Shown here: piece by piece, positions 1 through 64,000 of the stretch | Layout of the letters: every line of letters starts with the position of its first letter | Numbering within the stretch: the stretch's first letter is position 1 | Virus record (IMG/VR): IMGVR_UViG_3300042904_000368 | Coordinates: 1-64,000 of that record | Strand: one strand, 5' to 3' | DNA length: 64,000 nt | Source of the DNA: a virus | Program-made: the position numbers and the translations under genes | Notes under the pieces: generated by a model | Seen by the model: the letters and a program-made list of their open reading frames with translations, nothing else | Database searches by the model: none | Told to the model about the DNA's origin: nothing

Positions 1-704
1 CGGGGCAGTCGGCACCGGCTCTCACCGTTGACCAGCACGATACCCTGTGGGTTGCCTACCACAACACGGCGGGATTGGGCGGGACCACCTTCCTGTTTCG
101 CAGCATGGACCTGGGGCAAACCTGGGAAGAGATTTACACCGCAACTGGGCGCACCTTCCCGCGACCCCTCGCCACTCCGGAGCGGTTTCTGCTCTGCACG
201 AACGTGAGCGGCCTGAGCTTCCTCTCCATTCAACGCTCCCTGGATAGGAGCGGGGCGGGACCATACGGGCCTACGCTCCATGATGTGTGGCTGGATACAC
301 AGGAGCGTCGAGCCGATTTGCGACAGGACCGGCGCGGCTGGCTGCATATCGTCTACGAAACAACTGCCGGGGAGATCGCCCACCGCTACTCCAAGGATTT
401 AGGCGATACCTGGACGGACCCTGCCGAAATTCTTGCCGCCTCCGGTTCCGACCCCGGCTATCACGTTGGGGCGGAGCGCGCGCTACTCACCTACTGGCAG
501 GGCGGCGAGTTGTTCGTGGCAACCACGGATGAAACCTATTCGGTCTTCTCCGAAGCCGTCGCTATCCCGCCTACCGCCTTTGTCGCGCAACAGCTTGGCG
601 TAGTCTGGGACCGGCGCAAGCATCCTTGGCTCGTGGGCACCGTGGATGAGGAGCCAGAAGTCGCGTGGGCTGCCAATCCTTACGTCGAGTGGGTGGAGGT
701 CTGA
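1..704 (+). CDS. C-terminal part of a tail protein with Asp-box (BNR) repeats
   Basis: The start lies outside the window; the frame is open from base 3. Two clear Asp-box motifs, SMDLGQTW (102-125) and SKDLGDTW (390-413), indicate a sialidase-like beta-propeller segment. In phages such propellers sit on tail tips or spikes and bind or cut surface glycans. Enzyme activity cannot be judged because the N-terminal half is missing. The gene is followed by three small same-strand genes that close the late module. A second propeller-like gene lies at 51876-54113. Confidence 0.75.
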   Translation, partial: GQSAPALTVDQHDTLWVAYHNTAGLGGTTFLFRSMDLGQTWEEIYTATGRTFPRPLATPERFLLCTNVSGLSFLSIQRSLDRSGAGPYGPTLHDVWLDTQERRADLRQDRRGWLHIVYETTAGEIAHRYSKDLGDTWTDPAEILAASGSDPGYHVGAERALLTYWQGGELFVATTDETYSVFSEAVAIPPTAFVAQQLGVVWDRRKHPWLVGTVDEEPEVAWAANPYVEWVEV

Positions 705-705
705 G

Positions 706-921
706 GTGAGCTACGAAAAGGAACGACTGCGACGCATCCTCGCATCCCGCATCTACAAGCACAGCCGTCGCGCGGGCGAGATACGCAGCGGCGAAGCGAA
801 CGCGCCAAGCGGAAAGAACCCCCGACCCGTGAGCGACATCACCGGGTACGGCTATCTGGGGTTCGCGATGACCGGGGGCGATGCGGGCGGGTTCAACACC
901 AACCCAGAGGGTGAAGTTTAA
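706..921 (+). CDS. Small basic late protein, unknown function
   Basis: A 71-residue protein starting at GTG, one base after the preceding stop codon; the stop TGAG-GTG junction itself supports tight coupling. The N-terminal half is strongly basic (RLRRILASRIYKHSRR), the C-terminal half is glycine and asparagine rich. Its TAA overlaps the ATG of the next gene by one base. It is probably a minor tail-module protein; no family recognised. Confidence 0.65.
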   Translation: MSYEKERLRRILASRIYKHSRRAGEIRSGEANAPSGKNPRPVSDITGYGYLGFAMTGGDAGGFNTNPEGEV

Positions 922-1529
922 TGCCTGGAACACTCCCCACTCAGCACGCAAATTCGTTCTCGGCAGCGTGGTCGATTGCGGCTGACAACCAATTCCGATC
1001 CACCCTGGAAACGAGCTTCCACGCCCTGCATGGCGCAGGCGTAGTGGCAGGTGGTGGCGTTGTGAAGACTGCCGCCTTTGCGGTAGAGGTCGCGGCAGAT
1101 ACGCAGGTTTTCACCGAGGGCGTATTAGTCACTCTTACTGCCGCCATCCCCCGCACCGGCATCGCTCCTTCGCAGACCAACTACCTGTGGGGCCTGGTGA
1201 CGCGAACGGCAAGGGATCGCGAGACTGCTACCGCTGTGGATACGTGGGCCTTGGCGTTGACCCACAACACGACCGGAACGGCTCCCACGGACCTCTCCGT
1301 GCCTCTGGCGGTCATTGTGGCGGACGGCGCAGGGATCACGTCGATAGAGGAGTATCCTGCCGGGAAGTTCCTGCGGGCGACGAACCTGCTGGCAGGAACG
1401 AGAGACACGGTGGCAGCGGGTGAAGCGGCAGTGGTGGAGGCCAGCCATCAGGCAAGCCTTCTGGAGTCGCTAACTGTTCGCGGGCTGCTAGTGGTCCGAG
1501 GCAAAATCTTTGTGCGAGGAGTGTCTTAA
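921..1529 (+). CDS. Putative tail appendage protein
   Basis: A 202-residue protein rich in Ala, Thr, Val and Gly with few charged residues, typical of beta-structured phage appendage proteins. The segment around residues 45-110 alternates hydrophobic and Thr residues. The start ATG overlaps the previous stop by one base and the next gene begins directly after its TAA. Function is inferred only from composition and from the place at the end of the tail module. Confidence 0.7.
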   Translation: MPGTLPTQHANSFSAAWSIAADNQFRSTLETSFHALHGAGVVAGGGVVKTAAFAVEVAADTQVFTEGVLVTLTAAIPRTGIAPSQTNYLWGLVTRTARDRETATAVDTWALALTHNTTGTAPTDLSVPLAVIVADGAGITSIEEYPAGKFLRATNLLAGTRDTVAAGEAAVVEASHQASLLESLTVRGLLVVRGKIFVRGVS

Positions 1530-1841
1530 ATGGCAGGCGGAGTGATTGACGTGGGGATCGTGAAGGGCGGCAAGCTCTCAAAATCTGTTGCTGGCTCCGC
1601 CGATGTAACTCTCGTGCAAGCGGAGTGGGAGAATCGGTATCAGGAGTATACCGGCATCCTTACCGGCAACATCGACGTGATCCTGCCCCTACAGGCGTGC
1701 CTGGAATGGATCGTGAGTAACCAGACTACGGGCGCGTTCACGCTCACGGTAAAGGGCGCGACGGGGACGGGCTATGTTGTCCCACAGGGAGACCGGAAAC
1801 TGGTAGTGTGTGATGGCACGGACTTCTTTACACTGGATTAG
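1530..1841 (+). CDS. Small tail-fibre-type protein
   Basis: A 103-residue protein beginning immediately after the preceding stop. The stretch from residue 28 to the end (hydrophobic strand pairs, then TTGAFTLTVKG and a Gly-rich turn) resembles the beta-structured decoration or fibre repeats found after phage tail genes, including the VxP-xG turn before a final strand. It is the last late gene; the next genes lie on the other strand, converging 11 bp downstream. No terminator is visible between them. Confidence 0.7.
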   Translation: MAGGVIDVGIVKGGKLSKSVAGSADVTLVQAEWENRYQEYTGILTGNIDVILPLQACLEWIVSNQTTGAFTLTVKGATGTGYVVPQGDRKLVVCDGTDFFTLD

Positions 1842-1852
1842 GTGGTGGGCGG

Positions 1853-2203
1853 CTATGCAGGCGTTAGGAGCGTTGGCGCAGCGACCACCTCCAACAGCGG
1901 GCACCAGCTACGCTCCACCTTCCAGCGTTCGGCCCCTAACGCCCCGCATACTTCGCAGATGTGGTGCCCGATGAGAAAGTCTTCAGTAGCGACAACATCC
2001 GGGTAGCCTGCTTCGAACGACGCAATATCCCCTTTATCGCTTGGCGACAGTGACTCCCCTCGCCAGCAATGATCGCCCGTGGGCGTGGAGCATTCACCGA
2101 TTTTCAGCCCGTAGGACTGGATGATGTCGCGCGAGTTGTCTTCTATTGGGGTGCTATATGCCCATCTATCCTCGCTCCCTCTCCGCCCACTGCACGCAGC
2201 CAA
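1853..2203 (-). CDS. Small Cys-containing hypothetical protein
   Basis: An open frame of 116 codons from a TTG start; the true start is uncertain because no ribosome-binding site fits it well, and the first 12 residues look unlike coding sequence. The C-terminal part holds a CEVCG pair and nearby Cys and His (HHICEVC, WCPL), compatible with metal binding. It is the last gene of the leftward accessory array and converges on the late module. Confidence 0.45.
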   Translation of the reverse strand: MAACSGRRGSEDRWAYSTPIEDNSRDIIQSYGLKIGECSTPTGDHCWRGESLSPSDKGDIASFEAGYPDVVATEDFLIGHHICEVCGALGAERWKVERSWCPLLEVVAAPTLLTPA

Positions 2204-2221
2204 AGGAAGCGGCCGTGACCA

Positions 2222-2401
2222 CTAGTTGCCCAGGCGGTGCAGCTTCTTCCGCAGTTCTGCCAGGACCGGGTTGTCTTCCTTGAGTCCCTGCGCTTCCGCT
2301 TTCCGCAGCACGTTTAGCAGAAACTCGCGCTGCCGCGTGCGGCCTTCGGCATCGGAAGCAATCCAGGTATCGGGCCTCTCCAGTGGTGTTTCAGCTTCCA
2401 T
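2222..2401 (-). CDS. Small charged hypothetical protein
   Basis: A 59-residue acidic and basic alpha-helical protein, ending LRKKLHRLGN. The start ATG lies inside the end of the upstream gene (11-bp overlap), so translation is probably coupled. The helix from about residue 25 (REFLLNVLRKAEAQG) is amphipathic. No family recognised. Confidence 0.7.
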   Translation of the reverse strand: MEAETPLERPDTWIASDAEGRTRQREFLLNVLRKAEAQGLKEDNPVLAELRKKLHRLGN

Positions 2402-3263
2402 ACTCGCCCTCCGTGACCGGCTTATATCCCTCGCAGCCGCACCGCCACTCATCCCCATCCACACTACGCAGATAGGCTGTACAGGCTCCGGTATTATCTT
2501 CGTGGTCGCCGACACTGTGATCGCAGGCGCATCTGGGAACCACGTCCACCCAAGGCTCCTCGTTCGCTCGTAGTCGCTCCGCCGCGTAACGGAGAACGGA
2601 GAAAAAGTCGGTGGACACGTTTGGGATCGCCGTCTTGCAACGCACCGCCCACCGCTCCAAAAGTGCGGCGCACCGCTCCCTTTCCTCTGCCCGCACTTGC
2701 TCCAAGAGACCCGCCAAATGCCCCTCGACGGGCGCATTTGCGTGTGCGTCTATCGCGTCTTGCAGTTCGCTATCGGCCTTGCGGTCGCGTTCTGTCGGAA
2801 TGGCTGTTGCCACTTTCCACGCTGCGTGTTGCTCGATGGCTGCTGCCTCTAGCCTTCTCAACGTCTCTTTCGTCATCGCTCCCCCGTTTCTCTCCACCCC
2901 CGCCTCACCCGCCGCGAGCAAAGAGCCACCTTCTTTACCATCCCCATCCCGCTCTTTCAGATACGCGAACAGTGCCCGCAGGAAGTCGCTGCCTAGCCCC
3001 GCTTCCTCACCGGGGTGAGCGTGGATTATGCCCCTGAAGGCGAAGTATAGATCGGCGCCTTCAGGCCGGATGACGCAAGCGGCGGCGGCATCTACCACAG
3101 CGGACAAAACCCCCTCTGCCTGGCGGGCGCGACGGCTGGAGGTGATGAACGCCTTGGCCTCTTGATCGGAGAGCGCGTGCCTGAGTGCGCGTTCTGCCAG
3201 TGCCTCAAACTCGGCATCGGAGAGGCGTTCGGGTGGGGCGTCGATGGTGGTGGTCTGGGTCAT
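2391..3263 (-). CDS. Phage accessory protein with C-terminal Cys/His knuckle
   Basis: A 290-residue protein; ATG at 3263 follows AGAGGAA at good spacing. The N-terminal 130 residues are helical and acidic. The middle (residues 150-235) is a long charged helix with RAEERERC, like many phage early proteins. The C-terminus carries the pattern CxCDHxxxDHxxxxGxC...CxC, a likely zinc knuckle. An internal ATG at 2876 follows GGGGGAG in the same frame, so a second shorter product or a fusion of two ancestral genes is possible. The start overlaps the previous gene by four bases. Confidence 0.8.
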   Translation of the reverse strand: MTQTTTIDAPPERLSDAEFEALAERALRHALSDQEAKAFITSSRRARQAEGVLSAVVDAAAACVIRPEGADLYFAFRGIIHAHPGEEAGLGSDFLRALFAYLKERDGDGKEGGSLLAAGEAGVERNGGAMTKETLRRLEAAAIEQHAAWKVATAIPTERDRKADSELQDAIDAHANAPVEGHLAGLLEQVRAEERERCAALLERWAVRCKTAIPNVSTDFFSVLRYAAERLRANEEPWVDVVPRCACDHSVGDHEDNTGACTAYLRSVDGDEWRCGCEGYKPVTEGEYGS

Positions 3264-3535
3264 TCCGGTTCCTCTGGGCAATTCTCCCCATACAGATACC
3301 TTCCCGCGTGCGTCAGGGAATACCCCTCAACAGCGATTACCCCGAAGCGATCCTTTCCTAGCGTGAAGGTTTCCGCCTCGATCCACCCCTTGGCGACTAA
3401 TCGCTCTGCCAGCCGCTTCGGTAGTTTGGCGACCTGCTGCTTGCCAGTGACCGCCGAGCTGACTTCCTGCACAAACAGCGCACTCAGGGCGGCAAGCTCC
3501 GCCTTCCCAACGCGCGGCGCTACTTCAGCTTCCAT
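3260..3535 (-). CDS. Small hypothetical protein
   Basis: A 91-residue protein whose ATG at 3535 follows AAAGGAGCAGGAGC. It looks like a small winged-helix fold: helical first half (KAELAALSALFVQE), then a KLPKRLAERLVAKGW helix, then a short beta hairpin ending GRYLYGENC. This could bind DNA, but the match is only by general shape. It overlaps its neighbours on both sides by 4 and 11 bases. Confidence 0.75.
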   Translation of the reverse strand: MEAEVAPRVGKAELAALSALFVQEVSSAVTGKQQVAKLPKRLAERLVAKGWIEAETFTLGKDRFGVIAVEGYSLTHAGRYLYGENCPEEPE

Positions 3536-3905
3536 GCTCCTGCTCCTTTCTCTCGCCGCTCCCTGGCTGGGCGGGCGGGTCGCTGATGGTGGCTGGATAC
3601 ACGCCGCGAATGACGATCCTCTCCAGCATTTGCTGTGCGAAGACAGCCATTCTCTCGGCATCCAGTTCCTTCTGTTGGGGTGTGCGATGGTCGGGCGGAA
3701 TCTGGATAGGCATTGCGTAACGTCGCAAGGTGTAGGCTGGAGCGCCCTCTTCACTTGGCCCTAGAAGCTCTGCGGGCAATCTCATTTCGTGGGTGAGCCG
3801 CTCCAGTTCCGCCTCTCTTTCACGCATCATCCGCAAGAAGGGCAACTCCCTGGCAGACGGCGTGATTGCCCTGTAGATGAAATCCCTGATCTGATCCTCA
3901 TTCAT
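3525..3905 (-). CDS. Hypothetical accessory protein
   Basis: A 126-residue protein with a helical N-terminus (MNEDQIRDFIYRAITPSARE) and a charged helix ending around residue 45. ATG at 3905 overlaps the TGA of the upstream gene (ATGA), a sign of translational coupling. The C-terminal 20 residues are Pro, Gly and Glu rich and probably disordered. No family recognised. Confidence 0.75.
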   Translation of the reverse strand: MNEDQIRDFIYRAITPSARELPFLRMMREREAELERLTHEMRLPAELLGPSEEGAPAYTLRRYAMPIQIPPDHRTPQQKELDAERMAVFAQQMLERIVIRGVYPATISDPPAQPGSGERKEQEHGS

Positions 3906-4312
3906 GGCATAACCCCCACGGGGAATATCTCCCGCTCCGAGCAAACTGGCGTGCGTTCCTTGCCGTCCACGGTGAACCTCACGACCCCGGATTTTCCAAC
4001 TCCGCCGTGCTGCCAGCCGAGGAGTTCGGCGGGTCCGTCGTAATCCCCGAACGCGAACTGTGCCACAAGGCGGATCGGGATCGGTCGCTCTTTGCTAGTT
4101 CCTCTCCCCGCTTGATTGCGTTCTGAAGCATCCCCCGCAGGCTCGTGCGATCCAGGCCGGTTAACTCTGCCAGCCGCCCCTCGCTGACTTCCCCTGCGGC
4201 CCACGCGATCAGCAGGTCCGTCAACTCCCCCGGCGATAGTTCGGCTGGGATCATCGGTGGCAACATCGCTAACTTCCTTTCCACAGTGCGGACAGACCAT
4301 TTCTCGCTCCAC
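3902..4312 (-). CDS. Zinc-finger start plus C-terminal domain in one frame, interrupted by another frame
   Basis: This 136-codon frame begins with a convincing zinc-ribbon start (MEREMVCPHCGKEV) and ends with a convincing domain (about the last 60 residues, including FRTVDG-like strands). The middle, roughly 4250-4090, looks non-coding in this frame, while frame 3979-4266 looks coding there with high G/C at third positions. Either two genes overlap, or one gene was split by two frameshifts (real or from sequencing). The end overlaps the next ATG by four bases. Confidence 0.5.
   Translation of the reverse strand: MEREMVCPHCGKEVSDVATDDPSRTIAGGVDGPADRVGRRGSQRGAAGRVNRPGSHEPAGDASERNQAGRGTSKERPIPIRLVAQFAFGDYDGPAELLGWQHGGVGKSGVVRFTVDGKERTPVCSEREIFPVGVMP
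3979..4266 (-). CDS. Nested helical protein
   Basis: ATG at 4266 follows GGAAAGGAAG with 6-7 bases spacing, and this Shine-Dalgarno lies within the GKE codons of the overlapping zinc-finger frame. The 95-residue product has a well-formed helical core (DLLIAWAAGEVSEGRLAEL, then DRTSLRGMLQNAIKRGEEL) that reads like a small helix-turn-helix protein. The last 25 residues (Ser, Thr, Pro rich) look like read-through of the other frame. Good evidence that the middle of this region codes in this frame. Confidence 0.6.
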   Translation of the reverse strand: MLPPMIPAELSPGELTDLLIAWAAGEVSEGRLAELTGLDRTSLRGMLQNAIKRGEELAKSDRSRSALWHSSRSGITTDPPNSSAGSTAELENPGS

Positions 4313-4330
4313 TCTCTCGCTCCTGGCGCA

Positions 4331-4618
4331 CTAGGCCGCGTTGGTGGTGGCGGCGTCAACAGGTGCGAATACCGCTCGATACCAGGCGTTCGGATGGTTG
4401 GCGCCGATCCATTCGTACGCGACCCGGCCCAAACACATCGCCAGCGCCACCTCTATCTGTGGTGGGTAGCCGCTCATCGGATCGTTCCAGCGTTTGGTCC
4501 ACGGCTCGAACGCTGGGTGCGCCTTGGCTGCTTGCACGATGGATTTCGCATCCTCTTCCCAGACGCCCTGGCTGTAAATCCACTCCACAGCCCATTCCTC
4601 CACGGTTTGCTCTCTCAC
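4331..4618 (-). CDS. Hypothetical protein, Trp-rich
   Basis: A 95-residue protein starting at GTG 4618 behind GGGGGAGGAAATC. It contains many aromatic residues (EEWAVEWIYSQ, WTKRWND, YEWIGANH) and a KxxP-type central helix. The composition and codon use are clearly coding. It lies 18 bp upstream of the zinc-finger/nested gene pair. No family recognised. Confidence 0.8.
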   Translation of the reverse strand: MREQTVEEWAVEWIYSQGVWEEDAKSIVQAAKAHPAFEPWTKRWNDPMSGYPPQIEVALAMCLGRVAYEWIGANHPNAWYRAVFAPVDAATTNAA

Positions 4619-4660
4619 GATTTCCTCCCCCTCGCAGCGGTCCCGGCCCCCGCAGGCTGG

Positions 4661-4801
4661 TTACTTCGGCGTTGCGATCTTGGGCCAAATGCTCGGAATA
4701 GACTTCCGTGCCCCACAGCCGGGAGTCGTACATCTCCACACGCATTCCTTCCCGCCCTGCGAAACCATCTCCATTGAAGGATGAGTGCATCCGCCTGCCA
4801 T
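4661..4801 (-). CDS. Small zinc-ribbon-like protein
   Basis: A 46-residue protein starting at ATG 4801 behind AGAGGGAGGGATT, a strong ribosome-binding site. It has CTHP near the start, then CVWRCTTPGCG, giving four Cys with His that could hold one zinc ion. A longer alternative frame on the same strand (4356-4790) is rejected because its composition is Gly/Arg-rich shadow. Confidence 0.65.
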   Translation of the reverse strand: MAGGCTHPSMEMVSQGGKECVWRCTTPGCGARKSIPSIWPKIATPK

Positions 4802-4847
4802 AATCCCTCCCTCTCCCCTTTCTCCAGCGGCCCGGACTCGGCGGCGG

Positions 4848-4976
4848 CTAGGGCGTGGTGGCTGCGGCGTGTGGCTCAATCCAAAAGAATTCGAACACGC
4901 CCGCCGCCGCTTCCATGCGACCATGCTCCATATCTCGATCTACCGGACAGTCTTCTCTAGACGCACACTGCGTCAT
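4848..4976 (-). CDS. Very small hypothetical protein
   Basis: A 42-residue open frame from ATG 4976 to TAG 4848, starting with MTQCASREDCPVDRD and ending with an aromatic patch (VFEFFWIEPH). It fills a gap in an otherwise gapless operon and has coding-like third positions. The ribosome-binding site is weak, so coupling with the tiny upstream frame at 4989-5066 is likely if both are real. Confidence 0.5.
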   Translation of the reverse strand: MTQCASREDCPVDRDMEHGRMEAAAGVFEFFWIEPHAAATTP

Positions 4977-4988
4977 CGCTTCGTAAGT

Positions 4989-5066
4989 TCACGTCGCCAA
5001 GCACAGATCGCAAATGTACGGCCTGCGGTTGGCGTATTCGTCAGGATTTCGCGCTTCTACACTCAC
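4989..5066 (-). CDS. Possible 25-residue peptide
   Basis: GTG at 5066 follows GAGAAAGGGGCGG, a good ribosome-binding site, and opens a 25-codon frame ending with CDLCLAT, a CxxC pair. It sits between two clear genes of the leftward operon and stops 12 bp before the next ATG. Such short frames arise by chance, so the main support is the ribosome-binding site and the otherwise empty gap. Confidence 0.35.
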   Translation of the reverse strand: MSVEARNPDEYANRRPYICDLCLAT

Positions 5067-5102
5067 AACCCGCCCCTTTCTCCCCACGCGCTCCGAAGAC
5101 GG

Positions 5103-5315
5103 TTAATCGATTGGCAGCAGGCCGCGCTCCTCAAGTTCCTGGTTCGCTAAAATTTGCAGGTAGCGAAGATCGGATTCGGCTTGCTGTAAAGCCTCCGTAT
5201 CCAGGTCTTGCAGCCAGGATCGCAACCCGGTTTCTAGATCATCGCCGCCTGGCTCTAACACCACCGTGAGAACCGCTCCAACTAACTCCCGTGCCCGACT
5301 TGTCTCTTTAGTCAT
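5103..5315 (-). CDS. Small acidic helical protein
   Basis: A 70-residue protein; ATG 5315 follows GGAAAGGAAATTGG. The sequence is mostly one or two acidic amphipathic helices (LETGLRSWLQDLDTEALQQ, then YLQILANQELEE). Short acidic proteins in such accessory clusters are often anti-defence or regulatory factors, but nothing specific is seen here. Confidence 0.8.
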   Translation of the reverse strand: MTKETSRARELVGAVLTVVLEPGGDDLETGLRSWLQDLDTEALQQAESDLRYLQILANQELEERGLLPID

Positions 5316-5376
5316 TCCAATTTCCTTTCCAAAAACCCAATTCTCGCCGGTCCCCGGTGGGCGCGGGTCGGGTCGG

Positions 5377-6003
5377 TTAGGAAAGCCCTTGTGCTACAGC
5401 GTACTCTGAACCGTGACTTTGAGAGCAGAACGCAAAGCCTAAGCTCACTCGTTCTCGCTTCACGTACCGCCCGCACCTAAGGCAACGACCGGACCACTTC
5501 AGCGGCTTCGTGGACGCAACCAGGGCCTTGTCCGCTCGTAGGCTTTCCGGCGATACCCCCAACTCTTCCAGATCGTCTCCGTCCTTTTCCGCTGAACGCA
5601 GGATGAGGTACTTCACGAACAGCCCCAAGGGTAGCTCCAAGAATGCCTGTCGCCGCACGCCCAAGGCAGCTACGAACTCCACGAACTCTTCCATGATGTC
5701 GCTGGCGTTCACGAACGGATTGAACTCGTAGCGGCGGCATGGCTCGTAGATGCGGGTAGACTGAGCGTGGTGGGTAACTTTCCCGTCAGCATCAACTTCC
5801 AGGTATTCTCCGTTCCCCAGGTCGATCCGATATTCGCTGCCCCGCTTTGCCTCGAAACGACGCGGAAGCAGAGAATGGGAGCTACCGTCCGTATAATCCC
5901 AGGATGAAATCGACGTGGCGGCAGAGGAATTCAGCACCCAACTGCAAGTAGTAGCCGTGCCAGAAGTGCTCCAAGCGCTCAACCTGTATTGATAGCCCGT
6001 CAC
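5377..6003 (-). CDS. Hypothetical protein with C-terminal Cys cluster
   Basis: A 208-residue frame; GTG 6003 overlaps the stop of the upstream gene (GTGA) and follows GGGAGAA. The first 45 residues are Ser/Thr-rich and poorly coding-like, because another frame (5882-5974) looks coding there. From about residue 60 the protein is clear: short beta strands, then a helical part (IMEEFVEFVAALG), then CLRCGRYVKRER...FAFC, a likely zinc ribbon at the end. The true start may lie inside. Confidence 0.7.
   Translation of the reverse strand: MTGYQYRLSAWSTSGTATTCSWVLNSSAATSISSWDYTDGSSHSLLPRRFEAKRGSEYRIDLGNGEYLEVDADGKVTHHAQSTRIYEPCRRYEFNPFVNASDIMEEFVEFVAALGVRRQAFLELPLGLFVKYLILRSAEKDGDDLEELGVSPESLRADKALVASTKPLKWSGRCLRCGRYVKRERVSLGFAFCSQSHGSEYAVAQGLS
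5882..5974 (-). CDS. Possible 30-residue aromatic peptide overlapping the next gene
   Basis: A TTG-started frame (5974) of 30 codons, five bases after AGGTTGAG, coding for an aromatic and His-rich peptide (MEHFWHGYYLQLG, then CRHVDFILG). Third positions are markedly richer in G/C here than in the overlapping frame 5377-6003, which suggests that this frame is the coding one in this stretch. Confidence 0.4.
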   Translation of the reverse strand: MEHFWHGYYLQLGAEFLCRHVDFILGLYGR

Positions 6004-6323
6004 GCTGTTTCTCCCGTTGGGTTTAGCCACAGGTCGCGCAGGAACTCGGCGGCAGAACTGGTCTTCATTGCCAGGTCGTTGTGCTTCCAGACGTTGCGCT
6101 TATTCACCCGCACGGTGGAGTAAGAACTGTTCCAGCGCTCCTCAGTGATTACTCCCGCCACGATTACCCGGAAATGGATATGCCCACAGATCGGACACTC
6201 TACCTCGTGGTTGCCCTCGATATCGAAATCAATCCGAGCAAGGAAGTTCTTGCCGCAGTTGTGGCAGTGCATGTCCGTGCGGCACAGGCCCTTCCCGCTG
6301 TTCAGGTCCAAACTTTCACCCAT
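6000..6323 (-). CDS. Zinc-ribbon protein
   Basis: A 107-residue protein from ATG 6323 (CTGGAG eight bases upstream). Residues 17-60 contain HCHNCGKNF and ECPICGHIH, two CxxC pairs spaced as in a rubredoxin-type zinc ribbon. The rest carries a short strand region and a C-terminal amphipathic helix. The stop overlaps the next GTG by four bases. Role unknown; protein or nucleic-acid binding is likely from the fold. Confidence 0.8.
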   Translation of the reverse strand: MGESLDLNSGKGLCRTDMHCHNCGKNFLARIDFDIEGNHEVECPICGHIHFRVIVAGVITEERWNSSYSTVRVNKRNVWKHNDLAMKTSSAAEFLRDLWLNPTGETA

Positions 6324-6340
6324 TGAAGACTCCAGGGAAG

Positions 6341-6365
6341 ACAGGGGCGGTTCTCCCGCCCCTGT
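6341..6365 (-). terminator. Intergenic stem-loop
   Basis: A perfect 10-bp stem (6341-6350 with 6356-6365, core AGGGGCGG) around a 5-base loop in the 47-bp gap between two leftward genes. There is no T-run after it, so it could be a weak terminator, an mRNA-stabilising hairpin or a processing site. Confidence 0.4.
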
Positions 6366-6370
6366 GCGAA

Positions 6371-6850
6371 CTAAGCTCCCAACTTGGCGAGCATCCCTTC
6401 GAACCGATCTTTGGTCTTCATCAACTTGCGGAACTGGCGCGGCTTCAGCTTGGAGATATCCACAGCGGACGCCCGCAGATTCAGGGACTCTGCAACCTTC
6501 TGCGCGGCACTGATCTGTTGAAGCGCAGAGACGAACTTCGCGCCCGGTTTCGCCCCTTCTTTGATGACCCGATCCCAATCGAACGGGGTCTTGTCGTGCC
6601 AGGTCCACTTCTCGCCCGCTACTGCTTCGCCGGACGTCCAAGAAAAAGACTTCTTGAAATCGGCCTCTGGCATCGCGTGGCGGTATTCGGTTGGCTCTGC
6701 GCCGGTCGTCTCGAACATCGAGAACACGACCCGTTCGCCTTCCGTGCTTTCCACGAAGATCAAGCTGCCGTCTTCGTGTTCAGCCCAACACCCTGCCGCT
6801 AGCCGGTCGCGGTTGACGGGGTTAAACCCTGGAACATCCTCAGTCGCCAT
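6371..6850 (-). CDS. Hypothetical protein with basic helical C-terminus
   Basis: A 159-residue protein; ATG 6850 follows AAAGGACCGAGACA. Two parts are visible: a beta-rich N-terminal half (residues 1-75, with strands such as SLIFVES and RVVFSMFE) and a helical C-terminal half rich in Lys (SKLKPRQFRKLMKTKDRF). The layout is like small phage early proteins that bind a host partner or nucleic acid. No family recognised. Confidence 0.85.
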   Translation of the reverse strand: MATEDVPGFNPVNRDRLAAGCWAEHEDGSLIFVESTEGERVVFSMFETTGAEPTEYRHAMPEADFKKSFSWTSGEAVAGEKWTWHDKTPFDWDRVIKEGAKPGAKFVSALQQISAAQKVAESLNLRASAVDISKLKPRQFRKLMKTKDRFEGMLAKLGA

Positions 6851-6935
6851 TGTCTCGGTCCTTTCTGGGCTAATGCCCGTTTACAAAAAGCACACCCTCT
6901 CCCGGTTGGCCGCGCCTGGGCGCAGTGGTTGGTTG

Positions 6936-7397
6936 CTAGTCAGCGCGGTCTTCAACGTCCTGAAGTGCGGCTAGAGCGTCGGCCCAGAGGCCCGCGTGTT
7001 CAACTGGCCGCGTGGACGGCTGATACGCCTCACAGAGAGCCAGCAGAGCATCGCGTGGCGCAGACTCCACAGTGGGCTCCTCCGCTGCTAGGCCCATCGA
7101 CTGTGCTAGGACGCGGGCCTTTTCCAGCAATCTCTCTGCCCTCGCCAACTCCTCGGCTCTTTTGTCGCGAAGCTTCTTTTTCTGCTCTAGCCAATCGGAA
7201 ACCGCAGCATTCGGCGTGGTAAAGAACCCGTCGAAATGGGCCTCGTGCTTGTTAACCTGTGCCGCGCCTGCCGTTGCCCGACAGGCCTTGAAACGGTATT
7301 GCTTCGCGGTTTCCGTGGCCTGGATTTCGAGCAGGCGCGGCTCGTCGCTGCTGTAATCTGGACATCCAACTCGGTAAAGCGTCACTGTCTCTGCCAT
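6936..7397 (-). CDS. Hypothetical protein with coiled-coil
   Basis: A 153-residue protein from ATG 7397 (GAGGATTAG upstream). Residues 1-65 form a compact beta-type domain with one Cys; residues 75-110 are a strong charged coiled coil (EQKKKLRDKRAEELARAE). The C-terminal 40 residues are acidic. The 85 bp downstream, before the next ATG, hold no gene. Confidence 0.8.
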   Translation of the reverse strand: MAETVTLYRVGCPDYSSDEPRLLEIQATETAKQYRFKACRATAGAAQVNKHEAHFDGFFTTPNAAVSDWLEQKKKLRDKRAEELARAERLLEKARVLAQSMGLAAEEPTVESAPRDALLALCEAYQPSTRPVEHAGLWADALAALQDVEDRAD

Positions 7398-7467
7398 AAA
7401 ACTAATCCTCACTCTTCACCCCGCGCCGTGCGGGTGGTCGGGCCTAGAAAATCTTGCAAACGCAGGC

Positions 7468-8034
7468 TCATAGCGGCGGAGCCTCCCCGTTCGCCCTGTG
7501 CCTTCCACACCGCCACTCACCCGGCGCAATCTCCTCCGCCCCTTCGCTTCCGCACCACTGCCACACCGGACGGCCCGCTTCCCGAACCTGCTCCTGACAC
7601 CAACCCTTCCAGGCCAGCCAACGGCGCATATAGGTGTCGTGGTCTTCACCGGGTATCGATTGAAAGCGCGGTGGTAAGGGTGCTGCGGGTTCAGTGCTAA
7701 CCACCTGCGTCTTCGCTGCTTCCGCTACCCGGCACTCCTCTTCGAACCCTCGCAGGATCCGCTCGTTCTCCGCGATCTCCGCCTCTGTGAGGGGCACCAA
7801 CTCCCAGCCCAAGGGGCGCACGTGGTCTTCCGGGCCTAGCCAGCGCGAGGCCGGGTTCCACGGAAAAGCCGCCTTCTTAATCAGCACGCCATGCGAAACG
7901 GCTGCCGCATCGAACTCCACATAGACCATCCGGCGGGTATCAAAGTCTCGCGTATGGTAGACGGTGCCGGTGTAGGCTTGCCCCTCATAGCAGCCTTCCA
8001 CGCGGTCTCCGATTTGGATGGTCGTTTCGCGCAT
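7468..8034 (-). CDS. Hypothetical protein with SH3-like N-terminus
   Basis: A 188-residue protein; ATG 8034 follows GAGGGAGAAGTAG. The N-terminal 45 residues (IGDRVEGCYEGQAYTGTVY, then strands ending MVYVEFD) have the pattern of a small SH3/Tudor-like barrel. A helical middle with two Glu-rich helices follows. The C-terminus is Trp- and Cys-containing (WQWCGSEGAEE...WRCGRH), possibly metal-binding. Function unknown. Confidence 0.8.
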   Translation of the reverse strand: MRETTIQIGDRVEGCYEGQAYTGTVYHTRDFDTRRMVYVEFDAAAVSHGVLIKKAAFPWNPASRWLGPEDHVRPLGWELVPLTEAEIAENERILRGFEEECRVAEAAKTQVVSTEPAAPLPPRFQSIPGEDHDTYMRRWLAWKGWCQEQVREAGRPVWQWCGSEGAEEIAPGEWRCGRHRANGEAPPL

Positions 8035-8076
8035 CTACTTCTCCCTCACCACGGTTCAGGCTGCCCCTGGGTGGGG

Positions 8077-8340
8077 TCAAAACTCTTCCCTTACTCCGCA
8101 TTTCGAGCAAATACCAAGGACACGGTATGCCCAGCGTTTCCTGCTCCCGTCCCACACGTCCTCATTGGTGCGCCTGGTTAAAGGGCGATACTCCAGCCCC
8201 CGGCTTCCGCATTCGGAACAAGTGGCGTTTTTGCAGATCGCGCGATCATCCGCGATTTCAGCCTCGGTCATACCTGGCGGAGTAGAGGGGTGCCACCCCT
8301 CCGAATCGCCGAGAACTTCCGCGCAGGGATGATGGGTCAT
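8077..8340 (-). CDS. Zinc-ribbon protein
   Basis: An 87-residue protein with two CxxC pairs (CSECGSRG and CSKCGVREEF) separated by about 35 residues, the standard zinc-ribbon layout. The start codon overlaps the upstream stop (ATGA), showing coupling to the preceding gene. Confidence 0.75.
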   Translation of the reverse strand: MTHHPCAEVLGDSEGWHPSTPPGMTEAEIADDRAICKNATCSECGSRGLEYRPLTRRTNEDVWDGSRKRWAYRVLGICSKCGVREEF

Positions 8341-8621
8341 GCCGTTGCTCCGCCGTCAATAATCTGCTTCAGCAACCCCGCCCCGCCCCAGTGGCACTCG
8401 ACAGCGCATTCGATGGTGCGGATATGCTCGCAGATGTTGTCCATTCCCCCGGCTTTCCTGTCGCGCTCATCCGAGCAACCGCCACATTCGCAAGCGCGGC
8501 AGTTCTCTTCAGCGGAGATAATGCGGGTCACACCAAACACGCGCCCCTCACTATCGACCACTTCCCAGAAGGTGGGGGATAGCGGCCTGGCAGTCATTTC
8601 CTTGGGGGTAATCATCTCCAT
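8337..8621 (-). CDS. Cys-rich hypothetical protein
   Basis: A 94-residue protein whose N-terminus reads MEMITPKEM, with two closely spaced ATG candidates (8621 and 8615) behind GAGGAGCCGGAAGAG. The middle has a dense Cys cluster (CRACECGGCSDE), followed by CEH and ECHWGG, enough ligands for one or two zinc ions. No family recognised. Confidence 0.75.
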   Translation of the reverse strand: MEMITPKEMTARPLSPTFWEVVDSEGRVFGVTRIISAEENCRACECGGCSDERDRKAGGMDNICEHIRTIECAVECHWGGAGLLKQIIDGGATA

Positions 8622-8697
8622 CTCTTCCGGCTCCTCGTCGCTCTCTCGGCGGTGGGTCTGGTGGGGCAGTGGTGGTGGTTAACTGCCCCACCCGCGG

Positions 8698-9090
8698 CTA
8701 TTCGCGGCCTTCAAGCTTGCGAATATGCGCTCGTAGTCGCTCAACCTCGATCTCCCAGTTCTTGCGCTCGTGGAGAAACGTCTCCGCGCGAGGCTTCGCT
8801 TCGTCGGGGTGGAGCCCCCATTCTGCTGCTACGGCTCCCTCGGCGGGGTAGCTAACCGCGCCTTTGCGTTCACCGCCCGCCGCAGAGAGAACATCCCAAA
8901 CTTCGCCTTCAATGGTCCGCATCCGATGTCCCAGACACGCGTCTTGCGCCAGCGGCAGGTTCTCAGACGAACTGGCCCAGTACTCAGCGATGCGGTTGAG
9001 AACGTCGAACAGCCTAGGGGCGGTCTCTTCCAGGGCCGCGCCGGGAGTGAACAGGGGTTGTGTGGTCTTCTCGGTGGTGGTCGCTTGCAT
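8698..9090 (-). CDS. First gene of the leftward array, acidic coiled-coil protein
   Basis: A 130-residue protein from ATG 9090 (GAGGAGAGAGCG upstream), the gene closest to the leftward promoter at 9168-9196. The first 35 residues are Thr-rich and flexible; a helical middle (RLFDVLNRIAEYW) follows, and the last 30 residues (ERKNWEIEVERLRAHIRKL) form a coiled coil. A longer frame from 9156 is less likely because its start lacks a ribosome-binding site. Confidence 0.75.
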   Translation of the reverse strand: MQATTTEKTTQPLFTPGAALEETAPRLFDVLNRIAEYWASSSENLPLAQDACLGHRMRTIEGEVWDVLSAAGGERKGAVSYPAEGAVAAEWGLHPDEAKPRAETFLHERKNWEIEVERLRAHIRKLEGRE

Positions 9091-9167
9091 CGCTCTCTCC
9101 TCGGCGGTAGGGGTTGCCGCCCGTTGCGGTAAACTCTCGGCGGGGGTTCTCCCCAACTGACACCTTT

Positions 9168-9196
9168 ATTATGGCGAATCGCTGTATGCCTGTCAA
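9168..9196 (-). promoter_or_regulatory. Leftward sigma70-type promoter
   Basis: On the minus strand TTGACA (9191-9196) and CATAAT (9168-9173) are separated by exactly 17 bp: a perfect -35 and a one-mismatch -10. It lies 78 bp upstream of the first leftward gene. The left copy of the inverted repeat described for 9179-9232 covers its spacer. Confidence 0.75.
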
Positions 9197-9232
9197 GTAT
9201 TCAGGCTAATATTTCTTCGGATTATACAGCGA
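9179..9232. promoter_or_regulatory. Inverted repeat, candidate operator pair
   Basis: TCGCTGTAT (9179-9187) and its exact reverse complement ATACAGCGA (9224-9232) flank a 36-bp centre. One arm lies in the spacer of the leftward promoter and the other ends one base before the -35 of the rightward promoter. A ribbon-helix-helix protein is coded by the first rightward gene, which makes it the natural candidate to bind both arms and repress both arrays. Confidence 0.5.
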
Positions 9233-9233
9233 G

Positions 9234-9262
9234 TTGCCATACGTGGAATACCGTGCTACAGT
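9234..9262 (+). promoter_or_regulatory. Rightward sigma70-type promoter
   Basis: TTGCCA (9234-9239) and TACAGT (9257-9262) with a 17-bp spacer, just upstream of ATG 9279. The match is weaker than for the divergent leftward promoter, but the spacing is ideal and there is no other candidate in the short intergenic region. Confidence 0.55.
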
Positions 9263-9278
9263 AGGAACAGGGGCATAG

Positions 9279-9536
9279 ATGACGGAGAAACGACCAGCAG
9301 GCGGCAAGGGAAAGACCCGCGTAACGTTATGGCTAACTGACGCTACAGCGGCGAAGCTGAGACAGCGATCTGCCATAACGAACAAGACGCAGGTGCAGAT
9401 CGTGGAAGACGCGCTAGACGCTGCTTTCGCTGCCAGCAGGCTTGATGATTTGGAAACACGGCTGGCTCGACTGGAAGCCGAACGGCAACCGCCCCTAGAA
9501 GAGAGTGAGGATGAGCGAGACGACCTACACCCCTGA
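9279..9536 (+). CDS. Ribbon-helix-helix DNA-binding protein
   Basis: An 85-residue protein. After a flexible Lys/Gly-rich start, TRVTLWLTDATAAKL gives the beta strand and first helix, and ITNKTQVQIVEDALDAAF the second helix of an Arc/CopG/MetJ-type ribbon-helix-helix. The C-terminal part is an acidic coil. Such proteins act as dimers that insert the strand pair into the DNA major groove. Its own gene is first in the rightward array, so it likely autoregulates through the inverted repeat upstream. It could also be an antitoxin, but no toxin gene is beside it. Confidence 0.75.
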   Translation: MTEKRPAGGKGKTRVTLWLTDATAAKLRQRSAITNKTQVQIVEDALDAAFAASRLDDLETRLARLEAERQPPLEESEDERDDLHP

Positions 9537-10182
9537 AGAAACCCAAGCGATGGGCTTCAGCGAAGCGGATTTGGAAACGTTGCGGGACGCTGGACTGATC
9601 GAAGACCGGCTGGCGCAACCGTGGGAGCCGAAATCTCTGGATGATGTCGGCTGGCTGTTGGGGAGAATGCGGGCCTTGAAGCTGGAGCGGGAAACCGTGC
9701 TGGCGCAGGCGCAGAAGCGCGTAGAGCGTTCCGAGGCAGCAGAAGCCGCCCTCCTGGCCCGCTACGGCGAAACGGTGCGCTCTCTCGTGACTGAGAACCT
9801 GCCGCGCAAGAAGGACGGCTCTTACGCGAAGAAATCCCTGGACCTGCTAGACGGACGGATTGGGCTACGGGCAACCAGGGGCGCGACGGTGGTGAGGGAC
9901 GAAGGAGCGTTGTTGGAGTGGATAGGCGATACCTGGGGTACTGCCGATGAAGGCCCGGTCATTGACGCCCTCCGCGAGGCGATTTCAACGACCGTGCGAC
10001 TAACCGGGGACGCTGCGCTGAACCAGGTCTTTACCCACGGTGCAGAAGCCAAGATCGCCCTCACGCCTCTCCGAAAGCTCATGGAGTCGGGCGCACCTGA
10101 CCCGGAAACCGGAGAGGTGAAGCCGGTCGAACTCCCTGGCGTGGAAGTGCTGCCTGCTGAAGAGAAACTGTACTGGGAATGA
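9511..10182 (+). CDS. gam: Gam-like host-nuclease inhibitor
   Basis: A 223-residue protein. It begins with an acidic helix, then a long coiled coil (LERETVLAQAQKRVERSEAAEAAL) and the segment KKDGSYAKKSLDLLDGRIGLR, characteristic of the Mu Gam family, which binds double-stranded DNA ends and blocks RecBCD-type nucleases. An earlier GTG at 9505 is in frame, but ATG 9511 is nearer to the ribosome-binding site. The gene overlaps the preceding one by 26 bases. The C-terminal 60 residues are not covered by the family similarity I recognise. Confidence 0.75.
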   Translation: MSETTYTPEETQAMGFSEADLETLRDAGLIEDRLAQPWEPKSLDDVGWLLGRMRALKLERETVLAQAQKRVERSEAAEAALLARYGETVRSLVTENLPRKKDGSYAKKSLDLLDGRIGLRATRGATVVRDEGALLEWIGDTWGTADEGPVIDALREAISTTVRLTGDAALNQVFTHGAEAKIALTPLRKLMESGAPDPETGEVKPVELPGVEVLPAEEKLYWE

Positions 10183-10229
10183 CCCCGCCCCCGCTCCCCC
10201 AACCACCCGCTAGGAGAAAGTGAAGACTA

Positions 10230-10490
10230 ATGAAGACCGAATACGAGGAGTGGTGGGACGCGGACGGTATTCCGCATCGAGCCGAAGTGGTGAGTGACGG
10301 GAGCTATTTGTGCGAGCAATGCGAAGGCGACGTTCCCGCCACGACGGAGTGTCGCTGGTCGGACGGAGAAGAGTCCTGCGGCCTAACCTGGCTCTGCGAC
10401 GCCCACTACGAGGCGATGCGTGCGGAGCCACACCACAACCCGCAGGGCGGCTTTGCTGATGAATACGTGAACCTGGGAGCGGCCTTATGA
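10230..10490 (+). CDS. Cys/Trp-rich hypothetical protein
   Basis: An 86-residue protein from ATG 10230, with AGGAGAAAGTG upstream. It contains CEQCEGDV and a later CRW...CGLTWLCDAH, a pattern that could bind zinc with Cys4 or Cys3His. The gene is coupled to the next by a four-base overlap. Confidence 0.75.
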   Translation: MKTEYEEWWDADGIPHRAEVVSDGSYLCEQCEGDVPATTECRWSDGEESCGLTWLCDAHYEAMRAEPHHNPQGGFADEYVNLGAAL

Positions 10491-10744
10491 CCCTGAGAGA
10501 AGTCCGCTACAGCATCTCCAATCATCTGGAGGAGATCGCGACCTATTTCAAGCCCGGAATAAAACTCACCATCGTCTGTCGCCACCCAGGATTGCCTGAC
10601 GGCGGAGTGGTGATGACTGACGACGACCTGGGGCTTGCCATTGCCGAGATACGCAAGTTGCAGGTAGGTGGAATTACCACGCCACCAGACACCAACCCCG
10701 CTCCCCAGGCCGAGGCGGCGGAGAAAGAAGGAGTGGCAGCGTGA
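10487..10744 (+). CDS. Small hypothetical protein
   Basis: An 85-residue protein whose first 55 residues form an alternating helix-strand fold (TYFKPGIKLTIVCRH, MTDDDLGLAIAEI). The last 25 residues are Pro/Ala-rich and flexible. It overlaps both neighbours by four bases, as most genes here do. No family recognised. Confidence 0.75.
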   Translation: MTLREVRYSISNHLEEIATYFKPGIKLTIVCRHPGLPDGGVVMTDDDLGLAIAEIRKLQVGGITTPPDTNPAPQAEAAEKEGVAA

Positions 10745-11028
10745 GTGAGAAGCTGAAGCAGTTCGTGCGACAACCCCAGCGCATTGAAAGTTCATGGACC
10801 ACGCTCGGCATAACGCTGATGCGTATGGCGCTTTTCGTCCAGATCATCTCCTTCATTGCCCATCCAGGCCGGAAGGGTCTAGATCCTGCGCTTGTTCCGT
10901 GGGTGCTGTGGCTGATGGGGCTGGGTGCGGTCTGTGCGCTAATCGGCTGGCTCGCAGATCGCAGGCAAGCAAAGCAAAGCAAAGCAAAGCAAATCACCTC
11001 CCGCCCCGGCGGCGGAGAAAGCGGGTGA
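10741..11028 (+). CDS. Two-helix membrane protein
   Basis: A 95-residue protein from GTG 10741 with two hydrophobic segments (about residues 23-41, MRMALFVQIISFI, and 49-68, PWVLWLMGLGAVCALIG) and a charged tail. The tail (RRQAKQSKAKQ) comes from a run of AAAGC repeats in the DNA and could vary in length by slippage. A membrane-bound accessory protein, perhaps for superinfection exclusion, is a guess. Confidence 0.75.
   Translation: MSEKLKQFVRQPQRIESSWTTLGITLMRMALFVQIISFIAHPGRKGLDPALVPWVLWLMGLGAVCALIGWLADRRQAKQSKAKQITSRPGGGESG
10971..10990. repeat. Tandem AAAGC microsatellite
   Basis: Four perfect AAAGC copies (10971-10990), with a partial copy on either side, within the end of the membrane-protein gene. 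They code for the basic tail. Being 5-bp units, changes in copy number shift the reading frame. Confidence 0.8.
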
Positions 11029-11038
11029 GGCGTGATGG
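10999..11038. repeat. 40-bp GC-rich repeat, copy 1
   Basis: 39 of 40 bases are the same as at 13315-13354. The core (CCCGCCCCGGCGGCGG) can fold on itself. The repeat covers the end of one gene, and its last part (GGTGAGG, then GTGATGG) gives ribosome-binding site and start codon of the next gene. Confidence 0.8.
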
Positions 11039-11259
11039 GCGGGAAATTAATGTACGTAGCAGAAGATGGGAAGTCGCTTACTCTATCCGAAGCTTGCCGC
11101 CGACTGGGGGTTCCTGTGGACAAAGCCCCGTATGCCTTTGCGGAGCCGATCCTGCCTACCGCTGAAGAATTGATTATGGGCGGGATGCTCAATGAAGGCG
11201 AGCCGCGGATGACACCCGCAATTCGAAACCGTCACTATCGGCTCATGGAGGTTGGATGA
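11035..11259 (+). CDS. Hypothetical protein
   Basis: A 74-residue protein; ATG 11035 lies seven bases after GGTGAGG. Short strands, then a helix (SEACRRLGVPV) of helix-turn-helix length, then flexible segments. Two in-frame alternatives exist (GTG 11032, ATG 11050). It overlaps the next gene by the bases GA. Confidence 0.7.
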   Translation: MGGKLMYVAEDGKSLTLSEACRRLGVPVDKAPYAFAEPILPTAEELIMGGMLNEGEPRMTPAIRNRHYRLMEVG

Positions 11260-11471
11260 TGGCCAAGACCCTGATCGTCATCGAGAAAGCAGTCCGCGAA
11301 GCCGGGAAGAAGTTGCCGTTCACTTCACGGAAAAGCCAAAACGAAATCCTTCAATACGCGGCTGATGATCTGGCCGATGCCTACCGCATTGGCGCGGAAG
11401 AGGCGCAGCGCGAGATCGTGGAACGCCTGCGGGAGTTGGCGGAAAAGGAAAAGGCAACCGCTAATGGGTGA
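11259..11471 (+). CDS. Small helical protein
   Basis: A 70-residue basic and acidic helical protein. ATG 11259 was preferred over ATG 11256 because GGAGG then lies seven bases upstream. The C-terminal 35 residues (EEAQREIVERLRELAEKEK) are one long amphipathic helix, so a dimer or coiled-coil partner is likely. Confidence 0.7.
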   Translation: MAKTLIVIEKAVREAGKKLPFTSRKSQNEILQYAADDLADAYRIGAEEAQREIVERLRELAEKEKATANG

Positions 11472-11742
11472 CATCGAAACGACGCTGGAAATCAACGACT
11501 ACGGCAACGATCCAGACGCCAAGGACCTGGCAGGCGCGGATCGACTGGATCAGGTGTTGGTGGAATTCAAGGTCAAAAACAACCACAACGGCACCGTAGC
11601 GGGCGGAATGCTCTGGTTGCGGGAGATCAACGAAGCGCTGCGTGAACACGGTTTCGAGGTGGTGCCCATCGAAATCCCGCCCGCTGAAGAACAACTCGAA
11701 GGTTTTAACTGCCGCGCTGGGTTCGCGGGGATGGGGGATTAG
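11464..11742 (+). CDS. Acidic hypothetical protein
   Basis: A 92-residue protein with an overlap of eight bases with the preceding gene. Its sequence is acidic with paired short strands and a single helix (LREINEALREHGF). No family recognised; an anti-restriction or inhibitor protein would fit its size and charge, but that is a guess. Confidence 0.75.
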   Translation: MGDIETTLEINDYGNDPDAKDLAGADRLDQVLVEFKVKNNHNGTVAGGMLWLREINEALREHGFEVVPIEIPPAEEQLEGFNCRAGFAGMGD

Positions 11743-11745
11743 GCA

Positions 11746-11976
11746 GTGGATACTGCGAAGTGGCTATTTCTAGCAGGGCTGGCGTGCGTGCTGGTGTTTA
11801 CCCTGATCGGAATAACTATCCGGCCATTCTCGAACGTCACGGGCGTATCAGTCGCCGTTAAGAAATCCATAGATGCAACGCTCTTGGGCGGGATCATCCT
11901 GGCAGGACTCGGCCTCTCGCTGTGGGCGATGGCTGCGTGGATATGGGTGGCAACTCGCCTGTTTGGCTGGAGATAG
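11746..11976 (+). CDS. Two-helix membrane protein
   Basis: A 76-residue protein from GTG 11746 with two hydrophobic helices (residues 6-26, FLAGLACVLVFTLIGI, and 47-70, GGIILAGLGLSLWAMA) joined by a short polar loop. The gene is followed two bases later by another membrane protein gene, which suggests a paired membrane complex. Confidence 0.7.
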   Translation: MDTAKWLFLAGLACVLVFTLIGITIRPFSNVTGVSVAVKKSIDATLLGGIILAGLGLSLWAMAAWIWVATRLFGWR

Positions 11977-11978
11977 CA

Positions 11979-12134
11979 ATGAATATCTGGGAAGGTGTCG
12001 CGCTTCTCGCGGTCGCCAGCCTTACATCCTTCACCCTCTATCTACTCTGGGCGCGGCGGATGAGCCGAACGATCCTGCACGCTCTCGACAACCTGCCCGA
12101 TCAAATCATCATTGCGGAGATTGAATACCAATGA
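11979..12134 (+). CDS. Single-pass membrane protein
   Basis: A 51-residue protein from ATG 11979; the first 25 residues are hydrophobic (EGVALLAVASLTSFTLYLL) and are followed by positive residues (ARRMSR), giving a membrane helix with the tail inside. The start lies directly after the preceding stop. The next gene overlaps it by four bases. Confidence 0.65.
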   Translation: MNIWEGVALLAVASLTSFTLYLLWARRMSRTILHALDNLPDQIIIAEIEYQ

Positions 12135-12427
12135 CACAACAAACGGAAATCTACCCGACCCGCACTAAGCGCGTGCGTCGTTTCCAGGTCGGCAGTAATT
12201 ATCTTTCTCGGTTCTTCACCGCCTGCCATCAAGGGGAGCGGCTACGGATCGTCGGTTGGCCGGATGATGCCTGGGTATCGGGCCTGCAGGTCGATGTCTG
12301 CACAAACTCTCTTGTGCTATACGTCGAAAGCGACACGTTTGAACCCATCGCGGAAGGTGAGCTGATCCCCTCGCATCCGATGCAAATGTCCATTATTCAC
12401 GGAGAGGATTGGGACAACGAGCGATGA
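12131..12427 (+). CDS. Hypothetical protein
   Basis: A 98-residue protein with a basic N-terminus (RTKRVRRFQVGSNYL) and then an alternating strand pattern. The region around residues 35-75 could be a small beta barrel. Its last codon overlaps the next start by four bases. No family recognised. Confidence 0.75.
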   Translation: MTQQTEIYPTRTKRVRRFQVGSNYLSRFFTACHQGERLRIVGWPDDAWVSGLQVDVCTNSLVLYVESDTFEPIAEGELIPSHPMQMSIIHGEDWDNER

Positions 12428-12780
12428 ATCCCAACGTTGCGCGCTGCCCTCTTTGCCGAGGAGAAGGCAGCGACTCCACTAGCACGCCTACGAACCCGGT
12501 TAAGTGCCGACACTGCCACGGGAAGGGGCATGTAGAAGAGCTTCCCAAGGAAGAACGCCTCACTCCACCTGTACCGCGCCAACCCGACACATCCCCTGAA
12601 CGCCTGGCAGAAATCCAGGCCGCGCAAGCGATGGTCAGTCCGCACGCCCTCCACCAAACCACCTTCGCTATCATACAAGACCTGCTGGCGATGATTGAAG
12701 AACTAGAACACTTCCAATACAAGGGAAAGCAATCCAATGGACACAGCGACCGAAGCCCAGATTATCTCGACCGCCCCTAG
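12424..12780 (+). CDS. DnaJ-type zinc-knuckle protein
   Basis: A 118-residue protein whose first 40 residues contain CPLCRGEG and CRHCHGKG. These are two CxxCxGxG repeats, the unit of the DnaJ cysteine-rich domain, enough for a single zinc site. The rest is a helical tail. A J-domain is absent, so this is not a full DnaJ; small stand-alone zinc proteins of this type are common in phages. The gene overlaps the next by 44 bases. Confidence 0.75.
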   Translation: MNPNVARCPLCRGEGSDSTSTPTNPVKCRHCHGKGHVEELPKEERLTPPVPRQPDTSPERLAEIQAAQAMVSPHALHQTTFAIIQDLLAMIEELEHFQYKGKQSNGHSDRSPDYLDRP

Positions 12781-13351
12781 CCTGCGCCCCTTGGAACGCC
12801 TAGAGCAGGCGGTATGCGGCTACAACCACCTTTACACCGAGTCCGCCGCACTCCATCAGAAACTCTTCCCGGAATACAACGAATACGCGGGCGGGCCAAA
12901 CTGGAAAGAGTATCTACCCGATGACGCGGACCCTGCGGATGTGAAGCGGTATGAAGAAATCGAGGAAGTCGTAGACCTGGCTAATGAGGAGTTCTTCGCC
13001 GCAGTTTCCGCTTACACTGCCGCACCAGAGAGCGAGAAGGTAGCAGCGCGGTTAGCAGAGGCTGTACGCACTTGTCCTAGCGTGCGAAATGTGGTTCTGC
13101 AAAATCAGTGGTACCGGAGATGCCTGGAAGACGCGCAGGCCACTCTCACGGAATTACAGCCATCGGTAATCGGGCAATCGCGGACAGAAGCCGTGCAGTT
13201 CCTTCGTCGCTGGACGGCACACCACCGAGAGCGAGGGGAAGCGGAATTTGCACGCGAGCTGCTCCCGGCCATTGATCTACTCTGCGAAGGCCGAGAGCCC
13301 ACCACGGCTCCCACTCCCGCCCCGGCGGCGGAGAAAGCGGGTGAGGGGTGA
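12737..13351 (+). CDS. Helical accessory protein
   Basis: A 204-residue protein that is almost all helix, with acidic segments (EIEEVVDLANEEFF) and a basic segment (FLRRWTAHHRERGE). ATG 12737 lies inside the end of the preceding gene. The C-terminal Pro/Ala-rich end is encoded by the 40-bp repeat shared with 10999-11038, which also supplies the next start. Confidence 0.75.
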   Translation: MDTATEAQIISTAPSLRPLERLEQAVCGYNHLYTESAALHQKLFPEYNEYAGGPNWKEYLPDDADPADVKRYEEIEEVVDLANEEFFAAVSAYTAAPESEKVAARLAEAVRTCPSVRNVVLQNQWYRRCLEDAQATLTELQPSVIGQSRTEAVQFLRRWTAHHRERGEAEFARELLPAIDLLCEGREPTTAPTPAPAAEKAGEG

Positions 13352-13354
13352 TGG
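13315..13354. repeat. 40-bp GC-rich repeat, copy 2
   Basis: One base differs from copy 1 at 10999-11038. It again covers the end of one gene and the ribosome-binding site and start of the next, but it is read in another frame in the upstream gene, so the similarity is of DNA, not of protein. Confidence 0.8.
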
Positions 13355-13638
13355 CACAGTGGAAGAAGGGTTGCTGCGGCGTTTGCCGCGCTTACGAAGA
13401 GATGGAGCAAAGCCGGGTGGATCGCTTCAATGCCGAGAACCCCATCGGCACACCCGTTCGTTATTGGCCTGGCGAGCGGCGCGGGGAAGGTGTCCTGTCG
13501 CAGACGCGAAGCCAGGCGGCTATTCAAAGCGATCACGGTAGCGTGTGGGTGGAAGGAATGGCCGGGAGTGTCGCGCTCACCCACGTTGAGGTTTTGCCCC
13601 GCCAGGCCGGGGAGTTGCCGGAAGGGGAGGATAGGTGA
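13351..13638 (+). CDS. Small Cys-containing hypothetical protein
   Basis: A 95-residue protein; the start ATG 13351 comes from repeat copy 2. It has CCGVCRAYEEM at the start, then a beta-type middle with PVRYWPGERRGEG, suggesting a small barrel such as SH3-like KOW folds. It ends with a four-base overlap with the next gene. No family recognised. Confidence 0.7.
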   Translation: MAQWKKGCCGVCRAYEEMEQSRVDRFNAENPIGTPVRYWPGERRGEGVLSQTRSQAAIQSDHGSVWVEGMAGSVALTHVEVLPRQAGELPEGEDR

Positions 13639-13922
13639 ACCACCGTGACTTTCTGGGAGTGGTTGTGGCGTCCTTACGCAAGCGGACGCGGGAGAAAGAA
13701 GTTGAAGGTGCTGTTACCGCCGCTGTGGCTGATGGCAACGCGGGTTTCAGCGAAATCCTCAGCCACATTCACTACAACTTCTCTTGGGGCGTAGAAAGCC
13801 CGGAGGTGTGGGCGGCTTTAGAACGACTGGAATTGCGCGGCGTGCTGCAACGAGTGAAGGGCAACCGAGGCAAAACCAAAGTGCAAACGTGGGTGCTTTT
13901 CGACTGGACCGCCGCCCCCTAG
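13635..13922 (+). CDS. Possible winged-helix protein
   Basis: A 95-residue protein from GTG 13635. The order helix (residues 8-32), helix (SEILSHIHYNF), helix (SPEVWAALERLELRG) and a strand pair at the end (VLQRVKG...QTWVLFD) matches a small winged helix-turn-helix of the kind that binds DNA. The call rests on this pattern alone. Confidence 0.7.
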   Translation: MNHRDFLGVVVASLRKRTREKEVEGAVTAAVADGNAGFSEILSHIHYNFSWGVESPEVWAALERLELRGVLQRVKGNRGKTKVQTWVLFDWTAAP

Positions 13923-13969
13923 CCCGACCAGCCCTGACCGCCCGCCGAAAGAAGAGGAAGGAGATACCA

Positions 13970-14272
13970 ATGGCCCTGATGATCCGCGTAACGATGCCGG
14001 ACAAGAGCGTATGGCAGGTTCCGGCGAGCGTAGTGAGCGAGGATGCCATCGCCTACTACAGCAAGCAAGACGACTTCACCGAAGAGGAAGCAGCGGATTG
14101 GCGCAAGGATACGGGCGAAATTCTCGACTGGGGCAAAAACAACATGAACTGGGAAGATGTTGCCGCCCACGCTACCCGCTTGCCAACTAAGCCCCCTGCC
14201 GCTCCCGATTACCAGGAAGGCTGGGTGAACGGGAAGTGGAAGTTCGTGATGGTCGAGGATGAGGCAACCTAA
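13970..14272 (+). CDS. Hypothetical protein
   Basis: A 100-residue protein. ATG 13970 follows AGGAAGGAGATACCA, a very strong ribosome-binding site. The N-terminal 25 residues form two strands (IRVTMPDKSVWQVPASVV), followed by an acidic helix. Its last base is the first base of the next gene's ATG. The earlier part of the same open frame is a shadow. Confidence 0.8.
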   Translation: MALMIRVTMPDKSVWQVPASVVSEDAIAYYSKQDDFTEEEAADWRKDTGEILDWGKNNMNWEDVAAHATRLPTKPPAAPDYQEGWVNGKWKFVMVEDEAT

Positions 14273-15105
14273 TGACAAGCGAAGCAGAACCAACCACCCC
14301 CGCCAGCGCGACCGAGCCGGGAGCGTGCCCTTCTTGTGGTGGCGAACGGCACTATGAGGAGCCGGAAGGCGGCGGAGTAGATACCGTGTGCTCCACCTGC
14401 GGGCGGCGTGGAGCCGGTGACGATCTGAAAGAGTATGTGGTAAGTCCCGCTGCCGAGCCGGGGGAGCCGGAGTGGTTGGTAGCGATGCGGGACCGAGCGA
14501 AGGAACGCCGGTTTGCCCTTGACGACCTGCCGCACCTCACCACGCTCCTGAATGAACACGCCTCCGCCCGCTCTCAGGTGGCGCGGCTGGAAGCAGAGTT
14601 GGGGGAGCAAGGGAGAGCGTTGGCAAGCGTGTGCCTACCCGGCGAGTCCCGCGTAGATTGCATCATTCGCCTCATCCGGGAGCGCGACGAAACGCAAAGG
14701 GAGTGGGAAATTCTGCGAGGCTGGCAGGAGTGTGTTCGTGCCGCCCTGGAAGGCGAAGAGGATGGCGCAGACGCCAACATTTTCGAGACAATCCGCCGCA
14801 TCGTTCGAGAGCGAGACATTGCTCATTCGCACATCCGCGCTGCCACCCAACCCCAGTCCGAACCCGCCGAGACGTGCAGCGAGTGCGAACGGCTGTATGG
14901 ACTAATGCGTGACTTTGCCAGCGCAGGCCGCGCCCTCGCTGATGCCAAGTATGCGGCAGGTCGTGCGAATGCTGAGTTGAGGGACGCAGAGGCGGCTAGC
15001 GGGCGTGTGGTGACGGCACTCTACGCTGAAGCGGCCCTACATCCGGCAACCGCCACCAACCAGCCGCCAGCCGGGGCGGAGCAGGCGGAGGTGAAAGATG
15101 TTTAA
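14272..15105 (+). CDS. Zinc-ribbon plus coiled-coil protein
   Basis: A 277-residue protein. Residues 18-45 hold CPSCGGERHYEE and CSTCGRRG, a classic zinc ribbon. From residue 90 to 235 it is a charged coiled coil, with repeated IRERDETQ and IVRERDIAH blocks and a further CSECERLYG pair in the middle. The layout resembles phage proteins annotated as Lar-like with a long tail. The C-terminus is Ala/Pro rich. It overlaps the next gene by eight bases. Confidence 0.8.
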   Translation: MTSEAEPTTPASATEPGACPSCGGERHYEEPEGGGVDTVCSTCGRRGAGDDLKEYVVSPAAEPGEPEWLVAMRDRAKERRFALDDLPHLTTLLNEHASARSQVARLEAELGEQGRALASVCLPGESRVDCIIRLIRERDETQREWEILRGWQECVRAALEGEEDGADANIFETIRRIVRERDIAHSHIRAATQPQSEPAETCSECERLYGLMRDFASAGRALADAKYAAGRANAELRDAEAASGRVVTALYAEAALHPATATNQPPAGAEQAEVKDV

Positions 15106-15400
15106 GACCACTTTACCGTGCGGCTGTGGGGTGAAGGTGTACGTAAGCGGTGACGTGCTTTCGGATCGGGAAACGTATTGCGAAGAGGGGCAGGTGCTTT
15201 GGGATGCCTGGCGTGCCGTGGGCGAGAACCCCCCTCAAGACCCCGCACAGATTGAAGAGTGGCGACATCGTAACGCGGCGGCATTCAACGCCTACTGCCA
15301 GCATTACGAGCAGCACATCGGCAAGATCATCCAGCACGCCACCCAACCGACCCCGCCGCCCGCTGCTGGGCAGGAGAGGGAGCTTGCTGATGACGCTTGA
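15098..15400 (+). CDS. Small Cys-containing hypothetical protein
   Basis: A 100-residue protein that starts with PCGCGVKVYV and has one CEEG pair. Two helical stretches follow. A zinc site would need the Cys and a His in the second helix (HYEQHIG). The gene overlaps both neighbours by 8-11 bases. Confidence 0.75.
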   Translation: MFKTTLPCGCGVKVYVSGDVLSDRETYCEEGQVLWDAWRAVGENPPQDPAQIEEWRHRNAAAFNAYCQHYEQHIGKIIQHATQPTPPPAAGQERELADDA

Positions 15401-15692
15401 GTATGAGCCGGTGGAGTTGGACTGGCAGCGAGTAGCCTTCGTGCGCGAAATGGCGCGGGTGCGAGGCGGCACTCAGATCCGCGCCGAAATCTGGTCACCC
15501 ACGGCATCACCTGATATTCACGCTTTTGGCGGTGAACTGGAAGTGTGGGGAGAGGGGTCGGGTTTGGCTCGAAAAACCTTTGTCGGCGGGAGTCTAGAGG
15601 ATGTGCGAGGGGCTATCCACGACGCCTGCGGCCAACTTCTTGCCGCCCTTTCCCTGGAGCGGCCTGGGGAGAGGGGGCCGGGGAATGGCTAG
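15390..15692 (+). CDS. Hypothetical protein
   Basis: A 100-residue protein from ATG 15390, overlapping the previous gene by 11 bases, with CAGGAGAGGGAG upstream. A basic helix (WQRVAFVREMARVR) is followed by strands and another helix. It is read here because third positions and composition are coding-like, unlike the larger open frame 15150-15692. Confidence 0.7.
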   Translation: MTLEYEPVELDWQRVAFVREMARVRGGTQIRAEIWSPTASPDIHAFGGELEVWGEGSGLARKTFVGGSLEDVRGAIHDACGQLLAALSLERPGERGPGNG

Positions 15693-15897
15693 GGATACTC
15701 GCCGTTGCGTGCGGTGCGACACGGAAGTTGCCGTGGATGAGATGGAAGAGGGCTACAGCGAAGGCTACTTGGGCGGACGCTGGCATTGCGCGGACACCGC
15801 CACCTGCGACGCGAGGTATCAGCATCGCCACTTTCCGCGTCGTCCTCCACGCCCTGTTTTGCCATCCACACAGGAGATGACCCCCGATGCTCACTGA
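15685..15897 (+). CDS. Small Cys/His-rich protein
   Basis: A 70-residue protein from ATG 15685 with CVRCDTEVAV early and CADTATC later, then a His-Arg-rich end (YQHRHFPRRPPRP). This gives the ligands for one zinc ion. The start lies inside the preceding gene and the end inside the next. Confidence 0.65.
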   Translation: MARDTRRCVRCDTEVAVDEMEEGYSEGYLGGRWHCADTATCDARYQHRHFPRRPPRPVLPSTQEMTPDAH

Positions 15898-16381
15898 ACC
15901 AACCACAGCCGCCAACCCGGCCCCCGCCAGCGAGGGAAAGGAGAAGCTAGAGCAGGCGGTGGGGATTTTGAACCGGGAGCGGCACAGAGGGCGCTGTAAT
16001 TGGGGTGTTAACGTCTCGAAAACGGGTCGGGTCAGAGCTACCGCCGCAGCGGACGGATCGAACGGGAAGACGACCCTTGCCATTGACTTCTTCGAAGATG
16101 CAGATCAGGCTATCGCCATTGCCGAGAAGCTAGACCCCTCTTTCCGCATGGATGCTACCTTGCCTTCACTGGAGTGGGAGCTATACGATGACGGCTTCAT
16201 CATCCGTGTTCCAGAAGAAAGGTTCATTGTCCGCGCCTGGTGCCGAAGGAAACGGGATGAGTGGGAAGGGTCGCTCGCCTTGGGCGTCTACACGCTCTAC
16301 CGCCACCGAGGCACGGACATAGAAACTGTCAAAGCCCTAACCACCCGGCGGCTGGGGCTGCTGCTGGCGGCGCTGGGGTGA
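15887..16381 (+). CDS. Hypothetical protein, paralogue of a late-region gene
   Basis: A 164-residue protein. The core around residues 20-35 (EQAVGILNRERHRG) and FFEDADQAIAIAEKLDP match, in order and spacing, the 62-residue protein at 54938-55126 (DEAVAILNREKHR, then EFEAIAIARQYEP). The segments between them (Trp, Cys-rich) differ. This is therefore a phage-internal gene family of unknown role, with one copy in the early array and one among tail genes. Confidence 0.75.
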   Translation: MLTEPTTAANPAPASEGKEKLEQAVGILNRERHRGRCNWGVNVSKTGRVRATAAADGSNGKTTLAIDFFEDADQAIAIAEKLDPSFRMDATLPSLEWELYDDGFIIRVPEERFIVRAWCRRKRDEWEGSLALGVYTLYRHRGTDIETVKALTTRRLGLLLAALG

Positions 16382-16387
16382 TTTTTG

Positions 16388-16777
16388 ATGAGCGAGCCTG
16401 TGGTAATAACCCCTGAAGAAGCACGGCGGTTGGCGCAATCCTGTCAGCGATGCGGTGGCAGTCGCAAGGTGTGGGATTTATACACCGACCCGAAGAATCC
16501 CGTACAAGTCGAATGCCTTGTGTGTCGCGATGCCTGGACTATTGCAGAGGGGAAGGGCATGGTAGCCAAAAGCGGCGTCTGGTCGCAGGAGAGGCCCGCT
16601 TCTGCGGGCTGGTACTGGTTCTCGGAGCAGGGCTACCTGCCGCCCAAGGTTGTTAATCTGTTTCAGCATCCGACGTTGGGGCTGTTTTGCGTCCACTTCA
16701 GCTATCCGGACCATGCCGTTTTACTGACACGTTGCGCCGGCCTGTGGCAGCGTATCGAGGAACCAACCCAACCATGA
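16388..16777 (+). CDS. Zinc-ribbon protein
   Basis: A 129-residue protein from ATG 16388. The N-terminal 50 residues contain CQRCGGSRKVW and CLVCRDAW, a zinc ribbon. The C-terminal 60 residues (YWFSEQGYLPPKVVNLF, then strands) are a separate beta domain. The start overlaps nothing; TTG 16385 is an in-frame alternative. It ends with a four-base overlap with the next gene. Confidence 0.75.
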   Translation: MSEPVVITPEEARRLAQSCQRCGGSRKVWDLYTDPKNPVQVECLVCRDAWTIAEGKGMVAKSGVWSQERPASAGWYWFSEQGYLPPKVVNLFQHPTLGLFCVHFSYPDHAVLLTRCAGLWQRIEEPTQP

Positions 16778-16977
16778 CCCAGGCCCAAGCCCTCGCCTAC
16801 CTCTCCCGGCTCCTGGCCCGCCTGCCGCAGGTGCTGGCTCACGTGGGCGAAAACCCAGGCCGGAAGGGGAGTTTTCGCCTGCTCTGGGACAAGCCGCCAA
16901 CGGTTGCGGAAGCGCGGATCGCCCATGAAGTACTGCTGGAGTGCGTGAATGAGAACAACCGAACGGGGCGGGCCTGA
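16774..16977 (+). CDS. Small helical protein
   Basis: A 67-residue protein, coupled by ATGA to the preceding gene. It consists of two amphipathic helices (ALAYLSRLLARLPQVLAHVG; VAEARIAHEVLLECVNEN), so a helical-hairpin dimer is plausible. The next gene starts inside it. No family recognised. Confidence 0.7.
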   Translation: MTQAQALAYLSRLLARLPQVLAHVGENPGRKGSFRLLWDKPPTVAEARIAHEVLLECVNENNRTGRA

Positions 16978-17326
16978 TAGCCCTACCAAACCCTACCGCC
17001 TCTGGCAAATCTCCCCCGATCCCGAACGACCCTGGTGGGCCTGGCGTGTGGTGGGGCGTACTCGCCACGAAGCCCTGGGCGTGGTGGCGGGATATGGAGA
17101 TGGCGTGGTGTGGGCAGACCATCGAAGCAACGGAACGCGCTACTCCCTGGCACACCCCGCCATTATCAAGCCGATCCCATCCACCGAACGCGTGGGCCAG
17201 TGGAGCGACGATGAGGGCGAGGAAGACCCAGACAGCGAGACCGGCCGCACCCTCTGGCTAACGGCGAGAGAGTGGGTGTCGCGGTGTCGGGAACGCGGCG
17301 AAAACCATGTGACCGCGCCGGGCTGA
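16949..17326 (+). CDS. Hypothetical protein
   Basis: A 125-residue protein with a Trp-rich beta domain (residues 15-75; RPWWAWRVVGRTRHEA, GVVWADH) and an acidic linker followed by a C-terminal helix. The overlap with the previous gene is 29 bases. No family recognised. Confidence 0.7.
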   Translation: MRTTERGGPDSPTKPYRLWQISPDPERPWWAWRVVGRTRHEALGVVAGYGDGVVWADHRSNGTRYSLAHPAIIKPIPSTERVGQWSDDEGEEDPDSETGRTLWLTAREWVSRCRERGENHVTAPG

Positions 17327-17336
17327 GGAGCGAATG

Positions 17337-17543
17337 ATGTTTAACCAGATCCCCTCTCCCCGACTGGCCCTCTGGCGGCTCTGGTGGTGGCTGGTGGGAA
17401 AGAAACCGCCCTGGTGCGTGACGCCGGAAGAACGGGCGGTGATTGTGACGCCCGACCGGCTACACCCAGCTATCCAGCGATTTGCCGCGAGTGAGCGCAC
17501 TGGGCGCAATCCTAACCACCACTCACCAGCACCCCCTGCCTAG
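17337..17543 (+). CDS. Small basic protein, Trp-rich start
   Basis: A 68-residue protein with WRLWWWLVGKKPPWC near the start, an aromatic segment of unusual density that could lie at a membrane surface. ATG 17337 was preferred over ATG 17334 because GAGGAG is then at a normal distance. The C-terminal 20 residues are flexible. No family recognised. Confidence 0.6.
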   Translation: MFNQIPSPRLALWRLWWWLVGKKPPWCVTPEERAVIVTPDRLHPAIQRFAASERTGRNPNHHSPAPPA

Positions 17544-17594
17544 CCTGCGGGAGAGGGCCGTGAGCGCCAGCAGCCACGCTTGCCTATACAACCA

Positions 17595-17972
17595 ATGCAT
17601 CCACAGAAACCACCCCCCTACCCCGACGAAGGCCCCGATGGAGAATCAAGGCCCCAACCCGCCGCTCTCCCCGACCCCTCGCTAGAACAAGCCGAGGTCG
17701 CAATCCGCCAGTTCGCGCGGGACATGATGCTGGGCAGGGAGTTGACCGTAGAGAGGGCGGAGGCCCTAGATTCCCGCTCCCTCTTCGCCTACCGCCTGCA
17801 ATTCCTGGCTCACTTCTGCGTGGTCGGCATTCCTGGATTGCCGTTGTGGGCGTTGCGCGAGAGCCAGGGGTCGGACCTGGACCCCTGGGATTATCCACCC
17901 CTTACGGTTGACGGGGAAACGATGAGCTGGTTTCTCGCCACCGCCCGCACGAGGATGCTGCTGGCGGGGTGA
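17595..17972 (+). CDS. Last gene of the rightward accessory array
   Basis: A 125-residue protein; the Pro-rich N-terminus precedes a helical domain (LEQAEVAIRQFARDM, RAEALDSRSLFAYRLQF) and an acidic end. A TTG at 17580 would extend it by five residues. The next gene is on the other strand and ends 36 bp away. Confidence 0.65.
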   Translation: MHPQKPPPYPDEGPDGESRPQPAALPDPSLEQAEVAIRQFARDMMLGRELTVERAEALDSRSLFAYRLQFLAHFCVVGIPGLPLWALRESQGSDLDPWDYPPLTVDGETMSWFLATARTRMLLAG

Positions 17973-18007
17973 GGGTGGTTAACGTGTCGGCTCTGCCCGC
18001 CGCCCGC

Positions 18008-18364
18008 CTACAGCCCCGGCATCCCATTCCCGCCGAGGAGTTGGCGTTTCCGTAGCAACCATTCGCCGGTCGTGAGGGGTTGGCGGCGCTTACCGGTGCC
18101 TGCGTCGAAGGGTCCGTCCCAGGAATCCGGTGGCGTTAGCTCGCCGGGCACCCAATCGACCTCTCCCTCTGGCTCTGGGTGGTGCAGCCGCTCCTCTACG
18201 AGGTTGTTGACGGCTCCCTCTTTCCGAAAGAACTCCCAGGTCAGGGATTCGCCATCCCGGAAAAGGCCTGAGCGGTACCAGCGGGAGCCATCTGAGCCGG
18301 TGGCGAAGCGGGGAGCGGAGAGCGCAGGCTGTGGCTGGTGGTCGAAGGCTTCTTGGCGGGTCAT
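18008..18364 (-). CDS. Hypothetical protein
   Basis: A 118-residue protein on the minus strand, converging with the rightward array. ATG 18364 starts a frame with a beta-type middle (GSRWYRSGLFRDGESLTW) and a C-terminal basic helix (GEWLLRKRQLLGG). The composition is coding-like. No family recognised. It is the only minus-strand gene between the two accessory arrays and the integrase region. Confidence 0.65.
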   Translation of the reverse strand: MTRQEAFDHQPQPALSAPRFATGSDGSRWYRSGLFRDGESLTWEFFRKEGAVNNLVEERLHHPEPEGEVDWVPGELTPPDSWDGPFDAGTGKRRQPLTTGEWLLRKRQLLGGNGMPGL

Positions 18365-18919
18365 GGTAGGGGATACGGTTGGTGAGGCTTGCCCGCGCAG
18401 GCCAATCGCTGGCCTTGGTGCTTGGGTCGCAGGCGGGGTAGGGTGATGGATGCGATAAGGGGCCTGTTATCGACGTACTGATAACAGGCCCCTTATTTGA
18501 ACCTCGGACGGGTAGGCGTCCGATGGTCCCCGCGTTTTGCTTTGCCGCGATACCACACCTCTTCGCAGAGGCTATGACTCACTTCGCTCCTACCAGCCGG
18601 GGGAGCTGTGGTTAACCCCGCATTTGGGGTGTTTCCCGGTCCCTCAAAAAGTTGGTCAAGGGCGGCCTCCTTTCGTTGGGCGTCGAACGGAAATCCCGAA
18701 CGGCGAGTTATTCAACGGAGAAAGCGTCCAGTGGTTACTCTGTCTTCTGGAAAAACTCGTCATCCTCGCAGGCTGGGCGTAAGGACGGGATGCAGGGCAG
18801 ATTGAGGGGATTTAAGGACTGGGGAAGGATTTACGGCCAACATGTCAAAAAACTGCCCCGCGTGCTGATAATATAGAAACCCGGCAAACTTGCCGGTACT
18901 TGCGCGAAGGAAAACACCT
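18365..18919. other. Long intergenic region without a convincing gene
   Basis: About 550 bp. It holds a perfect 17-bp stem (18455-18496), a 7-bp stem TCGGACG/CGTCCGA (18504-18523), a CCGGG...CCCGG stem with an inner ACCCC/GGGGT pair (about 18595-18645) and a CCGGCAA/TTGCCGG palindrome (18881-18896). A frame at 18537-18782 is open but has no good ribosome-binding site. The hairpins suggest a non-coding RNA or a cis-acting DNA element rather than a protein gene. Confidence 0.55.
18455..18496. terminator. Perfect 17-bp inverted repeat, probable bidirectional terminator
   Basis: ATAAGGGGCCTGTTATC (18455-18471) pairs exactly with 18480-18496 around an 8-base loop. A/T steps flank the stem on both sides, and it stands between converging and diverging genes. 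The stem is longer than most terminators, so a protein-binding palindrome is an alternative. Confidence 0.55.
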
Positions 18920-19186
18920 GTGGGAAACCAAAGGTATAGCGATTTCCTCTACGCGCGGCCCACGTTCTGGGAAGGCGTCGGACGCGCGATGGATATCGGC
19001 GGCACGATGTCGCAGTACAACCAGTCTCCAAATGGCGAGGTTGCTGATCGCATCGCCCTTGCAGCCGACTGGCAGGCGGTCGGGCAGGATATGTGGCAAG
19101 TGATGTCAGATTTTGCCGCTGAGAACGGGCTACCGCAACCGGAGGCGTTCCAGAATGGCGAGGCGTCCGAAACCGCAGGAAAATAA
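18920..19186 (+). CDS. Hypothetical protein
   Basis: An 88-residue protein from GTG 18920 with AAGGAAAACACCT upstream. Aromatic and Gly-rich first half, then helices (VADRIALAADWQAVGQDMWQ). It overlaps the start of the DUF2335 gene by 32 bases, so the two are coexpressed. A palindrome at 18881-18896 lies just upstream and may control them. Confidence 0.65.
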   Translation: MGNQRYSDFLYARPTFWEGVGRAMDIGGTMSQYNQSPNGEVADRIALAADWQAVGQDMWQVMSDFAAENGLPQPEAFQNGEASETAGK

Positions 19187-19676
19187 CGAGCCGGAACCGG
19201 CGCCGCCCGGTCCTCTCGCGCCTGCCAGCGGGAACATCTCCCGCCAAAGAGTAAACCCGCCCGCTCCACAGCAGAGCCAGATTTCCGTGGAGCGGTGGGA
19301 GTACCAAAGCCCGCTCCCACCACCGAATATCATGGCGGCCTACGAGCATCTCCTGCCTGGTGCTACTGAACGCCTTCTTGCTCGCGTCGAGAAACAATCC
19401 GAGCATCGGATGCATCTTGAAAAGACGCACCTAGAAGGCGACGTGTGGGCGAGAAAAGCTGGCGTCTTTGCCGCCACGATCCTTTGCGCCCTCGCCATCA
19501 TCGGCTCCGTCGTAGTCTCCTACATCGGCAAGCAGTGGCAACCGTTAGGCTTTGGCGGTCTAGCTCTGCTTATTCCGGCTTTCCTTCACGTCTGGAGCCG
19601 CAAAGACCAGCGAGCAGAACGCGAAGACAAAACCGAGACCATGCGGCAGATTGCCGAGGGCGAGCTACGACGCTAA
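19155..19676 (+). CDS. DUF2335-type membrane protein
   Basis: A 173-residue protein. After a flexible Pro-rich start come PLPPPNIMAAYEHLLPGA and TERLLARVEKQSEHRMHLEK, the pattern of the DUF2335 family, and two adjacent membrane helices (residues 103-122 and 128-146), then a charged tail. Members occur in many phages and bacteria and are of unknown function. Its location beside the immunity region, transcribed on its own, fits a protein expressed in the lysogen. Confidence 0.75.
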   Translation: MARRPKPQENNEPEPAPPGPLAPASGNISRQRVNPPAPQQSQISVERWEYQSPLPPPNIMAAYEHLLPGATERLLARVEKQSEHRMHLEKTHLEGDVWARKAGVFAATILCALAIIGSVVVSYIGKQWQPLGFGGLALLIPAFLHVWSRKDQRAEREDKTETMRQIAEGELRR

Positions 19677-19714
19677 CTAACTCGCCCGCCGCGTCGGTGG
19701 CTGGGGGTGGGTCG

Positions 19715-19939
19715 CTAGTCGTACCGTAGCCCACCGCTCCAGCAGAGGCAGCCCTCCGTCCGACAGTGGACATAGAGCCGCCTGCCGCTCTGGCTGACGT
19801 GGTAGTGAGCCTCTCCGCCACACTGGGCGCAGGGAATGACGCCCTCGGCTCCTGGCTCCCCTCCGCTGCGCTCCTTCGCCTCGCGGTGCATCTCGCGCGC
19901 CTTGTCGATGGTCGCCCGGTCTTCTACGTTCGCAGTCAT
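19715..19939 (-). CDS. Lar-like zinc-ribbon protein
   Basis: A 74-residue protein with CAQCGGEAHYHV and, after a basic strand, CRTEGCLCW. This spacing is like the restriction-alleviation Lar family (CPxCGG... C..C). The N-terminal 30 residues are a charged helix. If it is Lar-like, it would moderate a type I restriction enzyme; that is an inference from the motif. It overlaps the next upstream gene by four bases. Confidence 0.65.
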   Translation of the reverse strand: MTANVEDRATIDKAREMHREAKERSGGEPGAEGVIPCAQCGGEAHYHVSQSGRRLYVHCRTEGCLCWSGGLRYD

Positions 19940-20427
19940 CCCTCACCTGCTTTCACGCTGGCCGCATCCTTCCCAAGATACCCAGCGTTGTCCAGGTCCA
20001 GTATCAGGGCTTGCGCGTCCCGGCCCGCCTTAATCTGCGCGAACAAGGCGTCGCGCATCAGGCGGTTCCCCTCTCGCAGCCGTCTGTTCTCTGTTTGCAG
20101 TTCCGCCAGTTGCGACTCTCGCGCCTCGACCCGCTTTTGAACCTCGGCATCTTCCAGGCCTGCCAGGCGGGCAGCTATCACGATTTCGCCCAGCAGGTCA
20201 CTGAACCCCGCCAACCGCATCGCCTCGGTGATGTTCTCATTCAAGCCAAGGGCAAACTGCGCCACCTGCTCAACGCTGGGTTTCCCGCCCTGAGTCCAGG
20301 TCAAGACGGTAACGTGGTCAATGCCGGTGCGGACACGTTGGCCACGGAAGCTCAAACCATGTCTCTGAAGGACTTCCTTGACCCACTCCCCGAAAGGGTT
20401 CGGCCTGATCGGCGCTAGCTCTCCCAT
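19936..20427 (-). CDS. Regulator-like protein with coiled coil
   Basis: A 163-residue protein; ATG 20427 follows AAAGGCGGTGGGGC. Residues 8-70 are arranged like an XRE-type helix-turn-helix with inserted strand (EWVKEVLQRHGLS, then VTVLTWTQGGKPSVEQVAQF). The rest is a coiled coil (ARESQLAELQTENRRLREG). It could be a second phage regulator. Start chosen over an earlier ATG at 20511 that lacks a ribosome-binding site. Confidence 0.65.
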   Translation of the reverse strand: MGELAPIRPNPFGEWVKEVLQRHGLSFRGQRVRTGIDHVTVLTWTQGGKPSVEQVAQFALGLNENITEAMRLAGFSDLLGEIVIAARLAGLEDAEVQKRVEARESQLAELQTENRRLREGNRLMRDALFAQIKAGRDAQALILDLDNAGYLGKDAASVKAGEG

Positions 20428-20482
20428 GCCCCACCGCCTTTCTGAACACAGAATTGTCTCTTCTGCCTGCACGTGACGGCGC

Positions 20483-20725
20483 TCATTTTGATATCCACTC
20501 GGTGCAGCCAAACGTGGAAAGCGTCACAAGCACCGCCACCTTTCCAGCATCGACCACGAGAGCCGCTTGCCTGCCGTTTATTGGCAGACCGCTCTGCGCT
20601 TCGGTCTGCGGCGGGTAATCAACCGCGACTGCGAAGAGGACGCACGGCCCATGATCCCGCGACGGATACGGCACCCAGAACTGACAAGTCGCGCAACGCC
20701 CTGTTTGTTTCTCGTCTCCAGCCAT
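20483..20725 (-). CDS. Small Cys-rich protein
   Basis: An 80-residue protein with CATCQFWV, HGPCVLF and a late FGCTEW. The four Cys match a small zinc-binding phage family with the CxxCxxWxP start. The gene start overlaps the C-terminal region of the frameshifted excisionase-like sequence upstream. Confidence 0.7.
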   Translation of the reverse strand: MAGDEKQTGRCATCQFWVPYPSRDHGPCVLFAVAVDYPPQTEAQSGLPINGRQAALVVDAGKVAVLVTLSTFGCTEWISK

Positions 20726-20865
20726 TCAGCAACCTCGACGGGGAAGATAACGTTCCGCCCGCCCGCTCTCGGCAGTTCCTTTGCGTCTCACCCAAGAACA
20801 TTCTATTTTTGCCTAGCAGAGAGCCGCAGGGCTTGGCTGCACCAGCACGCCAATCGCGCCAACAC
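20701..20865 (-). pseudogene. Frameshifted excisionase-like sequence
   Basis: Between the integrase and the 20725 gene. Reading CGC AAA, then skipping one G at about 20779, gives SWVRRK-ELPRAGGRNVIF followed by PVEVAEWLETRNKQ. That is the pattern of the DNA-binding winged-helix domain of excisionases. Further upstream the frames change again near a run of five A (about 20806-20810), where RLSARQK joins IECSW. No intact frame covers all parts, so this is either a broken gene or sequencing error at two short homopolymers. Confidence 0.35.
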
Positions 20866-20928
20866 CCCGCTTGCGACCCTCTACCCCCAGCCAGGAAACA
20901 CTTCATAGGACCTGGGCTGGGAAAGAAA

Positions 20929-22014
20929 TCAGTTGCCGGTCCCTTTCCGCCTGCGCGGGGAGCGGAAGGGTGGGCGGCGCTTCGCTGGCTTCTGGTCGTC
21001 TCTGGGCTTCTGCTTCCCCTTCCGCTCCCCAGACAGCCGCTCCCCCATCTCGTCCATGGCCCGTTCCATCGCGCCGTAATCGGTGTGAACGTATTTCCAG
21101 GTGGTCGCGATGTTAGCGTGGCCGAGGATCTGCCGCACCGTCTCCGGGTCTACGCCCATCCGCAAAAGAAACGTCGCGCAGCCGTGGCGCAGGGCGTGCG
21201 GGCGGATGTGTTCAGCGGACAGGCCCGCCGCTTCCACCACTTGCGCCAGCGCGGAGTAGAGGGCGTAGTCCCCCATCGAATGACAGGCCCGGTCAATCAT
21301 CAGCGCGGGGGTTTCGCGCTTGAACCGCTTGCACCGGGCGTCACGGATTTTGATCCACGCCTCGAACTTCTCGCGGCAGAAGGCTGGCACAGGAATGGTT
21401 CGGGTTTCATTCCCCTTAGAGGCGCGGATGCGGAGGTGCGCCCCCTTGGCGGTGCGGATGTAATCCGCCTTCCGCAGGGTGATGATGTCCTTGCGTCGCA
21501 AGCCCAGCGCCAGGCCCAGAGTAATCACCATCTCGGCCCGCCAGCGCAGATAGTTGCGGTATTCGGCGTTATCCACACCGGCCCCGACCTTCGCCGCCGC
21601 CCTCACCAGCTTTAGGGCCTGCTCGCCGTTGACCCAGGAAACCCGCTCCTTGTCGAGGCGCGGCTGGTTTACTTCCTTGATCGGCGGCAGGTCGCGGTAG
21701 CCGTGCGACGAAGCGTACAGCCAGAACGACGCGAGAGCCGCGAAGTGCAGCCGAATCGTGCGCGGGCGGCACCCTTCCCCTTCACGCCCCATCCTCTCTA
21801 GTTGGAGGTAGTCTTTGTAATCTTGCAGTAGGCGCAGGTTCAGCGGCTTTTCTCCGCGCCAGATGACAAATGAGTTGATACGTTGCCGGTAGGCGGCAAT
21901 GGTTAGCGGAGAGCGGTCCAGCGAGTGCAAATGGGCCAGATACGCTGGCATCAATTCTTTCATTCGTTGCTCCGTCATCTTTGAGGAAGGGTCGAGGTGC
22001 TCTTGTTCTTCCAT
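20929..22014 (-). CDS. int: Tyrosine integrase
   Basis: A 361-residue site-specific recombinase. N-terminal core-binding domain at about residues 20-105 (YLAHLHSLDRSPLTIAAY), catalytic domain at 130-315. Active-site residues: Arg173 or 174 (GLRRKD), Lys200 (RASKGNETR), His273-Arg276 (HALRHG), His299 (ILGHAN) and the nucleophile Tyr308 (WKYVHT). The C-terminal 40 residues are basic and may be flexible. It catalyses integration of the phage into the host chromosome and, with an excisionase, its exit. It lies beside the repressor, as usual in temperate phages. Confidence 0.95.
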   Translation of the reverse strand: MEEQEHLDPSSKMTEQRMKELMPAYLAHLHSLDRSPLTIAAYRQRINSFVIWRGEKPLNLRLLQDYKDYLQLERMGREGEGCRPRTIRLHFAALASFWLYASSHGYRDLPPIKEVNQPRLDKERVSWVNGEQALKLVRAAAKVGAGVDNAEYRNYLRWRAEMVITLGLALGLRRKDIITLRKADYIRTAKGAHLRIRASKGNETRTIPVPAFCREKFEAWIKIRDARCKRFKRETPALMIDRACHSMGDYALYSALAQVVEAAGLSAEHIRPHALRHGCATFLLRMGVDPETVRQILGHANIATTWKYVHTDYGAMERAMDEMGERLSGERKGKQKPRDDQKPAKRRPPFRSPRRRKGTGN

Positions 22015-22033
22015 AAGATACGGGTCTTTTCAA

Positions 22034-22219
22034 TCATCCAAAGAGAGGAGCTTCATCTTCTTCTACTCGCACAGATACTAGGTTTTTTCCTAGCCGTCCT
22101 GGCTTCCCATCGCTCGATAACGGCGCGTTCTTGAGCACGTGGCCTGCCGGAAGATCAACGTGAATCGTTGGCTGCTGGGAAACAACAGCCGTTTTTCCGA
22201 GTTTCCTCGGATGATCCAT
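22034..22219 (-). CDS. Small hypothetical protein
   Basis: A 61-residue protein ending 20 bp upstream of the integrase gene and starting at ATG 22219 with a weak GAAAG ribosome-binding site. It has TIHVDLPAGHVLKNAPL in the middle and a short acidic end. Base composition is less GC-rich than that of the neighbours. Probably cotranscribed with the integrase. Confidence 0.5.
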   Translation of the reverse strand: MDHPRKLGKTAVVSQQPTIHVDLPAGHVLKNAPLSSDGKPGRLGKNLVSVRVEEDEAPLFG

Positions 22220-22289
22220 TCATCTTTCGGTGGTTTCTGTGGGGAATGCCGTTCTTCGGAGGCCCCGACCTGGGCCTGCGCCAGATAGG

Positions 22290-22598
22290 TTACACCTGGG
22301 CGGCGACTGGCCTCGCGCCAACCGACCAGGCGTGCATCACACCCACGTAAGCAAACTCCTTTGCTCCGAGGTGTAGCAGCTCGTCAGCGAGGAGCTTTCG
22401 TTCTTCCTGGTCGTTCTCCAGTGCCTTGACCAGTTCCACGATATGCTCCGCGTAGGGCACCGCCCCACGCATCATATTCCTTACCGTCTGATGTGAAATC
22501 GCGCCGTCGCTCATCCGCTGAACGTCATTCGGTCCTAGTTGACGTTCCCGGAGAAGCCCGGTCACTCTCTCCCCGAAGCGGTCGTTATAGACTGCCAT
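22290..22598 (-). CDS. Putative lysogeny repressor
   Basis: A 102-residue protein; ATG 22598 lies behind a near-perfect AAGGAGGTGGCCG. Residues 5-75 are helical (FGERVTGLLRERQLG, SDGAISHQTVRNMMRG, AEHIVELVKALEN), the layout of an XRE/CI-type helix-turn-helix in which SHQTVRNMMRG would be the recognition helix. No peptidase domain follows, so it is shorter than lambda CI. It is transcribed divergently from the Cro-like gene, with the palindromic operator between them. A small C-terminal region with Trp is left unassigned. Confidence 0.75.
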   Translation of the reverse strand: MAVYNDRFGERVTGLLRERQLGPNDVQRMSDGAISHQTVRNMMRGAVPYAEHIVELVKALENDQEERKLLADELLHLGAKEFAYVGVMHAWSVGARPVAAQV

Positions 22599-22641
22599 CG
22601 GCCACCTCCTTGCTTGCATGCTAGCACACTAGCACACTGAT

Positions 22642-22656
22642 AACAACAATGTTGTT
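22642..22656. promoter_or_regulatory. Palindromic operator
   Basis: AACAACAATGTTGTT, a perfect 7-bp inverted repeat around one base, starting eight bases downstream of the -10 of the repressor promoter (22665-22693). Related half sites TTGTTG occur at 22725, 22772 and ACAACA at 22751, around the Cro-like gene's promoter. The set is what one expects of a repressor/Cro operator region. Confidence 0.6.
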
Positions 22657-22664
22657 GCCGCGTA

Positions 22665-22693
22665 TCTATATCCCCTCTCATCGCAGAAGTAAA
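22665..22693 (-). promoter_or_regulatory. Promoter of the repressor gene
   Basis: On the minus strand TTTACT (22688-22693) and TATAGA (22665-22670), spaced by 17 bp. Moderate match to sigma70 consensus. Transcription would start next to the palindromic operator, so bound repressor could limit its own synthesis. Confidence 0.5.
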
Positions 22694-22726
22694 CGACCGT
22701 ATAAGGCGGAACCGTAAAAAATCTTG

Positions 22727-22755
22727 TTGACGCCTCTCCCGATCTTCGATACAAC
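22727..22755 (+). promoter_or_regulatory. Promoter of the Cro-like gene (early rightward)
   Basis: TTGACG (22727-22732) and TACAAC (22750-22755) with 17 bp between. The -35 abuts one TTGTTG half site and the -10 overlaps ACAACA, which would allow direct repression. It would drive the Cro-like gene and the downstream early genes. Confidence 0.5.
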
Positions 22756-22793
22756 AGAGGTGTAAACATTCTTGTTGCTTATGCGGAGGACGG

Positions 22794-23009
22794 ATGAACC
22801 ACGAAGCACTGATCGAAGCGGGGGAGCGAGGGCGTGTCCGCAAGGGCGACCTGGCGAACCGTCTGAGCGTGGATCGCGTCACCCTCTGGAAGTACGAGAA
22901 CAGGCCGCAGACTGCTCCTGAAGGCTTTTGGGAGCGATACGCGGCGGCAGTAGATGCCCTGACGGCAGAACAGCGCGAAGCGGCACGGGCCGCCCTCGCA
23001 ACCGCCTAA
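22794..23009 (+). CDS. Cro-like DNA-binding protein
   Basis: A 71-residue protein behind GGAGGACGG, divergent to the repressor. Residues 17-40 (RKGDLANRLSVDRVTLWKYEN) form a clear helix-turn-helix, with SVDRVTLWKYEN as recognition helix. Small size and position fit a Cro-type anti-repressor that favours the lytic path. The helix after it (GFWERYAAAVDALTAEQREA) may mediate dimerisation. Confidence 0.75.
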   Translation: MNHEALIEAGERGRVRKGDLANRLSVDRVTLWKYENRPQTAPEGFWERYAAAVDALTAEQREAARAALATA

Positions 23010-23077
23010 ACGCAAAGAAGCCCCCACCGGCCAGGGCGAGGGCTTCAGCAAGATCACGAGATGGAGTAAGCATCCCA

Positions 23078-23692
23078 ATGACTACCCAGAGTTTACCACA
23101 ACCACCAGCAGACAGTCTCCCCTACGCCCCCACCAACACCCCGGCCCTGCGGCTGACGGAGAGCGACGCGGAATATACGACGCAGCCCCGACCCGCCGCC
23201 ATTCCGCACTACGGGAAATCGTTCCTCACGCCCCTTCAGGCGGCGGAACACGCGGAGTTTGTCGTGCAGTGCGTGCGGTTCCATCCCTGCCCAGACTGCG
23301 ACGGCGGCAAGCACACGCTCAGCCGCTGCCGCCGCTGCCAGGGCCGCGCGTTCTACCTGCCTACCGCCGTAGCCCGCAAGTGGGGCCTAGAGGCCTTCCT
23401 GCTAACCACTGAAGCAGAGCGCATTCGCCAGGCGGAGGAGATCGAAGGCTTCTTCCTCGCCGGAACATGGTCCACGCCAGAAGTTCCCGAAGCGGATGTG
23501 CTGGCAGTAGCCGCCGAGGTGACGGAGCGGGCCACCTACGAGGAAGACCCCAACTCCTACCCCGCCCTGAAAGCGGCAGGACGTCTCGAAAGATACCCCC
23601 ACATCATCCCCACCTCCGACGCCACCCACGACGAGCGCGAGATTGAGGCCACCGAGCAGGCGTGGGCGCGGGAAGCGGGAGGGGTGGCATGA
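23078..23692 (+). CDS. Protein with DnaJ-type zinc knuckle
   Basis: A 204-residue protein. Residues 66-90 read CPDCDGGKHTL and CRRCQGRAFYL, two CxxCxG units that form one zinc site. It is surrounded by a flexible Pro-rich start and an acidic C-terminal half. It starts 68 bp after the Cro-like gene and overlaps the methyltransferase gene by four bases, hinting at a shared role or at least shared transcription. Confidence 0.75.
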   Translation: MTTQSLPQPPADSLPYAPTNTPALRLTESDAEYTTQPRPAAIPHYGKSFLTPLQAAEHAEFVVQCVRFHPCPDCDGGKHTLSRCRRCQGRAFYLPTAVARKWGLEAFLLTTEAERIRQAEEIEGFFLAGTWSTPEVPEADVLAVAAEVTERATYEEDPNSYPALKAAGRLERYPHIIPTSDATHDEREIEATEQAWAREAGGVA

Positions 23693-24519
23693 AAATCCCC
23701 TCTCCCGTTCTGGATGTCCTCCGCCACTCCACCGTGACGGATACCGTTCTCCTGCTCCCGCCGCAACAACTAGACCGGAAACTGTACGAGCAGGTCAACA
23801 AGGCCCTGGCCGCGATGGGCGGCAAGTGGAGCCGTTCAGCGAAGGGGCATACCTTCGAGTTCGACCCCGGCGACGTGCTGGCGGAAGTAGTAGCGACCGG
23901 GGAAGTGCTGGACTGGAAGAAGCAGGCGCAGTTCTTCGAGACGCCTGCGGAAGTGGCTGGAAGCTTGGTTCTTCAGGCTGACCTGGCCGGAGCGAAGGAC
24001 CTTCGCATTCTGGAGCCTTCAGCGGGGCGCGGAGCAATTGCCGCCCGCATAGTCTCCGCGATGGACCCTTCCTGCACGCTGCATCTGCTGGAAAAGGAAG
24101 ACCGGAACCGGGAAGCCCTGCACCAGTGGGCGGCAAAGCAGCGTGGCGTGGATATCGCCTTCGTGAACCCGCCAGGACACGACTTCCTGCAACTCGCGGG
24201 CAACACCCCTTACGACCGGATCATCGCCAATCCGCCTTTCAGCAGGCGGCAAGATGCCAGGCACGTTCTGCACATGTGGGAATGCCTGGCTCCCGGTGGC
24301 GTGCTGGCTTCCGCGATGTCGCCCGGTGTGGAGTTCCGTCAGGAGCGCGAATACCACGCCGTTCGCGGCTTGATCGACGGCTACGGGACTTGGGAACGGC
24401 TGCCTGCCGGGTCGTTTAAGGCCAGTGGCACGGAAGTCAGCACCGGCATCGTGCGCCTTGCCAAGCCCATCACCCACGACGCGCTGGGAGCGGAGCGGGA
24501 TTGCGGGGTGCAGGGATGA
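23689..24519 (+). CDS. DNA adenine-type methyltransferase
   Basis: A 276-residue SAM-dependent methyltransferase. Motif I is EPSAGRGAIA (around residue 107) and motif IV is IANPPFS (around residue 180), typical of N6-adenine or N4-cytosine enzymes; NPPF favours adenine. The order of motifs is the usual alpha/gamma one. The N-terminal 85 residues hold a separate strand-rich domain. No restriction enzyme is beside it, so it probably modifies phage DNA to avoid host nucleases. Confidence 0.8.
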   Translation: MKIPSPVLDVLRHSTVTDTVLLLPPQQLDRKLYEQVNKALAAMGGKWSRSAKGHTFEFDPGDVLAEVVATGEVLDWKKQAQFFETPAEVAGSLVLQADLAGAKDLRILEPSAGRGAIAARIVSAMDPSCTLHLLEKEDRNREALHQWAAKQRGVDIAFVNPPGHDFLQLAGNTPYDRIIANPPFSRRQDARHVLHMWECLAPGGVLASAMSPGVEFRQEREYHAVRGLIDGYGTWERLPAGSFKASGTEVSTGIVRLAKPITHDALGAERDCGVQG

Positions 24520-24818
24520 AAATTGAAGATTGCCGCCCCGAAGTACAGGCGTTCGCCATTCTCATCGAGCAACGCCTACGCGCCACACGCACCAACCAGA
24601 CCGCTGAACCTCACGTGCTGTTCGAGCGGCTAGAAACGGCGGTTTGGGACTTGCAGCCCCACGCCACGCTGCGGCCGCGTGGATACATCAACCCATCCGT
24701 AATCGCGGATCGGGCCGGGGATGCAGGCCGTAGGTTGCTCCTTCTCGCGAAAGAATGTGGGGCACTTCCAGCAGCCAGCAACCCCACCCCAGAAAGCGGG
24801 GTGCAGGATGGCGCTTAA
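24516..24818 (+). CDS. Hypothetical protein
   Basis: A 100-residue protein, coupled to the methyltransferase by ATGA. It is basic and helical (IEQRLRATRTNQTAE, IADRAGDAGRRLLLLAKE). No family recognised. It overlaps the next gene by 11 bases. Confidence 0.75.
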   Translation: MKIEDCRPEVQAFAILIEQRLRATRTNQTAEPHVLFERLETAVWDLQPHATLRPRGYINPSVIADRAGDAGRRLLLLAKECGALPAASNPTPESGVQDGA

Positions 24819-25269
24819 CGAGAACGCTGAACTTCAGGCCGCCTTGGACAGTCTCGGCGTAGCGACGGATGCCGCGCTGCAACTCGTGACCGATGATGGC
24901 GGGTTAGCAGCGGACGAGAAGGAGCGACTGCGGGATGTGCTGCTGCCACACGCCACTTCGCAGCCCACCGTGACGCCGGAGCAGGTGGCGCGGATTAAGG
25001 AGGTGGTGCTGCACTCCCGCTTCCGCGCGCTCTCCGCCAAGGACCTTACCGCTCTCGCCGCCTTCGTGGCGGATTGGGAGCGCAGGGGGGAGGCGCGGGA
25101 CCTGCTTGCTGATTATCGTGTGAGTCACCAGACGGCGGCACGAATCGGCTACTTCGAGCTAGAGGACTGCGGCTGCGAGTTGTGCGAGCGAGCCGATTCT
25201 CTTCTTCGCGCCGCCACCCTTCATCCCGCCCTCACCGGCCCGGAGAGCCAGGGGGTGCGGGAGCCATGA
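24808..25269 (+). CDS. Helical protein with CGCELC motif
   Basis: A 153-residue protein from ATG 24808. Most is acidic helix with short turns; near the C-terminus is CGCELCERAD, a CxCxxC pattern that may bind zinc or iron-sulphur. The middle helix (VARIKEVVLHSRFRALS) is amphipathic. It overlaps the next gene by four bases. No family recognised. Confidence 0.75.
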   Translation: MALNENAELQAALDSLGVATDAALQLVTDDGGLAADEKERLRDVLLPHATSQPTVTPEQVARIKEVVLHSRFRALSAKDLTALAAFVADWERRGEARDLLADYRVSHQTAARIGYFELEDCGCELCERADSLLRAATLHPALTGPESQGVREP

Positions 25270-25595
25270 GCGCGATACTTGCACCCCTGCGCGGCAAGAC
25301 GGGCAAGCCGAGCACGGGCCTAACCGTTGAAGACCCGATCACCCCGGAGAACAAGCGCACCGTCGCGCTGGACCGCGCTTTCCGCACGCTACACGCTCCA
25401 GCGCCCGACGAGTACTGCTTGCTACTCTGCCGCACACCCCTGGAATTGATTGGCCTGGAAGAACTATCTGGCCTGTTCCTGGGCCTGTCCAAACTCGCAG
25501 CAATGGGCCGCGTGGTGCGGGAAACAACGCTCTGGCAGCTTGCTGTTCGGCAATTGGATGACGTGATTTCTTCCACGGAAGGAGCCTTGGCATGA
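25266..25595 (+). CDS. Hypothetical protein
   Basis: A 109-residue protein, coupled by ATGA. The N-terminal 30 residues are basic and flexible; the rest is helical with LLLCRTPLELIGLEEL and ETTLWQLAVRQLDDVI. It overlaps the small membrane protein gene that follows. No family recognised. Confidence 0.7.
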   Translation: MSAILAPLRGKTGKPSTGLTVEDPITPENKRTVALDRAFRTLHAPAPDEYCLLLCRTPLELIGLEELSGLFLGLSKLAAMGRVVRETTLWQLAVRQLDDVISSTEGALA

Positions 25596-25729
25596 AAACG
25601 ATGAGCCGCTTGGCTGAACGCCTGCTCGACTTCGCCGAAACCCGAATGCCTATCCCGACCGTGGCGGGCTGGGTGCTGATCGTAAGCGCGACGTGCTGCA
25701 TCGCGGCCTATTGGATGGGCATCCGCTGA
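25592..25729 (+). CDS. Small single-pass membrane protein
   Basis: A 45-residue open frame from ATG 25592 (overlapping the previous stop) to TGA 25729. A basic, Arg-rich amphipathic start is followed by a hydrophobic helix (TVAGWVLIVSATCCIAAYW). The stop overlaps the next ATG by one base, so the frame is part of the operon. Its length is below the usual calling limit. Confidence 0.65.
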   Translation: MKTMSRLAERLLDFAETRMPIPTVAGWVLIVSATCCIAAYWMGIR

Positions 25730-26088
25730 TGAAACTGCTTGCAATTATCGGCTTCACCCTGGCTCTCTGCGTTCCCGCTATGGCGGCGCGGAAACGGCAA
25801 ATGGTGGTCACGATTTACTGTCTTTCCTGCGCCCGGTGCGGCACCACTGGCGTTACTGCTAGCGGGTCGAGAAAGTGCGGGGTTGCGGTATCTCGTTCTA
25901 GCAAGATACCGCTCGGATCCTGGCTGTTCATTGACGGGTATGGCGTGCGGCGGGCGAATGACTACCTGCCAAAAGGAACCGCCGCCAATCGGCTTGATAT
26001 CTGCCACAGCGGATGGCGGGCGCACGAGCGCGGCGTGAAATTCGGAAAACAAAAACGCTGGGTGCGAGTGGAGAAGGCCGGGAAGTAA
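25729..26088 (+). CDS. Secreted 3D-domain-like protein
   Basis: A 119-residue protein with a signal peptide (MKLLAIIGFTLALCVPAMA, cut before ARKR). The mature part has TIYCLSCARCG, IPLGSWLFIDGYG and LDICHSGW, resembling the 3D/RlpA-like double-psi barrel with an Asp in the expected last position. Such proteins act on peptidoglycan or modify the cell envelope of the host. The match is partial; the first Asp of the classic triplet is not obvious. Confidence 0.6.
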   Translation: MKLLAIIGFTLALCVPAMAARKRQMVVTIYCLSCARCGTTGVTASGSRKCGVAVSRSSKIPLGSWLFIDGYGVRRANDYLPKGTAANRLDICHSGWRAHERGVKFGKQKRWVRVEKAGK

Positions 26089-26186
26089 TGAAGCTAGACC
26101 TACTCACACAAATCGCGGATGCGCTCTGGAACGTGCTGATTACTCTCGCCGTAGCCGGTCGCATTGGCGATGGAGATTACCGCTAA
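26088..26186 (+). CDS. Tiny hydrophobic peptide
   Basis: A 32-residue frame (ATG 26088, TAA 26186) whose sequence LTQIADALWNVLITLAVAG is a moderately hydrophobic helix. Both start and stop overlap the neighbours by one base, matching the dense packing of the operon. Presence of a real peptide is likely but not certain. Confidence 0.5.
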   Translation: MKLDLLTQIADALWNVLITLAVAGRIGDGDYR

Positions 26187-26431
26187 TGGCTGACTTCACG
26201 GCGGTTCGTTCCCACATAGCCCGCAAGAAACATCGCTGTAATTGGTGCGGACAGTTGGTGGTCCCTGGCGAGAATTACGCCCGCTACCGGAGCTTTGAAG
26301 ACGGAGAAGCCTACACCGTAAAAATGCATTCGGAGTGTCACGACGCAAGCGGGGAATTGCCAGCGGGAGATAGCTACTGTCCGCACGAGATGAAGCGCGG
26401 AAGCATTGAAGACCCGCACGCCAACCCTTAA
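26186..26431 (+). CDS. Zinc-binding protein
   Basis: An 81-residue protein with CNWCGQLVV, then HSECHDA and a late YCPHEM. The layout Cys-Cys...His-Cys-His resembles small phage treble-clef fingers, which bind nucleic acid. Mostly beta in between (YARYRSFEDGEAYTVKMH). It is the last gene before the tRNA-like element. Confidence 0.7.
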   Translation: MADFTAVRSHIARKKHRCNWCGQLVVPGENYARYRSFEDGEAYTVKMHSECHDASGELPAGDSYCPHEMKRGSIEDPHANP

Positions 26432-26474
26432 CCCAACCCCGGCCCGCTGCCGCCGGGTGGGGCGGGAGAGAGAA

Positions 26475-26514
26475 GGACGATTGGTATTACCGAGGTTCGA
26501 TTCCTCGGCGTCCA
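26475..26514 (+). other. tRNA-like 40-nt element (T-arm plus acceptor stem)
   Basis: GGACG (26475-26479) pairs with CGTCC (26509-26513), and CGAGG/CCTCG enclose the T-loop TTCGATT (26496-26502); A26514 would be the discriminator. The D-loop-like TTGGTA is present but there is no anticodon arm. It is either a truncated tRNA gene or an attachment-site copy of the 3' end of a host tRNA gene, as used by many tyrosine integrases. Confidence 0.45.
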
Positions 26515-26515
26515 T

Positions 26516-26532
26516 TCCCGCAATTAGCGGGA
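26516..26532 (+). other. Short hairpin after the tRNA-like element
   Basis: TCCCGC (26516-26521) pairs with GCGGGA (26527-26532) around a 5-base loop. There is no T-run, so it may be part of a folded RNA or attachment site rather than a terminator. Confidence 0.4.
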
Positions 26533-26580
26533 GTTACCAGAGCCAGCGAGTAAACTCGGCGGCTACGGAGATGAAACGAA

Positions 26581-27084
26581 ATGGCGGCAGGATTTGGGGC
26601 AAACTTCGCGCTCCCCGCAGGGGATTACGTTGCGCAAATCGTGGACGTGACCACGGTGGAATTCGACAGCCGGAAGAATCCCGGAAAGAAAGACGTGAAG
26701 TGGAAGTGGATCATCGACGTGAAGGCACGCGGCTCGCAAGAGTGGCAGCGGTCGGACATCCTCACTGGGCAACGGTTCCTGCCGAAAGAGCAGATCAAAA
26801 GCCCGCAGTTCATCCCCGCTCTGCACCATCTTTCAAAGGCGTTGGGAGTGCCTGTACCCACTACGGCTGCGCAAGCAATGGCGTGGGATGAACAGGACCA
26901 GATCGGGAAGCAGTTTCGGATGCGCATCACCCTCAACGAAGACACCGAGCAGTTGGAGACACAGTATCTGCCGATGCCAAGCGCACAGGCTACGGCCGTT
27001 GCCGAGAGCGCCGCTGCTCCGCCCCCACCGCCAGTTTCTGCGCCCGCAGCAGTCGCGGGTGATGATGACCTCTGGAAAGAATAG
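26581..27084 (+). CDS. Single-stranded-DNA-binding-like replication protein
   Basis: A 167-residue protein. Residues 10-75 form strands typical of an OB fold (GDYVAQIVDVTTVEF, KWKWIIDVKARG), then a helix and further strands. The C-terminus is Pro/Ala-rich and ends GDDDLWKE, an acidic tip like those of ssDNA-binding proteins that recruit partners. It lies directly before the PrimPol gene. The family is not certain; DUF669-type proteins are the nearest I can name. Confidence 0.6.
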   Translation: MAAGFGANFALPAGDYVAQIVDVTTVEFDSRKNPGKKDVKWKWIIDVKARGSQEWQRSDILTGQRFLPKEQIKSPQFIPALHHLSKALGVPVPTTAAQAMAWDEQDQIGKQFRMRITLNEDTEQLETQYLPMPSAQATAVAESAAAPPPPPVSAPAAVAGDDDLWKE

Positions 27085-27092
27085 CGGCTTCC

Positions 27093-27117
27093 GGGGAGGT
27101 GGAAAAACCACCTCCCC
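27093..27117 (+). terminator. Strong hairpin between the ssDNA-binding and PrimPol genes
   Basis: GGGGAGGTGG (27093-27102) pairs exactly with CCACCTCCCC (27108-27117) around AAAAA. Only ATTTACC follows, so it is a poor terminator. It ends 20 bp before the PrimPol start and could also reduce or time translation of that gene, which has no visible ribosome-binding site. Confidence 0.5.
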
Positions 27118-27137
27118 ATTTACCCCCATACCTACCA

Positions 27138-29051
27138 ATGCCTTCTCTTACCCCTAACCTGGAAATCATACGGCGCACTCTGGAGCTAACAATGGCTCCG
27201 GGCGACGTGGCGGAACTACGGATTATCGGCACCCACCAGGGAACGGTGGCGGGATATTTCACGGACTGGAATAGTCTGGCAAAGGCAGCGGAACTTTGGG
27301 CGGATAAAGCTCCGGCCGTTTATTACACGCCTAACCCGGTACTTCCAGACCTTCTGGCGCGTGCGAACAACCGAGTGAAAGAACGGGTACGGGCTACGGC
27401 TAAAGACGAAGAGATTCAGCGGCGAGCCTGGCTTTTGGCTGATTTTGATCCAGCACGCCCAGCCGATATTTCCTCTTCGAACGTAGAGCATGAGGCAGCA
27501 ATCGCCACCGCTTGGGAGTGCGCTAAGTATCTGGTGAGCCTGGGGCTACCACAACCGTTAGTCGGCGACTCTGGAAACGGGGCGCATGTAATGTTGCGGG
27601 TTGACCTGCCGAATGATGCGGACGCCACGCGGCTCCATCAGGCCTTTCTTATCCACCTATCCGAGCGGTTCCAAACCGATCAAATCTTGGTTGACCAGGC
27701 CACCCACAACGCTGCCCGTATTTGGAAACTGTACGGAACCCTGGCCCGTAAAGGCGATTCGATTCCGGCGCGCCCGCATCGCCTCGCTCGTATCTTGCAA
27801 GAGCCGGATACACGAGTTTCCGAGACCGCACAACTCCTTTCCCTCTTCCCGTCCAAACCACTCCCCAAGCCCACCACAGCTCCAAGAAGTGCCCTCAACG
27901 GACACGCCGACCCTTCCACCCCTACTGGTGATTATTCAACGCTGGATGTGGTCGGTTGGTTCCGGTCAAAAGGCGCTTACGGCCGGGAATTAGACCCAGG
28001 CCAACATGCGGTTGACTGCCCCTGGATCGGTGAACACTCGCAGACGAACGACGCGACTCATTCCGATACGGTGGTCTACGAAGCGCAAGGCGGGGCGTGG
28101 CCGCAGTTCAATTGCCTTCACTCCCACTGCACCGGCCGGAAGATCGCGGACGTGATTGCGCTCTGGGGGGACGCTGGTAAGTTTTGCGGGAGCGAGTGGA
28201 AGGGCGGTGAGAGTTGGGATGTAGTCGCGCTGCGTGGCGAGAGGCCAAAGCCAGCCACCACCCCGCCCGCGCTCACCGATCTTCACCAGCGAGCAGAAGA
28301 TCTGGACGAGCAAACCCACACCCTTCTCGCGCAGTCTCGTCGCCCGAACCTGAGCGATATTCAGCCGCTCCGCATCGTCCTTACCGATCCGCCCACCTAC
28401 TACCCGACGATTAACGGCTATGAATTGGAGCTCTCCGCCCTCGACTTTCTGGAATGGCGACGGTTCAAAACCGCCTGCGTGAACCGGATGCAGTTCATGC
28501 CGATCCTGCCCGAAGTCCCACGCGGGCGCGGACAGGAAAAGCTTGCCCCGCAGCAGGTGTGGGACCAGTTCATTTCGGTTGCGCTGTCTCACTGCACTCT
28601 GGAAGACGCGCCTTCCGATGCCGGGGCAGAGGGTGCTGCCTGGGAGAGCGTGCGCGCCTTCATCCACCGCGAGAACCGAGGCCGAACGGAAGCGGTGGAT
28701 GTCGAGCGCGGACAACTCGCTACGATCAACGGCGCTTATCACTTCCGGGGACGACAACTCCGCAACTGGCTGGCACTCAACAGCCCTACTTCCCTGAAAG
28801 AACACGAGCTTTGGAAAGTGGTTCGCAAGCATGGCGGAACTCAGGCCGTCCTGAAGCCTTCTCGCAGCACCACCGTTCGCTGCTGGCGTATCCCGGAAGA
28901 AGCCTTGATTGAGACAGAAACGGTTACGCGGTTACATCCGGTTACGTCTGGAAGTGACCGCACATTTGAGCACGAAAAAGGGGCAGGTTACGCGGTTACG
29001 CCTCTTCCCTCACATGCGCCCGCGCGCGTAGATGCAGGCGTAACCGCGTAG
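27138..29051 (+). CDS. Archaeo-eukaryotic-type primase (PrimPol)
   Basis: A 637-residue protein. The N-terminal domain shows the AEP motifs: LADFDPARP (metal-binding acids), GDSGNGAHVMLR (the SxH motif) and NAARIWKLYGTLARKGD (third motif). This family makes primers and can polymerise. Later, CPWIGEHSQ, CLHSHC and a Cys-bearing segment suggest a zinc site, followed by a helical C-terminal region that may bind DNA; a helicase domain is not present, but an SF1 helicase follows. An upstream GTG at 27099 is in frame. The last 43 codons lie in the palindrome described for 28925-29114. Confidence 0.8.
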   Translation: MPSLTPNLEIIRRTLELTMAPGDVAELRIIGTHQGTVAGYFTDWNSLAKAAELWADKAPAVYYTPNPVLPDLLARANNRVKERVRATAKDEEIQRRAWLLADFDPARPADISSSNVEHEAAIATAWECAKYLVSLGLPQPLVGDSGNGAHVMLRVDLPNDADATRLHQAFLIHLSERFQTDQILVDQATHNAARIWKLYGTLARKGDSIPARPHRLARILQEPDTRVSETAQLLSLFPSKPLPKPTTAPRSALNGHADPSTPTGDYSTLDVVGWFRSKGAYGRELDPGQHAVDCPWIGEHSQTNDATHSDTVVYEAQGGAWPQFNCLHSHCTGRKIADVIALWGDAGKFCGSEWKGGESWDVVALRGERPKPATTPPALTDLHQRAEDLDEQTHTLLAQSRRPNLSDIQPLRIVLTDPPTYYPTINGYELELSALDFLEWRRFKTACVNRMQFMPILPEVPRGRGQEKLAPQQVWDQFISVALSHCTLEDAPSDAGAEGAAWESVRAFIHRENRGRTEAVDVERGQLATINGAYHFRGRQLRNWLALNSPTSLKEHELWKVVRKHGGTQAVLKPSRSTTVRCWRIPEEALIETETVTRLHPVTSGSDRTFEHEKGAGYAVTPLPSHAPARVDAGVTA

Positions 29052-29114
29052 ACGGGCGTGTATACGTGCGTAATTGTGCGGTCAGTCTCAAACGTAACCA
29101 GGTGTAACCGCGTA
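28925..29114. other. 190-bp three-part palindrome, candidate replication origin
   Basis: Three nested inverted pairs share exactly the same centre (29019.5): outer TACGCGGTTACA (28925-28936 with 29103-29114, 12/12), middle 35 bp (28940-28974 with 29065-29099, 28/35), inner TACGCGGTTACGCCT (28989-29003 with 29036-29050, 15/15). The unit GGTTAC/GTAACC occurs eight times. It overlaps the PrimPol end and stops 17 bp before the helicase start, a typical place for a replication origin. Binding by the PrimPol is inferred. Confidence 0.6.
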
Positions 29115-29130
29115 GACGAGGAGCAAACGA

Positions 29131-30744
29131 ATGGTATTCGACCAGGTTCTATACGGGCCACCAGGGACCGGCAAAACGAGAAGCGGTATCGAGTGGGTGG
29201 CGCAGCAGGTAGAAGAAGGCTGCGACCCCTACCGGATCGGCTACGTGTCGTTTACGAACGGGGCCTGCAATGAGGCCCGCGACCGACTTTCGGAACGACT
29301 GGGATACGCGCCGGAGATGTTCGACTTCTGCCGCACGCTTCATTCGTGTGCGAAGCGTGCGATGAGTATCGGCGGCGAGGAATGGAACCAGTCGGTGCGG
29401 CTGAAGAAGTTTGGCGAGGAGTTCGGTTATGACCTGATTCCGAGCAAGCGGCCGGGTGGTGACGATGATCTTGAGGATCAGCAGGCGAGCGCCGGTCAGG
29501 ATGGCCCGCTACTCGGTATCTGGGACTACGGCCGGAACCGCTTGCTGCGGACGCCAGAGGCGGCGTTTGCCGCCTGGGAAGAGGCGAACCCCGATAGCGC
29601 CCCGCGTATCGACTACCCGCGTTATCTCGACCTGGTTGCGGATTGGGAACGCGACAAGAAAATCAATGGCCGCCACGACTTCACCGACCTGCTGCTGAAC
29701 GTGGTGGACTCGGAAACGTGGCTGCCGGTGTCGGCCGTGGTGATTGACGAAGCGCAGGACCTCTCTCCGGCGCAGTGGGCGGTAGCGAAGAAGCTCTTTG
29801 TCGGGGCGGAGCGGTCAGCGTGCTTCGGTGATGACGACCAGGCGATCTTCTCATTCCAGGGCGCAGACCCATCCCTGTTCAATTCGTTAGCTACTAAAGA
29901 GCGGGTATTGCTGCGGCAAAGCTACCGGCTACCACAGGCGGTTTGTGATTTAGCTCTGCGCATCATCGGGCAAAACCGGAACCGGGTCGCAAAGGAAATC
30001 CTTCCCCTCGATACGGTTGGTTCCGTACGACACATCAACCGCCTGGAAGAATGCGATTTCGGCAATGGGGAAAGCTGGCTGATACTTGTCCGCAATTGGC
30101 GTTTTGTTGCCGAGATTATCTCCTGGTTGGAAAGCGAGGGCTTCCCGTACCTCGTTCCTGGCGGGAAGTATTACAGCCCGTGGGATGAGAAGGGGCCGTT
30201 CCGAGCGGCGAAGTCCGTTCTCGACCTCTCCGAGAACCGCGAGATTTTTCTAACCGATCTGGCCGTGCTGGTTGGGAAGACACGAGCGGAAGTCTCCGGC
30301 AAGCCCGGTGCCTGGAAATATGGCTCCAAAGGGAAGCTGGAGAAGCTGGCAGTTGCGGACCCTGGCGGGCGGATTGGGTTGCGGGAACTGGTACAAGTCG
30401 GATTGACCGAAACCGGCCTCACCCAGATCCTCAACAATGACCTGACCATGCTGGCCGGAGTGAGCGGCCGGGACCGTGACGCGTTCACGAACGCTTTGCG
30501 GATTCGCGCTTTCGGGAAACCGCCGCAAATCCGGGTGACGACTGTTCACCAAGCCAAAGGCGGTGAAGCAGATAACGTCGTGCTCCTTCAGGCTTGCACT
30601 CGTGCCCCCTACCGCAACCTGCAAGACCCCAACCGTTGCGAAGAAGAGGTGCGATTGATGTACGTGGGTGCTACACGCGCCAGGATCAATCTCTACCCGC
30701 TGCAAGGCTGGAGCGGGATGCCTTGGGAACTACGGCAGTTTTAG
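29131..30744 (+). CDS. Superfamily 1 helicase (UvrD/Rep type)
   Basis: A 537-residue helicase. Walker A GPPGTGKT at residue 9, then DEAQD (about 206), FGDDDQAIFSFQGA (about 232), VTTVHQAKGGEADNV (about 470) and EEEVRLMYVGATRA (about 505) are motifs I, II, III, V and VI of the UvrD/PcrA family. It would unwind DNA at the phage fork, moving 3' to 5' like family members. The N-terminus starts directly with the ATPase core; no nuclease domain is seen. It follows the PrimPol and the palindrome. Confidence 0.9.
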   Translation: MVFDQVLYGPPGTGKTRSGIEWVAQQVEEGCDPYRIGYVSFTNGACNEARDRLSERLGYAPEMFDFCRTLHSCAKRAMSIGGEEWNQSVRLKKFGEEFGYDLIPSKRPGGDDDLEDQQASAGQDGPLLGIWDYGRNRLLRTPEAAFAAWEEANPDSAPRIDYPRYLDLVADWERDKKINGRHDFTDLLLNVVDSETWLPVSAVVIDEAQDLSPAQWAVAKKLFVGAERSACFGDDDQAIFSFQGADPSLFNSLATKERVLLRQSYRLPQAVCDLALRIIGQNRNRVAKEILPLDTVGSVRHINRLEECDFGNGESWLILVRNWRFVAEIISWLESEGFPYLVPGGKYYSPWDEKGPFRAAKSVLDLSENREIFLTDLAVLVGKTRAEVSGKPGAWKYGSKGKLEKLAVADPGGRIGLRELVQVGLTETGLTQILNNDLTMLAGVSGRDRDAFTNALRIRAFGKPPQIRVTTVHQAKGGEADNVVLLQACTRAPYRNLQDPNRCEEEVRLMYVGATRARINLYPLQGWSGMPWELRQF

Positions 30745-30780
30745 ACGCTGTGAAGGGGCTAGAAATGGCGACCGCGACTT

Positions 30781-31200
30781 ATGGACAATCACGACCCGTT
30801 TGCTCACCTCCCAGCAGCCCAGCCGACATTGCTGGACTTACCGAAGAAGGACGCCAAAGGGCGGCCCGTATCTTCGGAGCCGCGCCCGCAAACAATCTCG
30901 GAAGCGAAGCTGTTGGCGATGATCTGGAAGGAGCCGAGGGGCGGGGAGTTTTACCGCCAGAAACTTCTCTGGATGCAGCGTTACCGGGACTCGGAGACCT
31001 ATTCGAAGGAGCAGATTCAGGAACGGCGGCTCCGGCTTTATCAGGACTCGCAGACGCTGAAAGCGTTACTCGCACGGCCCGCCGAGGAACTGGAAGCGGA
31101 AGGGTGGGACGCGGCGAAGTGGTGGGCGATGTTCCAGCGGTTACGGGGGTGGATGGGACACCTGGAGGGACTGGACTCGGCGTGCATGTCGAGGCGTTGA
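30781..31200 (+). CDS. Helical replication-region protein
   Basis: A 139-residue basic and helical protein (EFYRQKLLWMQRYRDSET, KEQIQERRLRLYQDSQTLKALL). The frame is clearly the coding one; an open frame in another register (30594-31180) is its shadow. The gene overlaps the RNase H gene by 19 bases. No ribosome-binding site is strong. Role unknown; coupling suggests replication. Confidence 0.75.
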   Translation: MDNHDPFAHLPAAQPTLLDLPKKDAKGRPVSSEPRPQTISEAKLLAMIWKEPRGGEFYRQKLLWMQRYRDSETYSKEQIQERRLRLYQDSQTLKALLARPAEELEAEGWDAAKWWAMFQRLRGWMGHLEGLDSACMSRR

Positions 31201-31901
31201 GGTTTGAGTATTTGGCGTGGTGGGTGCGGGCAACCTTCACGGCGGAAGGCGTGGGGGATTTGGCTCCTGGGTTGGCGGAACCCGATCGGATTAAAGCCAG
31301 GGATCGCTTCCGTAGCTGGTTGGAGTTATGGAGACGACTGGCAGGAGCTAGCGCTGCGGAAGGGGCCGAGTTAGCGCGGGTGTTGGCAGAGCGGGGGGAG
31401 AAGTTCGCGAACTGGCTAGGGGTGAGTGAGCGGGGACTAGCCGAGTTGTTTTGTCTTGCGAATGGGACACTGCCGCCAGCGCCAAACCCGCATTTTCCGG
31501 AAGTTGCGATCTACGTAGACGGGTCTTCGCCAAATGACGGCACTCCCGGTCGGAACCGAGTTGGGTGCAGCGTGATTGCGGGCGGTCAAGAAGTCGAGTT
31601 TCATACCGCTGTTCCGGTTCCCGGTGCTTCGAACAACGAAGCGGAATATCAGGCAATCCTCTTCGGATTAGAACGAGCGAAAGAACTTGGCGCAAGCCGC
31701 CTATCCCTCTACTCCGATAGTCAGCTTTGCGTGAAGCAAGTGAACGGCGAATGGGCTTGTCGCGAACCGCATCTCATCCCGCTTTGCGATCAAGCGAAGC
31801 AGGAAATTGAGGAATTTGAATTCTGCCAGCTAGTTTGGATACCGCGAACGAAGAACCAGCGCGCTGATGCATTGGCATTCGGCGAGGAAGTAGGCGAATG
31901 A
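31182..31901 (+). CDS. RNase H-like protein
   Basis: A 239-residue protein. The C-terminal 140 residues form a type I RNase H fold: YVDGSS (first Asp), NNEAEYQAILFGLE (Glu), LYSDSQLCVKQVNG (Asp) and NQRADALA (last Asp). All four catalytic acids are present. Such enzymes remove RNA primers. The N-terminal 95 residues are helical and not recognised. The start is uncertain: GTG 31182 or TTG 31197, which overlaps the previous stop. Confidence 0.8.
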   Translation: MHVEALRFEYLAWWVRATFTAEGVGDLAPGLAEPDRIKARDRFRSWLELWRRLAGASAAEGAELARVLAERGEKFANWLGVSERGLAELFCLANGTLPPAPNPHFPEVAIYVDGSSPNDGTPGRNRVGCSVIAGGQEVEFHTAVPVPGASNNEAEYQAILFGLERAKELGASRLSLYSDSQLCVKQVNGEWACREPHLIPLCDQAKQEIEEFEFCQLVWIPRTKNQRADALAFGEEVGE

Positions 31902-32452
31902 TGGCGCAGGCGAGTGGAGCGGGAATGATACGTGCTCTGGAAACCCGCTGGGACGGGCATCGGTTTCGCAGCCGATTAGAGGCTCGCTGGGCGGTTTGTT
32001 TCAAAGCATTGGGCTTGGAATACGACTACGAACCGCAGGGATTTGAAATCGACGGGGAGTGCTACCTACCGGATTTCTATCTGCCGAAGAACGGCATTTA
32101 CGTGGAGATCAAGCCGCGTGGGTACCCGGTCAGCGACGATCACCCAGTCTTCGGCCTGGTGAAAGAAATCGGGCGGTATGGCGTGCTGATTTCTGGAAAC
32201 CCAGCCCTGGGCCAGCATCAGGTGACAGCTAGCACGGGAAGCACTTTCCTGCATCAAGCCGAGCTGGCCTGGGATGATGAGGGCAATCTTTGGTTTGATG
32301 AGGGCGCGTTTGGCAAGGCGTGGTGTACGGGGCTAGGGAGAGATGGGAACCGATCTACTACCCATCCGAAACTCTTCGCAGCTTTTCTATCCGCCACCCG
32401 TGCTCGGTTCGAGTTCGGCGAGAAGCCGAGGCTGTACGGAGGCGCGAAGTGA
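31898..32452 (+). CDS. PD-(D/E)XK nuclease-like protein
   Basis: A 184-residue protein. RSRLEARWAV supplies Glu, YLPDFYLP supplies Asp, and YVEIKPRG supplies the E-x-K, in the order of the PD-(D/E)XK fold seen in many small phage nucleases. The first 15 residues vary between two ATG codons (31898, 31901). It may cut branched or primer DNA in recombination. Placement between RNase H and the RuvC-like gene supports that. Confidence 0.75.
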   Translation: MMAQASGAGMIRALETRWDGHRFRSRLEARWAVCFKALGLEYDYEPQGFEIDGECYLPDFYLPKNGIYVEIKPRGYPVSDDHPVFGLVKEIGRYGVLISGNPALGQHQVTASTGSTFLHQAELAWDDEGNLWFDEGAFGKAWCTGLGRDGNRSTTHPKLFAAFLSATRARFEFGEKPRLYGGAK

Positions 32453-33039
32453 AAGTCCTCGCCCTCGACACCGCCACCAAAACCGGCTGGGCAGCTGGTG
32501 AAAAGCATGGGGTGAAGGAGTTCCCGCTCCGACGCGGTTCCTCTCCCGGCTGCCGCTTCTTGGAGTTCCGCCTGTGGCTGAAAGACCTGATCCAAACCAT
32601 TCGCCCTGATGTGGTGGTCTACGAGGTCGCCCATCAGCGCGGCGGCGCAGCTACGGAGCTGTGTGTCGGCTTCACAACCCGCGTGATGGAAGAAGCGGCA
32701 GCGGCGGGCCTGGAATACCGGGGCTGTCATTCCCGGATGCTCAAAGCGTTCGCGACCGGCAACGGAAACGCAGACAAGGGATTGATGATGGCGGCGGCCA
32801 GAGAGCGGTTTCCCGATGTTGCCCTGATTGACGACAACCACTCTGACGCGCTCCTCCTCCACGCCTGGGCCGAAGCGGGCTTTCCTGATGTAGTGGCCGA
32901 GCGCAAGGCCCAAGAGCAGGCCGCCATCGCCGCCAGGAAGCAGGAGCGAGCGAGCAAAGCCACCACCAAAGCCACCACACGCACCAAAACAAGCCGCTCC
33001 CAGCGGGCCGGGGAAGGGGTGGGCCGGGCGGATGGGTAG
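32449..33039 (+). CDS. RuvC-like Holliday-junction resolvase
   Basis: A 196-residue protein. ALDTATKTGWA (first Asp), VVVYEVAHQ (Glu), and HSDALLLHAW (Asp-rich end) are the RNase-H-fold acid positions of RuvC-type resolvases; a Lys-rich tail (KATTKATTRTKT) follows. It would cut four-way junctions before packaging. GTG 32449 overlaps the previous stop (GTGA) and follows GGAGG. Length fits phage resolvases plus the tail. Confidence 0.75.
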   Translation: MKVLALDTATKTGWAAGEKHGVKEFPLRRGSSPGCRFLEFRLWLKDLIQTIRPDVVVYEVAHQRGGAATELCVGFTTRVMEEAAAAGLEYRGCHSRMLKAFATGNGNADKGLMMAAARERFPDVALIDDNHSDALLLHAWAEAGFPDVVAERKAQEQAAIAARKQERASKATTKATTRTKTSRSQRAGEGVGRADG

Positions 33040-33874
33040 CGAATGGCTGGGCCACTTCCATCGCGGCGATTGCGTGGAAGTGATGCGCGGGCTTCCTGCG
33101 GAGTCGGTGGATTTGACGGTCACGTCGCCACCCTATGACAACGTGCGGACATACACGGGCGAGTACTCGTTCGATTATCCCGCAGTGGGTCGGGAGTTGT
33201 TGCGCGTCACCAAGGACGGCGGAGTGGCCTGTGTGGTCATTCAGGATGGGACGCAGGACTTCGCCAAGTCGCTCACCACAGCCAGGATGCAAGTCGCGTG
33301 GGTAGACGCTGGGTGGCGGTTGTTTGAATGTGTGATCTGGCGACGTTTCGGAGTGCCGGGAAATCACTGGGCTGGCCGATTCCGCGTTGACCATGAGTAC
33401 GTCTGCGTGTTCTTCAAGGGCGCAAAGCCTGCCCGCTTCGATAAGTCCGCGCTTCAGGTTCGCTCAATATCTGCAGGTCGGATGATGCATGGAAACCGGC
33501 GCAGACCAGACGGGACCGCTGAGTCGATGAAGCGCAATCTGGTCGCTGATCTGAAATGCCCCGGCACAGTCTGGGACATCAGTTCGCAGTTCAGGGGCGA
33601 CACCCTCAAAGCGGAACACCCGGCCGTCTTCCCCGAACGCCTTGCCGCCGATCTAATCCAGTGCTTTTCCCGCCCCGGTGACATCATCCTAGACCCCTAC
33701 TCGGGCAGTGGCACGACCTGCCTGGAAGCAGAGCGGCTAGGGCGGCGGTGGGCGGGAATCGACATCGGTGCAGAGTACGTCGCGCTCTCAGAGAGACGGC
33801 TGGAACGCCAACGGATGCAGCCCGCTTTGGCTCTCGATTTCGCCTCCGCACCCAGCGCGGGCGGGAGCCGGTGA
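33032..33874 (+). CDS. DNA methyltransferase, beta class
   Basis: A 280-residue protein with TSPPYDN (motif IV, residue about 31) first and DPYSGSGTT (motif I, residue about 210) last. This order is that of beta-class N4-cytosine or N6-adenine enzymes. The region between holds the target recognition part. No restriction partner lies near. Together with the enzyme at 23689 it suggests two layers of DNA protection or regulation. Confidence 0.85.
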   Translation: MGSEWLGHFHRGDCVEVMRGLPAESVDLTVTSPPYDNVRTYTGEYSFDYPAVGRELLRVTKDGGVACVVIQDGTQDFAKSLTTARMQVAWVDAGWRLFECVIWRRFGVPGNHWAGRFRVDHEYVCVFFKGAKPARFDKSALQVRSISAGRMMHGNRRRPDGTAESMKRNLVADLKCPGTVWDISSQFRGDTLKAEHPAVFPERLAADLIQCFSRPGDIILDPYSGSGTTCLEAERLGRRWAGIDIGAEYVALSERRLERQRMQPALALDFASAPSAGGSR

Positions 33875-33930
33875 GGAGCGCGGGCGACCGTATAGAGGGC
33901 AGATGGGCGGGGATTTTCAGGAGGTGCGAG

Positions 33931-34608
33931 GTGGCAAAGAGCGTGCGGGCAGAGTTTCAGATCGATCGACCAGACATCTCTGATGCGGAGTTGGGCAAGG
34001 CGTGGGGTATCGCCAAGCGGGTGCTCGCCCGGCACCTCCGACATGCGCCGTGGTGGATTGACCGCGAATCGCTGGAGGCGGCAGCGCGCGGAAGCTTCTG
34101 GCTAGCGGTGACCCGCTACGACCGGGCGCAGGCCGCGCAGCTTGCGTCCTACACCACCCGCGCCGTCCTGAACGGGTTGCAGGAAGAGGAGCGCGTGCAA
34201 AGCCCGTGGACGCGCCCACAGCAGGAGTTGGTGCGCGAGTATCGACGGGAGGGCCGAGAGCTAGAGCCGTGGATGCGTGACACCCTCTGGATCGACGCGC
34301 CGCTCCCTGCCGCTACAGGCTCCGGCAGCGTACTGCCTTCGGACGTGCAGGCCGCCACCACCGAAATCGACCGGGATGGGATGACCGAGGGGCTAGGCCG
34401 GGAAGCCCGGTGCGCCCTGGCGGCGCGGCTGTTAACCGCCGTGACTCCCCGCCACCGGGAGTTGCTAGTGCGCTACTTCTACGGCGAGCAGATCTTCCGT
34501 GACATCGGGAAGGCGATGGGCTTCAGCGAGTCGCGCGCGCACCAGCTCCGCAACCAGGCGTTCGCCACCATCCGCCAGGCGTTTCCGGGCGTGGAGGCGT
34601 TGCTGTGA
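33931..34608 (+). CDS. Phage RNA polymerase sigma factor
   Basis: A 225-residue sigma70-family protein, starting at GTG 33931 behind AGGAGGTGCGAG (better than the upstream GTG 33871). Region 2 is visible around residues 50-95 (ARGSFWLAVTRYDRAQ, ASYTTRAVLNGLQEE), region 4 around 165-220 (VTPRHRELLVRYFYG, FRDIGKAMGFSESRAHQ). Region 1.1 is absent, so it is a group 3/4 factor. It would direct host RNA polymerase to specific phage promoters, most likely those of the late genes. Confidence 0.8.
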   Translation: MAKSVRAEFQIDRPDISDAELGKAWGIAKRVLARHLRHAPWWIDRESLEAAARGSFWLAVTRYDRAQAAQLASYTTRAVLNGLQEEERVQSPWTRPQQELVREYRREGRELEPWMRDTLWIDAPLPAATGSGSVLPSDVQAATTEIDRDGMTEGLGREARCALAARLLTAVTPRHRELLVRYFYGEQIFRDIGKAMGFSESRAHQLRNQAFATIRQAFPGVEALL

Positions 34609-35039
34609 TGGCGGGAACTTACGCGTTGGATCGGAAGTACCGCCTGATTGCCCCCAAGGCATTACGAGAGGCAGGAGTGCTGATTGCCACGATGCTGCCG
34701 GACGGGGTGGTCGCCGTTCAGCCAAAGGCGGAGTTTGCCGCCATGCTGGCGACCGCGGCGGGAGGAGCGCTGCGCTACCTGGAAACGAGCGCAGTAGAGC
34801 TGGGGCCTTGTCAGGACTTCGGAGGCCGCCTGCGCCTTCCTGCGGCGATACGCGCCTATCTGGAGATCGTGCCGTTTGTGGAAGCGGTGTGGCTTGAGAC
34901 CGGGAAAGGCTGGCGGTTGATGCGTCGGGACCGCTGGGAGCTAGAGCGACGGCGGTGGGAGCCAGCAGCACGAACAGAGGGGTTTCCCCTGCCGCGAGCG
35001 ATTGAGGCAGCGCAGACGGTGCAGGCAACCAGTGGTTAA
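34605..35039 (+). CDS. MraZ-like transcription regulator
   Basis: A 144-residue protein containing two copies of the MraZ/AbrB-like swapped-hairpin unit, each with the DxxxR signature: LDRKYRLIAP near residue 10 and DFGGRLRLP near residue 73. GTG 34605 or ATG 34608 can start it; GGAGG lies seven bases before the GTG. MraZ binds repeated sites at the division operon of bacteria. Here, next to the sigma factor, it probably regulates phage late or host division genes. Confidence 0.7.
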   Translation: MMAGTYALDRKYRLIAPKALREAGVLIATMLPDGVVAVQPKAEFAAMLATAAGGALRYLETSAVELGPCQDFGGRLRLPAAIRAYLEIVPFVEAVWLETGKGWRLMRRDRWELERRRWEPAARTEGFPLPRAIEAAQTVQATSG

Positions 35040-35116
35040 CCCGCCTGCCGCGAGCGTGGGCGCAGTTGAGCCAATCATTAGCCGCCGGGGTGGCGAGGAA
35101 GGGGGTGGGTGGAGAG

Positions 35117-35569
35117 ATGGTGAGTAAGTGCGCGCGGTGCAAGAAATACAAAACATGCGGCGAGGAAATGCCAGCCAAAGGGAGTGATGAGTGCGTTTTT
35201 CTTTGCGCGGGGTGTCTGGTCATTCTGCGCGGAAAACTGGCCGTCAAAAACGGTGAGCCATTGCTGCCTATCGACCCGGCCAAGATCAAATGCCGCGAAG
35301 TCTACCGCCACAAAGGCGGCGGAATTTATGTCGTCGACGCGATAGCCGAACGAGTGGAGGAAGAGGGCGGCGAGCGGATCATTGTCTACCGGAATTTAGA
35401 AACGGGGAAGCAGTGGAGCCAATCGGTCGCGCGCTTCTGCGATCCGGGACGATTCGCCAAGTGTGAAGCCTGGAAACCCCGCCCTCCCAGGCGGCGCGGG
35501 GCGGGTGAGGCGGGAGGCAACGGGGCGGGATTCTGTTATCATTTGGAGGAGAACCAATGCGTGAATTAA
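35117..35569 (+). CDS. Zinc and DUF1653-like protein
   Basis: A 150-residue protein from ATG 35117 behind GGTGGAGAG. Cys-rich first third (CARCKKYKTCGEE, CVFLCAGC), a linker, then VYRHKGGGIYVVDAIAE and IIVYRNLETGKQWSQS. The second part follows the pattern of DUF1653 (YRHYKGN-Y...VVY...WVR). Function of both parts unknown. Confidence 0.65.
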   Translation: MVSKCARCKKYKTCGEEMPAKGSDECVFLCAGCLVILRGKLAVKNGEPLLPIDPAKIKCREVYRHKGGGIYVVDAIAERVEEEGGERIIVYRNLETGKQWSQSVARFCDPGRFAKCEAWKPRPPRRRGAGEAGGNGAGFCYHLEENQCVN

Positions 35570-35757
35570 CGAGGAACGAACGGCTAATCCTTGACCATCC
35601 AGAAGGCCGGGTGCCAGCGGAAAAGAGCCTGGACACGTCAGAGAAAATCGCCGCTTATGTGGCGCGAATGCGTCCCTTGAATGAAGCGCGAGTGAAGGCA
35701 GACCGAGCGGCGGAGGCGGCCTCCTGGCTACACGCTAGGGGGCTGTGGATCGGTTAG
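35557..35757 (+). CDS. Small charged helical protein
   Basis: A 66-residue basic and acidic helix-rich protein overlapping the previous gene by 13 bases. It has TSEKIAAYVARMRPLNEARVKADRA, a long amphipathic stretch. The ribosome-binding site TTTGGAGGAG precedes ATG 35557. No family recognised. Confidence 0.75.
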   Translation: MRELTRNERLILDHPEGRVPAEKSLDTSEKIAAYVARMRPLNEARVKADRAAEAASWLHARGLWIG

Positions 35758-35785
35758 CGGCTGGTGGCGGAAAGGGAGTGCTGAT

Positions 35786-36244
35786 ATGTTGGCGCAAGAT
35801 ACTGAGTCACGACTGGCGCGGGCAAGCGTTCATTTCGGTTGGGGATTTTCCAAGGGCGTGATTGCCCGCCGAATGATCCTCGACGGCGTGGACGCGCAGA
35901 CCGTGGCGCGAGAAATCCATCGCCAACCGGATTACATCGACAAGGTACGCCGGGAGGCCAGCAACGAATTGCGAATGCTGGCAGAGATGGAAGCGCAAGA
36001 CCTTCCCGAAGTAATCTCCGCGCCACTAGAAGACCGCCAGGCACAAACGGACGGGGAACACGCCACCCTGCTTTATGACGTTCGCAAGAGCCAGCGCACT
36101 GGTAAATCAAGCAGCGGCCCGCAGCCGCTAGAAGGCGACCGGGACACGGTTTCCGCCAAGGTGGAAACGCGGGATTTGTGCCTGGAAGCTGTCCGCTATA
36201 TGCGCCTTAAAAAAGAAGCGCGAGAATTATTGCCTACTGGTTGA
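35786..36244 (+). CDS. Possible helix-turn-helix protein
   Basis: A 152-residue protein. Residues 18-60 (GWGFSKGVIARRMILDGVDA, VAREIHRQPDYIDKVRREA) look like a helix-turn-helix in which RQPDYIDKVRR would recognise DNA. The rest is acidic and flexible, with a basic helix at the end (AVRYMRLKKEARE). It is the last early gene, directly before a terminator, a good place for a late-gene regulator; that is inference. Confidence 0.65.
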   Translation: MLAQDTESRLARASVHFGWGFSKGVIARRMILDGVDAQTVAREIHRQPDYIDKVRREASNELRMLAEMEAQDLPEVISAPLEDRQAQTDGEHATLLYDVRKSQRTGKSSSGPQPLEGDRDTVSAKVETRDLCLEAVRYMRLKKEARELLPTG

Positions 36245-36277
36245 CGCCACCGAGGGTAAAAAGGATAGAATACAGCG

Positions 36278-36308
36278 GGAGCCAGTGTCTTTGATGTTGG
36301 CTCCTTTT
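36278..36308 (+). terminator. Rho-independent terminator of the early operon
   Basis: GGAGCCA (36278-36284) pairs with TGGCTCC (36298-36304) and is followed by TTTT. The loop of 13 bases is rather long but the stem is GC-rich. It ends the early region 34 bp after the last stop codon and precedes the tRNA. Confidence 0.7.
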
Positions 36309-36348
36309 CGATTCTCGTAGTGCGGCGACGGCTGATCCCCGTCCCGCC

Positions 36349-36420
36349 AGCACGATAGCTCAGTGGCAGAGTGACCGCTTGTTAAGCGGGAGGTCGGGGG
36401 TTCGAGTCCCCTTCGTGCAT
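36349..36420 (+). tRNA. tRNA-Asn (anticodon GTT)
   Basis: Acceptor stem pairs GCACGA with TCGTGC; D-arm GCTC...GAGT with loop AGTGGCA; anticodon arm CCGC-TTGTTAA-GCGG with anticodon GTT (Asn); T-arm GGGGG-TTCGAGT-CCCCT. All arms are present and normal in size. CCA is not encoded. It stands between terminators in a gap of over 600 bp between early and late genes. Phage tRNAs may help translate late genes rich in the matching codon (AAC/AAT). Confidence 0.85.
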
Positions 36421-36745
36421 TAGCAGGGGATAAGGCTTAACGCTGCATAGCGGGAGCGCTCCTTGTCAAACTCCCACTGCTAGCGAAATGCACGGTGAAG
36501 GCTCACCGTGGGCGCGGGCTGCTACGAACCAGCCTCACGCGCTTTCAATATTCGGGCTGAGGGGCAACCCCGGACGGGAAGGCCAAACCTCGTTCGTAAA
36601 CAGCGGCCTGGCAGCCGTTAGCTTTTTAAATGACTGGCAAATCTCCCTGGTTCACAGTCAGCCTGCGGGGCTTAACATCCCAAGGGTGAGAGCAGAGGGG
36701 CAGCCCGAATACTCCTAGGCCCGAAGCACTAACCCGCTTCGGGCC
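36421..36745 (+). ncRNA. Candidate structured non-coding RNA
   Basis: About 320 nt without any good reading frame. TATTCGGGCTG (36549-36559) pairs exactly with CAGCCCGAATA (36701-36711), closing a domain of about 160 nt that holds TGACTG/CAGTCA (36631-36636, 36655-36660) and AGCGGC/GCCGTT. Upstream, CACGGTGA/TCACCGTG (36491-36510) is a perfect hairpin. It ends in a terminator. Directly after a tRNA, it is like the large phage RNAs of the GOLLD type in position, although I see no shared sequence. Confidence 0.5.
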
Positions 36746-36748
36746 TTT
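36718..36748 (+). terminator. Rho-independent terminator after the structured RNA
   Basis: GGCCCGAAGC (36718-36727) pairs exactly with GCTTCGGGCC (36736-36745) around ACTAACCC, followed by TTT. The 10-bp stem and T-run make it the strongest terminator in this region. It separates the tRNA/RNA segment from the late operon. Confidence 0.75.
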
Positions 36749-36847
36749 CCCGTTTCTGGCCCACGAGCAAGACCAGCCCGAAGGGGAGCAGGTGTGCAAC
36801 CACCCACTCCCCCGTTACTGCCGACTCAGCAAGGAGCCAGCAGCACT

Positions 36848-36916
36848 ATGAGATACGGCCAACGCAGGCCCGCGTGCAACCTCCCGCTAGGTAATGTTCC
36901 GAAGGGCATATGCTGA
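36848..36916 (+). CDS. Possible 22-residue leader peptide
   Basis: ATG 36848, 12 bases after AAGGAGC, opens a 22-codon frame (start MRYGQRRPACN) whose TGA overlaps the start of the next gene. Such leaders can couple or time translation. The spacing from the ribosome-binding site is long, so the evidence is weak. Confidence 0.25.
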   Translation: MRYGQRRPACNLPLGNVPKGIC

Positions 36917-37341
36917 CGTGGCGGAACCGCTTTCGCATTCTCGCGGATTTCGGCACCCCGGAGGTGATCGAGTTCAAGGCGGGTGTTTCGGCGCTGAGCT
37001 GGGGCCTGTGGCTGCTCCTGCCAGGCGATATGTTCGCGCTGTACCCGCCGTTCTTCTTGGCGATGTCCAAGATCGCGCCCGAATGGGCGTGGGGCGCAGG
37101 GGTGGCAGCGACCGGCCTCGCGCAGATTTTCCTGTCCGCAACCCCGAATTGGGCCTGGCGTCGTTTTGCAGCGCTCCATGCCTGTGCGATGTGGGCCTTC
37201 CTGACCACGCTGTATCTCCTCGGCGAGTGGCGTGCGCCGGGGGTTGCTCTGGCCCTCACCCTCTCCGTGGCGAATGCCTGGGTGTTTTACCGCTTGAGGC
37301 GTTTCCATGCTGATGGTGAGGAAACGAGCCATGTCCAATGA
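36910..37341 (+). CDS. Multi-pass membrane protein, holin candidate
   Basis: A 143-residue protein with about four hydrophobic segments (around residues 27-45, 50-70, 78-98 and 100-125; for example GLWLLLPGDMFALYPPFF). It is the first gene of the late operon and starts just after GAAGGGCAT. Position before an endolysin fits a holin or envelope protein, but no holin family is recognised. Confidence 0.65.
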   Translation: MLTWRNRFRILADFGTPEVIEFKAGVSALSWGLWLLLPGDMFALYPPFFLAMSKIAPEWAWGAGVAATGLAQIFLSATPNWAWRRFAALHACAMWAFLTTLYLLGEWRAPGVALALTLSVANAWVFYRLRRFHADGEETSHVQ

Positions 37342-37741
37342 ATGGCTCAAGGAATACGCGCCCTGGGTTGCGGCTGTGGTCGCTCCTGTCACTGTCTGGC
37401 TAGGGACCCGCAAGAAGGTTGCTACCGACGCCGATATTTCACTACGCACCGATCTGCGCGAGACGGAGAAGTATCTCCGCCAGCAGCTTCGGGAAGTGGA
37501 GGCGGATAACAAGACGCTGCGAACCGAGAACCTGGAACTGAAGAACGCGAACATGACCCTGCGGGCGGAGTTTGAGGACCACAAGCGAGACACGGCGCGG
37601 GAGATCGGACAACTCAAAGACCAGCTTCAAGCCGCCCTTTCCGCAATGGATCGAGACCGCCGTAGCGGAGCGCACACTCAAGACGATCTAACCGCCCTTA
37701 CTGAGCGGGTGCGGGTTGGCGAAGAACACGACGCCCTATGA
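37331..37741 (+). CDS. Membrane-anchored coiled-coil protein
   Basis: A 136-residue protein with an N-terminal hydrophobic segment (WVAAVVAPVTVWLG) and a long coiled coil (residues 40-110; RETEKYLRQQLREVEADNKTL). This layout is like Rz-type inner spanins or holin-like accessory proteins of phages. It overlaps both neighbours by four to eleven bases. Confidence 0.65.
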   Translation: MSNEWLKEYAPWVAAVVAPVTVWLGTRKKVATDADISLRTDLRETEKYLRQQLREVEADNKTLRTENLELKNANMTLRAEFEDHKRDTAREIGQLKDQLQAALSAMDRDRRSGAHTQDDLTALTERVRVGEEHDAL

Positions 37742-37962
37742 AACGTCCCGTGTTGGGCTTCCTTCTGCTCTGGCTGCTCGTAGCGGTGGCGGGAGTGGCT
37801 TGGAGTGGTCGTGTGCCGTTGGTAAGTGCCTGGGCCGCCGTCAAGCAGAAGGCGCCCCCAGCTATCAGCAATGCGAGTGGCAACTGGCCCGCCCGAAGCG
37901 GCAATGCCTGCGGGTGTTCAAGGTCATCCCGCAGGAAAGATTTTGCTGGCAGCATCGAGTGA
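37738..37962 (+). CDS. Small protein with signal-like N-terminus
   Basis: A 74-residue protein whose first 22 residues (RPVLGFLLLWLLVAVAGVAW) are a membrane or signal segment. The rest is Ala, Ser and Arg rich and not clearly coding. A second frame at 37800-37976 is nested in it. In many phages two spanin genes are arranged like this, with one coded inside the other, but no lipobox is visible here. Confidence 0.45.
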   Translation: MKRPVLGFLLLWLLVAVAGVAWSGRVPLVSAWAAVKQKAPPAISNASGNWPARSGNACGCSRSSRRKDFAGSIE

Positions 37963-37976
37963 GACGGAGCAAGTGA
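37800..37976 (+). CDS. Nested Cys-containing frame
   Basis: TTG 37800, four bases after GGGAG, opens a 58-codon frame in a different register from 37738-37962. Its product (CAVGKCLGRRQAEG, then QQCEWQLARPKRQC and FCWQHR) has four or five spaced Cys and good third-position composition. It is either a nested protein or, if the signal segment upstream belongs to it by a frameshift, a secreted Cys-rich protein. Confidence 0.45.
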   Translation: MEWSCAVGKCLGRRQAEGAPSYQQCEWQLARPKRQCLRVFKVIPQERFCWQHRVRRSK

Positions 37977-37977
37977 G

Positions 37978-38136
37978 ATGCTAGACCTCATTATTCTAAT
38001 TCTCGTGCTGGCCTGGCTTGGTGGGTGGCTAGGATTTGGCGGCTTTGGTATGGGTGGACTGATCCACCTGCTAATTGTGATTGCGGTGGTCGTGCTGGCT
38101 TACCGCATCGTCACTGGCAAGCGCGGTCCGCTGTGA
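37978..38136 (+). CDS. Small membrane protein (DUF5670-like)
   Basis: A 52-residue protein from ATG 37978 with two hydrophobic segments: LDLIILILVLAWLGGW and GLIHLLIVIAVVVLA, with a Gly-rich turn (LGFGGFGMGGL) between. The pattern W(I/L)G-x-GG-x-IHLLLVIA is that of the small DUF5670/lmo0937 family. The gene is short and overlaps the next by four bases. Confidence 0.65.
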   Translation: MLDLIILILVLAWLGGWLGFGGFGMGGLIHLLIVIAVVVLAYRIVTGKRGPL

Positions 38137-38516
38137 GCGACCTCCTTCTAGCCCAGATCGTGACGATGGTGGGCACGCTGGGAACCGCCCTCATTACCGG
38201 CCTGGTTGCAATCCAGGTTGTGAAGCTGAACATCAAGGCAGCCCAGGCGAACGCCAAGGTGGATGTCGTCGCGGAGAAGACCGAAGAGGTTCGAACTACC
38301 CTCGCTCACACCCAGGGCATCAATGCCGAGAGGCTGGACAGCATTCACAAGCTCGTTAACAGCCACATGCGCGAACAGCTTCGGATTAACGCGGACGCAC
38401 TAGCCGACCTGGCAGCAGCAACCGGAACCGTGACCGACGAAGCACGCGCGACGGCTTCAAAGAAGCTGCTTAATGACCACGACGCGGCGCAGAAAGCTTC
38501 GGAAGAAGCGTCGTGA
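38133..38516 (+). CDS. Membrane protein with coiled-coil tail, holin-like
   Basis: A 127-residue protein from GTG 38133 (GTGA overlap). The first hydrophobic segment (IVTMVGTLGTALITGLVAIQVV, about residues 8-30) is followed by a long amphipathic helix rich in Ala, Glu and Lys. Phage holin-associated proteins have this shape. It belongs to the run of membrane genes before the endolysin. Confidence 0.6.
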   Translation: MSDLLLAQIVTMVGTLGTALITGLVAIQVVKLNIKAAQANAKVDVVAEKTEEVRTTLAHTQGINAERLDSIHKLVNSHMREQLRINADALADLAAATGTVTDEARATASKKLLNDHDAAQKASEEAS

Positions 38517-38620
38517 TCGACCCCAACGCGGCCCTCTGCGCCCTTCTACTCGCCGCCTTGGGCCTGGGCCTGGTGATTGCTGTTTGCGTGGTGGCGGATG
38601 CGAGGCGGAGACGGAAATGA
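38513..38620 (+). CDS. Very small membrane protein
   Basis: A 35-residue frame (GTG 38513 overlapping the previous stop; TGA 38620) consisting of a single hydrophobic helix (LLLAALGLGLVIAVCVV) followed by RRRRK. The basic end implies an N-out, C-in insertion. The overlaps on both sides show that the frame is part of the operon. Confidence 0.55.
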   Translation: MIDPNAALCALLLAALGLGLVIAVCVVADARRRRK

Positions 38621-39063
38621 GTGACCAGAACACCGCGCCGCCGATTACGGACACGCCGCCTAGTCAGCAGAAGGTTAGCTGGGCGGCTGCCGTTTCTTTC
38701 GGCCTAGGCCTGCTCGCTATCGCCCCGGAAGCGGCCCAACATCTTCTCCCTTTCGTCGCCGAGAAGGATCGCCCGCGTGTTCTCGCGTTCGCGGCCCTTT
38801 GCAGCCTGCTGGCGGGGCAGTTGCTCAACCGGAAGGCTACGAGTAACCTGGCAGGCTACACGCTGCCCCTTGCGCCTCGGATGGCGCAGGCGGAGCGCAA
38901 AGCCGTGGCTGCGGAAGTCAAAGCGGAGCAAGTGGCCGAGAACCTGGCGCAGAAGGAAAGTGGGCTCACCGCTGACCTCATCGCGAGGGGAACGGGAAAC
39001 GCACCGCCGCCTTCAACCCCCGGCCCTGGCTTGGGAACGCAGTTGAGAGAGATTGACGGATGA
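38617..39063 (+). CDS. Putative holin-like membrane protein
   Basis: A 148-residue protein from ATG 38617. Residues 20-75 hold two hydrophobic segments (WAAAVSFGLGLLAIAPEAA, LAFAALCSLLAGQLL); the second half is a charged coiled coil followed by a Pro-rich end. The layout resembles class II holins with an extended tail. It directly precedes the endolysin gene. Confidence 0.6.
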   Translation: MSDQNTAPPITDTPPSQQKVSWAAAVSFGLGLLAIAPEAAQHLLPFVAEKDRPRVLAFAALCSLLAGQLLNRKATSNLAGYTLPLAPRMAQAERKAVAAEVKAEQVAENLAQKESGLTADLIARGTGNAPPPSTPGPGLGTQLREIDG

Positions 39064-39836
39064 GCAGCATTGGCAGATATACGGGCCGCGCGACCGGGGG
39101 AAACCCCGGTTTTCCTTTGCTTGTCCGCAATGGCCGTATCCCGCAAAGCTTGCTCCGTCGCCTGGAAACGCAACCGCAGATGCCTGAAGGCGAGCGGTGG
39201 CTGTTCAGCGATGCTGCTATCGGCCTGGATGCCATGGTGCGGGCGGCTGCTCTCGATGGCGTAACGATTGAACTATTGGAAGCCTACCGCACCTATGCCC
39301 GGCAGGTCTACTTCTGGAACCTCTATCAATCCGGCAAGGGGAACCTCGCAGCGCAGCCTGGCACCTCGAACCATGGGTGGGCCGTGGCGATTGACGTCAA
39401 ACGGAAGAACAACCCGAAGGCTTTGCCATGGATGCGCCTCCACGCCGACGAATACGGCTGGGACCTTCCCGACCAGTTAGGCAAGAAAGAGCCATGGCAT
39501 TGGCAGTGGATACGCGGCTTCAAGCTAGAGGCTGCACTACCCAAGCCCAAGCCAACCCCGGTCTACATCCATGGCGAGTTGGTCCCCGGCGCGTTCCATT
39601 CCAAGAAGGGCGACTCCAACATCCTCTTCCTGCGCCCGGTGGTCGAAGAGTTGGGCTGGGATGTGCTGACGGCTGAAGGGGCGACTGTTCACCTGGAGCA
39701 CGACGACACAGAGCGGAAGTTGACCCTGGAACTGCACAAAGCTGCCGATGGACGTGCTATCTCCCCTGCCCGCGACCTCTGCGCCAAGTTAGGCGTGGAG
39801 TGCGAGTGGCGGGATGGAGCAGTGAGGATCGGTTGA
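39060..39836 (+). CDS. Endolysin, M15-type peptidase
   Basis: A 258-residue protein. Residues 60-160 form a VanY/L-Ala-D-Glu-type M15 peptidase: AYRTYARQVYFWNLY, then PGTSNHGWAVAIDV with zinc-binding His and Asp, and PWHWQWIRG with the last zinc ligand. The C-terminal 80 residues contain two repeats of a stalk-like copper-amine-oxidase-N type domain (VYIHGELVPGAFHSKKG; RAISPARDLCAKLGVE), probably for cell-wall binding. It cuts peptide bridges of the peptidoglycan at the end of infection. Confidence 0.85.
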   Translation: MSSIGRYTGRATGGNPGFPLLVRNGRIPQSLLRRLETQPQMPEGERWLFSDAAIGLDAMVRAAALDGVTIELLEAYRTYARQVYFWNLYQSGKGNLAAQPGTSNHGWAVAIDVKRKNNPKALPWMRLHADEYGWDLPDQLGKKEPWHWQWIRGFKLEAALPKPKPTPVYIHGELVPGAFHSKKGDSNILFLRPVVEELGWDVLTAEGATVHLEHDDTERKLTLELHKAADGRAISPARDLCAKLGVECEWRDGAVRIG

Positions 39837-40072
39837 TGAGCAAAGAGTGGCGCGAGGGGCTGTCCCTCCTCCTGGTGTTCGGCTGCATCCTCTTCCTGCT
39901 GCCCTTCCTCTGCGTGGCCTTACCGTGGGTCGCAGTATGGGCGGCCAGGGAAGGAATGCTGGCTCAAGCATTCATCTTGGGGTTGGCCTCTCTCTGGTTT
40001 TGGTATGCCACCGCGCGCCTGGCTCTGATGCTGAAGGACGCGCTGACCCAGAAGGCGATTGACCGCGCCTAA
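39836..40072 (+). CDS. Two-helix membrane protein, holin candidate
   Basis: A 78-residue protein with two hydrophobic segments (LSLLLVFGCILFLLPFLC and LAQAFILGLASLWFWYA), a short loop between and a basic end. Start ATG 39836 shares one base with the endolysin stop. Size and topology fit a class II holin, and position after the endolysin is common; activity is not shown by sequence alone. Confidence 0.65.
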   Translation: MSKEWREGLSLLLVFGCILFLLPFLCVALPWVAVWAAREGMLAQAFILGLASLWFWYATARLALMLKDALTQKAIDRA

Positions 40073-40128
40073 CCGCGACATCCTGGCGGGAGCGGGGTTG
40101 GGGCGGGTGGTGTTGGTGAGAGAAGATC

Positions 40129-40758
40129 ATGGATCTGAAGAGACCCCTTCCGCCCGCAGACCTGTCGAGCGAACTGCGTTACCCAGAGGGTTTTGATCCT
40201 GCGCCCGATGTCGAGGAGTGGCTGCGAAAGAGCTTCATCGAAGACGGTGGGCCGCTACACAACCCAGACCACTCCCATCTTTCCCTTGCCAGCATCGGCA
40301 TCCTGTGGACGAACGCACCGAACTCCAAGCAGATGCGGGGAGTAGCGGGAACGGCAGAGCAGCCGTCAATTCAGGGCGGAAAGTGGTTGCGCGCGCGGAT
40401 GGAGTTGCAGCTAGCCGAATGGTTCGGTGACGTGCCCGACTTCCTGATTACGCTCGACGCGGTATACGCCGCGCAGGTGCCAGATGCGACCTTCTGCGCC
40501 CTGGTTGAACACGAGCTTTACCACTGCGCCCAGCGATTAGATGAGTTCGGAAGTCCCCGGTTCACCAGGGAAGGCAAGCCGGTTCTAGCTATTCGCGGCC
40601 ACGATGCGGAAGAGTTTGTGGGCGTGGTGCGACGGTATGGCGTCGGAGCCGCAGCAGGCGGAGTGGCGGAGTTGGTGAAGGCGGCGAATGAAGTTCCCTC
40701 GGTGGCTCGCGCAGCTATCTCCCTGGCTTGCGGGACGTGTGCCCGGGTGGTGGTTTAG
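40129..40758 (+). CDS. Putative metallopeptidase
   Basis: A 209-residue protein. HELYHCAQ (residues about 128-135) gives an HExxH zinc-binding motif, followed by the later HDAEEFVGV, which could supply a third ligand. This matches small phage metallopeptidases found next to terminase genes. GAGAGAAGATC precedes ATG 40129. It may process a head protein or the host, but this is unknown. Confidence 0.65.
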   Translation: MDLKRPLPPADLSSELRYPEGFDPAPDVEEWLRKSFIEDGGPLHNPDHSHLSLASIGILWTNAPNSKQMRGVAGTAEQPSIQGGKWLRARMELQLAEWFGDVPDFLITLDAVYAAQVPDATFCALVEHELYHCAQRLDEFGSPRFTREGKPVLAIRGHDAEEFVGVVRRYGVGAAAGGVAELVKAANEVPSVARAAISLACGTCARVVV

Positions 40759-40775
40759 GTTTACCTTGGTTTACG

Positions 40776-41306
40776 ATGGCACAGCTAACTGACGCGCAGA
40801 AAACCTTCGTTGTGGTGCGTCTGGCGTGCTTTGACCAGCCTTCCGAAGTGGTGGAGGCGGTAAACCAAGATTTCGGTGTTCAGTTACCGCGCCAGCAGGT
40901 GATGAAATACGATCCGACCACCAAGTCAGGCGAGAACCTTTCCGCTGAACTGAAAGAGCTTTTCCACTCCACCCGCGAACGCTTCCTGTCCAACGTGCAG
41001 GAAATCCCCATCGCCAACCAGGCGTACCGGCTGCGAGAGTTGCAGAAGCTCTACCAGACGGCACCCAAGGCCAACGCGCACCTGCGAGCCAACCTGCTTG
41101 AACAGGCCGCTAAAGAATCGGGCGGCGCGTTTACCAATAAGGTGCAAGTCTTTCAGCAGTTGGCGCGGGACGTAGAAAAGTTGTCGGATGCAGACCTACT
41201 CGCCCGGATTGTCGGAGGCGGAGCTCCTCCAGCGGTTCTACCGGGCGGAAGCCCTACGCCGGGGCTGGTCGTTGCCAACGGTAACGGTAAGCACTCGGGC
41301 CAGTGA
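40776..41306 (+). CDS. Terminase small subunit (DUF2280-like)
   Basis: A 176-residue protein. LTDAQKTFVVVRLACF and FGVQLPRQQVMKYDP follow the DUF2280 pattern, which includes phage small terminases with an N-terminal helix-turn-helix. The C-terminal third is helical and then Gly/Pro-rich. It recognises packaging sites with the large subunit, whose gene starts inside it (119-bp overlap). Confidence 0.75.
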   Translation: MAQLTDAQKTFVVVRLACFDQPSEVVEAVNQDFGVQLPRQQVMKYDPTTKSGENLSAELKELFHSTRERFLSNVQEIPIANQAYRLRELQKLYQTAPKANAHLRANLLEQAAKESGGAFTNKVQVFQQLARDVEKLSDADLLARIVGGGAPPAVLPGGSPTPGLVVANGNGKHSGQ

Positions 41307-42849
41307 GCCGAGTCACGAACGCGCCAAGCAAAAAGCCCTCCGTTCTTTTGCTCACTTCCTCAAGCATCACGTTCACATCGCGGACGGCGGCGGCACGAAA
41401 ATGGAGCCGTGGTCTTGGCAGGTGGACCTGGCGGCCCGTCTCCCTGGCATTCAGCGGCTCGTAATCCTGAAGGGTCGCCAGCTTGGCGTTTCCTGGCTGG
41501 TCGCTGCTTATGCAGTGTGGAAGGCGCTACGGGATCGCGGTTCACTGATCTTGCTGGTGTCCCAGACGGAAGACGATGCCATAGAGCTTCTGGGGAAGGC
41601 GCAATGCGTCTATGACCATCTGCCAGCCTTCCTGAAGCGACCGGATGAAATCTCAAAGGTTCGGAGCCTCGCGTTCAAGGAGCATCGTTCGGCAATCGTC
41701 GCCCTTCCATCCACGCGGAGAGCCGGTCGTGGTCGCACCGCGCGGTTGGTAATTGCCGACGAGCACGCGCTGCATCAGTGGGCGGAAGCGAACTTCGCGG
41801 CTCTGTCCCCCACGGTAGATGCGCCGGGCGGGCAGTTCATCTCTGTTTCTACCGCTGACGGCATCGGGAACACCTTCGCGGATTTGTGGGCCAAAGGCAC
41901 GGAAAAGACCGGCGTCGTTTTGCCGAGGCGTGAGGGCAACACCTGGCGCGTGCGGCGAGAGTTGCGGAAGGTAAACCCGCCGCAAGATGGGTGGGTGCCA
42001 CTGTTCCTGCCCTATGACGTGCGGCCTGGTCGGGATGCTGGCTGGTGGGAACGCAAGCGCGAGGCGAACCCTCGCCCCAAGCTGCACTTCCAAGAGTATC
42101 CCCGCGATGCCGAGGAAGCCTTCGTTCAAACGGGGCGACCGGTGTTCGATAAGGACTACCTGGAGAAGCACAAACTTTGCTTTGAGGAGCCGCTGTCAAA
42201 AGCTGAGTGGCCGGAAGAGTTCGCTCGCTGGAAGCCCGCGGAACTGAAGGTCTTCGCCTTGCCCGACCCCTCTCATCGCTACGTAGCAGGTGCGGACGTG
42301 GCTGAGGGGCTGGAACATGGGGACTATTCCGCCTTGACCATCCTCGATACTGACGACCCCTCTGGCACCCCCGCCGAGGTGTTGACCCTGCACGGCCACT
42401 GGCCTGCGGATGTGTTCGCCGAGATGGTGAAGACGGTTTCGGATGTTTACCCCGGCACTTATGGCATCGAGCGCAACAACCACGGTTTAGCGGTGCTGGT
42501 GACGGTGAAGCGGCTGCGAATGAAGGGTGTCTATACCGAGCGGCCTGTTTTGAATAAGGCAGGGCAAGAGATCGAGCCGGGGCGGCCCGGATGGTTGACT
42601 ACTGCCACGACGAAACCCCTGCTCATTGACGATCTGGAAGAAGCTCTGCGGAACTTCAAAATCCGCCTCCGCGATGCAAGCAACCTCACAGAACTGACCT
42701 TCTACCAAACGCTCGCCAACGGCTCCACCTCGGCTCCAGCCGGTCGTTGGGATGATCGCGTGATGGCCTTGGGGATTGCCTGCCAGATGATTAAACGAGC
42801 CAGGAAAGCCCCGCAGTTCTTCGGGTCTTGGGGAAGGGGTGGCGCGTGA
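41188..42849 (+). CDS. Terminase large subunit
   Basis: A 553-residue protein. The Walker-A-type loop LKGRQLGVSWL (about residue 97) and Walker-B-type LVIADEHAL (about residue 190) give the ATPase; AGADVAEGLEHGDYSAL, YGIERNNHGL and DDRVMALGIA supply the acids of the RNase-H-like nuclease. It drives DNA into the prohead and cuts at completion. The start inside the small subunit gene is long; the first 40 residues are coding-like, so the overlap appears real. Confidence 0.9.
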   Translation: MQTYSPGLSEAELLQRFYRAEALRRGWSLPTVTVSTRASEPSHERAKQKALRSFAHFLKHHVHIADGGGTKMEPWSWQVDLAARLPGIQRLVILKGRQLGVSWLVAAYAVWKALRDRGSLILLVSQTEDDAIELLGKAQCVYDHLPAFLKRPDEISKVRSLAFKEHRSAIVALPSTRRAGRGRTARLVIADEHALHQWAEANFAALSPTVDAPGGQFISVSTADGIGNTFADLWAKGTEKTGVVLPRREGNTWRVRRELRKVNPPQDGWVPLFLPYDVRPGRDAGWWERKREANPRPKLHFQEYPRDAEEAFVQTGRPVFDKDYLEKHKLCFEEPLSKAEWPEEFARWKPAELKVFALPDPSHRYVAGADVAEGLEHGDYSALTILDTDDPSGTPAEVLTLHGHWPADVFAEMVKTVSDVYPGTYGIERNNHGLAVLVTVKRLRMKGVYTERPVLNKAGQEIEPGRPGWLTTATTKPLLIDDLEEALRNFKIRLRDASNLTELTFYQTLANGSTSAPAGRWDDRVMALGIACQMIKRARKAPQFFGSWGRGGA

Positions 42850-44321
42850 GTTTGGCAGGCGTTCTGGAATGGGCAGGGTTGCGCAGGAGACCAGCGGAGG
42901 CCGTGCGCGCGCCTGCAACGAACCCTCGCACCACCGTCACCACCCAGGCACGCCCCACCTACACCACGCGCCTCACTGGTAACGCGGTCCTGCCGCGCGA
43001 AACCAGCTTCACGCTCCTTCGTCAGTTCCATCGCTCTGTCCCGGTAATGGGGCGGGCGATTGACATTCTGGCCGGGTTCGTTGGGTATCCAAGTATCAAG
43101 TCGGAGAATGAGCAGCTAAAAGCCGAGACGGATGCCTGGATGCGGACGGTGAGCTTTGGGAATGTCGGGACGGGGTTAGGCCCGTGGGTGAAAGATCATT
43201 TAGGGCAGGCGCTGCTCTACGGCTACGGCGTCGGCGAGATGGTGCCGACTTCTGGGCGGAACGACGTGGAGCGGCTGTGGTCGTACCTCTCGCCCCCTTT
43301 CGCGTTTAAGACGGACGCCGAGGGCGCGTTCCAGATCGTGCAGAGCCAGGGCATGGCGCGAGAAGTCGCCCTGGACCCGGTAACGAGTCTGCTCACGGTC
43401 CCCTTCTCTGAAGGCTGCAACCCCAACGGCCAATCCCTCTTCTTTTCGTCCCTCACTTTCTGTCAGGCATGGATGGACATCGCTCACGCCTACCGCGCCA
43501 TGTGGAAGCGCAGCGGCATCCCCACCTACCACATCAACTGGCAACCGCCGCAAACACTCGATGATCCGGACGGCGTGATTGCCGGCAGCATTGCCGCCGC
43601 GATGGCCGAGAGTTGGAACAAAGCGATCAAATCTCAGGTGGTTGACGGGGTGGCGGAGGACTTCTTCTCGGTAGGCCCCGCGACGGTAACGGTGATCGGA
43701 GCCGATGGGGCGATCATCGACATCACGATTAGCAAAAGGGCTGTGGTGGAGGAGATCGTGGCCGCTACTGGCATTCCCGCTTGGATGTTGGGCTACTCGT
43801 GGTCAACCACGGAAAGACTATCCACTCAGCAGGCGGATATGTTACTCGCGACCGTAGACAACCTGCGGCGGGCAGTATCCCCCGCAATTGAGAAGATTTT
43901 GCGCACCCGCAACCTGCTCGCGTTGCGTGACGGGGAGTGGGAGCTGGACTGGCCGGATGTGAACCTGCAAGACCGCCTTCAGACCGCGAACGCAGACCTG
44001 GCGGATGCCAGAGCGGATGAAACGCGGGAAAAGGTAGCGTTCAAGTTGTGGCAGACCGGCGTGTATGACCAAGGGTTATATGCTGAAGCGGTGACGGGTT
44101 CGCCCGAAGTGAAGACTACGATGCTAGAGCCGCCCGCAGTGGCCGTAGCGGGGTCGCAGGATGCGCCTGGTGGCGAGGATGACCCAGAGGACGGCGAGGA
44201 GAACGTGGGCGCTAACAGCCTTTCCGAGCAACTGAAGTGGGAACTTACTCTTCCCCCTCTGCGCGAGATGCTGCCGGAGTATGAGGGGCGCTTTGTTGCT
44301 GGGTGTAACGGGAAGCACTGA
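42846..44321 (+). CDS. Portal protein
   Basis: A 491-residue protein from GTG 42846 (GTGA overlap with terminase). The core of helices and strands (PVMGRAIDILAGFVG, LYGYGVGEMVPTSGRND, IPAWMLGYSWSTTERLS) is that of siphovirus-type portals, and the ADMLLATVDNLRRAV helix is typical. It forms the dodecameric ring through which DNA enters. The C-terminus is acidic. Identification rests on fold-like motifs and on position between terminase and head genes. Confidence 0.85.
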   Translation: MSLAGVLEWAGLRRRPAEAVRAPATNPRTTVTTQARPTYTTRLTGNAVLPRETSFTLLRQFHRSVPVMGRAIDILAGFVGYPSIKSENEQLKAETDAWMRTVSFGNVGTGLGPWVKDHLGQALLYGYGVGEMVPTSGRNDVERLWSYLSPPFAFKTDAEGAFQIVQSQGMAREVALDPVTSLLTVPFSEGCNPNGQSLFFSSLTFCQAWMDIAHAYRAMWKRSGIPTYHINWQPPQTLDDPDGVIAGSIAAAMAESWNKAIKSQVVDGVAEDFFSVGPATVTVIGADGAIIDITISKRAVVEEIVAATGIPAWMLGYSWSTTERLSTQQADMLLATVDNLRRAVSPAIEKILRTRNLLALRDGEWELDWPDVNLQDRLQTANADLADARADETREKVAFKLWQTGVYDQGLYAEAVTGSPEVKTTMLEPPAVAVAGSQDAPGGEDDPEDGEENVGANSLSEQLKWELTLPPLREMLPEYEGRFVAGCNGKH

Positions 44322-44521
44322 TGGTAAAAACTTCCACTTATGAACTGAACGGTTACCGTGTCTTTCGGCAGGAATACACGGGGCCTTGGGAGCCTCGGCC
44401 TTACTTTGGCTTGACCAGGGAAGAATTCGAGCGGACCATATCAGCCATTGCCGAAGCAGCTAAAGAGCCGGAATTTCGAGACACTGATGCCTCCGACTCG
44501 CCTCAAACTCGGCGCAGATGA
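44321..44521 (+). CDS. Small hypothetical protein
   Basis: A 66-residue protein starting at the last base of the portal gene. It has a basic-aromatic start (ELNGYRVFRQEYTG) and a charged helix. The final residues overlap the next gene and look like a shadow. No family recognised. Confidence 0.7.
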   Translation: MVKTSTYELNGYRVFRQEYTGPWEPRPYFGLTREEFERTISAIAEAAKEPEFRDTDASDSPQTRRR

Positions 44522-45293
44522 CCCCGCCAGCCTTTTCCCCGCGGAAGCACCGCAGTACCAATCACTTTCCCGCGCGGTAGGTACTGCTTGGGCGGCGGCA
44601 AGGCAAGCGTGGTTTGAATTACGCGAGGATTGGTTTGAGATTGCTAACCTCGCGGACCCTGCCAAGCGAGAGTCAGCCCCGCTCACCGCTTCCCAAAAAC
44701 GTGCTTTGGATACCGCAACCAGCCGCTTCCTGCAACAGATGGCCGGTGAAAACCGCACCCTGGCGGGGTTCGTTAATCAAAACGATGAGGACGGCGTTAT
44801 CCAGCAATCCCTCTATCTGGCGAACCGCGTCGGCCACGGGCGGGCGGTGGATGAGACGGGGCATATCCCGCGCAATCCGGCTTTGAGCGAAGCTCAGAGG
44901 GAACGCCTGGCGCGAGAGTCGTTTCAGCGGTTGAGCAAAGACGGGCGGTTGCGGTTTGAGGGTAGATTGGAAGCGATCCAGTCCAGACTCCTAGAAGGCT
45001 TCCGCACAGGGGAGAACCCGCTTTCGATTGCCCGCGCACTCTCCCGTTCTCTGGACCTGGAAGCGAGCAGAACCCGCACCCTCGTTCGTACCGAGATGGG
45101 GATAGCGGCTATTGGCGGGCAACTCGATCTGTATCGGGAAGCGGGGATTAGCCGAGTGGAGATCATCGGTGATACGGGGACGGACGCGCTCTGCACGGGG
45201 CATATCGGGAAGATTTACCTGTTGGGGCAGGTGGATAGTATCCCGCCTTACCATCCGAATTGTTTCTGCGATACCAGCCCTGTCTCCGAATAG
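44487..45293 (+). CDS. Mu gpF-like head morphogenesis protein
   Basis: A 268-residue protein. The C-terminus (IIGDTGTDALCTGHIG, then PPYHPNCFC) is the hallmark of the phage Mu gpF / SPP1 gp7 family of head proteins that attach to the portal. The rest is helical (EEAxRQAWFELRED-like segments). ATG 44487 is used; TTG 44448 is possible. A terminator follows at 45323. Confidence 0.8.
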   Translation: MPPTRLKLGADDPASLFPAEAPQYQSLSRAVGTAWAAARQAWFELREDWFEIANLADPAKRESAPLTASQKRALDTATSRFLQQMAGENRTLAGFVNQNDEDGVIQQSLYLANRVGHGRAVDETGHIPRNPALSEAQRERLARESFQRLSKDGRLRFEGRLEAIQSRLLEGFRTGENPLSIARALSRSLDLEASRTRTLVRTEMGIAAIGGQLDLYREAGISRVEIIGDTGTDALCTGHIGKIYLLGQVDSIPPYHPNCFCDTSPVSE

Positions 45294-45322
45294 CCCGCAC
45301 CTGCAAAAGTAAAGCACTCCCA

Positions 45323-45346
45323 CCCGCCAATTAGGGCGGGCTTTTT
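45323..45346 (+). terminator. Rho-independent terminator
   Basis: CCCGCC (45323-45328) pairs with GGCGGG (45335-45340), followed by CTTTTT. The gap between the gpF-like gene and the next gene is its only room. It suggests that gene dosage drops before the next small genes, or that a promoter lies just after. Confidence 0.65.
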
Positions 45347-45362
45347 AATGCCTAGAAGCCTG

Positions 45363-45584
45363 ATGAACCCTAACCACCCGATAAAGCACAAGGCCGTCCG
45401 TATCGTGAGCAACGGCGAGTTGCGGGGCACGCGCATCTATCTGCCCAACGGCACGGAAATCTCTGACTTGGTGAACGGGGTGAAGTGGGAGTTGGGCCGG
45501 GACGGCATCGCAACTGCTTCCCTTCAATTAGTCGCTGCCACGTTGGAAGCGACTCCCTGGCCCGGAGAGGCAGAGAAGCAATGA
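45363..45584 (+). CDS. Small phage structural-region protein
   Basis: A 73-residue protein from ATG 45363 (ATG 45348 lies within the terminator). It has HPIKHKAVRIVSNGELRG, TRIYLPNGTEISD and VKWELGRDG, in the style of small phage proteins with a beta-fold (the DGVDVT-type family near head genes). Function unknown. Confidence 0.7.
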   Translation: MNPNHPIKHKAVRIVSNGELRGTRIYLPNGTEISDLVNGVKWELGRDGIATASLQLVAATLEATPWPGEAEKQ

Positions 45585-45730
45585 CCACCACACCTTCCTC
45601 CACCGTTGTTCTCACCTGCCCCTGCGGACAGACCACCCTTGCGCCAGCAGGCCAGAAGAAATACGTGTGCGCTCACTGTGGGCGGAAGATCGTTGCAGAG
45701 AGCCGCGAAGCCGTGAAGGGGCAGAAGTGA
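45581..45730 (+). CDS. Com-like zinc-ribbon protein
   Basis: A 49-residue protein with CPCGQTTLAPAGQ and CAHCGRKIV, a zinc ribbon of the size of Mu Com, which binds mRNA. The start overlaps the previous stop (ATGA). There is no mom-like gene here, so the Com match is only by form. Confidence 0.65.
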   Translation: MTTTPSSTVVLTCPCGQTTLAPAGQKKYVCAHCGRKIVAESREAVKGQK

Positions 45731-46218
45731 TGGGCTGGATCGGAAGTCGGGAACCAGTTGCAGGACCACCGCCGACGCAACCCGCTTCCATTTGGAATGT
45801 AGCTATTCCGGTATCTGCAATGGGCCGAAACGTAATCCCGCCACCACCTCCAGCGCGAACTCCAGAGCCTTACGCGGCATGGGCACGACGAGAGGCGGAG
45901 TGTGAGATTGAGGCACTGCTGGCAGGTGAAGACTACACGCCGCCCACCCCCACCGAGGAAGACCGTATTCCGACGTATCGCGGCGGGATGATTGGCGGCT
46001 TTGCCCGTTCAGCTTCCCGTCCTGATCCATTTGAAGACACCCAGCCTGACGGCGGGTGTCAGCCGTTCCGGCCAATGATACGTTCGGATCGCGCCGAGGA
46101 ACTGAATTGCGAGTGGGATGCCAAGGCCCAGGAGTGGGTTTGCGACGATCCAGCAATTATTCGACCTGGCAAGCCCAATCCCGCCGACCGACCACAGCAG
46201 CCCGGAGGGTGGAGTTAA
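45730..46218 (+). CDS. Hypothetical structural-region protein
   Basis: A 162-residue protein with a Pro-rich first half (VIPPPPPARTPEP) and an acidic second half (DRAEELNCEWDAKAQEWVC). It appears mostly disordered. ATG 45730 shares one base with the previous stop. Position among head genes suggests a minor capsid or linker protein. Confidence 0.6.
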   Translation: MGWIGSREPVAGPPPTQPASIWNVAIPVSAMGRNVIPPPPPARTPEPYAAWARREAECEIEALLAGEDYTPPTPTEEDRIPTYRGGMIGGFARSASRPDPFEDTQPDGGCQPFRPMIRSDRAEELNCEWDAKAQEWVCDDPAIIRPGKPNPADRPQQPGGWS

Positions 46219-46222
46219 CCTG

Positions 46223-47659
46223 ATGCATATCCGAGTGCGAGAGTTTGGCGGCATTCGCGCCGTAGCGGTGGCGGAGACGGGGCCGGGCGACCTGGCGCTG
46301 ATTAACAACGCCTACGCCCTGACGCCCCTGGAAGCCGCTGACATCCACGTACGACAAGCCAGAGTGGCGCACAACCAGCACGACCGCACGCTAGAGCGGT
46401 TCCCCAAGGCGATGCTGGAGCGGTTCGCAGAGACGCTCCCTGGCAAGTCTCTCCTCCCCGGCCATGACAAATCCGCCCTCCCTCTGGGCCGTTGGTTTCG
46501 CGCTGATACTCGCACGCGCACCGAAGACTTCCCGGTGCTGCAAACCGCCAAGAGCGAGGGAGCCGAGATCGTCCCCGGTTTCTCGACCAAAGCCCAGCGC
46601 GTGACGTGGCTGGAAGCAGCGTTCTACTTTGCCGCCGACCAATCCACCGAGGGGACGCGAAAGAATATCGACAGCGGCGTCTATCAGGACGTCTCCATCG
46701 GCTTCAAATATGACGATCTGGACTGCGACGTTTGCCGTAAGTCCTACCTGCGCTCGGATTGTCCCCACTTCATCGGGCAACGGCTGGAAGACAAGGCCGT
46801 TCTGGTCACTGCGACCTATTCCGGCGATCCCAAAGCCTACGAGGCGCAGGAAACATCCATCGTCTACCTGGGGGCGCAACAGCAGGCCGAACTGGTGAAG
46901 CAGTTACGCACCGGCACGCTGGACCCGCAGGCGCTCTCGCAAACGGCCTGGGGCACCGATCTGGTGCAGCTCAAGGGCTATGAGGCTCTGGCTCGCGTCT
47001 ACGGCCATCAGCAGAAGGCGTGGGCGTTCCCCGGCCTGAAGGGGGTTGCTGTCGGTACCCCCGCCCAACTTCCCGGCGCTCTTGCGCTGGAACCGCCCCC
47101 TGCCATTGCAGAGGGTAGCGAAGAGGTGCAAACCTCGGACAACGCCCAGGACCCGCCCGTTGGCGACCCTGGCAAGGCTGCGATAGAGGCAAATGCCGAA
47201 GTCGCCAACGGAGTAAATGACATGGCCCTCTTGGAAGAGGCCCGCAAGCGGCTCGGCCTGGCAGATGACGCCGATGAGGCGAAGGTGCTAACCGAAATCG
47301 AGGAAGCCGTCAAGGCGTTCAAGCTGAAGACGGACGCTGAAAAATCCCTCGTTGACGCGGAGAAGGCACTGAGCGAAGCCCGCCCGCTGGCAGAGATTGG
47401 CAAGAAGGCGCTTAAGGGTCTGCTGGATGAGTTCAAGGCCAACCGCGCTCGCCTTGAAAAGTCCGCAACCGAAACTGCGCTCATGGCCGAGATGCTGGAA
47501 GACAAGGGCGACTACGAGAAGCTGAAGACCCTGGTAGATGAAACGTTTACCGAGGTCTGCAAACGCTTCCCCACCGAGCCGAAGGGCCGGGTGCTGGATG
47601 AAGAGGCGCGAACCGCGCGGCCTTCACGCCAACTTCCCCCGCAAGCGTTCCGCGCCTAA
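46223..47659 (+). CDS. Prohead protease with scaffold domain
   Basis: A 478-residue protein. The N-terminal half contains LLPGHDKSALPLGRWF, VYQDVSIGFKYDD and strand patterns of head maturation proteases; a Cys/His cluster (CDVCRKSYLRSDCPH) is an unusual insert that may bind zinc. From about residue 330 it becomes a coiled-coil scaffold (ALLEEARKRLGLADDADE to the end). ATG 47222 inside it can give the scaffold alone. It would guide capsid assembly and then cleave it. Catalytic residues are not certain. Confidence 0.75.
   Translation: MHIRVREFGGIRAVAVAETGPGDLALINNAYALTPLEAADIHVRQARVAHNQHDRTLERFPKAMLERFAETLPGKSLLPGHDKSALPLGRWFRADTRTRTEDFPVLQTAKSEGAEIVPGFSTKAQRVTWLEAAFYFAADQSTEGTRKNIDSGVYQDVSIGFKYDDLDCDVCRKSYLRSDCPHFIGQRLEDKAVLVTATYSGDPKAYEAQETSIVYLGAQQQAELVKQLRTGTLDPQALSQTAWGTDLVQLKGYEALARVYGHQQKAWAFPGLKGVAVGTPAQLPGALALEPPPAIAEGSEEVQTSDNAQDPPVGDPGKAAIEANAEVANGVNDMALLEEARKRLGLADDADEAKVLTEIEEAVKAFKLKTDAEKSLVDAEKALSEARPLAEIGKKALKGLLDEFKANRARLEKSATETALMAEMLEDKGDYEKLKTLVDETFTEVCKRFPTEPKGRVLDEEARTARPSRQLPPQAFRA
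47222..47659 (+). CDS. Nested scaffold protein, internal start
   Basis: In-frame ATG 47222, eight bases after GGAG (in ACGGAGTAAATGAC), would produce the last 145 residues of the protease gene: an acidic helical scaffold. This is the arrangement of lambda C/Nu3 and Mu I/Z, in which the scaffold is made separately and in excess. Confidence 0.5.
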   Translation: MALLEEARKRLGLADDADEAKVLTEIEEAVKAFKLKTDAEKSLVDAEKALSEARPLAEIGKKALKGLLDEFKANRARLEKSATETALMAEMLEDKGDYEKLKTLVDETFTEVCKRFPTEPKGRVLDEEARTARPSRQLPPQAFRA

Positions 47660-47686
47660 AACACAGGCACACAACCATCCCTTTTC

Positions 47687-47712
47687 AAGCAGCCTTTGCG
47701 GGCTGCTTTTTT
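47687..47712 (+). terminator. Rho-independent terminator
   Basis: AAGCAGCC (47687-47694) pairs with GGCTGCTT (47701-47708) and leads into TTTT. It follows the protease gene by 28 bp and precedes the highly expressed capsid genes. A promoter for these genes is not evident. Confidence 0.75.
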
Positions 47713-47732
47713 GATTCTCGGAGATCCCTTTC

Positions 47733-48164
47733 ATGGCGAACCCACGCAACATCGTCGCCTATGACGGTATCCGCAACCCGGCAGATACCGTGACCTACAA
47801 GACGGATGGCTCCACCATCGTCTACAGCGAGACCGCCGAAAACGGCTCCGCACAGGTCGGCCTGGCAGTCACCCTTTCCGCAGCGGATACGGTGGGGCTG
47901 GTCGGGGACGGGGAATTCGTCCTCGGCAAGTTGATCCTGGTCGAAGCCGACAACAAAGCCACGGTTCAGGTTGGCGGCTACATGACCCTGCCTGCTGGCA
48001 CGGCTGCCACCCTCACGCGGGGCAAGGCCATCGTTGGCGACCTGCTGGTTGCTGAAGAGGGCTACATCCGCGAAGTCGCCACCGGCACAGCGGCAGAACT
48101 CGGCGTATGCCGAGGCTTCATTCAGAACGCGGCAGACACGACCGCCGTTATCGTGCGCCTGTAA
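47733..48164 (+). CDS. Capsid decoration-type protein
   Basis: A 143-residue beta-rich protein (GSTIVYSETAENG, FVLGKLILVEADNKATVQVGG, AATLTRGKAIVGDLLV) similar in layout to head decoration proteins such as DUF2190 members. It is the gene before the major capsid gene, as usual for those proteins. It may stabilise the expanded capsid. Confidence 0.65.
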   Translation: MANPRNIVAYDGIRNPADTVTYKTDGSTIVYSETAENGSAQVGLAVTLSAADTVGLVGDGEFVLGKLILVEADNKATVQVGGYMTLPAGTAATLTRGKAIVGDLLVAEEGYIREVATGTAAELGVCRGFIQNAADTTAVIVRL

Positions 48165-48183
48165 GGGGCGGGAGACAACGAAC

Positions 48184-49401
48184 ATGGATCGACAGCGACT
48201 CGCCCCGCAAGAGATGTACAAGGCGCTCAATCCGGGGCTGTATGAAGAAGCACGCCGCAAAGGGATGACCTTCTCGGACTTCCTCTCCCATGAAACGGTG
48301 GACGGGGATGGTCGGGACGGGATGGACGCCTACCAGCGGCTCCTGCAAGAAGCAGAGATCATCACGCGCACTCATCCACAGGGGCATTACAAGTCCTCGC
48401 GGGTGGAGGCGTTTGCAAAAGACGTTTCATCTCGCACGTTGTTCCCGGAATGGGTTCGGCGCACCGTGGCGGGGGTCTCCTTCCGGGAGTCGAAGGCGGC
48501 ACAGAATGGCGCGGGGGAGAAGTTCATCTTCCTCTCCGATGACGTAACGGCTGGCTCCGTCCTCCGCCCCTTCGCCGATGACCTGATGATGCGGATGTCC
48601 GACCGCACCGAGCCCGCCATCCCCCTGACGGAGGTAGTGGCGGCTACGCGGTTTGTGGACGGGAACAAGGCCCGCTCCTGGTATCTGAACCGGGACGCTT
48701 CTCAGGCTCGCCGCAAGCGAGTGACGGAAGCGGCGGAAATCCCGCCTGCCAAACTGACCACGAAGCAGCACGACATCGACCTGTACAAGTACGGCATCCG
48801 GCTCGATGTCTCATATGAGACGGCCCGCCGTTTGGCGCTGGACCAGTTCGCCCGGTTCCTGGAACTGGAAGCGATCCAGGCCGAAGTCGATAAGGTGGCG
48901 GCGGCCCTCGATGTGATGGTGAACGGCGACGGAAACACCAGCACGGCAGCCACGAGTTACAACCTCACGACCCTGGACCCGAACACGACGGCGAACAACC
49001 TGACTGTTTCGGCCTGGCTCGCCTTCAAGGCGAAGTTCGCGAACCCCTACCAACTCACGCACGTTCTGGGCACTGAAGCGGTGATCCTGCAACTGCTGCT
49101 GCTGAACGTGGGCAGCGGCAACGTGCAACTGAGCCAGCGGCCCGACCTCGGCGGTTTCACTCCGATCAACCAGACGTTTGCAGACGGTGTGCGGTGGGGC
49201 ATCTCCGCCGACGCTCCCGCCAGCAAAATCGTCGGTTACGACCGGGCGTGGGGTATCGGTCGCGTCGTGGAGACGGCCAGCGAAATCCAGGAGATGGATC
49301 GCTGGATCACTAACCAAACGCTCATTCTCACCGCGACGGAGAACGAGGGCTTCGAGGTGCTGGACCCCAACGGCCTCAAAATCCTGAACTTGGCCGCCTA
49401 G
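48184..49401 (+). CDS. Major capsid protein
   Basis: A 405-residue protein, ATG 48184 behind GGGCGGGAG. Segments with HK97-like features include an N-terminal helical arm (LAPQEMYKALNPGLYEEA), the P-domain-like helix LDQFARFLELEAIQAEVDK, and the C-terminal strands (GVRWGISADAPA, IVGYDRAWGIGRVVE). Its size, its position after the protease/scaffold and a decoration gene, and absence of any other candidate support the call. It builds the icosahedral shell. Confidence 0.8.
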   Translation: MDRQRLAPQEMYKALNPGLYEEARRKGMTFSDFLSHETVDGDGRDGMDAYQRLLQEAEIITRTHPQGHYKSSRVEAFAKDVSSRTLFPEWVRRTVAGVSFRESKAAQNGAGEKFIFLSDDVTAGSVLRPFADDLMMRMSDRTEPAIPLTEVVAATRFVDGNKARSWYLNRDASQARRKRVTEAAEIPPAKLTTKQHDIDLYKYGIRLDVSYETARRLALDQFARFLELEAIQAEVDKVAAALDVMVNGDGNTSTAATSYNLTTLDPNTTANNLTVSAWLAFKAKFANPYQLTHVLGTEAVILQLLLLNVGSGNVQLSQRPDLGGFTPINQTFADGVRWGISADAPASKIVGYDRAWGIGRVVETASEIQEMDRWITNQTLILTATENEGFEVLDPNGLKILNLAA

Positions 49402-49413
49402 GAGGCTGAAACA

Positions 49414-49929
49414 ATGGCTGATACGGGCTTTGACAGCCTGAGTCTGGGCGGGGTGCCGGTAACGGCCTCCGCCGCAGACCTGAACAAACTCGCGGCAATT
49501 ACCGGCTATCCGGTAGAGGCGCACGAGGTGACGTTCACCGAGACGGTGGGTGCGGGTGTTTTCACCGGTTCGGTGGCGGTTCCGGCAGGCGCGACCATTC
49601 TCGACATCATCGTTAATGGAGTCGCGCTCTGGAATAGCGAAACTTCGGCGACGATGATCGTCGGCGACGTGGCGAATGACGATGGTTACTTCACCGCTGT
49701 TGATCTGAAGGCGACCGACCTGCTGGCGGGGGAGTCTCTCTCGTTCGCACTGGCAGGCGGGAAGGCGGGTGCGTACATCGCCAACTCCCAGGTGTCGCCG
49801 CGCTACTCGGCAACGGCTCGCGTTGTTTCCGGCATCATCACCAAAGTGGGTTCGACTGGCACCGCTGGTCGCACTCGGATGGTCGTGGTGTTCGCTCTTC
49901 CCACTGCTGCGGCAGCAACGAAGGTATAG
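49414..49929 (+). CDS. Head decoration-like protein
   Basis: A 171-residue beta-rich protein with many Ala, Gly, Thr and Val residues (TETVGAGVFTGSVAVPAG, TILDIIVNGVALW). Placed right after the capsid gene and behind AGGAGGCTG. It may decorate the capsid surface. No close family named. Confidence 0.7.
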   Translation: MADTGFDSLSLGGVPVTASAADLNKLAAITGYPVEAHEVTFTETVGAGVFTGSVAVPAGATILDIIVNGVALWNSETSATMIVGDVANDDGYFTAVDLKATDLLAGESLSFALAGGKAGAYIANSQVSPRYSATARVVSGIITKVGSTGTAGRTRMVVVFALPTAAAATKV

Positions 49930-49939
49930 GGAAATCAGC

Positions 49940-50164
49940 ATGGCTGAAAATACGATCCAGGTCCGCAGCAAACTGAAATCCGCCGCCGATGGCGGCCACC
50001 CGACCGCTCTCTGGGAGGTGGACCCGGCGCACCCTGGCGGGGAGGCGTTCATTGCGGGGCCTGGCTCCGTCGAGGTCGCCGAAACGGCGGGCGTGATGGG
50101 CGCTCTCCGAGACGACAAGATCGAACGTGTGCGGAGCGAGAAGTCCGCAGGCGGTAGCAAGTAG
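49940..50164 (+). CDS. Small head-region protein
   Basis: A 74-residue protein with a basic start (IQVRSKLKSAADGGH) and an acidic, Gly-rich middle. It is the final gene of the capsid block, before a strong terminator. No family recognised. Confidence 0.7.
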   Translation: MAENTIQVRSKLKSAADGGHPTALWEVDPAHPGGEAFIAGPGSVEVAETAGVMGALRDDKIERVRSEKSAGGSK

Positions 50165-50183
50165 CGGGTTCGTACCGCTGATT

Positions 50184-50217
50184 AGGGAGCGTGGATAGCC
50201 CACGCTCCCTTTCTTTT
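50184..50217 (+). terminator. Rho-independent terminator after the capsid block
   Basis: AGGGAGCGTGG (50184-50194) pairs exactly with CCACGCTCCCT (50200-50210), followed by TTCTTTTT. It is one of the strongest terminators in the window and separates the capsid genes from the adhesin block. Confidence 0.85.
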
Positions 50218-50230
50218 TGAGGGGTGAGGC

Positions 50231-50809
50231 ATGGCGAACGAGCACGACGGAAAAGGAAATCTGCGGGTAACGCTACGAGACGCGTCTAACAATCCGTTGG
50301 GCGGAACCGTCCCCCTCACCGTCAAATCATCCCGCGCCCACCCTACAGTTTCCTTCACGCGCCCTGCTGACATCCTCGCCTATGCGGCCAAGGATGCGGT
50401 CGCGAACGCGACGAGCGGGGCAGCAGCGATGGAGTTCACCGGCGCTGCGCTGGCAACCGGTGGCGGTGGCGTCATCGCGCGGGCGGTCCTGCAAACGGGC
50501 GACACGACCAACGCCCCCCGCCTGCGCCTGCACCTCTACAGCGCCCCGCCCACCGTCATCAGCGGGGATAATACGGCCTTTGTGATTGAGGCGGATGACC
50601 GGGCGCTCTACGTGGGCTTCATCGACTTTGGCCCGCCGCAACTGGAGGGGACCAACTCCGAGCGAGCGATTTCGCAGGTGACGCTGGCACTGGACTTCTT
50701 CTGCGCGGCTACCTCGCTCTTTGGCCGCCTGGAGACGCTGGACCTCGTTACCACTACGGTCAGTGAGGCGGAGTATCTGATCCGGCTGTTCCTGACGGAG
50801 CGGTACTAG
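50231..50809 (+). CDS. Structural protein of the adhesin block
   Basis: A 192-residue protein (GTVPLTVKSSRAHPTVSF, AALATGGGGVIARAVLQTG, ALYVGFIDFGPPQLEG) with a beta-sandwich look and an N-terminal helical region. No family recognised. It starts the group of four adjacent surface-protein genes. Confidence 0.7.
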   Translation: MANEHDGKGNLRVTLRDASNNPLGGTVPLTVKSSRAHPTVSFTRPADILAYAAKDAVANATSGAAAMEFTGAALATGGGGVIARAVLQTGDTTNAPRLRLHLYSAPPTVISGDNTAFVIEADDRALYVGFIDFGPPQLEGTNSERAISQVTLALDFFCAATSLFGRLETLDLVTTTVSEAEYLIRLFLTERY

Positions 50810-50810
50810 C

Positions 50811-51563
50811 ATGGGAGCGAGGGGCCGCCTCTTGCGACTGGGCATTCAGCCCGCGCAGGCTGGGCTGCGTTATTGGGAGTGGCCTGCGTACGCGCGAGAA
50901 ACAGCAGACGGGACCGGGGAGAGTAGCTGGACAGACATCGGACCGGAAGCGGTGCCGCTTATCCAGGGGACGGTTTCACTGCGCCCGCTGATGCAGCGGG
51001 GGGCCAACGGCATCAACGGCTGGCCCGCGCTGCTCTCCGATGCCACGGACGACTTGCTGCGGGACAACGCCACGACTCTCTCCGCGCCCTTTACCGGGGC
51101 GGATAGACCCTGCACTTGGTTGATCGTCGCGCAACTCGCCACCGCTGGCTCGCAGGGCGTCTTCATGAGTTTTGGTCGCGCGGCGTCGTCCAACCCGTCT
51201 TTCCGCCTGGGGCTGTCCAGCACCGACAACCTGCGCATCACCCGTTCCGATGACACAGCCGCGCAGAAGTCGGTCACCTCCCCGCTGGTTGTGGCCGTTG
51301 GCGTGCCGTTCGTGGCGCTCTGCCGCTTTTCCGGCACGGAAGGTGACATCTGGGTGAACGGCGTGCAGGTGGCGAGGGGAGACCTGGACGTTGGTACGGC
51401 CACCTTCGATCTCTTCTCCACCTTTGCCCGACGTGGCCCAACGACCGGCAACCGCCTCCCCGGCAAGATCGCCCATTTGACGCAGTTCGTCGGCACCCCG
51501 GATGACTACCAGGCCCGCCTGCTCTCACGCGGGGCCATGAACCTCTACCGCATCCCTGGCTAA
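50811..51563 (+). CDS. Concanavalin-A/LamG-like lectin protein
   Basis: A 250-residue protein. Between residues 80 and 235 it shows the strands of a laminin-G/ConA jelly roll: CTWLIVAQLATAGSQGVFMS, TDNLRITRSDDT, VALCRFSGTEGDIWVNG. A domain of this kind binds sugars. Placed in a block of surface genes, it may help the phage bind to host glycans. Confidence 0.7.
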   Translation: MGARGRLLRLGIQPAQAGLRYWEWPAYARETADGTGESSWTDIGPEAVPLIQGTVSLRPLMQRGANGINGWPALLSDATDDLLRDNATTLSAPFTGADRPCTWLIVAQLATAGSQGVFMSFGRAASSNPSFRLGLSSTDNLRITRSDDTAAQKSVTSPLVVAVGVPFVALCRFSGTEGDIWVNGVQVARGDLDVGTATFDLFSTFARRGPTTGNRLPGKIAHLTQFVGTPDDYQARLLSRGAMNLYRIPG

Positions 51564-51567
51564 CACC

Positions 51568-51876
51568 ATGCACCATCCCATTGTTTTCGTGCCTGCTGCC
51601 GACAAAGACGCTGCCAACACGGCCCTCCACGACCTCTTGGGCGAAGGCTGGGAAGGGACGTTTGGGGAAGCGCAGGCATCGCCGACGGGGACGGAGCCGG
51701 CTACCGAGTACTATGCCGGGTTTCCCGTAGACGACGAGGGGCTAGTGGCGGTGCAGGAGTTGTGGGAAACCGAGTTCCCTGCTGGTGCTGTGTATGACGC
51801 CTTGCCGGGCCAGACCCTCCCCGCCCTACTAGCCGCTCTTTCCGCACGCGGCCTGCTGCGGGTGGAGCCGCTCTGA
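51568..51876 (+). CDS. Small adhesin-block protein
   Basis: A 102-residue acidic protein (TATEYYAGFPVDDEGL, ELWETEFPAGAVYDALPG). It lies between two lectin-like genes and overlaps the large one by one base. It may be a linker or assembly factor for them. Confidence 0.65.
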   Translation: MHHPIVFVPAADKDAANTALHDLLGEGWEGTFGEAQASPTGTEPATEYYAGFPVDDEGLVAVQELWETEFPAGAVYDALPGQTLPALLAALSARGLLRVEPL

Positions 51877-54113
51877 TGCCCTCTCACGAGTTTCCCGTCA
51901 CCCTGAGCCTTGGTGCTGCCTATGCAGGCTTGCCGGTCAACCAGGTGCGGATGCGGTTTAAAAACATCGAGGGGCGGGTGGTGGTACTGCCGACTTCCAA
52001 CGGTATCTCCCCCGACACCGACTCCCCCGGCAATTACCCAGCGCGGATTACGCTACCGCTGGGGGCGTCAGGCTTTATTCAGGGGTCGCCAGACGGTGTT
52101 CAGTGGGAGTCTTTCGAAGCGCTTGACCCGCAGTACGTCCAGAAGATTGCTGCGGCCTTGCTGGGGTTGTCGGCGAGCGGGGAAGAAGAACCCCTACCCC
52201 CTGTTTACGAGGAGTTCGGGTTCACCACGCCCCTCTACACCAACGATGTTGGCACCGTGGAAGCTCTTGATACCGAGGGGGTAGCGTATCAGCCGGGCCG
52301 CTATGGCTACACCGTGGCGACTCAGCCAACGGCGGGGGCGCGTCATACGTTGCTGGAAGCGGGGCTAAACGGCCAACCGTGCCTCCTCAACGACGGCAAC
52401 GACTACCAGATTCTTGACGCACTCGCTCGCCTGTTCACGCTGGATCACCCCTGGACCGCAGGCGGCGAGGAATATTTCCCCGCTATCGGCTCGAACAACA
52501 TCATCGGCGCGTCCAACGAGACCCCCATCGTCATCACCACCAACTCCCCCCACGGGCGCGAGACTGGCTTCCTGGTGACGATTGCAGGGGTGCTAGGCAA
52601 CCTCGCCGCCAATGTCACCAACTGGCCGGTGACCAGGATTGATGAGTTCAGTTTTTCTCTCGACGGACGGTCAGGGACGGGGACGTATACCAGTGGCGGG
52701 TCGGTGACGCGTTCGGCCCAGACCGTTATCCACCTGGGGAATAGCGCGGACTCGTTAAAGTTCCGCAACTTCGCGTTCGCGGGCGGTTCTACCGGGCGGC
52801 CCACGCTTACCTGCCGCAACGGGGTAACGGGGGGCGTAGTGGCGATCCGCGGGCAGTATATGCTGCCGGTCCAATATAAGTTTTCGTGGGCGGTGGCGTT
52901 TGATGGTGAGCGGGCGAACATCTGGATCAACGCCGCGCCGTTCGGTTGGACCCCGGCAACGGGCGCGGAAAGTATCGCCGTCAACCGCGTGACCTGGGAT
53001 GGGCTGCGGGCATCCACTACCGCCACGCAGCAACCCTTGCCAGGCCACAAGCGGGGTCGCAGGTGGATCCTGGCAGACCGCGCGTGGACGGAAGCAGAGG
53101 TGTCGGCGTTCTTTCGCCAGGAAGAAATCCGTGCCCCTTACAACCTCCCAGTTTTCGATCTCTATCAGCGTGTCGGCGACAGCGACCCGTTCCAAGCCTG
53201 GCCAGGGCTTACCCACTACAACGGGCAGTGGGTGCTGGCGTATTTGGGGGGTACTGGGCATGCTTCGTTCGATCACGTCATCCGCATTCTCACGAGCGAA
53301 GACGGCATCGCCTGGACGTTGGTTGCCACGCTTTCCACCGGTGACCCCACTCCCCTTGATCCTCTCTACGCTTATCGCGACGTGCGGTTTGAAGTGCTCG
53401 CAGATGGTCGCCTCGGCCTCTATGGCGTCCGCGTAGACCGCACCGACCCGGAAAACCTGCTGCGCTACACCTGGCTGTGGATTTCCCCAGATGGCACCAC
53501 TTGGGATGAAACCCCCAACTCAGGTCAGGCCCTCGGTGAAGCGAACTGGTGGATATGGGGCGTAAGGAGATTTGGGGATACGACGTGGGGCGTTGGGTAT
53601 CGGACGCAAGGCGAGGGGGACCGCCTGAAGCTCTATAGGAGCGAGGACGGGATTGAGTTCACCTACCATACGACCATTACGAACAACGAAGCGGCCAGCG
53701 AGAGCGATCTGGCGATGGGCGAGGATGGGACGATGTACGTCCTTACTCGCTGCGATGCATTGCAACAGCACATTTGGTCAAAGTCGGTTGCGCCCTACAC
53801 CACTTGGGACGTGTCTGTCCTCCCCTATTCCGCCGAGGCTCCCTCTCTCCTGTGGGTAGAAGACGTGCTCCATGCTGGCTTCCGTGGTGCGCCGGGCAAT
53901 CGCACGCAGTTCGGGACGGTGGAGTTAGCGACTGGCGTGATCACCCCCTATGCCGAAGCCCCGCAGGACGGCGACGGGGCGTACATCAAGCTGGTGGCCT
54001 GGCCGGACAGCAGCCCCGACATCGGCTTTGCCTACTACTCCACCCACCAGCCGATAGGTGCAGCGAAATCATGCGTGTTCTTTGGACGATTGAGGCCACC
54101 TGATGCCGAATAA
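51876..54113 (+). CDS. Large adhesin with FCCH-like, LamG-like and propeller-like parts
   Basis: A 745-residue protein. Order: N-terminal 100 residues, beta strands; residues 205-300 with NSPHGRETGFLVTIAG and VTRIDEFSFSLDGRSG, the pattern of an FCCH-like domain of phage tail proteins; residues 300-420, LamG-like (WAVAFDGERANIWIN); then from about residue 430, propeller blades with Asp-box-like SEDGIAWTL, SPDGTTWDE and SEDGIEFTY. It probably reads host surface sugars; a catalytic pocket is not shown. The gene overlaps the next by 11 bases. Confidence 0.75.
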   Translation: MPSHEFPVTLSLGAAYAGLPVNQVRMRFKNIEGRVVVLPTSNGISPDTDSPGNYPARITLPLGASGFIQGSPDGVQWESFEALDPQYVQKIAAALLGLSASGEEEPLPPVYEEFGFTTPLYTNDVGTVEALDTEGVAYQPGRYGYTVATQPTAGARHTLLEAGLNGQPCLLNDGNDYQILDALARLFTLDHPWTAGGEEYFPAIGSNNIIGASNETPIVITTNSPHGRETGFLVTIAGVLGNLAANVTNWPVTRIDEFSFSLDGRSGTGTYTSGGSVTRSAQTVIHLGNSADSLKFRNFAFAGGSTGRPTLTCRNGVTGGVVAIRGQYMLPVQYKFSWAVAFDGERANIWINAAPFGWTPATGAESIAVNRVTWDGLRASTTATQQPLPGHKRGRRWILADRAWTEAEVSAFFRQEEIRAPYNLPVFDLYQRVGDSDPFQAWPGLTHYNGQWVLAYLGGTGHASFDHVIRILTSEDGIAWTLVATLSTGDPTPLDPLYAYRDVRFEVLADGRLGLYGVRVDRTDPENLLRYTWLWISPDGTTWDETPNSGQALGEANWWIWGVRRFGDTTWGVGYRTQGEGDRLKLYRSEDGIEFTYHTTITNNEAASESDLAMGEDGTMYVLTRCDALQQHIWSKSVAPYTTWDVSVLPYSAEAPSLLWVEDVLHAGFRGAPGNRTQFGTVELATGVITPYAEAPQDGDGAYIKLVAWPDSSPDIGFAYYSTHQPIGAAKSCVFFGRLRPPDAE

Positions 54114-54330
54114 AAGAAGGCGGTTCACCCCCGCCCACCTCTCGCCAGAAGAGTTGACAGCCACGGTGCGCGAGCCGATTGCCCGCGCAGAACAGCGGGT
54201 TGCGCTGGCGCGGGTGAATGAGATTGCGGCCAACGCGGAAGCAAGGGCGGCTAAGGCGCGGCGCGTAGAAGCGGAAGCGTTCCTCCAAGCCCTCGCTACC
54301 ACCTTCCCCGTCCCGGAGGTTAACCCGTGA
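54103..54330 (+). CDS. Small basic helical protein
   Basis: A 75-residue protein, Arg-rich at the start (PNKRRRFTPAHLSPEELT) and Ala-rich helical afterwards (ANAEARAAKARRVEAEAFLQAL). It overlaps both neighbours by 4-11 bases. A helper or chaperone for adhesins is conceivable; no family recognised. Confidence 0.65.
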   Translation: MPNKRRRFTPAHLSPEELTATVREPIARAEQRVALARVNEIAANAEARAAKARRVEAEAFLQALATTFPVPEVNP

Positions 54331-54932
54331 GCGGCTACGGTGGTGCGTTCGCCCCCGTACCTGCCGCTACCACGGTAGCGGATTTGGACGCAGGCTTTGC
54401 CTCGGTCGTCACGGATGACCCCTATACGCTGGGGAAGCGACTGAAGATCAAGGGGCCGCTGGCTCTGGCGCCGGGTACCGTCGCCTCTGCCATTCGCTAC
54501 GTGGAACACATCGGACACGGCAACGCTCAAAGCCTGCTCCGAGTGGATGCGCCAGAAATCGAAGACACAATCTTCCGCGTGCAGTTCTTCGCTGGGATGG
54601 GCTCCACCGGCCTGCTGGCGTCGAACAGCATCGACATCTACGACGGCGAAGGCCCTACCTCTGCCATCCGTCACCGTATCGAAGGAAAGGTCAAGGACCC
54701 GACTTATTTTTGCGCGGGCGGTCTGGGCCAATTCATCGTCGGTGCGGCAGGCACCCTCCACTCTTCAGCCATCGCAGGCGTGATCTCCACGGATCGCGGG
54801 TTCCTCCCGCCCAAGATGACCACCGCGCAACGGGACGCCATCGTCTCGCCCACTCCCGGCCTGCTGCTCTACAACACCGACACCGGCAAGCTCACCTATC
54901 GCAATAACGCGAGCGCGTGGGTAGAGGTTTAA
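54327..54932 (+). CDS. Tail-fibre-like protein
   Basis: A 201-residue protein from GTG 54327. The C-terminus (FLPPKMTTAQRDAIVSP, then LLLYNTDTGKLTYRN) is a very common end module of phage tail fibres and host-specificity proteins. The first half is beta-rich with an Asp-rich segment. It probably makes a short fibre. Confidence 0.75.
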   Translation: MSGYGGAFAPVPAATTVADLDAGFASVVTDDPYTLGKRLKIKGPLALAPGTVASAIRYVEHIGHGNAQSLLRVDAPEIEDTIFRVQFFAGMGSTGLLASNSIDIYDGEGPTSAIRHRIEGKVKDPTYFCAGGLGQFIVGAAGTLHSSAIAGVISTDRGFLPPKMTTAQRDAIVSPTPGLLLYNTDTGKLTYRNNASAWVEV

Positions 54933-54937
54933 AGGCT

Positions 54938-55126
54938 ATGAGCCTGGATGAAGCTGTTGCAATTTTGAACCGGGAAAAGCATCGTGCTTTCGATGACTGG
55001 CTAGTAGGTGAGAGGGCTAAAGGAGAACTTTGCATTTGGGGCTACGAAGACTGCTGCACTTTCTGGCTGACTGAATTTGAGGCCATCGCCATCGCTCGGC
55101 AGTATGAGCCTGAGAGGGCAGCCTAG
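54938..55126 (+). CDS. Small paralogue of the 15887 gene
   Basis: A 62-residue protein: DEAVAILNREKHRAFDDW, CIWGYEDCC and EFEAIAIARQYEP. The first and last blocks match the protein at 15887-16381, here without the linker and C-terminal half. Being in the tail module is unexpected for an accessory protein. No family recognised. Confidence 0.65.
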   Translation: MSLDEAVAILNREKHRAFDDWLVGERAKGELCIWGYEDCCTFWLTEFEAIAIARQYEPERAA

Positions 55127-55128
55127 CC

Positions 55129-55836
55129 ATGCCCACTTACCCGCTCGTCGCTGCTGTTGGCCTGGGGTCCCTCTACGTCGGCACCGAGGCGACGGTCTTC
55201 TATAAGGTCGTAGATGAGTTCGGGGAAGAGGTGATCGCCCCGACCAATGAGGGCGTCCAGGAGAGCGATGTTGCTGGGAATTACTTCGTTCTCGGCGGGA
55301 TTGAGGTAGAGAGCGACGCCAAAGGCCGGGTGCTGTGGAGCGCAGAGGAAGGAGTGGACGGGACCTGGATCAGGGAGGTTCCCTTCGATCTCGCCTACAT
55401 CCAGAGTCAGGTGCTAGCCGTCACGTCCTACGCCGTTTCCCAAAACCCGCTCGTGAATGGCGCGGCTCTCTCGCTTCGGAGGGGGGACACTGCCGTTTTC
55501 GAGTTTACCGGGCTGGGAGACTTGACGGCGCGCACCAAACTCTGGTTCGGGGTGAAGCGCAATCCGCAGGAAGATGCGGACGGGGAGTCCTTGGTGTTGA
55601 TTGAAGAAACCAGCGGTCTTCTTTATCTGAACGGAGCAGCGGGGACGGCCAATCAAGGCGAGATAGACGTGGCGGGAGTGGGAGTGGCGGATGTTGAGCT
55701 AGCAGCGGCGGCTACTGCCGCACTCCCCGTCGGACGGTTTACCTATGAAATCCAGATGCTTACTGCCGAGGGGGTTTCCACCCTCACCGCCGGTTACTTC
55801 CGCGTTTCCCCCGATGTCGTGAGGGCGGTGGCTTAA
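55129..55836 (+). CDS. Hypothetical tail or neck protein
   Basis: A 235-residue beta-rich protein (GSLYVGTEATVFYKVVDEFG, AVFEFTGLGDLTARTKLWFG, RFTYEIQMLTAEG) in the order of an Ig-like double domain. Positioned between the adhesin block and the connector genes. No family recognised. Confidence 0.7.
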   Translation: MPTYPLVAAVGLGSLYVGTEATVFYKVVDEFGEEVIAPTNEGVQESDVAGNYFVLGGIEVESDAKGRVLWSAEEGVDGTWIREVPFDLAYIQSQVLAVTSYAVSQNPLVNGAALSLRRGDTAVFEFTGLGDLTARTKLWFGVKRNPQEDADGESLVLIEETSGLLYLNGAAGTANQGEIDVAGVGVADVELAAAATAALPVGRFTYEIQMLTAEGVSTLTAGYFRVSPDVVRAVA

Positions 55837-56388
55837 ATGGCAGCACAGACGACCCCGTTCGCTTCAGTGGAAGAATTGCAGGCAGAGTTCGGCCTGATTG
55901 GCCTCGCGTTTGCCTGGGATACGGATGAGGAGCGACTGGTGCAGGCTTTAGCGGCCAAGCTTACCGAAGCGATGGACGAGGTGAGGATTTTCCACACAGG
56001 CATTGAGGGGCTGTACGTGGATGCGGCGGGCACGCGCACGCCGGCGCAGGGGCGGATATTGGCCCGCGTGGAGAAGCTGCTAGCAGCGGCGGAAATCCTG
56101 CGCCGTCCGCAGGTGATGCGGCTCACCGGCACTCACGAGCCGCTGATGATGGAAGAGAGCGGCGAGTTTTCCGATCTGATCGAGAGCTACCTGGCGACGG
56201 CCAAGGAACTATTGGGCAACCTCTCCGAGAGCGTGACGCCAGGGACGACGGGCGGCGCGGTATTTGCGCGGCCAGCTTTTTTGGCGAGTACTTTTGTAGT
56301 CAGCGCTGCCGACCGGACACCGGCGGAACGCAATCTCCTTACGAACGAATTGGATAATGTCTCCGCCTGGGACACCGCGAACGGATAA
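55837..56388 (+). CDS. Head-tail connector (gp6-like)
   Basis: A 183-residue helical protein (FASVEELQAEFGLIG, LAAKLTEAMDEVRIF, VEKLLAAAEILRRPQVM) with the shape of HK97 gp6 / SPP1 gp15 adaptor proteins, which plug the portal. Starts directly after the previous stop. The identification is based on helix order and on location. Confidence 0.6.
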   Translation: MAAQTTPFASVEELQAEFGLIGLAFAWDTDEERLVQALAAKLTEAMDEVRIFHTGIEGLYVDAAGTRTPAQGRILARVEKLLAAAEILRRPQVMRLTGTHEPLMMEESGEFSDLIESYLATAKELLGNLSESVTPGTTGGAVFARPAFLASTFVVSAADRTPAERNLLTNELDNVSAWDTANG

Positions 56389-56398
56389 AAGTTACCCC

Positions 56399-56893
56399 AT
56401 GCCCACCACCCGCCTCTCGTCCAACGCTGCCGTGATTGCGCGGCGAATGCGCCAGCGTGCGACTGATGCGGAACGCGAGCTGAACGGAGCCGCCAGGGTG
56501 CTTGGCCCAGAGTTGGCAGCGGAAGCGAAGAAGCTGCTCCAATCCGAGATTTACAACGTCCCCATTCCGCTGAAGAAGACGGCGGATAGAAGCTTGTCCA
56601 AGAACGCAGCCATCCGCAAGCGAACCACCAAAGGCGCGGCGGGTCAGTGGCAGCGGACGGGCAACCTGAAACGCTCCGAGGGTTGGCGAGTCGAGGGAGC
56701 CACTCTTTACCTCACCAACAACGCGGAATATGCCGCCGCTCGCTACACCTTGGGGACTTCCAAATCTTCGCGCAAAATCCGCACCCCCACCGTGCGCTCC
56801 GTGCAGTGGCAGGAGCAGGCGATTACGGCCAAGCGGGCACGGATTTTGGAAGTCAGACGCCAGGCGGTTTTGCGGGCACTGAGGGCGGTTTGA
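56399..56893 (+). CDS. HK97 gp10-like neck/tail-completion protein
   Basis: A 164-residue basic protein with a helix at the start (AVIARRMRQRATDAEREL), then RTGNLKRSEGWRVEG, TLYLTNNAEYAAARYTLG and a Lys/Arg-rich end. The middle segment matches the HK97 gp10 family (tail completion). It would seal the head-tail joint or the end of the tail tube. Confidence 0.7.
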   Translation: MPTTRLSSNAAVIARRMRQRATDAERELNGAARVLGPELAAEAKKLLQSEIYNVPIPLKKTADRSLSKNAAIRKRTTKGAAGQWQRTGNLKRSEGWRVEGATLYLTNNAEYAAARYTLGTSKSSRKIRTPTVRSVQWQEQAITAKRARILEVRRQAVLRALRAV

Positions 56894-57183
56894 TGCCTAC
56901 ACCCTTTCGCATCCGGGCAGAAGGTCCGGGTATTCCCACCCTCCTCGATCTCGAAAAACTGGAAGCCGACCGGCACCTGATTGAGGGTTGGCACTACGGG
57001 AAGCGGCTGGAGGAGATGGAAGGCCAGCATTACGGCGCGGCCTACATGTTCCACGCGATAGACCAGCACGCTTTATGGGGGCTGACTTACGCGGAGCGCG
57101 GCGACTGGCTGCGCGCGAAATACGGGCTGGATACCGAGGGGGCTGTGATTTCCACAGCCCCCTCTTCTGATTCTAGGGGGTAA
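56893..57183 (+). CDS. Small neck/tail protein
   Basis: A 96-residue protein with a beta-type first half (PFRIRAEGPGIPTLLDLEK) and aromatic helices (IEGWHYGKRLEEMEG, YMFHAIDQHALWGL). Its 3' end contains a strong hairpin at 57136-57172. Probably a neck or tail-terminator protein by position. Confidence 0.65.
   Translation: MPTPFRIRAEGPGIPTLLDLEKLEADRHLIEGWHYGKRLEEMEGQHYGAAYMFHAIDQHALWGLTYAERGDWLRAKYGLDTEGAVISTAPSSDSRG
57136..57172 (+). terminator. Terminator hairpin inside the end of a gene
   Basis: GAGGGGGCTGTG (57136-57147) pairs exactly with CACAGCCCCCTC (57153-57164), with TTCTGATTCT after it. The stem lies in the last 16 codons of the preceding gene, so transcription could end before or shortly after its stop codon. 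It may also only protect the mRNA. Confidence 0.55.
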
Positions 57184-57188
57184 GGGCT

Positions 57189-57590
57189 ATGCCGGTAATG
57201 ACTGGTAAGGATGGAGCGGTCTCCATCAACGGCGGTGCGCTTGTTGGGAAAGTGACCGATTGGAAAGCCAACTACACGTCAAAGAATGTTGAGAACGACG
57301 GGGCCGGGGATGCGGTAGTCACGCGGACCCACCTGCGCAAAGACTGGACCGTCACGATTGAGTTCTACGTGCTGGACCAGGCGAGCCGCATCCTGGGGGC
57401 CGCGCTTGTGGGAACTTCCGCCACCTTCGCTCTGAAGGACAAGGTAAGCGACAGCAACCCTAGTGTTTCCGGTACCGGACTCTACGAAACCTGGGATCGC
57501 GACCACCCGGCCAGCGACAATGCCAAAGTCTCCATCACAGTGAAGTGCGACGGCACCGACTTGACTATTGACGAAACCCCGGCCAGCTAA
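57189..57590 (+). CDS. Major tail tube protein
   Basis: A 133-residue protein with alternating strands (GAVSINGGALVGKVTDW, WTVTIEFYVLDQAS, AKVSITVKCDGTDL) in the layout of small siphovirus tail tube proteins. It precedes the tail-assembly chaperone and tape-measure genes, as expected. Confidence 0.7.
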   Translation: MPVMTGKDGAVSINGGALVGKVTDWKANYTSKNVENDGAGDAVVTRTHLRKDWTVTIEFYVLDQASRILGAALVGTSATFALKDKVSDSNPSVSGTGLYETWDRDHPASDNAKVSITVKCDGTDLTIDETPAS

Positions 57591-58339
57591 TGAGCAATAC
57601 CCTTACCCCTGAACAGAAAGCCGCTGAAATGGCGGAACTGCGGCAGGCGTGCGCCGAGAGCCGCACGCCTGACCCCGCGTCGTGGGGCGCGGCGTTGAAC
57701 AAAGTTCCGGTGTCTTTCCCGGATGGGTCGCAACAGGCAGCCGGAACCGACGAAAACGTGTTTTCCGCCTCGGACCTCACGCTAGACATGCTTCCGCCAG
57801 GCCGCGAGTATACGGTGCCGGGAACGAAGAAGAAACTCTTCATCTTCGGCGCGACGACCGAGGACACGGAACTAATGCTTTCGTGGTCACTCTCGGCGGA
57901 AAATCTAGCCGCTGATCCCACCGACCCAAACCGGGCGCGGCTGGCGCAGGCACGGATGATGCAAGACCTCAAGCTCTCGCAGGTTGCGTTGTGCTGCCGC
58001 AAGGGGCCGAAGCGGAGCGATGGGCGGGTGTTTGGGCGGCAGGACATCCCTGCCCTGCGCTCCCGCCTCGGCTCTGCGGTAGTCGAAGAAATCGTCCGCA
58101 TCTCCAACGAGATTTCCGGCAACGAGGAAGCCTTGGGAGGTTCCGTGCGCCGTTTTTTCGGGGCAATCCGACACTCCTTGCAGACCTCGCTTTCAGCGTG
58201 CGCTACCTGGGAAGGCTGCCCCGATGGCTTGCTCGCCAGTCAAACGCGCTTGCTATCGCTCGTCACGCGTGCGCTCTCGCGCGGGAGTGTGGATACTGGC
58301 CTGCTGAATGACCTGGGCGAGTGGGAGGCCGGAGGCTAA
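57590..58339 (+). CDS. Tail-assembly chaperone
   Basis: A 249-residue protein whose first 150 residues are acidic and flexible with helices (TLTPEQKAAEMAELRQ, TELMLSWSLSAENL). Gene order (tail tube, chaperone, tape measure) is diagnostic. A slippery heptamer at 58153-58159 could redirect some ribosomes into the -1 frame, producing an alternative C-terminus ending at 58311. Start and stop overlap the neighbours by one base each. The zero-frame C-terminal 60 residues (SLQTSLSACATW, LLSLVTRALSRG) are also coding-like. Confidence 0.7.
   Translation: MSNTLTPEQKAAEMAELRQACAESRTPDPASWGAALNKVPVSFPDGSQQAAGTDENVFSASDLTLDMLPPGREYTVPGTKKKLFIFGATTEDTELMLSWSLSAENLAADPTDPNRARLAQARMMQDLKLSQVALCCRKGPKRSDGRVFGRQDIPALRSRLGSAVVEEIVRISNEISGNEEALGGSVRRFFGAIRHSLQTSLSACATWEGCPDGLLASQTRLLSLVTRALSRGSVDTGLLNDLGEWEAGG
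58153..58159 (+). promoter_or_regulatory. Candidate -1 frameshift site, T_TTT_TTC
   Basis: The zero-frame codons CGT TTT TTC contain the slippery heptamer T TTT TTC. After a -1 shift the reading continues 51 codons (RGNPTLLADLAFSVRYLG and further helices) to TGA 58309-58311. Such shifts are conserved in tail-chaperone genes. Unlike the classic case, the shifted product is slightly shorter than the unshifted one. Confidence 0.45.
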
Positions 58340-59679
58340 TGGCTGTTGTTGAGGATGTGCTGGCTACGCGGCTGGATTTGCTGGGCGAAGGGCAATACAC
58401 GACCGGACTTGGCAGGGCTGCCGGTGCACTTCAAGCGTTCGGGATTACCGGCGCAACCGGCGCGGCAGGGCTGGCGTTTTTTGGGCGGGCCGCGCTGGCA
58501 GCCGGGGAAGACGTGGCGATCTTTGGACGCGCCGCCGCTAACTTCAAGGGAACCTTCCCTGCAGATGACATCGCCGCTTTCACCGGGGAACTGGAAGGAC
58601 TGACCGGCATCGCCGACGATTCCATTGCGGGGTTTCTGGGGCTACTGGGCACGTTCCAGCTAACAGGCGCGGCGGCGCGGCGGCTCGCGGAACCGATCCT
58701 GAATGCTGCCGAAGCCCTGAAGGCGCAGGGGGTTTCTACTGAGCAGTTGGCGGTGCAGATTGGGAAAGCCGCACAGACCGGGGATGCCAGTTCGCTACGA
58801 CGCGTCGGGATCATTATTGATGATGTGGGCTTTAAGAGCCTGGATACTGCGGGGCGCGTGGAAGCCCTCGCGAAGGCGCTGAACTCGCAGGGCGGAGCCA
58901 CAGCAGCGCGAGACGCCCTGAACACGCTACCGGGCGCGATAGCGGGCGCAACGACCGCAGTTGGTTCGCTCACCGAAGCTTTGGGAGCGCCGTTGATCGG
59001 GCCGTTGAAGATGACGGCTGATTTGGTGCGCGGGGCGGCGAATGCTTTCACGGGACTTCCGACACCCGTTCAAACCTGCATTACGCTGATCGGTGTTGGA
59101 CTGGCGGGCGCGATGGCGGTGTATTCCGCGCAGACTGCCTTTGCAGTAATGCAAACGGTTCGCCTCACTACCGCGCAACTGGCTAACGCCAACTCTGCCG
59201 GGAAGATGGCCGCTGCGAATACGGCGGCTGGCAACGCAGTAGCGGCGGGCGGGAAGGGCATTAGCGGGAAGGCGCGCGTTGTCGCAGCGGCGGCTACAGT
59301 AGCCGCCGACGTAGGGCTGGGTTTCATCCCTGATGACGCCTTTGGTAAGGGGGATGGCATCGGACGCGTGGCGCGAAACGTGGGCCTGGGTGTCGCGAAC
59401 GGGGCCGGGGTTGGCTACCAGTTTGGAGGCGTTCCTGGCGCGATAGGCGGCGGCTTACTGGGTGGAATTGGTGCGGCGGGAGCGGAGACGTGGCGCACCA
59501 CGAGCGAGTTTTTCGGGGGCGGCAAATCCCCAGAGAAGACCGAAGCCGAGAAGCAGACTGAGTTGCTAGCGAAGATTGCAGGCAACACTGACCCCAGCAA
59601 GTCACCTTTGTCATCTAGTGTAATGCCGGTTGCGCGGCAGATCGGTGCAGAAATGGCGCTGGCAAACACTCTTGCCTAG
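58339..59679 (+). CDS. Tape measure protein
   Basis: A 446-residue protein, rich in Ala and Gly and helical, with hydrophobic helices in the middle (TCITLIGVGLAGAMAVYSA) and at the end. It sets the tail length and helps inject DNA. If about 0.15 nm of tail per residue holds, the tail would be about 65-70 nm long. It starts one base before the end of the chaperone gene. Confidence 0.8.
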   Translation: MAVVEDVLATRLDLLGEGQYTTGLGRAAGALQAFGITGATGAAGLAFFGRAALAAGEDVAIFGRAAANFKGTFPADDIAAFTGELEGLTGIADDSIAGFLGLLGTFQLTGAAARRLAEPILNAAEALKAQGVSTEQLAVQIGKAAQTGDASSLRRVGIIIDDVGFKSLDTAGRVEALAKALNSQGGATAARDALNTLPGAIAGATTAVGSLTEALGAPLIGPLKMTADLVRGAANAFTGLPTPVQTCITLIGVGLAGAMAVYSAQTAFAVMQTVRLTTAQLANANSAGKMAAANTAAGNAVAAGGKGISGKARVVAAAATVAADVGLGFIPDDAFGKGDGIGRVARNVGLGVANGAGVGYQFGGVPGAIGGGLLGGIGAAGAETWRTTSEFFGGGKSPEKTEAEKQTELLAKIAGNTDPSKSPLSSSVMPVARQIGAEMALANTLA

Positions 59680-59738
59680 CCTAGAGAGGCGTATCCATTC
59701 CAGACGTTCAATGTTCATGGTTCAAGGAGAAACCGACC

Positions 59739-60335
59739 ATGAACGCCCCGATCCACGCCTGGGACTGCCCCTGCGGCACCCGCAACGCCCCGCAGTTGGC
59801 CGAGTGCCGTGCCTGTAAACGTCCGCAGAGGGATGGAAGGCCGGTGTATCCGCAGGCTGCCCCTCGCACCGCGCCTCATTCGATCCCGCAACCCGTTCCG
59901 GCGCAGGCAGCAGTGAGTGCGAGTCAATGGCGCAACCCGTTCCCTTCACATATTTGGGCCGGGATAGCCTTGGCTGGCTGCGTATTTCTGCTGATGCTGT
60001 TTAGCCAAGCAGAGCAGGCAAGGAATGCGCCGAAAGAAATAGCCGCGCGAAATGCCTTTGGAAACATGGTCGTTGAAGTGGCGAAGGAATCCCCTGGCGT
60101 GTTTGTGGGGATTTCGGCCATTGATAACGATCCAGTCATTGCCATTTCCGACAAGTGGTACAACACTCCGGGGTATGTCCGTTTGCGCTTGGTGGATCAA
60201 ATGGGCAAGGCGTGGCAGCGTTGCAGGCTGACACATGGCCTCAAAGCGAACGGTGACCTGTTCATCGTGGACGCGGAGAGTAAGCACGTCGCCTCGTACG
60301 GGCACCTATCAGGCGCGAAACTAAAGCAGGAGTAA
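59739..60335 (+). CDS. Zinc-ribbon and membrane-anchored protein
   Basis: A 198-residue protein: CPCGTRNAPQ and CRACKRPQRDG form an N-terminal zinc ribbon, followed by a Pro-rich linker, one hydrophobic helix (HIWAGIALAGCVFLLMLF) and a mixed C-terminal domain of about 100 residues. A gene of this composition between tail genes is unusual; it could act in the host membrane during late infection. No family recognised. Confidence 0.65.
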   Translation: MNAPIHAWDCPCGTRNAPQLAECRACKRPQRDGRPVYPQAAPRTAPHSIPQPVPAQAAVSASQWRNPFPSHIWAGIALAGCVFLLMLFSQAEQARNAPKEIAARNAFGNMVVEVAKESPGVFVGISAIDNDPVIAISDKWYNTPGYVRLRLVDQMGKAWQRCRLTHGLKANGDLFIVDAESKHVASYGHLSGAKLKQE

Positions 60336-60337
60336 CC

Positions 60338-62902
60338 GTGGGCCGCTATTTCGTTGAACTCGACCCCGAAGGCTTCTCTTGGGCCGCAGAACCCGGCGCA
60401 GCGTTCGAGTGGTCGGCAGTCACCTACATCGAAGCGCAGCGGAAGCGTGCCTCTCGCGTCCCGACAACGCCCCCTGAAAACTTCCTCACTATCCCTGGCA
60501 TCCCCTGGGTAATGTGCAAGCCCAAGCAACTCAACCCGCTCTGGTATCAGGCTGCGGGGATGGTCGATCATGTCCTGCGGGATGCGGGCGGGCTGTGGAC
60601 GTGGGCGGAGGAGTTGCTTACTTCGATCAAAACTTTCGATCCTGCCAAGAAACCAGGGCAAACGGGTTACCCTGATAACGAGTGGATCACCATCCCCACC
60701 GTCCCCGAAGACACCACCTCTCTCTTCAATCCCAACTGGACTGCCATCAGCAACGCGGCGGGGTTCGCCCTACCCGCTGATATGAAGGTTCTGGGGCAGG
60801 CGTCCGCGCCGCCAGCAGGCGGGTCGTATGTCAACACCACCCCGTTCATTCAGGTGAGGACGCCGCCCGGCCCAGACGATACGGTGGCGTTCGGTTTTGG
60901 GGAGTACTGCCTGATCTTCTCCGGCTCCGGCGTCACTCTCATCCAGGTTAGCGACTCACCGATTCCGCAGCAATACCGCCGCGTGGGCTCGTGGGGCTAC
61001 TCTGCGCCCACGCGGCAAATCTCTTTCGCGGGAACGCAGAGTTTTGAGCAAACCTTGCGGTCAGTCCTGATCGTCATTTCCCCTTCCGGGCATTTGGGCC
61101 TGATCTTTGGCGGCGGCAATGATGCTCAAGTCGTAGAGGCTTACCGCGTTGATCCCGACTCCGGCCCCGCCTTCATCGTCAACGAGCATTCGTGGTGGAT
61201 TGCAGCGGCAGAGGGCGCGGGGCCGATTACCTTTCAGGCGCAGGTGGTCGGTTACGAAGAGGCGGATGGAGTGTCCTTCCAGGAAGGGCCGGTTGCTTTC
61301 GACTTCGACCTGGGGCCGATCTACAAGCCCGCCATCGAACCCGCGATCTCGGCCTGGACTGCTATCCACACCCTTTCCCCTGGTGACCTGGAGACAGTGG
61401 TCACCACTACCACGTTCACGCAGGAGAACACGACCAACTCCGAGCGGATTTACCTGGAGTTGGAGAATGAGATCGGGGGAACGTGGGTCAGCGACGGCAC
61501 TCACCACGCGGGCCGCTGGTATCTCAAGCTGACCCCCAGTGCCAACAGCTACCATTCCCCCTGGATTAGGGATTGGATGGTGAAGTTCCCCGTCTACCTG
61601 ATCCCGCGCTTGGCGTTTCCTTTGATGCTGACGGATGGGGATTTCTCGTCGTTTGATGTCTCTACGTCCCTCTACGAAGCGGACGGGAAGCGGTTGAACG
61701 TGGACCTGTTCGACAGTGGCCTCGCGCTGCTCGCTGATGCGGGATTTGACACCCGCGAAGGCTATCCGGTCCTGATCTGGGAGGATACGGACGACGACGA
61801 AACTCCCGACACCATCCGTGCGGCAGGCTGGGTGCATAGGCCAGAGATTACGGAGCTAAAGGCCGAGACGGACGACGCCAACGCAATTAAGCAATACCGG
61901 CTCTCTGCCAAGGGGCTGCTGAGTAGGGCTGATTGCGGCTGGTTGATCCTGCCGCAGATGGTGGACCCGCTGGGCGGCGGGTATGTCGAGCACACGTATG
62001 CGGTCGGGCAGGCGATGCTGGCAGCGGGGATTGACGTTGTGGACCCGGCGCAATTCGTTGTGGCCACGGATACGATGGCAGGCACGGCGAGGAGCAGGTT
62101 GCGGGGCACCTGGGCCAACAAGCCCTACACGCTGCAACTCGACAGTAAGAACATCTACACGCCCAAGTATGATGAGAGCAAGTTGGCGTATGCCGAGCGG
62201 ATTGCGGGGCAGTGGGCGGGGTGGAGAATTTACGAGACGCTGGGGCCACGGGTTCGGTATCACCCCGACTTGATGTTCGAACTCAGCCTGGGCGGCATTT
62301 TCTACTACTACTCTGCGGAGCTTTATTCGAACTCCGCAGACGCCCTCGCCGCAGGCGCTCCTCGGCAGGTCTACCTCGCAGGCGCGACCCAGACCGTGCG
62401 CCCTGTAGAAGCGAACTCTATTCGCATGGAGCCGCCAAAAACCGCTCCGAAAGACGGGAGCGACGAGGAAGGCGAGCCGCTTTTTAACCCCGTGGTGATC
62501 CATGACCCTCTCGGCTGGAACTCTCCCACCTACGAGAATTTCGTGGGCGAACCTCGACCCAAGACACTCGCCCTAGAGATGGCTGACAGCTCAGAAGCCG
62601 CAGCGATCCTCGCCCAGGTCGCGCTGCTCACTATGGGGCAGCGGGGCGTAGACCGGCAGCTAGAAGTCTCCCTGGCACCCTGGGATATGGTCGCGGTCGG
62701 GCTGGTCGATGTGGGCTATGTGGTCAGGGTGCAAGGCATGGCTCCCACTGATCGGCTGATTACCCATATCGGGGTGAGACTGCTTCAGAGCGGCCCTACA
62801 TCCCAGCTACGCACTACCCTTACCGTTACCCGCCTGCCCGCTTTGGCTGTGGAAGCCGAGATTGGGATTTCTCCCTATCCAGGCCGGATCAACCCGCTTT
62901 AA
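60338..62902 (+). CDS. Large tail-tip or hub protein
   Basis: An 854-residue protein from GTG 60338. It is mostly beta-structured, with the fold-like repeats of distal tail or hub proteins (PRLAFPLMLTDGDFSSF, EDTDDDETPDTIRAAG, then VEHTYAVGQAMLAAGIDV). The region around residues 450-740 resembles siphovirus tail hubs; the first 450 residues may bind the tape measure or the host. Position after the tape measure supports the call. No enzyme motif seen. Confidence 0.7.
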   Translation: MGRYFVELDPEGFSWAAEPGAAFEWSAVTYIEAQRKRASRVPTTPPENFLTIPGIPWVMCKPKQLNPLWYQAAGMVDHVLRDAGGLWTWAEELLTSIKTFDPAKKPGQTGYPDNEWITIPTVPEDTTSLFNPNWTAISNAAGFALPADMKVLGQASAPPAGGSYVNTTPFIQVRTPPGPDDTVAFGFGEYCLIFSGSGVTLIQVSDSPIPQQYRRVGSWGYSAPTRQISFAGTQSFEQTLRSVLIVISPSGHLGLIFGGGNDAQVVEAYRVDPDSGPAFIVNEHSWWIAAAEGAGPITFQAQVVGYEEADGVSFQEGPVAFDFDLGPIYKPAIEPAISAWTAIHTLSPGDLETVVTTTTFTQENTTNSERIYLELENEIGGTWVSDGTHHAGRWYLKLTPSANSYHSPWIRDWMVKFPVYLIPRLAFPLMLTDGDFSSFDVSTSLYEADGKRLNVDLFDSGLALLADAGFDTREGYPVLIWEDTDDDETPDTIRAAGWVHRPEITELKAETDDANAIKQYRLSAKGLLSRADCGWLILPQMVDPLGGGYVEHTYAVGQAMLAAGIDVVDPAQFVVATDTMAGTARSRLRGTWANKPYTLQLDSKNIYTPKYDESKLAYAERIAGQWAGWRIYETLGPRVRYHPDLMFELSLGGIFYYYSAELYSNSADALAAGAPRQVYLAGATQTVRPVEANSIRMEPPKTAPKDGSDEEGEPLFNPVVIHDPLGWNSPTYENFVGEPRPKTLALEMADSSEAAAILAQVALLTMGQRGVDRQLEVSLAPWDMVAVGLVDVGYVVRVQGMAPTDRLITHIGVRLLQSGPTSQLRTTLTVTRLPALAVEAEIGISPYPGRINPL

Positions 62903-62922
62903 CCAAGCCAAGCCCTCTTTCC

Positions 62923-62952
62923 AGCCGCCCTTACCCGAGGCGGCTTTTTCTT
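62923..62952 (+). terminator. Rho-independent terminator
   Basis: AGCCGCC (62923-62929) pairs with GGCGGCT (62939-62945), then TTTTCTTT. The loop is 9 bases. It ends the main tail transcript. Confidence 0.75.
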
Positions 62953-62968
62953 TGACCTAGGAGGCCGA

Positions 62969-63547
62969 ATGTCCACGCCTGCGCCTGCATCCACTTCCAC
63001 CCGCCAAGGCCCGCCGCCTTACCGCGCACGTCCCGCGCATGAGATGACGGCAGGGACCACCCCCGCTACTCCCGCCACCGAGCCGCCTGTCCCGCCGCTC
63101 GCGCTGGTGGTGCGCGATATGGACCGCCTGGGGCGCATCGAGCAGGCGGCAGCGATCCTTTACCCCAACGGTGGTGACCTGGCCGTGGTGCGGCTGGCGT
63201 TGGCCGAGGCGGGCATCCCCGCGCCGCCTACTGAAGACGTGTTCGAGTTCATTCAGGGCATGGAGCGGTACGGCTACAAGCAGAAGCTAGGCGCGTTCGC
63301 TGAGCCGGTGCCTGGAAATCTCTATGTGATCCTGGGGCCGGATAAGGAGCCGGTGTCGGTAGGGATTGTCGCGAAGCTGGTGGGAGACAAGGGGACAGGG
63401 GGAATCATCCGCGACCGTTTCTACCGCGCCGCTACTGCCGACCGGGAGGTGCAGGCCGCGCAGGTTGACGGCTGGCTGCTCTCCCCGCAGGGGTGCGCGC
63501 CGTGCATGGATCGTAAGCGACCCCGTACCGCGCCGAAGGCGGGCTAG
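62969..63547 (+). CDS. Hypothetical tail-module protein
   Basis: A 192-residue protein with a flexible Pro/Thr-rich first third and a helical middle (RLGRIEQAAAILYPNGGDL). The C-terminal part has strands (NLYVILGPDKEPVSVGIV) and a CAPCM pair. AGGAGGCCG precedes ATG 62969. It may help adhesin or fibre assembly. No family recognised. Confidence 0.65.
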   Translation: MSTPAPASTSTRQGPPPYRARPAHEMTAGTTPATPATEPPVPPLALVVRDMDRLGRIEQAAAILYPNGGDLAVVRLALAEAGIPAPPTEDVFEFIQGMERYGYKQKLGAFAEPVPGNLYVILGPDKEPVSVGIVAKLVGDKGTGGIIRDRFYRAATADREVQAAQVDGWLLSPQGCAPCMDRKRPRTAPKAG

Positions 63548-63556
63548 GTTCCCACG

Positions 63557-64000
63557 ATGCCTGGTTCTGCTTGCGATCCGGTGGAGCCGGAAAGGGAAGA
63601 GTGTATCCAGAAGGCCGCCGCGTACGACCTTGTGGCCGCCTTCGCCTCTCCCGGGTTCTGGGTCGTCAACCCGGCGACGGGCACCTATTGCCCGCCTTAT
63701 AACTCGGTCAGCGGAGAGCTTTCCGGCTACGAAGAATACACCATCGAACTGGCGTGTCACCAGTACGACACCTTCGCTCGCCGGAAGTGCGTGCATCCTG
63801 ACTGGGAAAAGTCCATCGAAGTCTCTCCGCTCCCTGGGTGCAGTAAGGAGTGGGAATACCAGGGGATTGTTGATACTGGCGGGAGTACCGGCTTCCCAGA
63901 CTTTGAACCCTGCCAGGAAATCCAGTGGTGGGGGAACTGCGTTCGCAGCGACGGGGGTGTGCTAGGGTCGGGTGCCTGCCCGGTTGGGCACCTCTTCTTC
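63557..64000 (+). CDS. N-terminal part of a Cys-rich protein, cut by the window end
   Basis: ATG 63557 opens a frame that is still open at 64000 (148 codons). The protein has spaced Cys residues (SACDPVEPEREECIQK, LACHQYDTF, KCVHPDWE, FEPCQEIQWWGNC), a pattern of small extracellular disulphide or metal-binding domains. Its rest lies outside the window; it is not in frame with the gene at the window start if the ends were joined. Confidence 0.65.
   Translation, partial: MPGSACDPVEPEREECIQKAAAYDLVAAFASPGFWVVNPATGTYCPPYNSVSGELSGYEEYTIELACHQYDTFARRKCVHPDWEKSIEVSPLPGCSKEWEYQGIVDTGGSTGFPDFEPCQEIQWWGNCVRSDGGVLGSGACPVGHLFF

What the first reader, a model, noticed from the sequence alone, without database searches (positions are those of the whole stretch)
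1853..17972. Two divergent arrays of about 45 tiny overlapping genes, rich in zinc-ribbon proteins, under one control region
The span holds about 16 small proteins with CxxC pairs or Cys/His clusters, two-helix membrane proteins, a Gam-like nuclease inhibitor and a ribbon-helix-helix regulator. Nearly all genes overlap by four bases or a few more. The arrays are driven from a shared promoter region. This is the layout expected of an early accessory or counter-defence locus, with many candidates of unknown role.
Basis: partly seen in the sequence, partly recalled or inferred. Interest (0 to 1): 0.72.

Follow-up and report, generated by a model that had tools for sequence, protein, structure and literature searches.

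The report
Phage's divergent arrays of tiny genes
This is the fast-changing accessory region of a temperate bacterial virus: two back-to-back rows of about 43 tiny, mostly unknown genes run from one shared switch. The layout is common in such viruses, and only one gene gives real evidence of protecting the virus from its host.

Summary
The window is nearly all of a circular 64,676-bp temperate phage genome. At 1853-17972 lie 17 minus-strand and 26 plus-strand genes (median about 95-107 aa), diverging from a 188-bp region (9091-9278). Overlap was overstated: 17 of 25 plus junctions, but only 5 of 16 minus junctions. Cysteine is doubled, but only six proteins have two CxxC pairs (not significant).

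New here:
- Two host-type sigma-70 promoters with an inverted 18-bp operator-like pair (16/18; 0 of 300 shuffles), and a weaker third copy inside the first plus gene.
- An eight-gene cassette (11035-13350), the lowest-GC stretch of the genome, flanked at gene junctions by 41-bp direct repeats (40/41).

Profiles identify one Gam-like DNA-end protector. One further domain sits beside recombination or replication genes elsewhere. Lar-like matches are weak, and PADLOC gave none below 0.01. The ribbon-helix-helix call failed its profile test. One of 44 array proteins had a blast homologue in the relatives searched.

Best reading: an ordinary accessory region under its own switch, separate from the lysogeny switch, gaining genes at junctions. 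Counter-defence as the dominant role is possible but unshown.

The parts
9091..9278 (.). shared 188-bp control region between the two arrays
   Evidence: non-coding gap between divergent genes
9168..9196 (-). promoter of the minus array: TTGACA-17-CATAAT
   Evidence: 11 of 12 consensus bases
9234..9262 (+). promoter of the plus array: TTGCCA-17-TACAGT, extended -10
   Evidence: 9 of 12
9170..9187 (-). operator-like site 1 (ATACAGCGATTCGCCATA), in the spacer and -10 of the minus promoter
   Evidence: 16/18 inverted repeat with site 2, 0 of 300 shuffles
9224..9241 (+). operator-like site 2 (ATACAGCGAGTTGCCATA), over the -35 of the plus promoter
9360..9377 (+). weaker third site (2 mismatches) inside the first plus gene
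10998..11038 (+). 41-nt direct repeat, copy 1, spanning a gene junction and carrying the ribosome-binding region and start of the next gene
   Evidence: 40 of 41 identical to copy 2
13314..13354 (+). 41-nt direct repeat, copy 2, at another gene junction
11035..13350 (+). eight-gene cassette between the direct repeats; lowest-GC stretch of the genome (57.3% against 61.2%)
9279..9536 (+). 85-aa first gene of the plus array; candidate DNA-binding autoregulator, ribbon-helix-helix by appearance only
9511..10182 (+). Mu Gam-like DNA-end protection protein, 223 aa
10230..10490 (+). 86 aa, Cys cluster
10487..10744 (+). 85 aa, no assigned function
10741..11028 (+). 95 aa, two membrane segments; C-terminus made by repeat copy 1
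11035..11259 (+). 74 aa, no assigned function
11259..11471 (+). 70 aa, no assigned function
11464..11742 (+). 92 aa, no assigned function
11746..11976 (+). 76 aa, two membrane segments
11979..12134 (+). 51 aa, one membrane segment
12131..12427 (+). 98 aa, no assigned function
12424..12780 (+). 118 aa, two CxxC pairs, PHROG 8027 (unknown function); the DnaJ-like zinc-finger match is attributed to it by its CxxCxGxG motifs
   Evidence: (E=1.3e-6)
12737..13351 (+). 204 aa, no assigned function; C-terminus made by repeat copy 2
13351..13638 (+). 95 aa, N-terminal CCxxC
13635..13922 (+). 95 aa, no assigned function
13970..14272 (+). 100 aa, C-terminal domain of PHROG 17928; stand-alone or fused in other phages near DnaB or Erf genes
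14272..15105 (+). 277 aa, N-terminal zinc ribbon and coiled coil; weak Lar-like match
15098..15400 (+). 100 aa, CGCG motif
15390..15692 (+). 100 aa, no assigned function
15685..15897 (+). 70 aa, CxxC
15887..16381 (+). 164 aa, no assigned function
16388..16777 (+). 129 aa, zinc ribbon (two CxxC)
16774..16977 (+). 67 aa, no assigned function
16949..17326 (+). 125 aa, no assigned function
17337..17543 (+). 68 aa, weak coding signal
17595..17972 (+). 125 aa, last gene of the plus array
8698..9090 (-). 130 aa, first gene of the minus array; the array protein with a homologue in a capsid relative (46% over 73 aa)
8337..8621 (-). 94 aa, Cys-rich
8077..8340 (-). 87 aa, zinc ribbon
7468..8034 (-). 188 aa, C-terminal Cys cluster
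6936..7397 (-). 153 aa, no assigned function
6371..6850 (-). 159 aa, no assigned function
6000..6323 (-). 107 aa, zinc ribbon; weak Lar-like match
   Evidence: PHROG 6422, E=0.0011
5377..6003 (-). 208 aa, C-terminal CxxC...C
5103..5315 (-). 70 aa, no assigned function
4661..4801 (-). 46 aa, Cys-rich
4331..4618 (-). 95 aa, no assigned function
3979..4266 (-). 95 aa; competes with an overlapping frame 3902-4312 that begins with a CPHCGK motif; possibly one frameshifted gene
3525..3905 (-). 126 aa, no assigned function
3260..3535 (-). 91 aa, no assigned function
2391..3263 (-). 290 aa, C-terminal Cys cluster
2222..2401 (-). 59 aa, no assigned function
1853..2203 (-). 116 aa (TTG start), Cys-rich; uncertain gene

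Best explanation
This is the accessory region of a temperate tailed phage. Two operons of small, rapidly exchanged genes are transcribed outward from one 188-bp control region by host sigma-70 RNA polymerase. A regulator, most likely the 85-aa product of the first plus gene acting on its own operon, binds the inverted 18-bp sites. These cover the spacer and -10 of one promoter and the -35 of the other, so binding would shut both arrays together after an initial burst. The switch is separate from the lysogeny switch at 22290-23009. The products are a mixed set: DNA-end protection by the Gam-like protein, probably other DNA-metabolism helpers, membrane proteins, and many small zinc-binding proteins that may bind host proteins or nucleic acid; some may counter host defence. 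New genes enter at gene junctions, as the repeat-flanked low-GC cassette suggests. Shown: layout, promoters by consensus, the repeats, Gam-like similarity, near-absence of homologues in relatives. Inferred: early timing, which protein binds the sites, repression, cassette insertion, product roles.
For: Circular temperate phage genome: 127-base end overlap, integrase, small regulator genes, portal and capsid. Promoters. Inverted sites 16/18 with 0 of 300 shuffles; the degenerate 17-mer occurs only at these two places in the genome; third copy in the first plus gene. Cassette repeats 40/41 at junctions and lowest GC. Gam-like match. Only 1 of 44 array proteins has a blast homologue in the relatives searched; phmmer adds only marginal hits. 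The 13970-14272 domain occurs near Erf and DnaB genes elsewhere. Capsid relatives also carry runs of tiny genes, some with zinc ribbons. Paired sites of 16-18/18 recur at divergent regions of three relatives.
Against: No expression data. The regulator's fold is unconfirmed, and the repressor-like protein at 19936-20427 could be the one that binds. Of 31 divergent regions tested, about a quarter have such repeats, with or without tiny-gene arrays, so the repeat is not specific to arrays. The promoter consensus scan of the whole stretch found no more sites than shuffles.
Confidence: 0.7

Rival explanations
1. A dedicated counter-defence island: most of the tiny proteins neutralise host restriction, CRISPR or other immune systems, expressed at once on entry and then shut off by an Aca-like autoregulator.
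For: Gam-like protein, which in Mu blocks RecBCD loading at DNA ends (PMC12407980); weak Lar-like zinc ribbons; strong host-type promoter plus operator-like sites at the head. In archaeal viruses early accessory genes share such a regulated promoter, and a screen of predicted genes found an inhibitor of subtype I-A CRISPR-Cas (PMC11065993).
Against: No enrichment of recognised anti-defence families; PADLOC nothing below 0.01; other matches are to unknown families or below cut-off; the one other informative domain points to DNA recombination or replication.
Confidence: 0.15
2. Lysogenic conversion region: the arrays are expressed from the integrated prophage and alter the host (superinfection exclusion, regulation) rather than acting early in infection.
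For: Host-type promoters independent of the lysogeny switch at 22290-23009; small membrane proteins.
Against: Two long operons including a Gam-like DNA-end protector, which is useful on DNA entry rather than in a lysogen.
Confidence: 0.1
3. Much of the array is not coding, or is decaying sequence over-read as small genes.
For: Some members have weak coding scores, and 3902-4312 / 3979-4266 look like one frameshifted gene.
Against: Most have positive codon scores, Shine-Dalgarno-like starts and, in the plus array, short overlaps typical of translational coupling.
Confidence: 0.05

Closest known systems
Accessory / host-takeover regions of temperate tailed phages (e.g. runs of small unknown genes in cluster K mycobacteriophages)
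   Same: Long run of small, mostly unknown, tightly packed genes with high turnover in a temperate phage with integrase and a separate immunity switch.
   Different: Here two arrays diverge from one 188-bp control region with paired operator-like sites, and the proteins are richer in Cys than the rest of the genome.
Regulated anti-defence regulons of archaeal viruses (SIRV2 early genes with Aca8; PMC11065993)
   Same: Many unrelated small accessory genes behind a shared strong promoter and regulatory sequence, with a small candidate regulator gene in the set.
   Different: Bacterial-type promoters, long operons rather than mostly single genes with their own promoters, no proven anti-defence gene, regulator family not established.
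Start-associated sequences of cluster K mycobacteriophages (PMC3203893)
   Same: A repeated DNA element sits just upstream of the starts of several small genes.
   Different: There 13-bp sites recur at a subset of genes, about half with 17-bp inverted repeats; here a 41-nt element has two near-identical copies plus a shorter GGCGGCGGAGAAAG core at one more junction, and the pair flanks a low-GC cassette, suggesting recombination rather than a regulatory site.
Mu Gam family (Phage_Mu_Gam, PHROG 2205)
   Same: 9511-10182 matches the family profile over about 110 residues.
   Different: Weak similarity; it sits in a long accessory operon of a phage with an integrase rather than a Mu-type transposable phage.

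Membership tests
Mu Gam-like DNA-end protection protein (9511-10182) | significant profile match | tested here: met
   PHROG 2205 E=4.9e-6 over residues 31-140; Pfam Phage_Mu_Gam 0.0012
Mu Gam-like DNA-end protection protein (9511-10182) | DNA-end binding and RecBCD block | not testable with these tools
   needs biochemistry
Ribbon-helix-helix regulator (9279-9536) | match to an RHH profile | tested here: not met
   Pfam RHH_1 no match at E<=10; none in the full Pfam scan
Ribbon-helix-helix regulator (9279-9536) | strand-helix-helix dimer fold | tested here: inconclusive
   single-sequence monomer model gives one helix, mean pLDDT 74, pTM 0.31
Lar-type restriction alleviation proteins | profile score above the curated cut-off | tested here: not met
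   PF14354 hits at 14323-14406 and 19736-19834 are below cut-off (16-18 against 28.6 bits); PHROG 6422 E=0.0011 for 6000-6323
Counter-defence island | several genes of known anti-defence families | tested here: not met
   one Gam-like protein only; PADLOC catalogues defence, not anti-defence, proteins
Counter-defence island | shared regulated promoter region at the head | tested here: inconclusive
   promoters and inverted operator-like sites are present; regulation itself not shown
Temperate tailed phage accessory region | temperate phage genome with genes not shared among relatives | tested here: met
   integrase, regulator genes, portal, capsid; 1 of 44 array proteins with a blast homologue

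The most novel reading that the evidence does not exclude
A self-contained regulon of several dozen new anti-host proteins, many of them zinc-ribbon binders, run by an autoregulated bidirectional switch independent of the lysogeny switch, and growing by insertion of gene cassettes at repeated junction sequences.
Probability: 0.12. Interest if true: 0.65.

Novelty: new member of a known kind. Interest (0 to 1): 0.27.

Why it matters
Most phage genes of this kind are unknown. A genome where one defined 188-bp switch appears to control about 43 of them makes the whole set testable at once, and the repeat-flanked cassette gives a concrete trace of how such genes may be gained. In itself the region is of an expected type.

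Tried and rejected
Close relatives of the Gam-like and first plus-array proteins in IMG/VR: none found. Exact search for the 41-nt repeat core and for the operator pair in IMG/VR: none. Near-DNA search in phage records: none. The idea that the inverted-repeat control region is a hallmark of tiny-gene arrays: tested on 31 divergent regions, not specific. The idea that the junction repeat is a genome-wide start-associated element: only three junctions share GGCGGCGGAGAAAG, all in the plus array; GGAGAAAG is weakly enriched before starts. Dispersed host-type GC-rich palindromes at gene starts: seen by eye, not supported as a family. Rfam: only the tRNA. Structure of 13970-14272 alone: low confidence, pLDDT 43, unusable. 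Host assignment through capsid relatives: 1 of 400 in the phylum of a Caldilineaceae bin, 14 of 84 (mostly distant) in the phylum of a Poribacteria bin, so the host stays unknown.
Full report
What the sequence is. The window is 64,000 of the 64,803 bases of an IMG/VR virus record. The record's first and last 127 bases are identical, so it is read as a circular assembly of 64,676 bp. It encodes an integrase (20929-22014, minus), two opposed small regulator genes with a 195-bp gap (22290-22598 minus; 22794-23009 plus, HTH_31 E=1.7e-5), a repressor-like protein (19936-20427), DNA methyltransferase, UvrD-type helicase, RNase H, RuvC-like resolvase, portal and major capsid protein. It is therefore a temperate tailed phage. 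Its capsid relatives lie in metagenomes and in a few bins, among them Chloroflexota and Poribacteria; the host is not known.

The observation. A simple codon- and RBS-based gene caller plus inspection gives 17 minus-strand genes (1853-9090) and 26 plus-strand genes (9279-17972); an 18th minus frame (3902-4312) competes with 3979-4266. Overlaps dominate in the plus array (17 of 25), not in the minus array (5 of 16). Cys is twice as frequent as elsewhere, 15 of 44 proteins have four or more Cys, and 6 have two CxxC pairs; the per-gene contrasts with the rest of the genome are suggestive but not significant. Two proteins have two membrane segments and one has one.

The control region. 9091-9278 holds a near-perfect sigma-70 promoter for the minus array (TTGACA-17-CATAAT) and a fair one for the plus array (TTGCCA-17-TACAGT with extended -10). 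Within it are two inverted copies of an 18-mer, 9170-9187 and 9224-9241, identical at 16 positions; none of 300 dinucleotide shuffles of the region reached this. Each copy is itself an imperfect 17-bp palindrome of half-site TAYRGCRA; that degenerate palindrome occurs only at these two places in the genome, though it was derived from them. A third copy with two mismatches lies inside the first plus gene. Site 1 covers the spacer and -10 of the minus promoter, and site 2 covers the -35 of the plus promoter, as expected for repressor sites that act on both arrays. The lysogeny region 22599-22793 does not contain the motif, so the arrays appear to have a separate control. Which protein binds is inferred. 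The first plus gene is the natural candidate, but the ribbon-helix-helix label failed the profile test and the structure model was uninformative.

The cassette. A 41-nt sequence occurs twice at gene junctions, 10998-11038 and 13314-13354, with one difference. It supplies the end of one gene and the ribosome-binding region and start of the next, and the upstream genes read it in different frames at the two places, so it is DNA, not a protein motif, that was copied. The eight genes between the copies form the lowest-GC stretch of the genome, 57.3% (6 of 624 overlapping windows as low). The simplest reading is insertion of a gene block by recombination at a shared junction. This is inferred; no relative without the block was found, and no other viral contig holds the repeat core.

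What the proteins do. Scans of the 44 frames against Pfam, PHROGs, PADLOC and NCBIfam gave few informative matches. 9511-10182 is Mu Gam-like; Mu Gam dimers bind DNA ends and block RecBCD loading, and can make a phage sensitive to the Gabija defence (PMC12407980). 13970-14272 matches the C-terminal domain of PHROG 17928; in Xanthomonas phage CP2 the same domain ends a 511-aa protein next to an Erf-type annealing protein, and in Cronobacter phage JK004 it stands alone, one short gene away from a DnaB-type helicase, so a role in DNA recombination or replication is likely. Lar-like matches are below cut-off. Zinc-ribbon and DnaJ-like matches say only that the proteins probably bind zinc.

Relatives. 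Only one array protein, 8698-9090, has a blast homologue (46% over 73 aa) in the capsid relatives compared at that step, where it lies amid tiny zinc-ribbon genes of another phage; phmmer adds two marginal hits in other relatives. Several relatives carry their own runs of tiny genes, with different sequences. Divergent regions of three relatives (IMG/VR records 3300005466_000003, 3300037470_000663, 3300005546_000002) also hold inverted 18-mers of 16-18 matches spaced 57-73 bases; in the last, two such regions share the same element. But of 31 divergent regions tested about a quarter show this, and not preferentially those with tiny-gene arrays, so it is a general feature of some phage divergent promoters rather than of this kind of locus.

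Verdict. The finding is real in outline and ordinary in kind: a fast-evolving accessory region of a temperate phage. The paired operator-like sites and the repeat-flanked cassette are the parts worth keeping.

Noticed in passing
28925-29114: Large imperfect hairpin (79-nt arms, 77% complementary, 32-nt loop; z = -8.4 as single-stranded DNA) with repeated GGTTACGCGG-like units, at the end of and just after a 619-aa primase-like gene (27192-29051, no family match): candidate replication origin.
   Followed up: partly
18455-18496: Perfect 17-bp inverted repeat with 8-bp loop (ATAAGGGGCCTGTTATC) in a long stretch with little coding (about 18365-18919) after the plus array: bidirectional terminator, operator or attachment site.
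   Followed up: no
22290-23009: Likely lysogeny switch: two small opposed regulator genes (the plus-strand one matches HTH_31) around a 195-bp gap with TTGTTG-type repeats, unlike the array's operator.
   Followed up: partly
33931-34608: Protein that looks like a phage-encoded sigma factor by its C-terminal sequence; no PHROG match, distant relative in another capsid relative.
   Followed up: no
3902-4359: Two overlapping frames on the minus strand, one starting with a CPHCGK motif, look like one gene broken by a frameshift.
   Followed up: no
36349-36420: Single tRNA-Asn (GTT) gene.
   Followed up: no
48792-48837: 46-bp imperfect palindrome inside the major capsid gene.
   Followed up: no

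Follow-up and report, generated by a model that had tools for sequence, protein, structure and literature searches.

The window analysed here, a stretch of 64,000 nucleotides, comprises 64,000 of the 64,803 bases of a single virus record. On its plus strand, a PrimPol gene (27099..29051) encodes a protein of 650 amino acids with archaeo-eukaryotic primase motifs; the DFD, SGNGxH, R...YGT and K motifs are invariant in an alignment with proteins from viral contigs and a Bacteroides phage, and a Cys/His cluster is present as well. The protein matched no Pfam or PHROG family, and a search for a Walker A motif in it found none. Its AlphaFold model was unusable (mean pLDDT 38.7) and a sequence search of the PDB returned spurious matches only. 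Downstream on the same strand lies a gene for a UvrD-like superfamily 1 helicase (29131..30744; PF00580, 4.9e-24; phrog_1967, 3.7e-64), and upstream one for a small protein without family match (26581..27084, plus strand), possibly a single-strand DNA-binding protein, for which its acidic tail, DDDLWKE, is the sole indication. Given that RNase H-, RuvC- and methyltransferase-like genes are found close by, the region can be regarded as a replication module. The collection of viral contigs held no usable close relative for PrimPol, its C-terminal part, the helicase, the terminase or the portal, and the genome collection held none for PrimPol either; judged by sequence, the phage of the window is an orphan.

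The junction between the PrimPol and helicase genes is occupied by a palindrome. An inverted-repeat search delimits two arms of 79 nt each, at 28925-29003 and 29036-29114, which are 77% complementary and separated by a spacer of 32 nt. The three nested pairs with a common centre that the first-pass annotation had described at this junction were reproduced, with 12/12 matches in the outer pair, 15/15 in the inner pair and a coordinate sum of 58039 that places the centre at 29019.5. When all centres in the 64-kb window are scored, the two arms stand out as the maximum of palindromy, with 61 of 79 pairs; the average score is 20.7 (sd 4.0), and the next best site reaches 39. The helicase gene does begin after a short gap, although this measures 16 bp (ATG at 29131) and not the 17 bp previously given. 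The left arm lies within the PrimPol reading frame, whose last 43 codons fall within the array of repeated units described below. In these codons, a small sample, the GC content at the three codon positions is 0.49/0.71/0.60 versus 0.66/0.49/0.64 in the gene, which suggests that the PrimPol tail is a read-through of the array rather than selected protein.

The hexamer GGTTAC occurs eight times in the element, as had been noted, with plus-strand boxes at 28922, 28930, 28940, 28986 and 28994 and minus-strand boxes at 29040, 29094 and 29104. Two iteron sets, of five forward and three reverse boxes, flank the centre. The left set is composed of an outer double iteron GGTTACGCGGTTAC (28922..28935, plus strand), in which the GGTTAC boxes are 8 bp apart, a single GGTTAC (28940..28945, plus strand) and an inner double iteron GGTTACGCGGTTAC (28986..28999, plus strand). 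The right set consists of an inner GTAACC on the minus strand at 29040..29045, followed by the PrimPol stop codon TAG at 29049-29051, and of two outer copies at 29094..29099 and 29104..29109, both likewise on the minus strand. The symmetric arrangement of TACGCGGTTAC, with two copies forward and two reverse, also held. Two of the eight boxes, at 28922 and 28986, have no mirror partner, GTAGAC being found at the mirror position. A count of the unit, which had been suggested as a check on the uniqueness of the cluster, gave 21 copies of GGTTAC in the window, eight of them in the palindrome element, and made it the most clustered hexamer (8 of 21 within 200 bp). In open-access papers, we found nothing relevant on the GGTTAC unit itself. 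Distant relatives of PrimPol (contigs L003-L009 and the Bacteroides phage L140) have no arrays at the 3' ends of their genes.

The iteron sets are arranged around a tract of alternating pyrimidines and purines (RY; 29011..29072), across which the iterons are oppositely oriented. The tract is off-centre, with its longest stretch, an unbroken run of 17 nt (GCGTGTATACGTGCGTA, 29056-29072), in the right arm. This is the longest RY run of the window, the next being 13 nt, and alternation measured over 60, 100 and 190 bp likewise reaches its window-wide peak inside the palindrome. The spacer itself (29004-29035) is GC-rich and alternating, and the centre is not AT-rich. A joint scan of the window for arrays and RY runs returned a single top, at the palindrome (array 6, RY 17). 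Strongest palindrome, unit cluster and array/RY top being unique and coincident, the initial view of this element as the best origin candidate in the window is well founded.

The symmetry of the arms is not confined to the GGTTAC units, since 36 of the 52 arm pairs outside the boxes are also complementary (P about 1e-10); among them is a mirrored element without iteron, with its left copy TGACCGCACA at 28955..28964 (plus strand) and its right copy TGTGCGGTCA at 29075..29084 (minus strand). As single-stranded DNA, the palindrome has a folding energy of -66 kcal/mol (z = -8.7 versus shuffles), and a cruciform is possible. Both the strong fold and the complementarity beyond the boxes are in line with an origin that is recognised by the shape of a cruciform or stem-loop and not by unit sequence, as proposed for plasmid pRN1, in which a stem-loop 3' of the PrimPol gene is essential and the pairing of its stem matters (PMC4234260). 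We consider this explanation unlikely, however, as a cruciform as the recognised form does not account for the two boxes that keep the unit though they lack a mirror partner, nor for the additional same-orientation blocks of the unit in other phages such as Halomonas H4907 and Pseudomonas pAN, blocks that are unable to pair in a hairpin. The same symmetry might also have an ordinary source: the element includes the end of a gene, its RNA would fold, and its arms may stem from one inverted duplication, since non-unit sequence is common to both. An RNA hairpin or terminator at the PrimPol gene end, or an inverted duplication that arose there by chance, is nevertheless hardly credible, given that the palindrome shows no terminator-like site and no Rfam match, and that an accidental duplication would not unite the array with the RY maximum at the very place that both occupy in other phages.

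An exact scan of viral contigs for the 14-mer GGTTACGCGGTTAC yielded at least 120 loci. Since so large a collection should contain a given 14-mer by chance, only clusters around the matches were used. Among the matches listed, 42 of 120 loci contain 4-10 GGTTAC/GTAACC units within 250 bp, mostly in both orientations, and many neighbours of the listed clusters are DNA primases or replicative helicases from several unrelated families. Many listed loci have a common plan, consisting of an outer unit, about 52-64 bp, an inner double unit and an RY run, followed by the mirror image.

Two further observations concern the genes next to these arrays. At loci L056, L074, L087 and L095, the GTTAC core adjoins unrelated ATPases (DUF5906; DUF927 with HTH_56; AAA_25), and in the window it adjoins a PrimPol without ATPase; its presence beside unrelated ATPases reflects either one common DNA-binding protein or repeated convergence. 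Additionally, nine loci (L014, L037, L048, L063, L072, L092, L106, L113 and L125) carry similar GGTTAC arrays (e.g. L037:2128-2192) with no evident RY tract; in eight of the nine a gene of about 200 amino acids lies 160-171 bp from the array, and the L063 fragment has no such gene neighbouring its array. These genes probably account for the terminase small subunit matches (10 members) recorded beside arrays, and the arrays near them may be origins, packaging sites or both.

The same layout was scored at primase genes irrespective of unit sequence. A set of 80 loci, the top 80 from a larger number of matches and all of one primase superfamily, was selected solely on the DUF5906-type primase protein; a 500-bp stretch where the primase gene ends was scored in 77 of the 80, with 1652 windows from the same loci as controls. 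Among these sampled 77 primase loci, to which the percentages apply, 79% have an inverted 7-mer array of at least 5 copies, compared with 2.1% of controls, and 88% have an RY run of at least 14 nt, again compared with 2.1% (medians of 19 versus 9). Collapsing the loci to 24 DNA-similarity groups gave 89% for the array and 92% for the RY run, and dinucleotide shuffles of the primase 3' regions gave 0.6% and 9%, respectively. The units are oppositely oriented across the RY tract in 45 of 57 scorable loci. The RY runs have a GC content of 0.65 versus 0.57 in the surrounding regions and are more stable by nearest-neighbour energies; being both GC-richer and more stable than their surroundings, they are not AT-rich melting sites. 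As a separate observation, a third element, AAACCCGC / GCAAACCC, is enriched in such 500-bp regions of L142-L221 and the named phages (30 of 88, versus 15 of 965 controls).

The unit sequence varies among phages and is uniform within each of them, the architecture being constant. In named phages with related primases, the plan occurs directly after the primase gene, with the units GTGCGGG in Stenotrophomonas S1, CAGACA in Halomonas H4907, TGGTTCA in Moraxella Mcat7 and TGTGTTGGG in Pseudomonas pAN, Lodos and PG1. In Bordetella BPP-1 (L222), inverted GTTTGCCTC units surround the alternating tract CATACGTGTACATG 465-570 bp after the primase gene; this array lies at about record positions 26610-26712, beyond gene bbp28. 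For its sister phage BIP-1, a stem-loop beside the primase stop (27,177) has been proposed as the origin, and no origin-like iterons were reported (PMC4234260). Arrays with no RY tract of 14 nt are found in phages with MCM-like DUF927 helicases (units GTAACAA, GGTGAAA or GGTAACC) and in the satellite phiAH14b (GGGGAAC). The primase loci of Brevundimonas Delta, AXL_3, Ab18, RDJL6, Pseudoalteromonas H40/1 and Kurnik lack the array, and the design is therefore not universal. PaMx28, array-like by eye, failed the exact-unit test and was rejected as a carrier.

In the window, the palindrome likewise combines an inverted array with an RY run of at least 14 nt at a primase 3' end. That an RY rule learned in other phages selects this very palindrome is the strongest single argument that the element is of the same kind as their arrays. 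The comparison also bears on the possibility that a repressor or activator acts through the boxes on the transcription of the helicase gene and of those beyond it. The end of the array, 16 bp upstream of the helicase start codon, would suit an operator, and operators typically have inverted short units. No promoter-like site was found at the palindrome, however; elsewhere the downstream gene varies or points in the opposite direction, yet the array keeps its place at the end of the primase gene, and operators leave the RY tract unexplained. We therefore regard transcriptional control as very improbable.

In our assessment, the 190-bp element is very probably the replication origin of the phage, or an essential cis-acting part of it comparable to crr of phage P4. 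The suggestion that it forms a binding array for a replication protein gains support from the recurrence of the same architecture after primase genes and from its iteron part, which P4 crr and a SaPI-like element also have. Counting against the origin reading, PrimPol is devoid of the helicase domain usual in initiators of such origins, its distant relatives show no array, and the RY tract is displaced from the centre. A GC-skew switch near 29020, which had been expected of an origin, is absent, and the skew minimum falls at 8985, where gene orientation flips; this test decides little, since skew in the window follows transcription.

If the element is an origin, an initiator would bind the iterons as two oppositely facing assemblies, and these would put strain on the intervening DNA and open it, perhaps by way of a supercoil-driven transition of the RY tract. 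PrimPol would then prime on the strands laid bare, with the UvrD-like helicase from the next gene assisting in unwinding. As a first guess, to which we give somewhat less than an even chance, PrimPol may itself bind the iterons through its C-terminal part; the analogy is with SaPI Rep and SCC Cch2 (PMC7581432) and with P4 alpha and ORF904 (PMC4234260), whose DNA-binding domains are C-terminal.

Taken together, the window and the other phages allow us to propose, tentatively and with a confidence just short of even, that GC-rich tailed phages encoding a primase commonly have one origin design, with inverted iterons around an RY tract where the primase gene ends. A GC-rich, Z-DNA-prone tract would here replace the AT-rich melting element, so that opening would need a supercoil-driven structural change or force from the initiator and not low duplex stability; the window would represent the same design with a PrimPol that has no helicase domain of its own. 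Most of the sampled DUF5906-type primase genes show the layout, as do members of further primase and helicase families and an orphan PrimPol phage. It gives a simple rule to locate phage origins in metagenomes, and it raises the question of why a GC-rich alternating tract is found where an AT-rich one is expected. In the open-access literature, we found no description of a GC-rich RY tract replacing an AT-rich melting site, nor of the frequency of such arrays in ordinary tailed phages.

The iteron part of the design is not new. An origin of inverted iterons 3' of a primase or initiator gene is of an already known kind, to which P4 crr and the rep-ori of SaPI/PICI belong (PMC6092414, PMC7581432), and the first-pass statement that this origin type is not commonly described is not supported. 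A further precedent is pRN1, for which a palindromic origin 3' of the PrimPol gene has been described: a 100-bp stem-loop, 54 bp after the gene (PMC4234260). In the window, as in pRN1, a palindrome is situated on the 3' side of a PrimPol gene. In pRN1, however, the authors report no iterons and propose recognition of structure (PMC4234260), and ORF904 contains, besides its PrimPol, a superfamily 3 helicase and a winged helix; the superfamily 3 fusion is lacking in the PrimPol of the window.

At the putative origin of SCCmec Cch2, iterons lie right after the initiator helicase gene and are bound by the C-terminal domain of its product, with a primase-polymerase as partner (PMC7581432). HTH_56, a helix-turn-helix domain of Cch, also occurs in the DUF927 proteins beside the GGTTAC arrays of L087 and L095. 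The SCCmec site differs in that AAGTG is directly repeated three times and in that its inverted repeats proved dispensable for binding.

P4 crr, annotated as required in cis for replication, contains 7 units by our array detector. It lies 46-345 bp after the alpha primase gene, and its short type 1 iterons (GGTGAACA) point both ways at a spacing of 8-9 bp; in the window, too, short iterons in opposite orientations, 8 bp apart in the double units, are found where the primase gene ends. In contrast to the single palindrome of the window, crr comprises two 120-bp direct repeats, with a separate ori at 9086-9809, and has no RY tract (longest run, 7 nt). P4 alpha, which binds type 1 iterons, combines a TOPRIM primase with a helicase in one protein, unlike the PrimPol of the window.

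The same detector found 9 AGTTCCC units in PT1028, which we take to be a SaPI-like element. SaPI/PICI origins lie immediately 3' of the initiator gene and are built of two iteron sets around an AT-rich stretch (PMC6092414; PMC7581432). The PICI initiator is a helicase, whereas the PrimPol of the window, a candidate initiator, has no Walker A motif. Where the SaPI/PICI centre is AT-rich, that of the window is an alternating pyrimidine-purine tract; as in the SaPI/PICI rep-ori, two iteron sets flank a central stretch. The array adjoins and overlaps the 3' end of the PrimPol gene, which would be a comparable position if PrimPol is the initiator.
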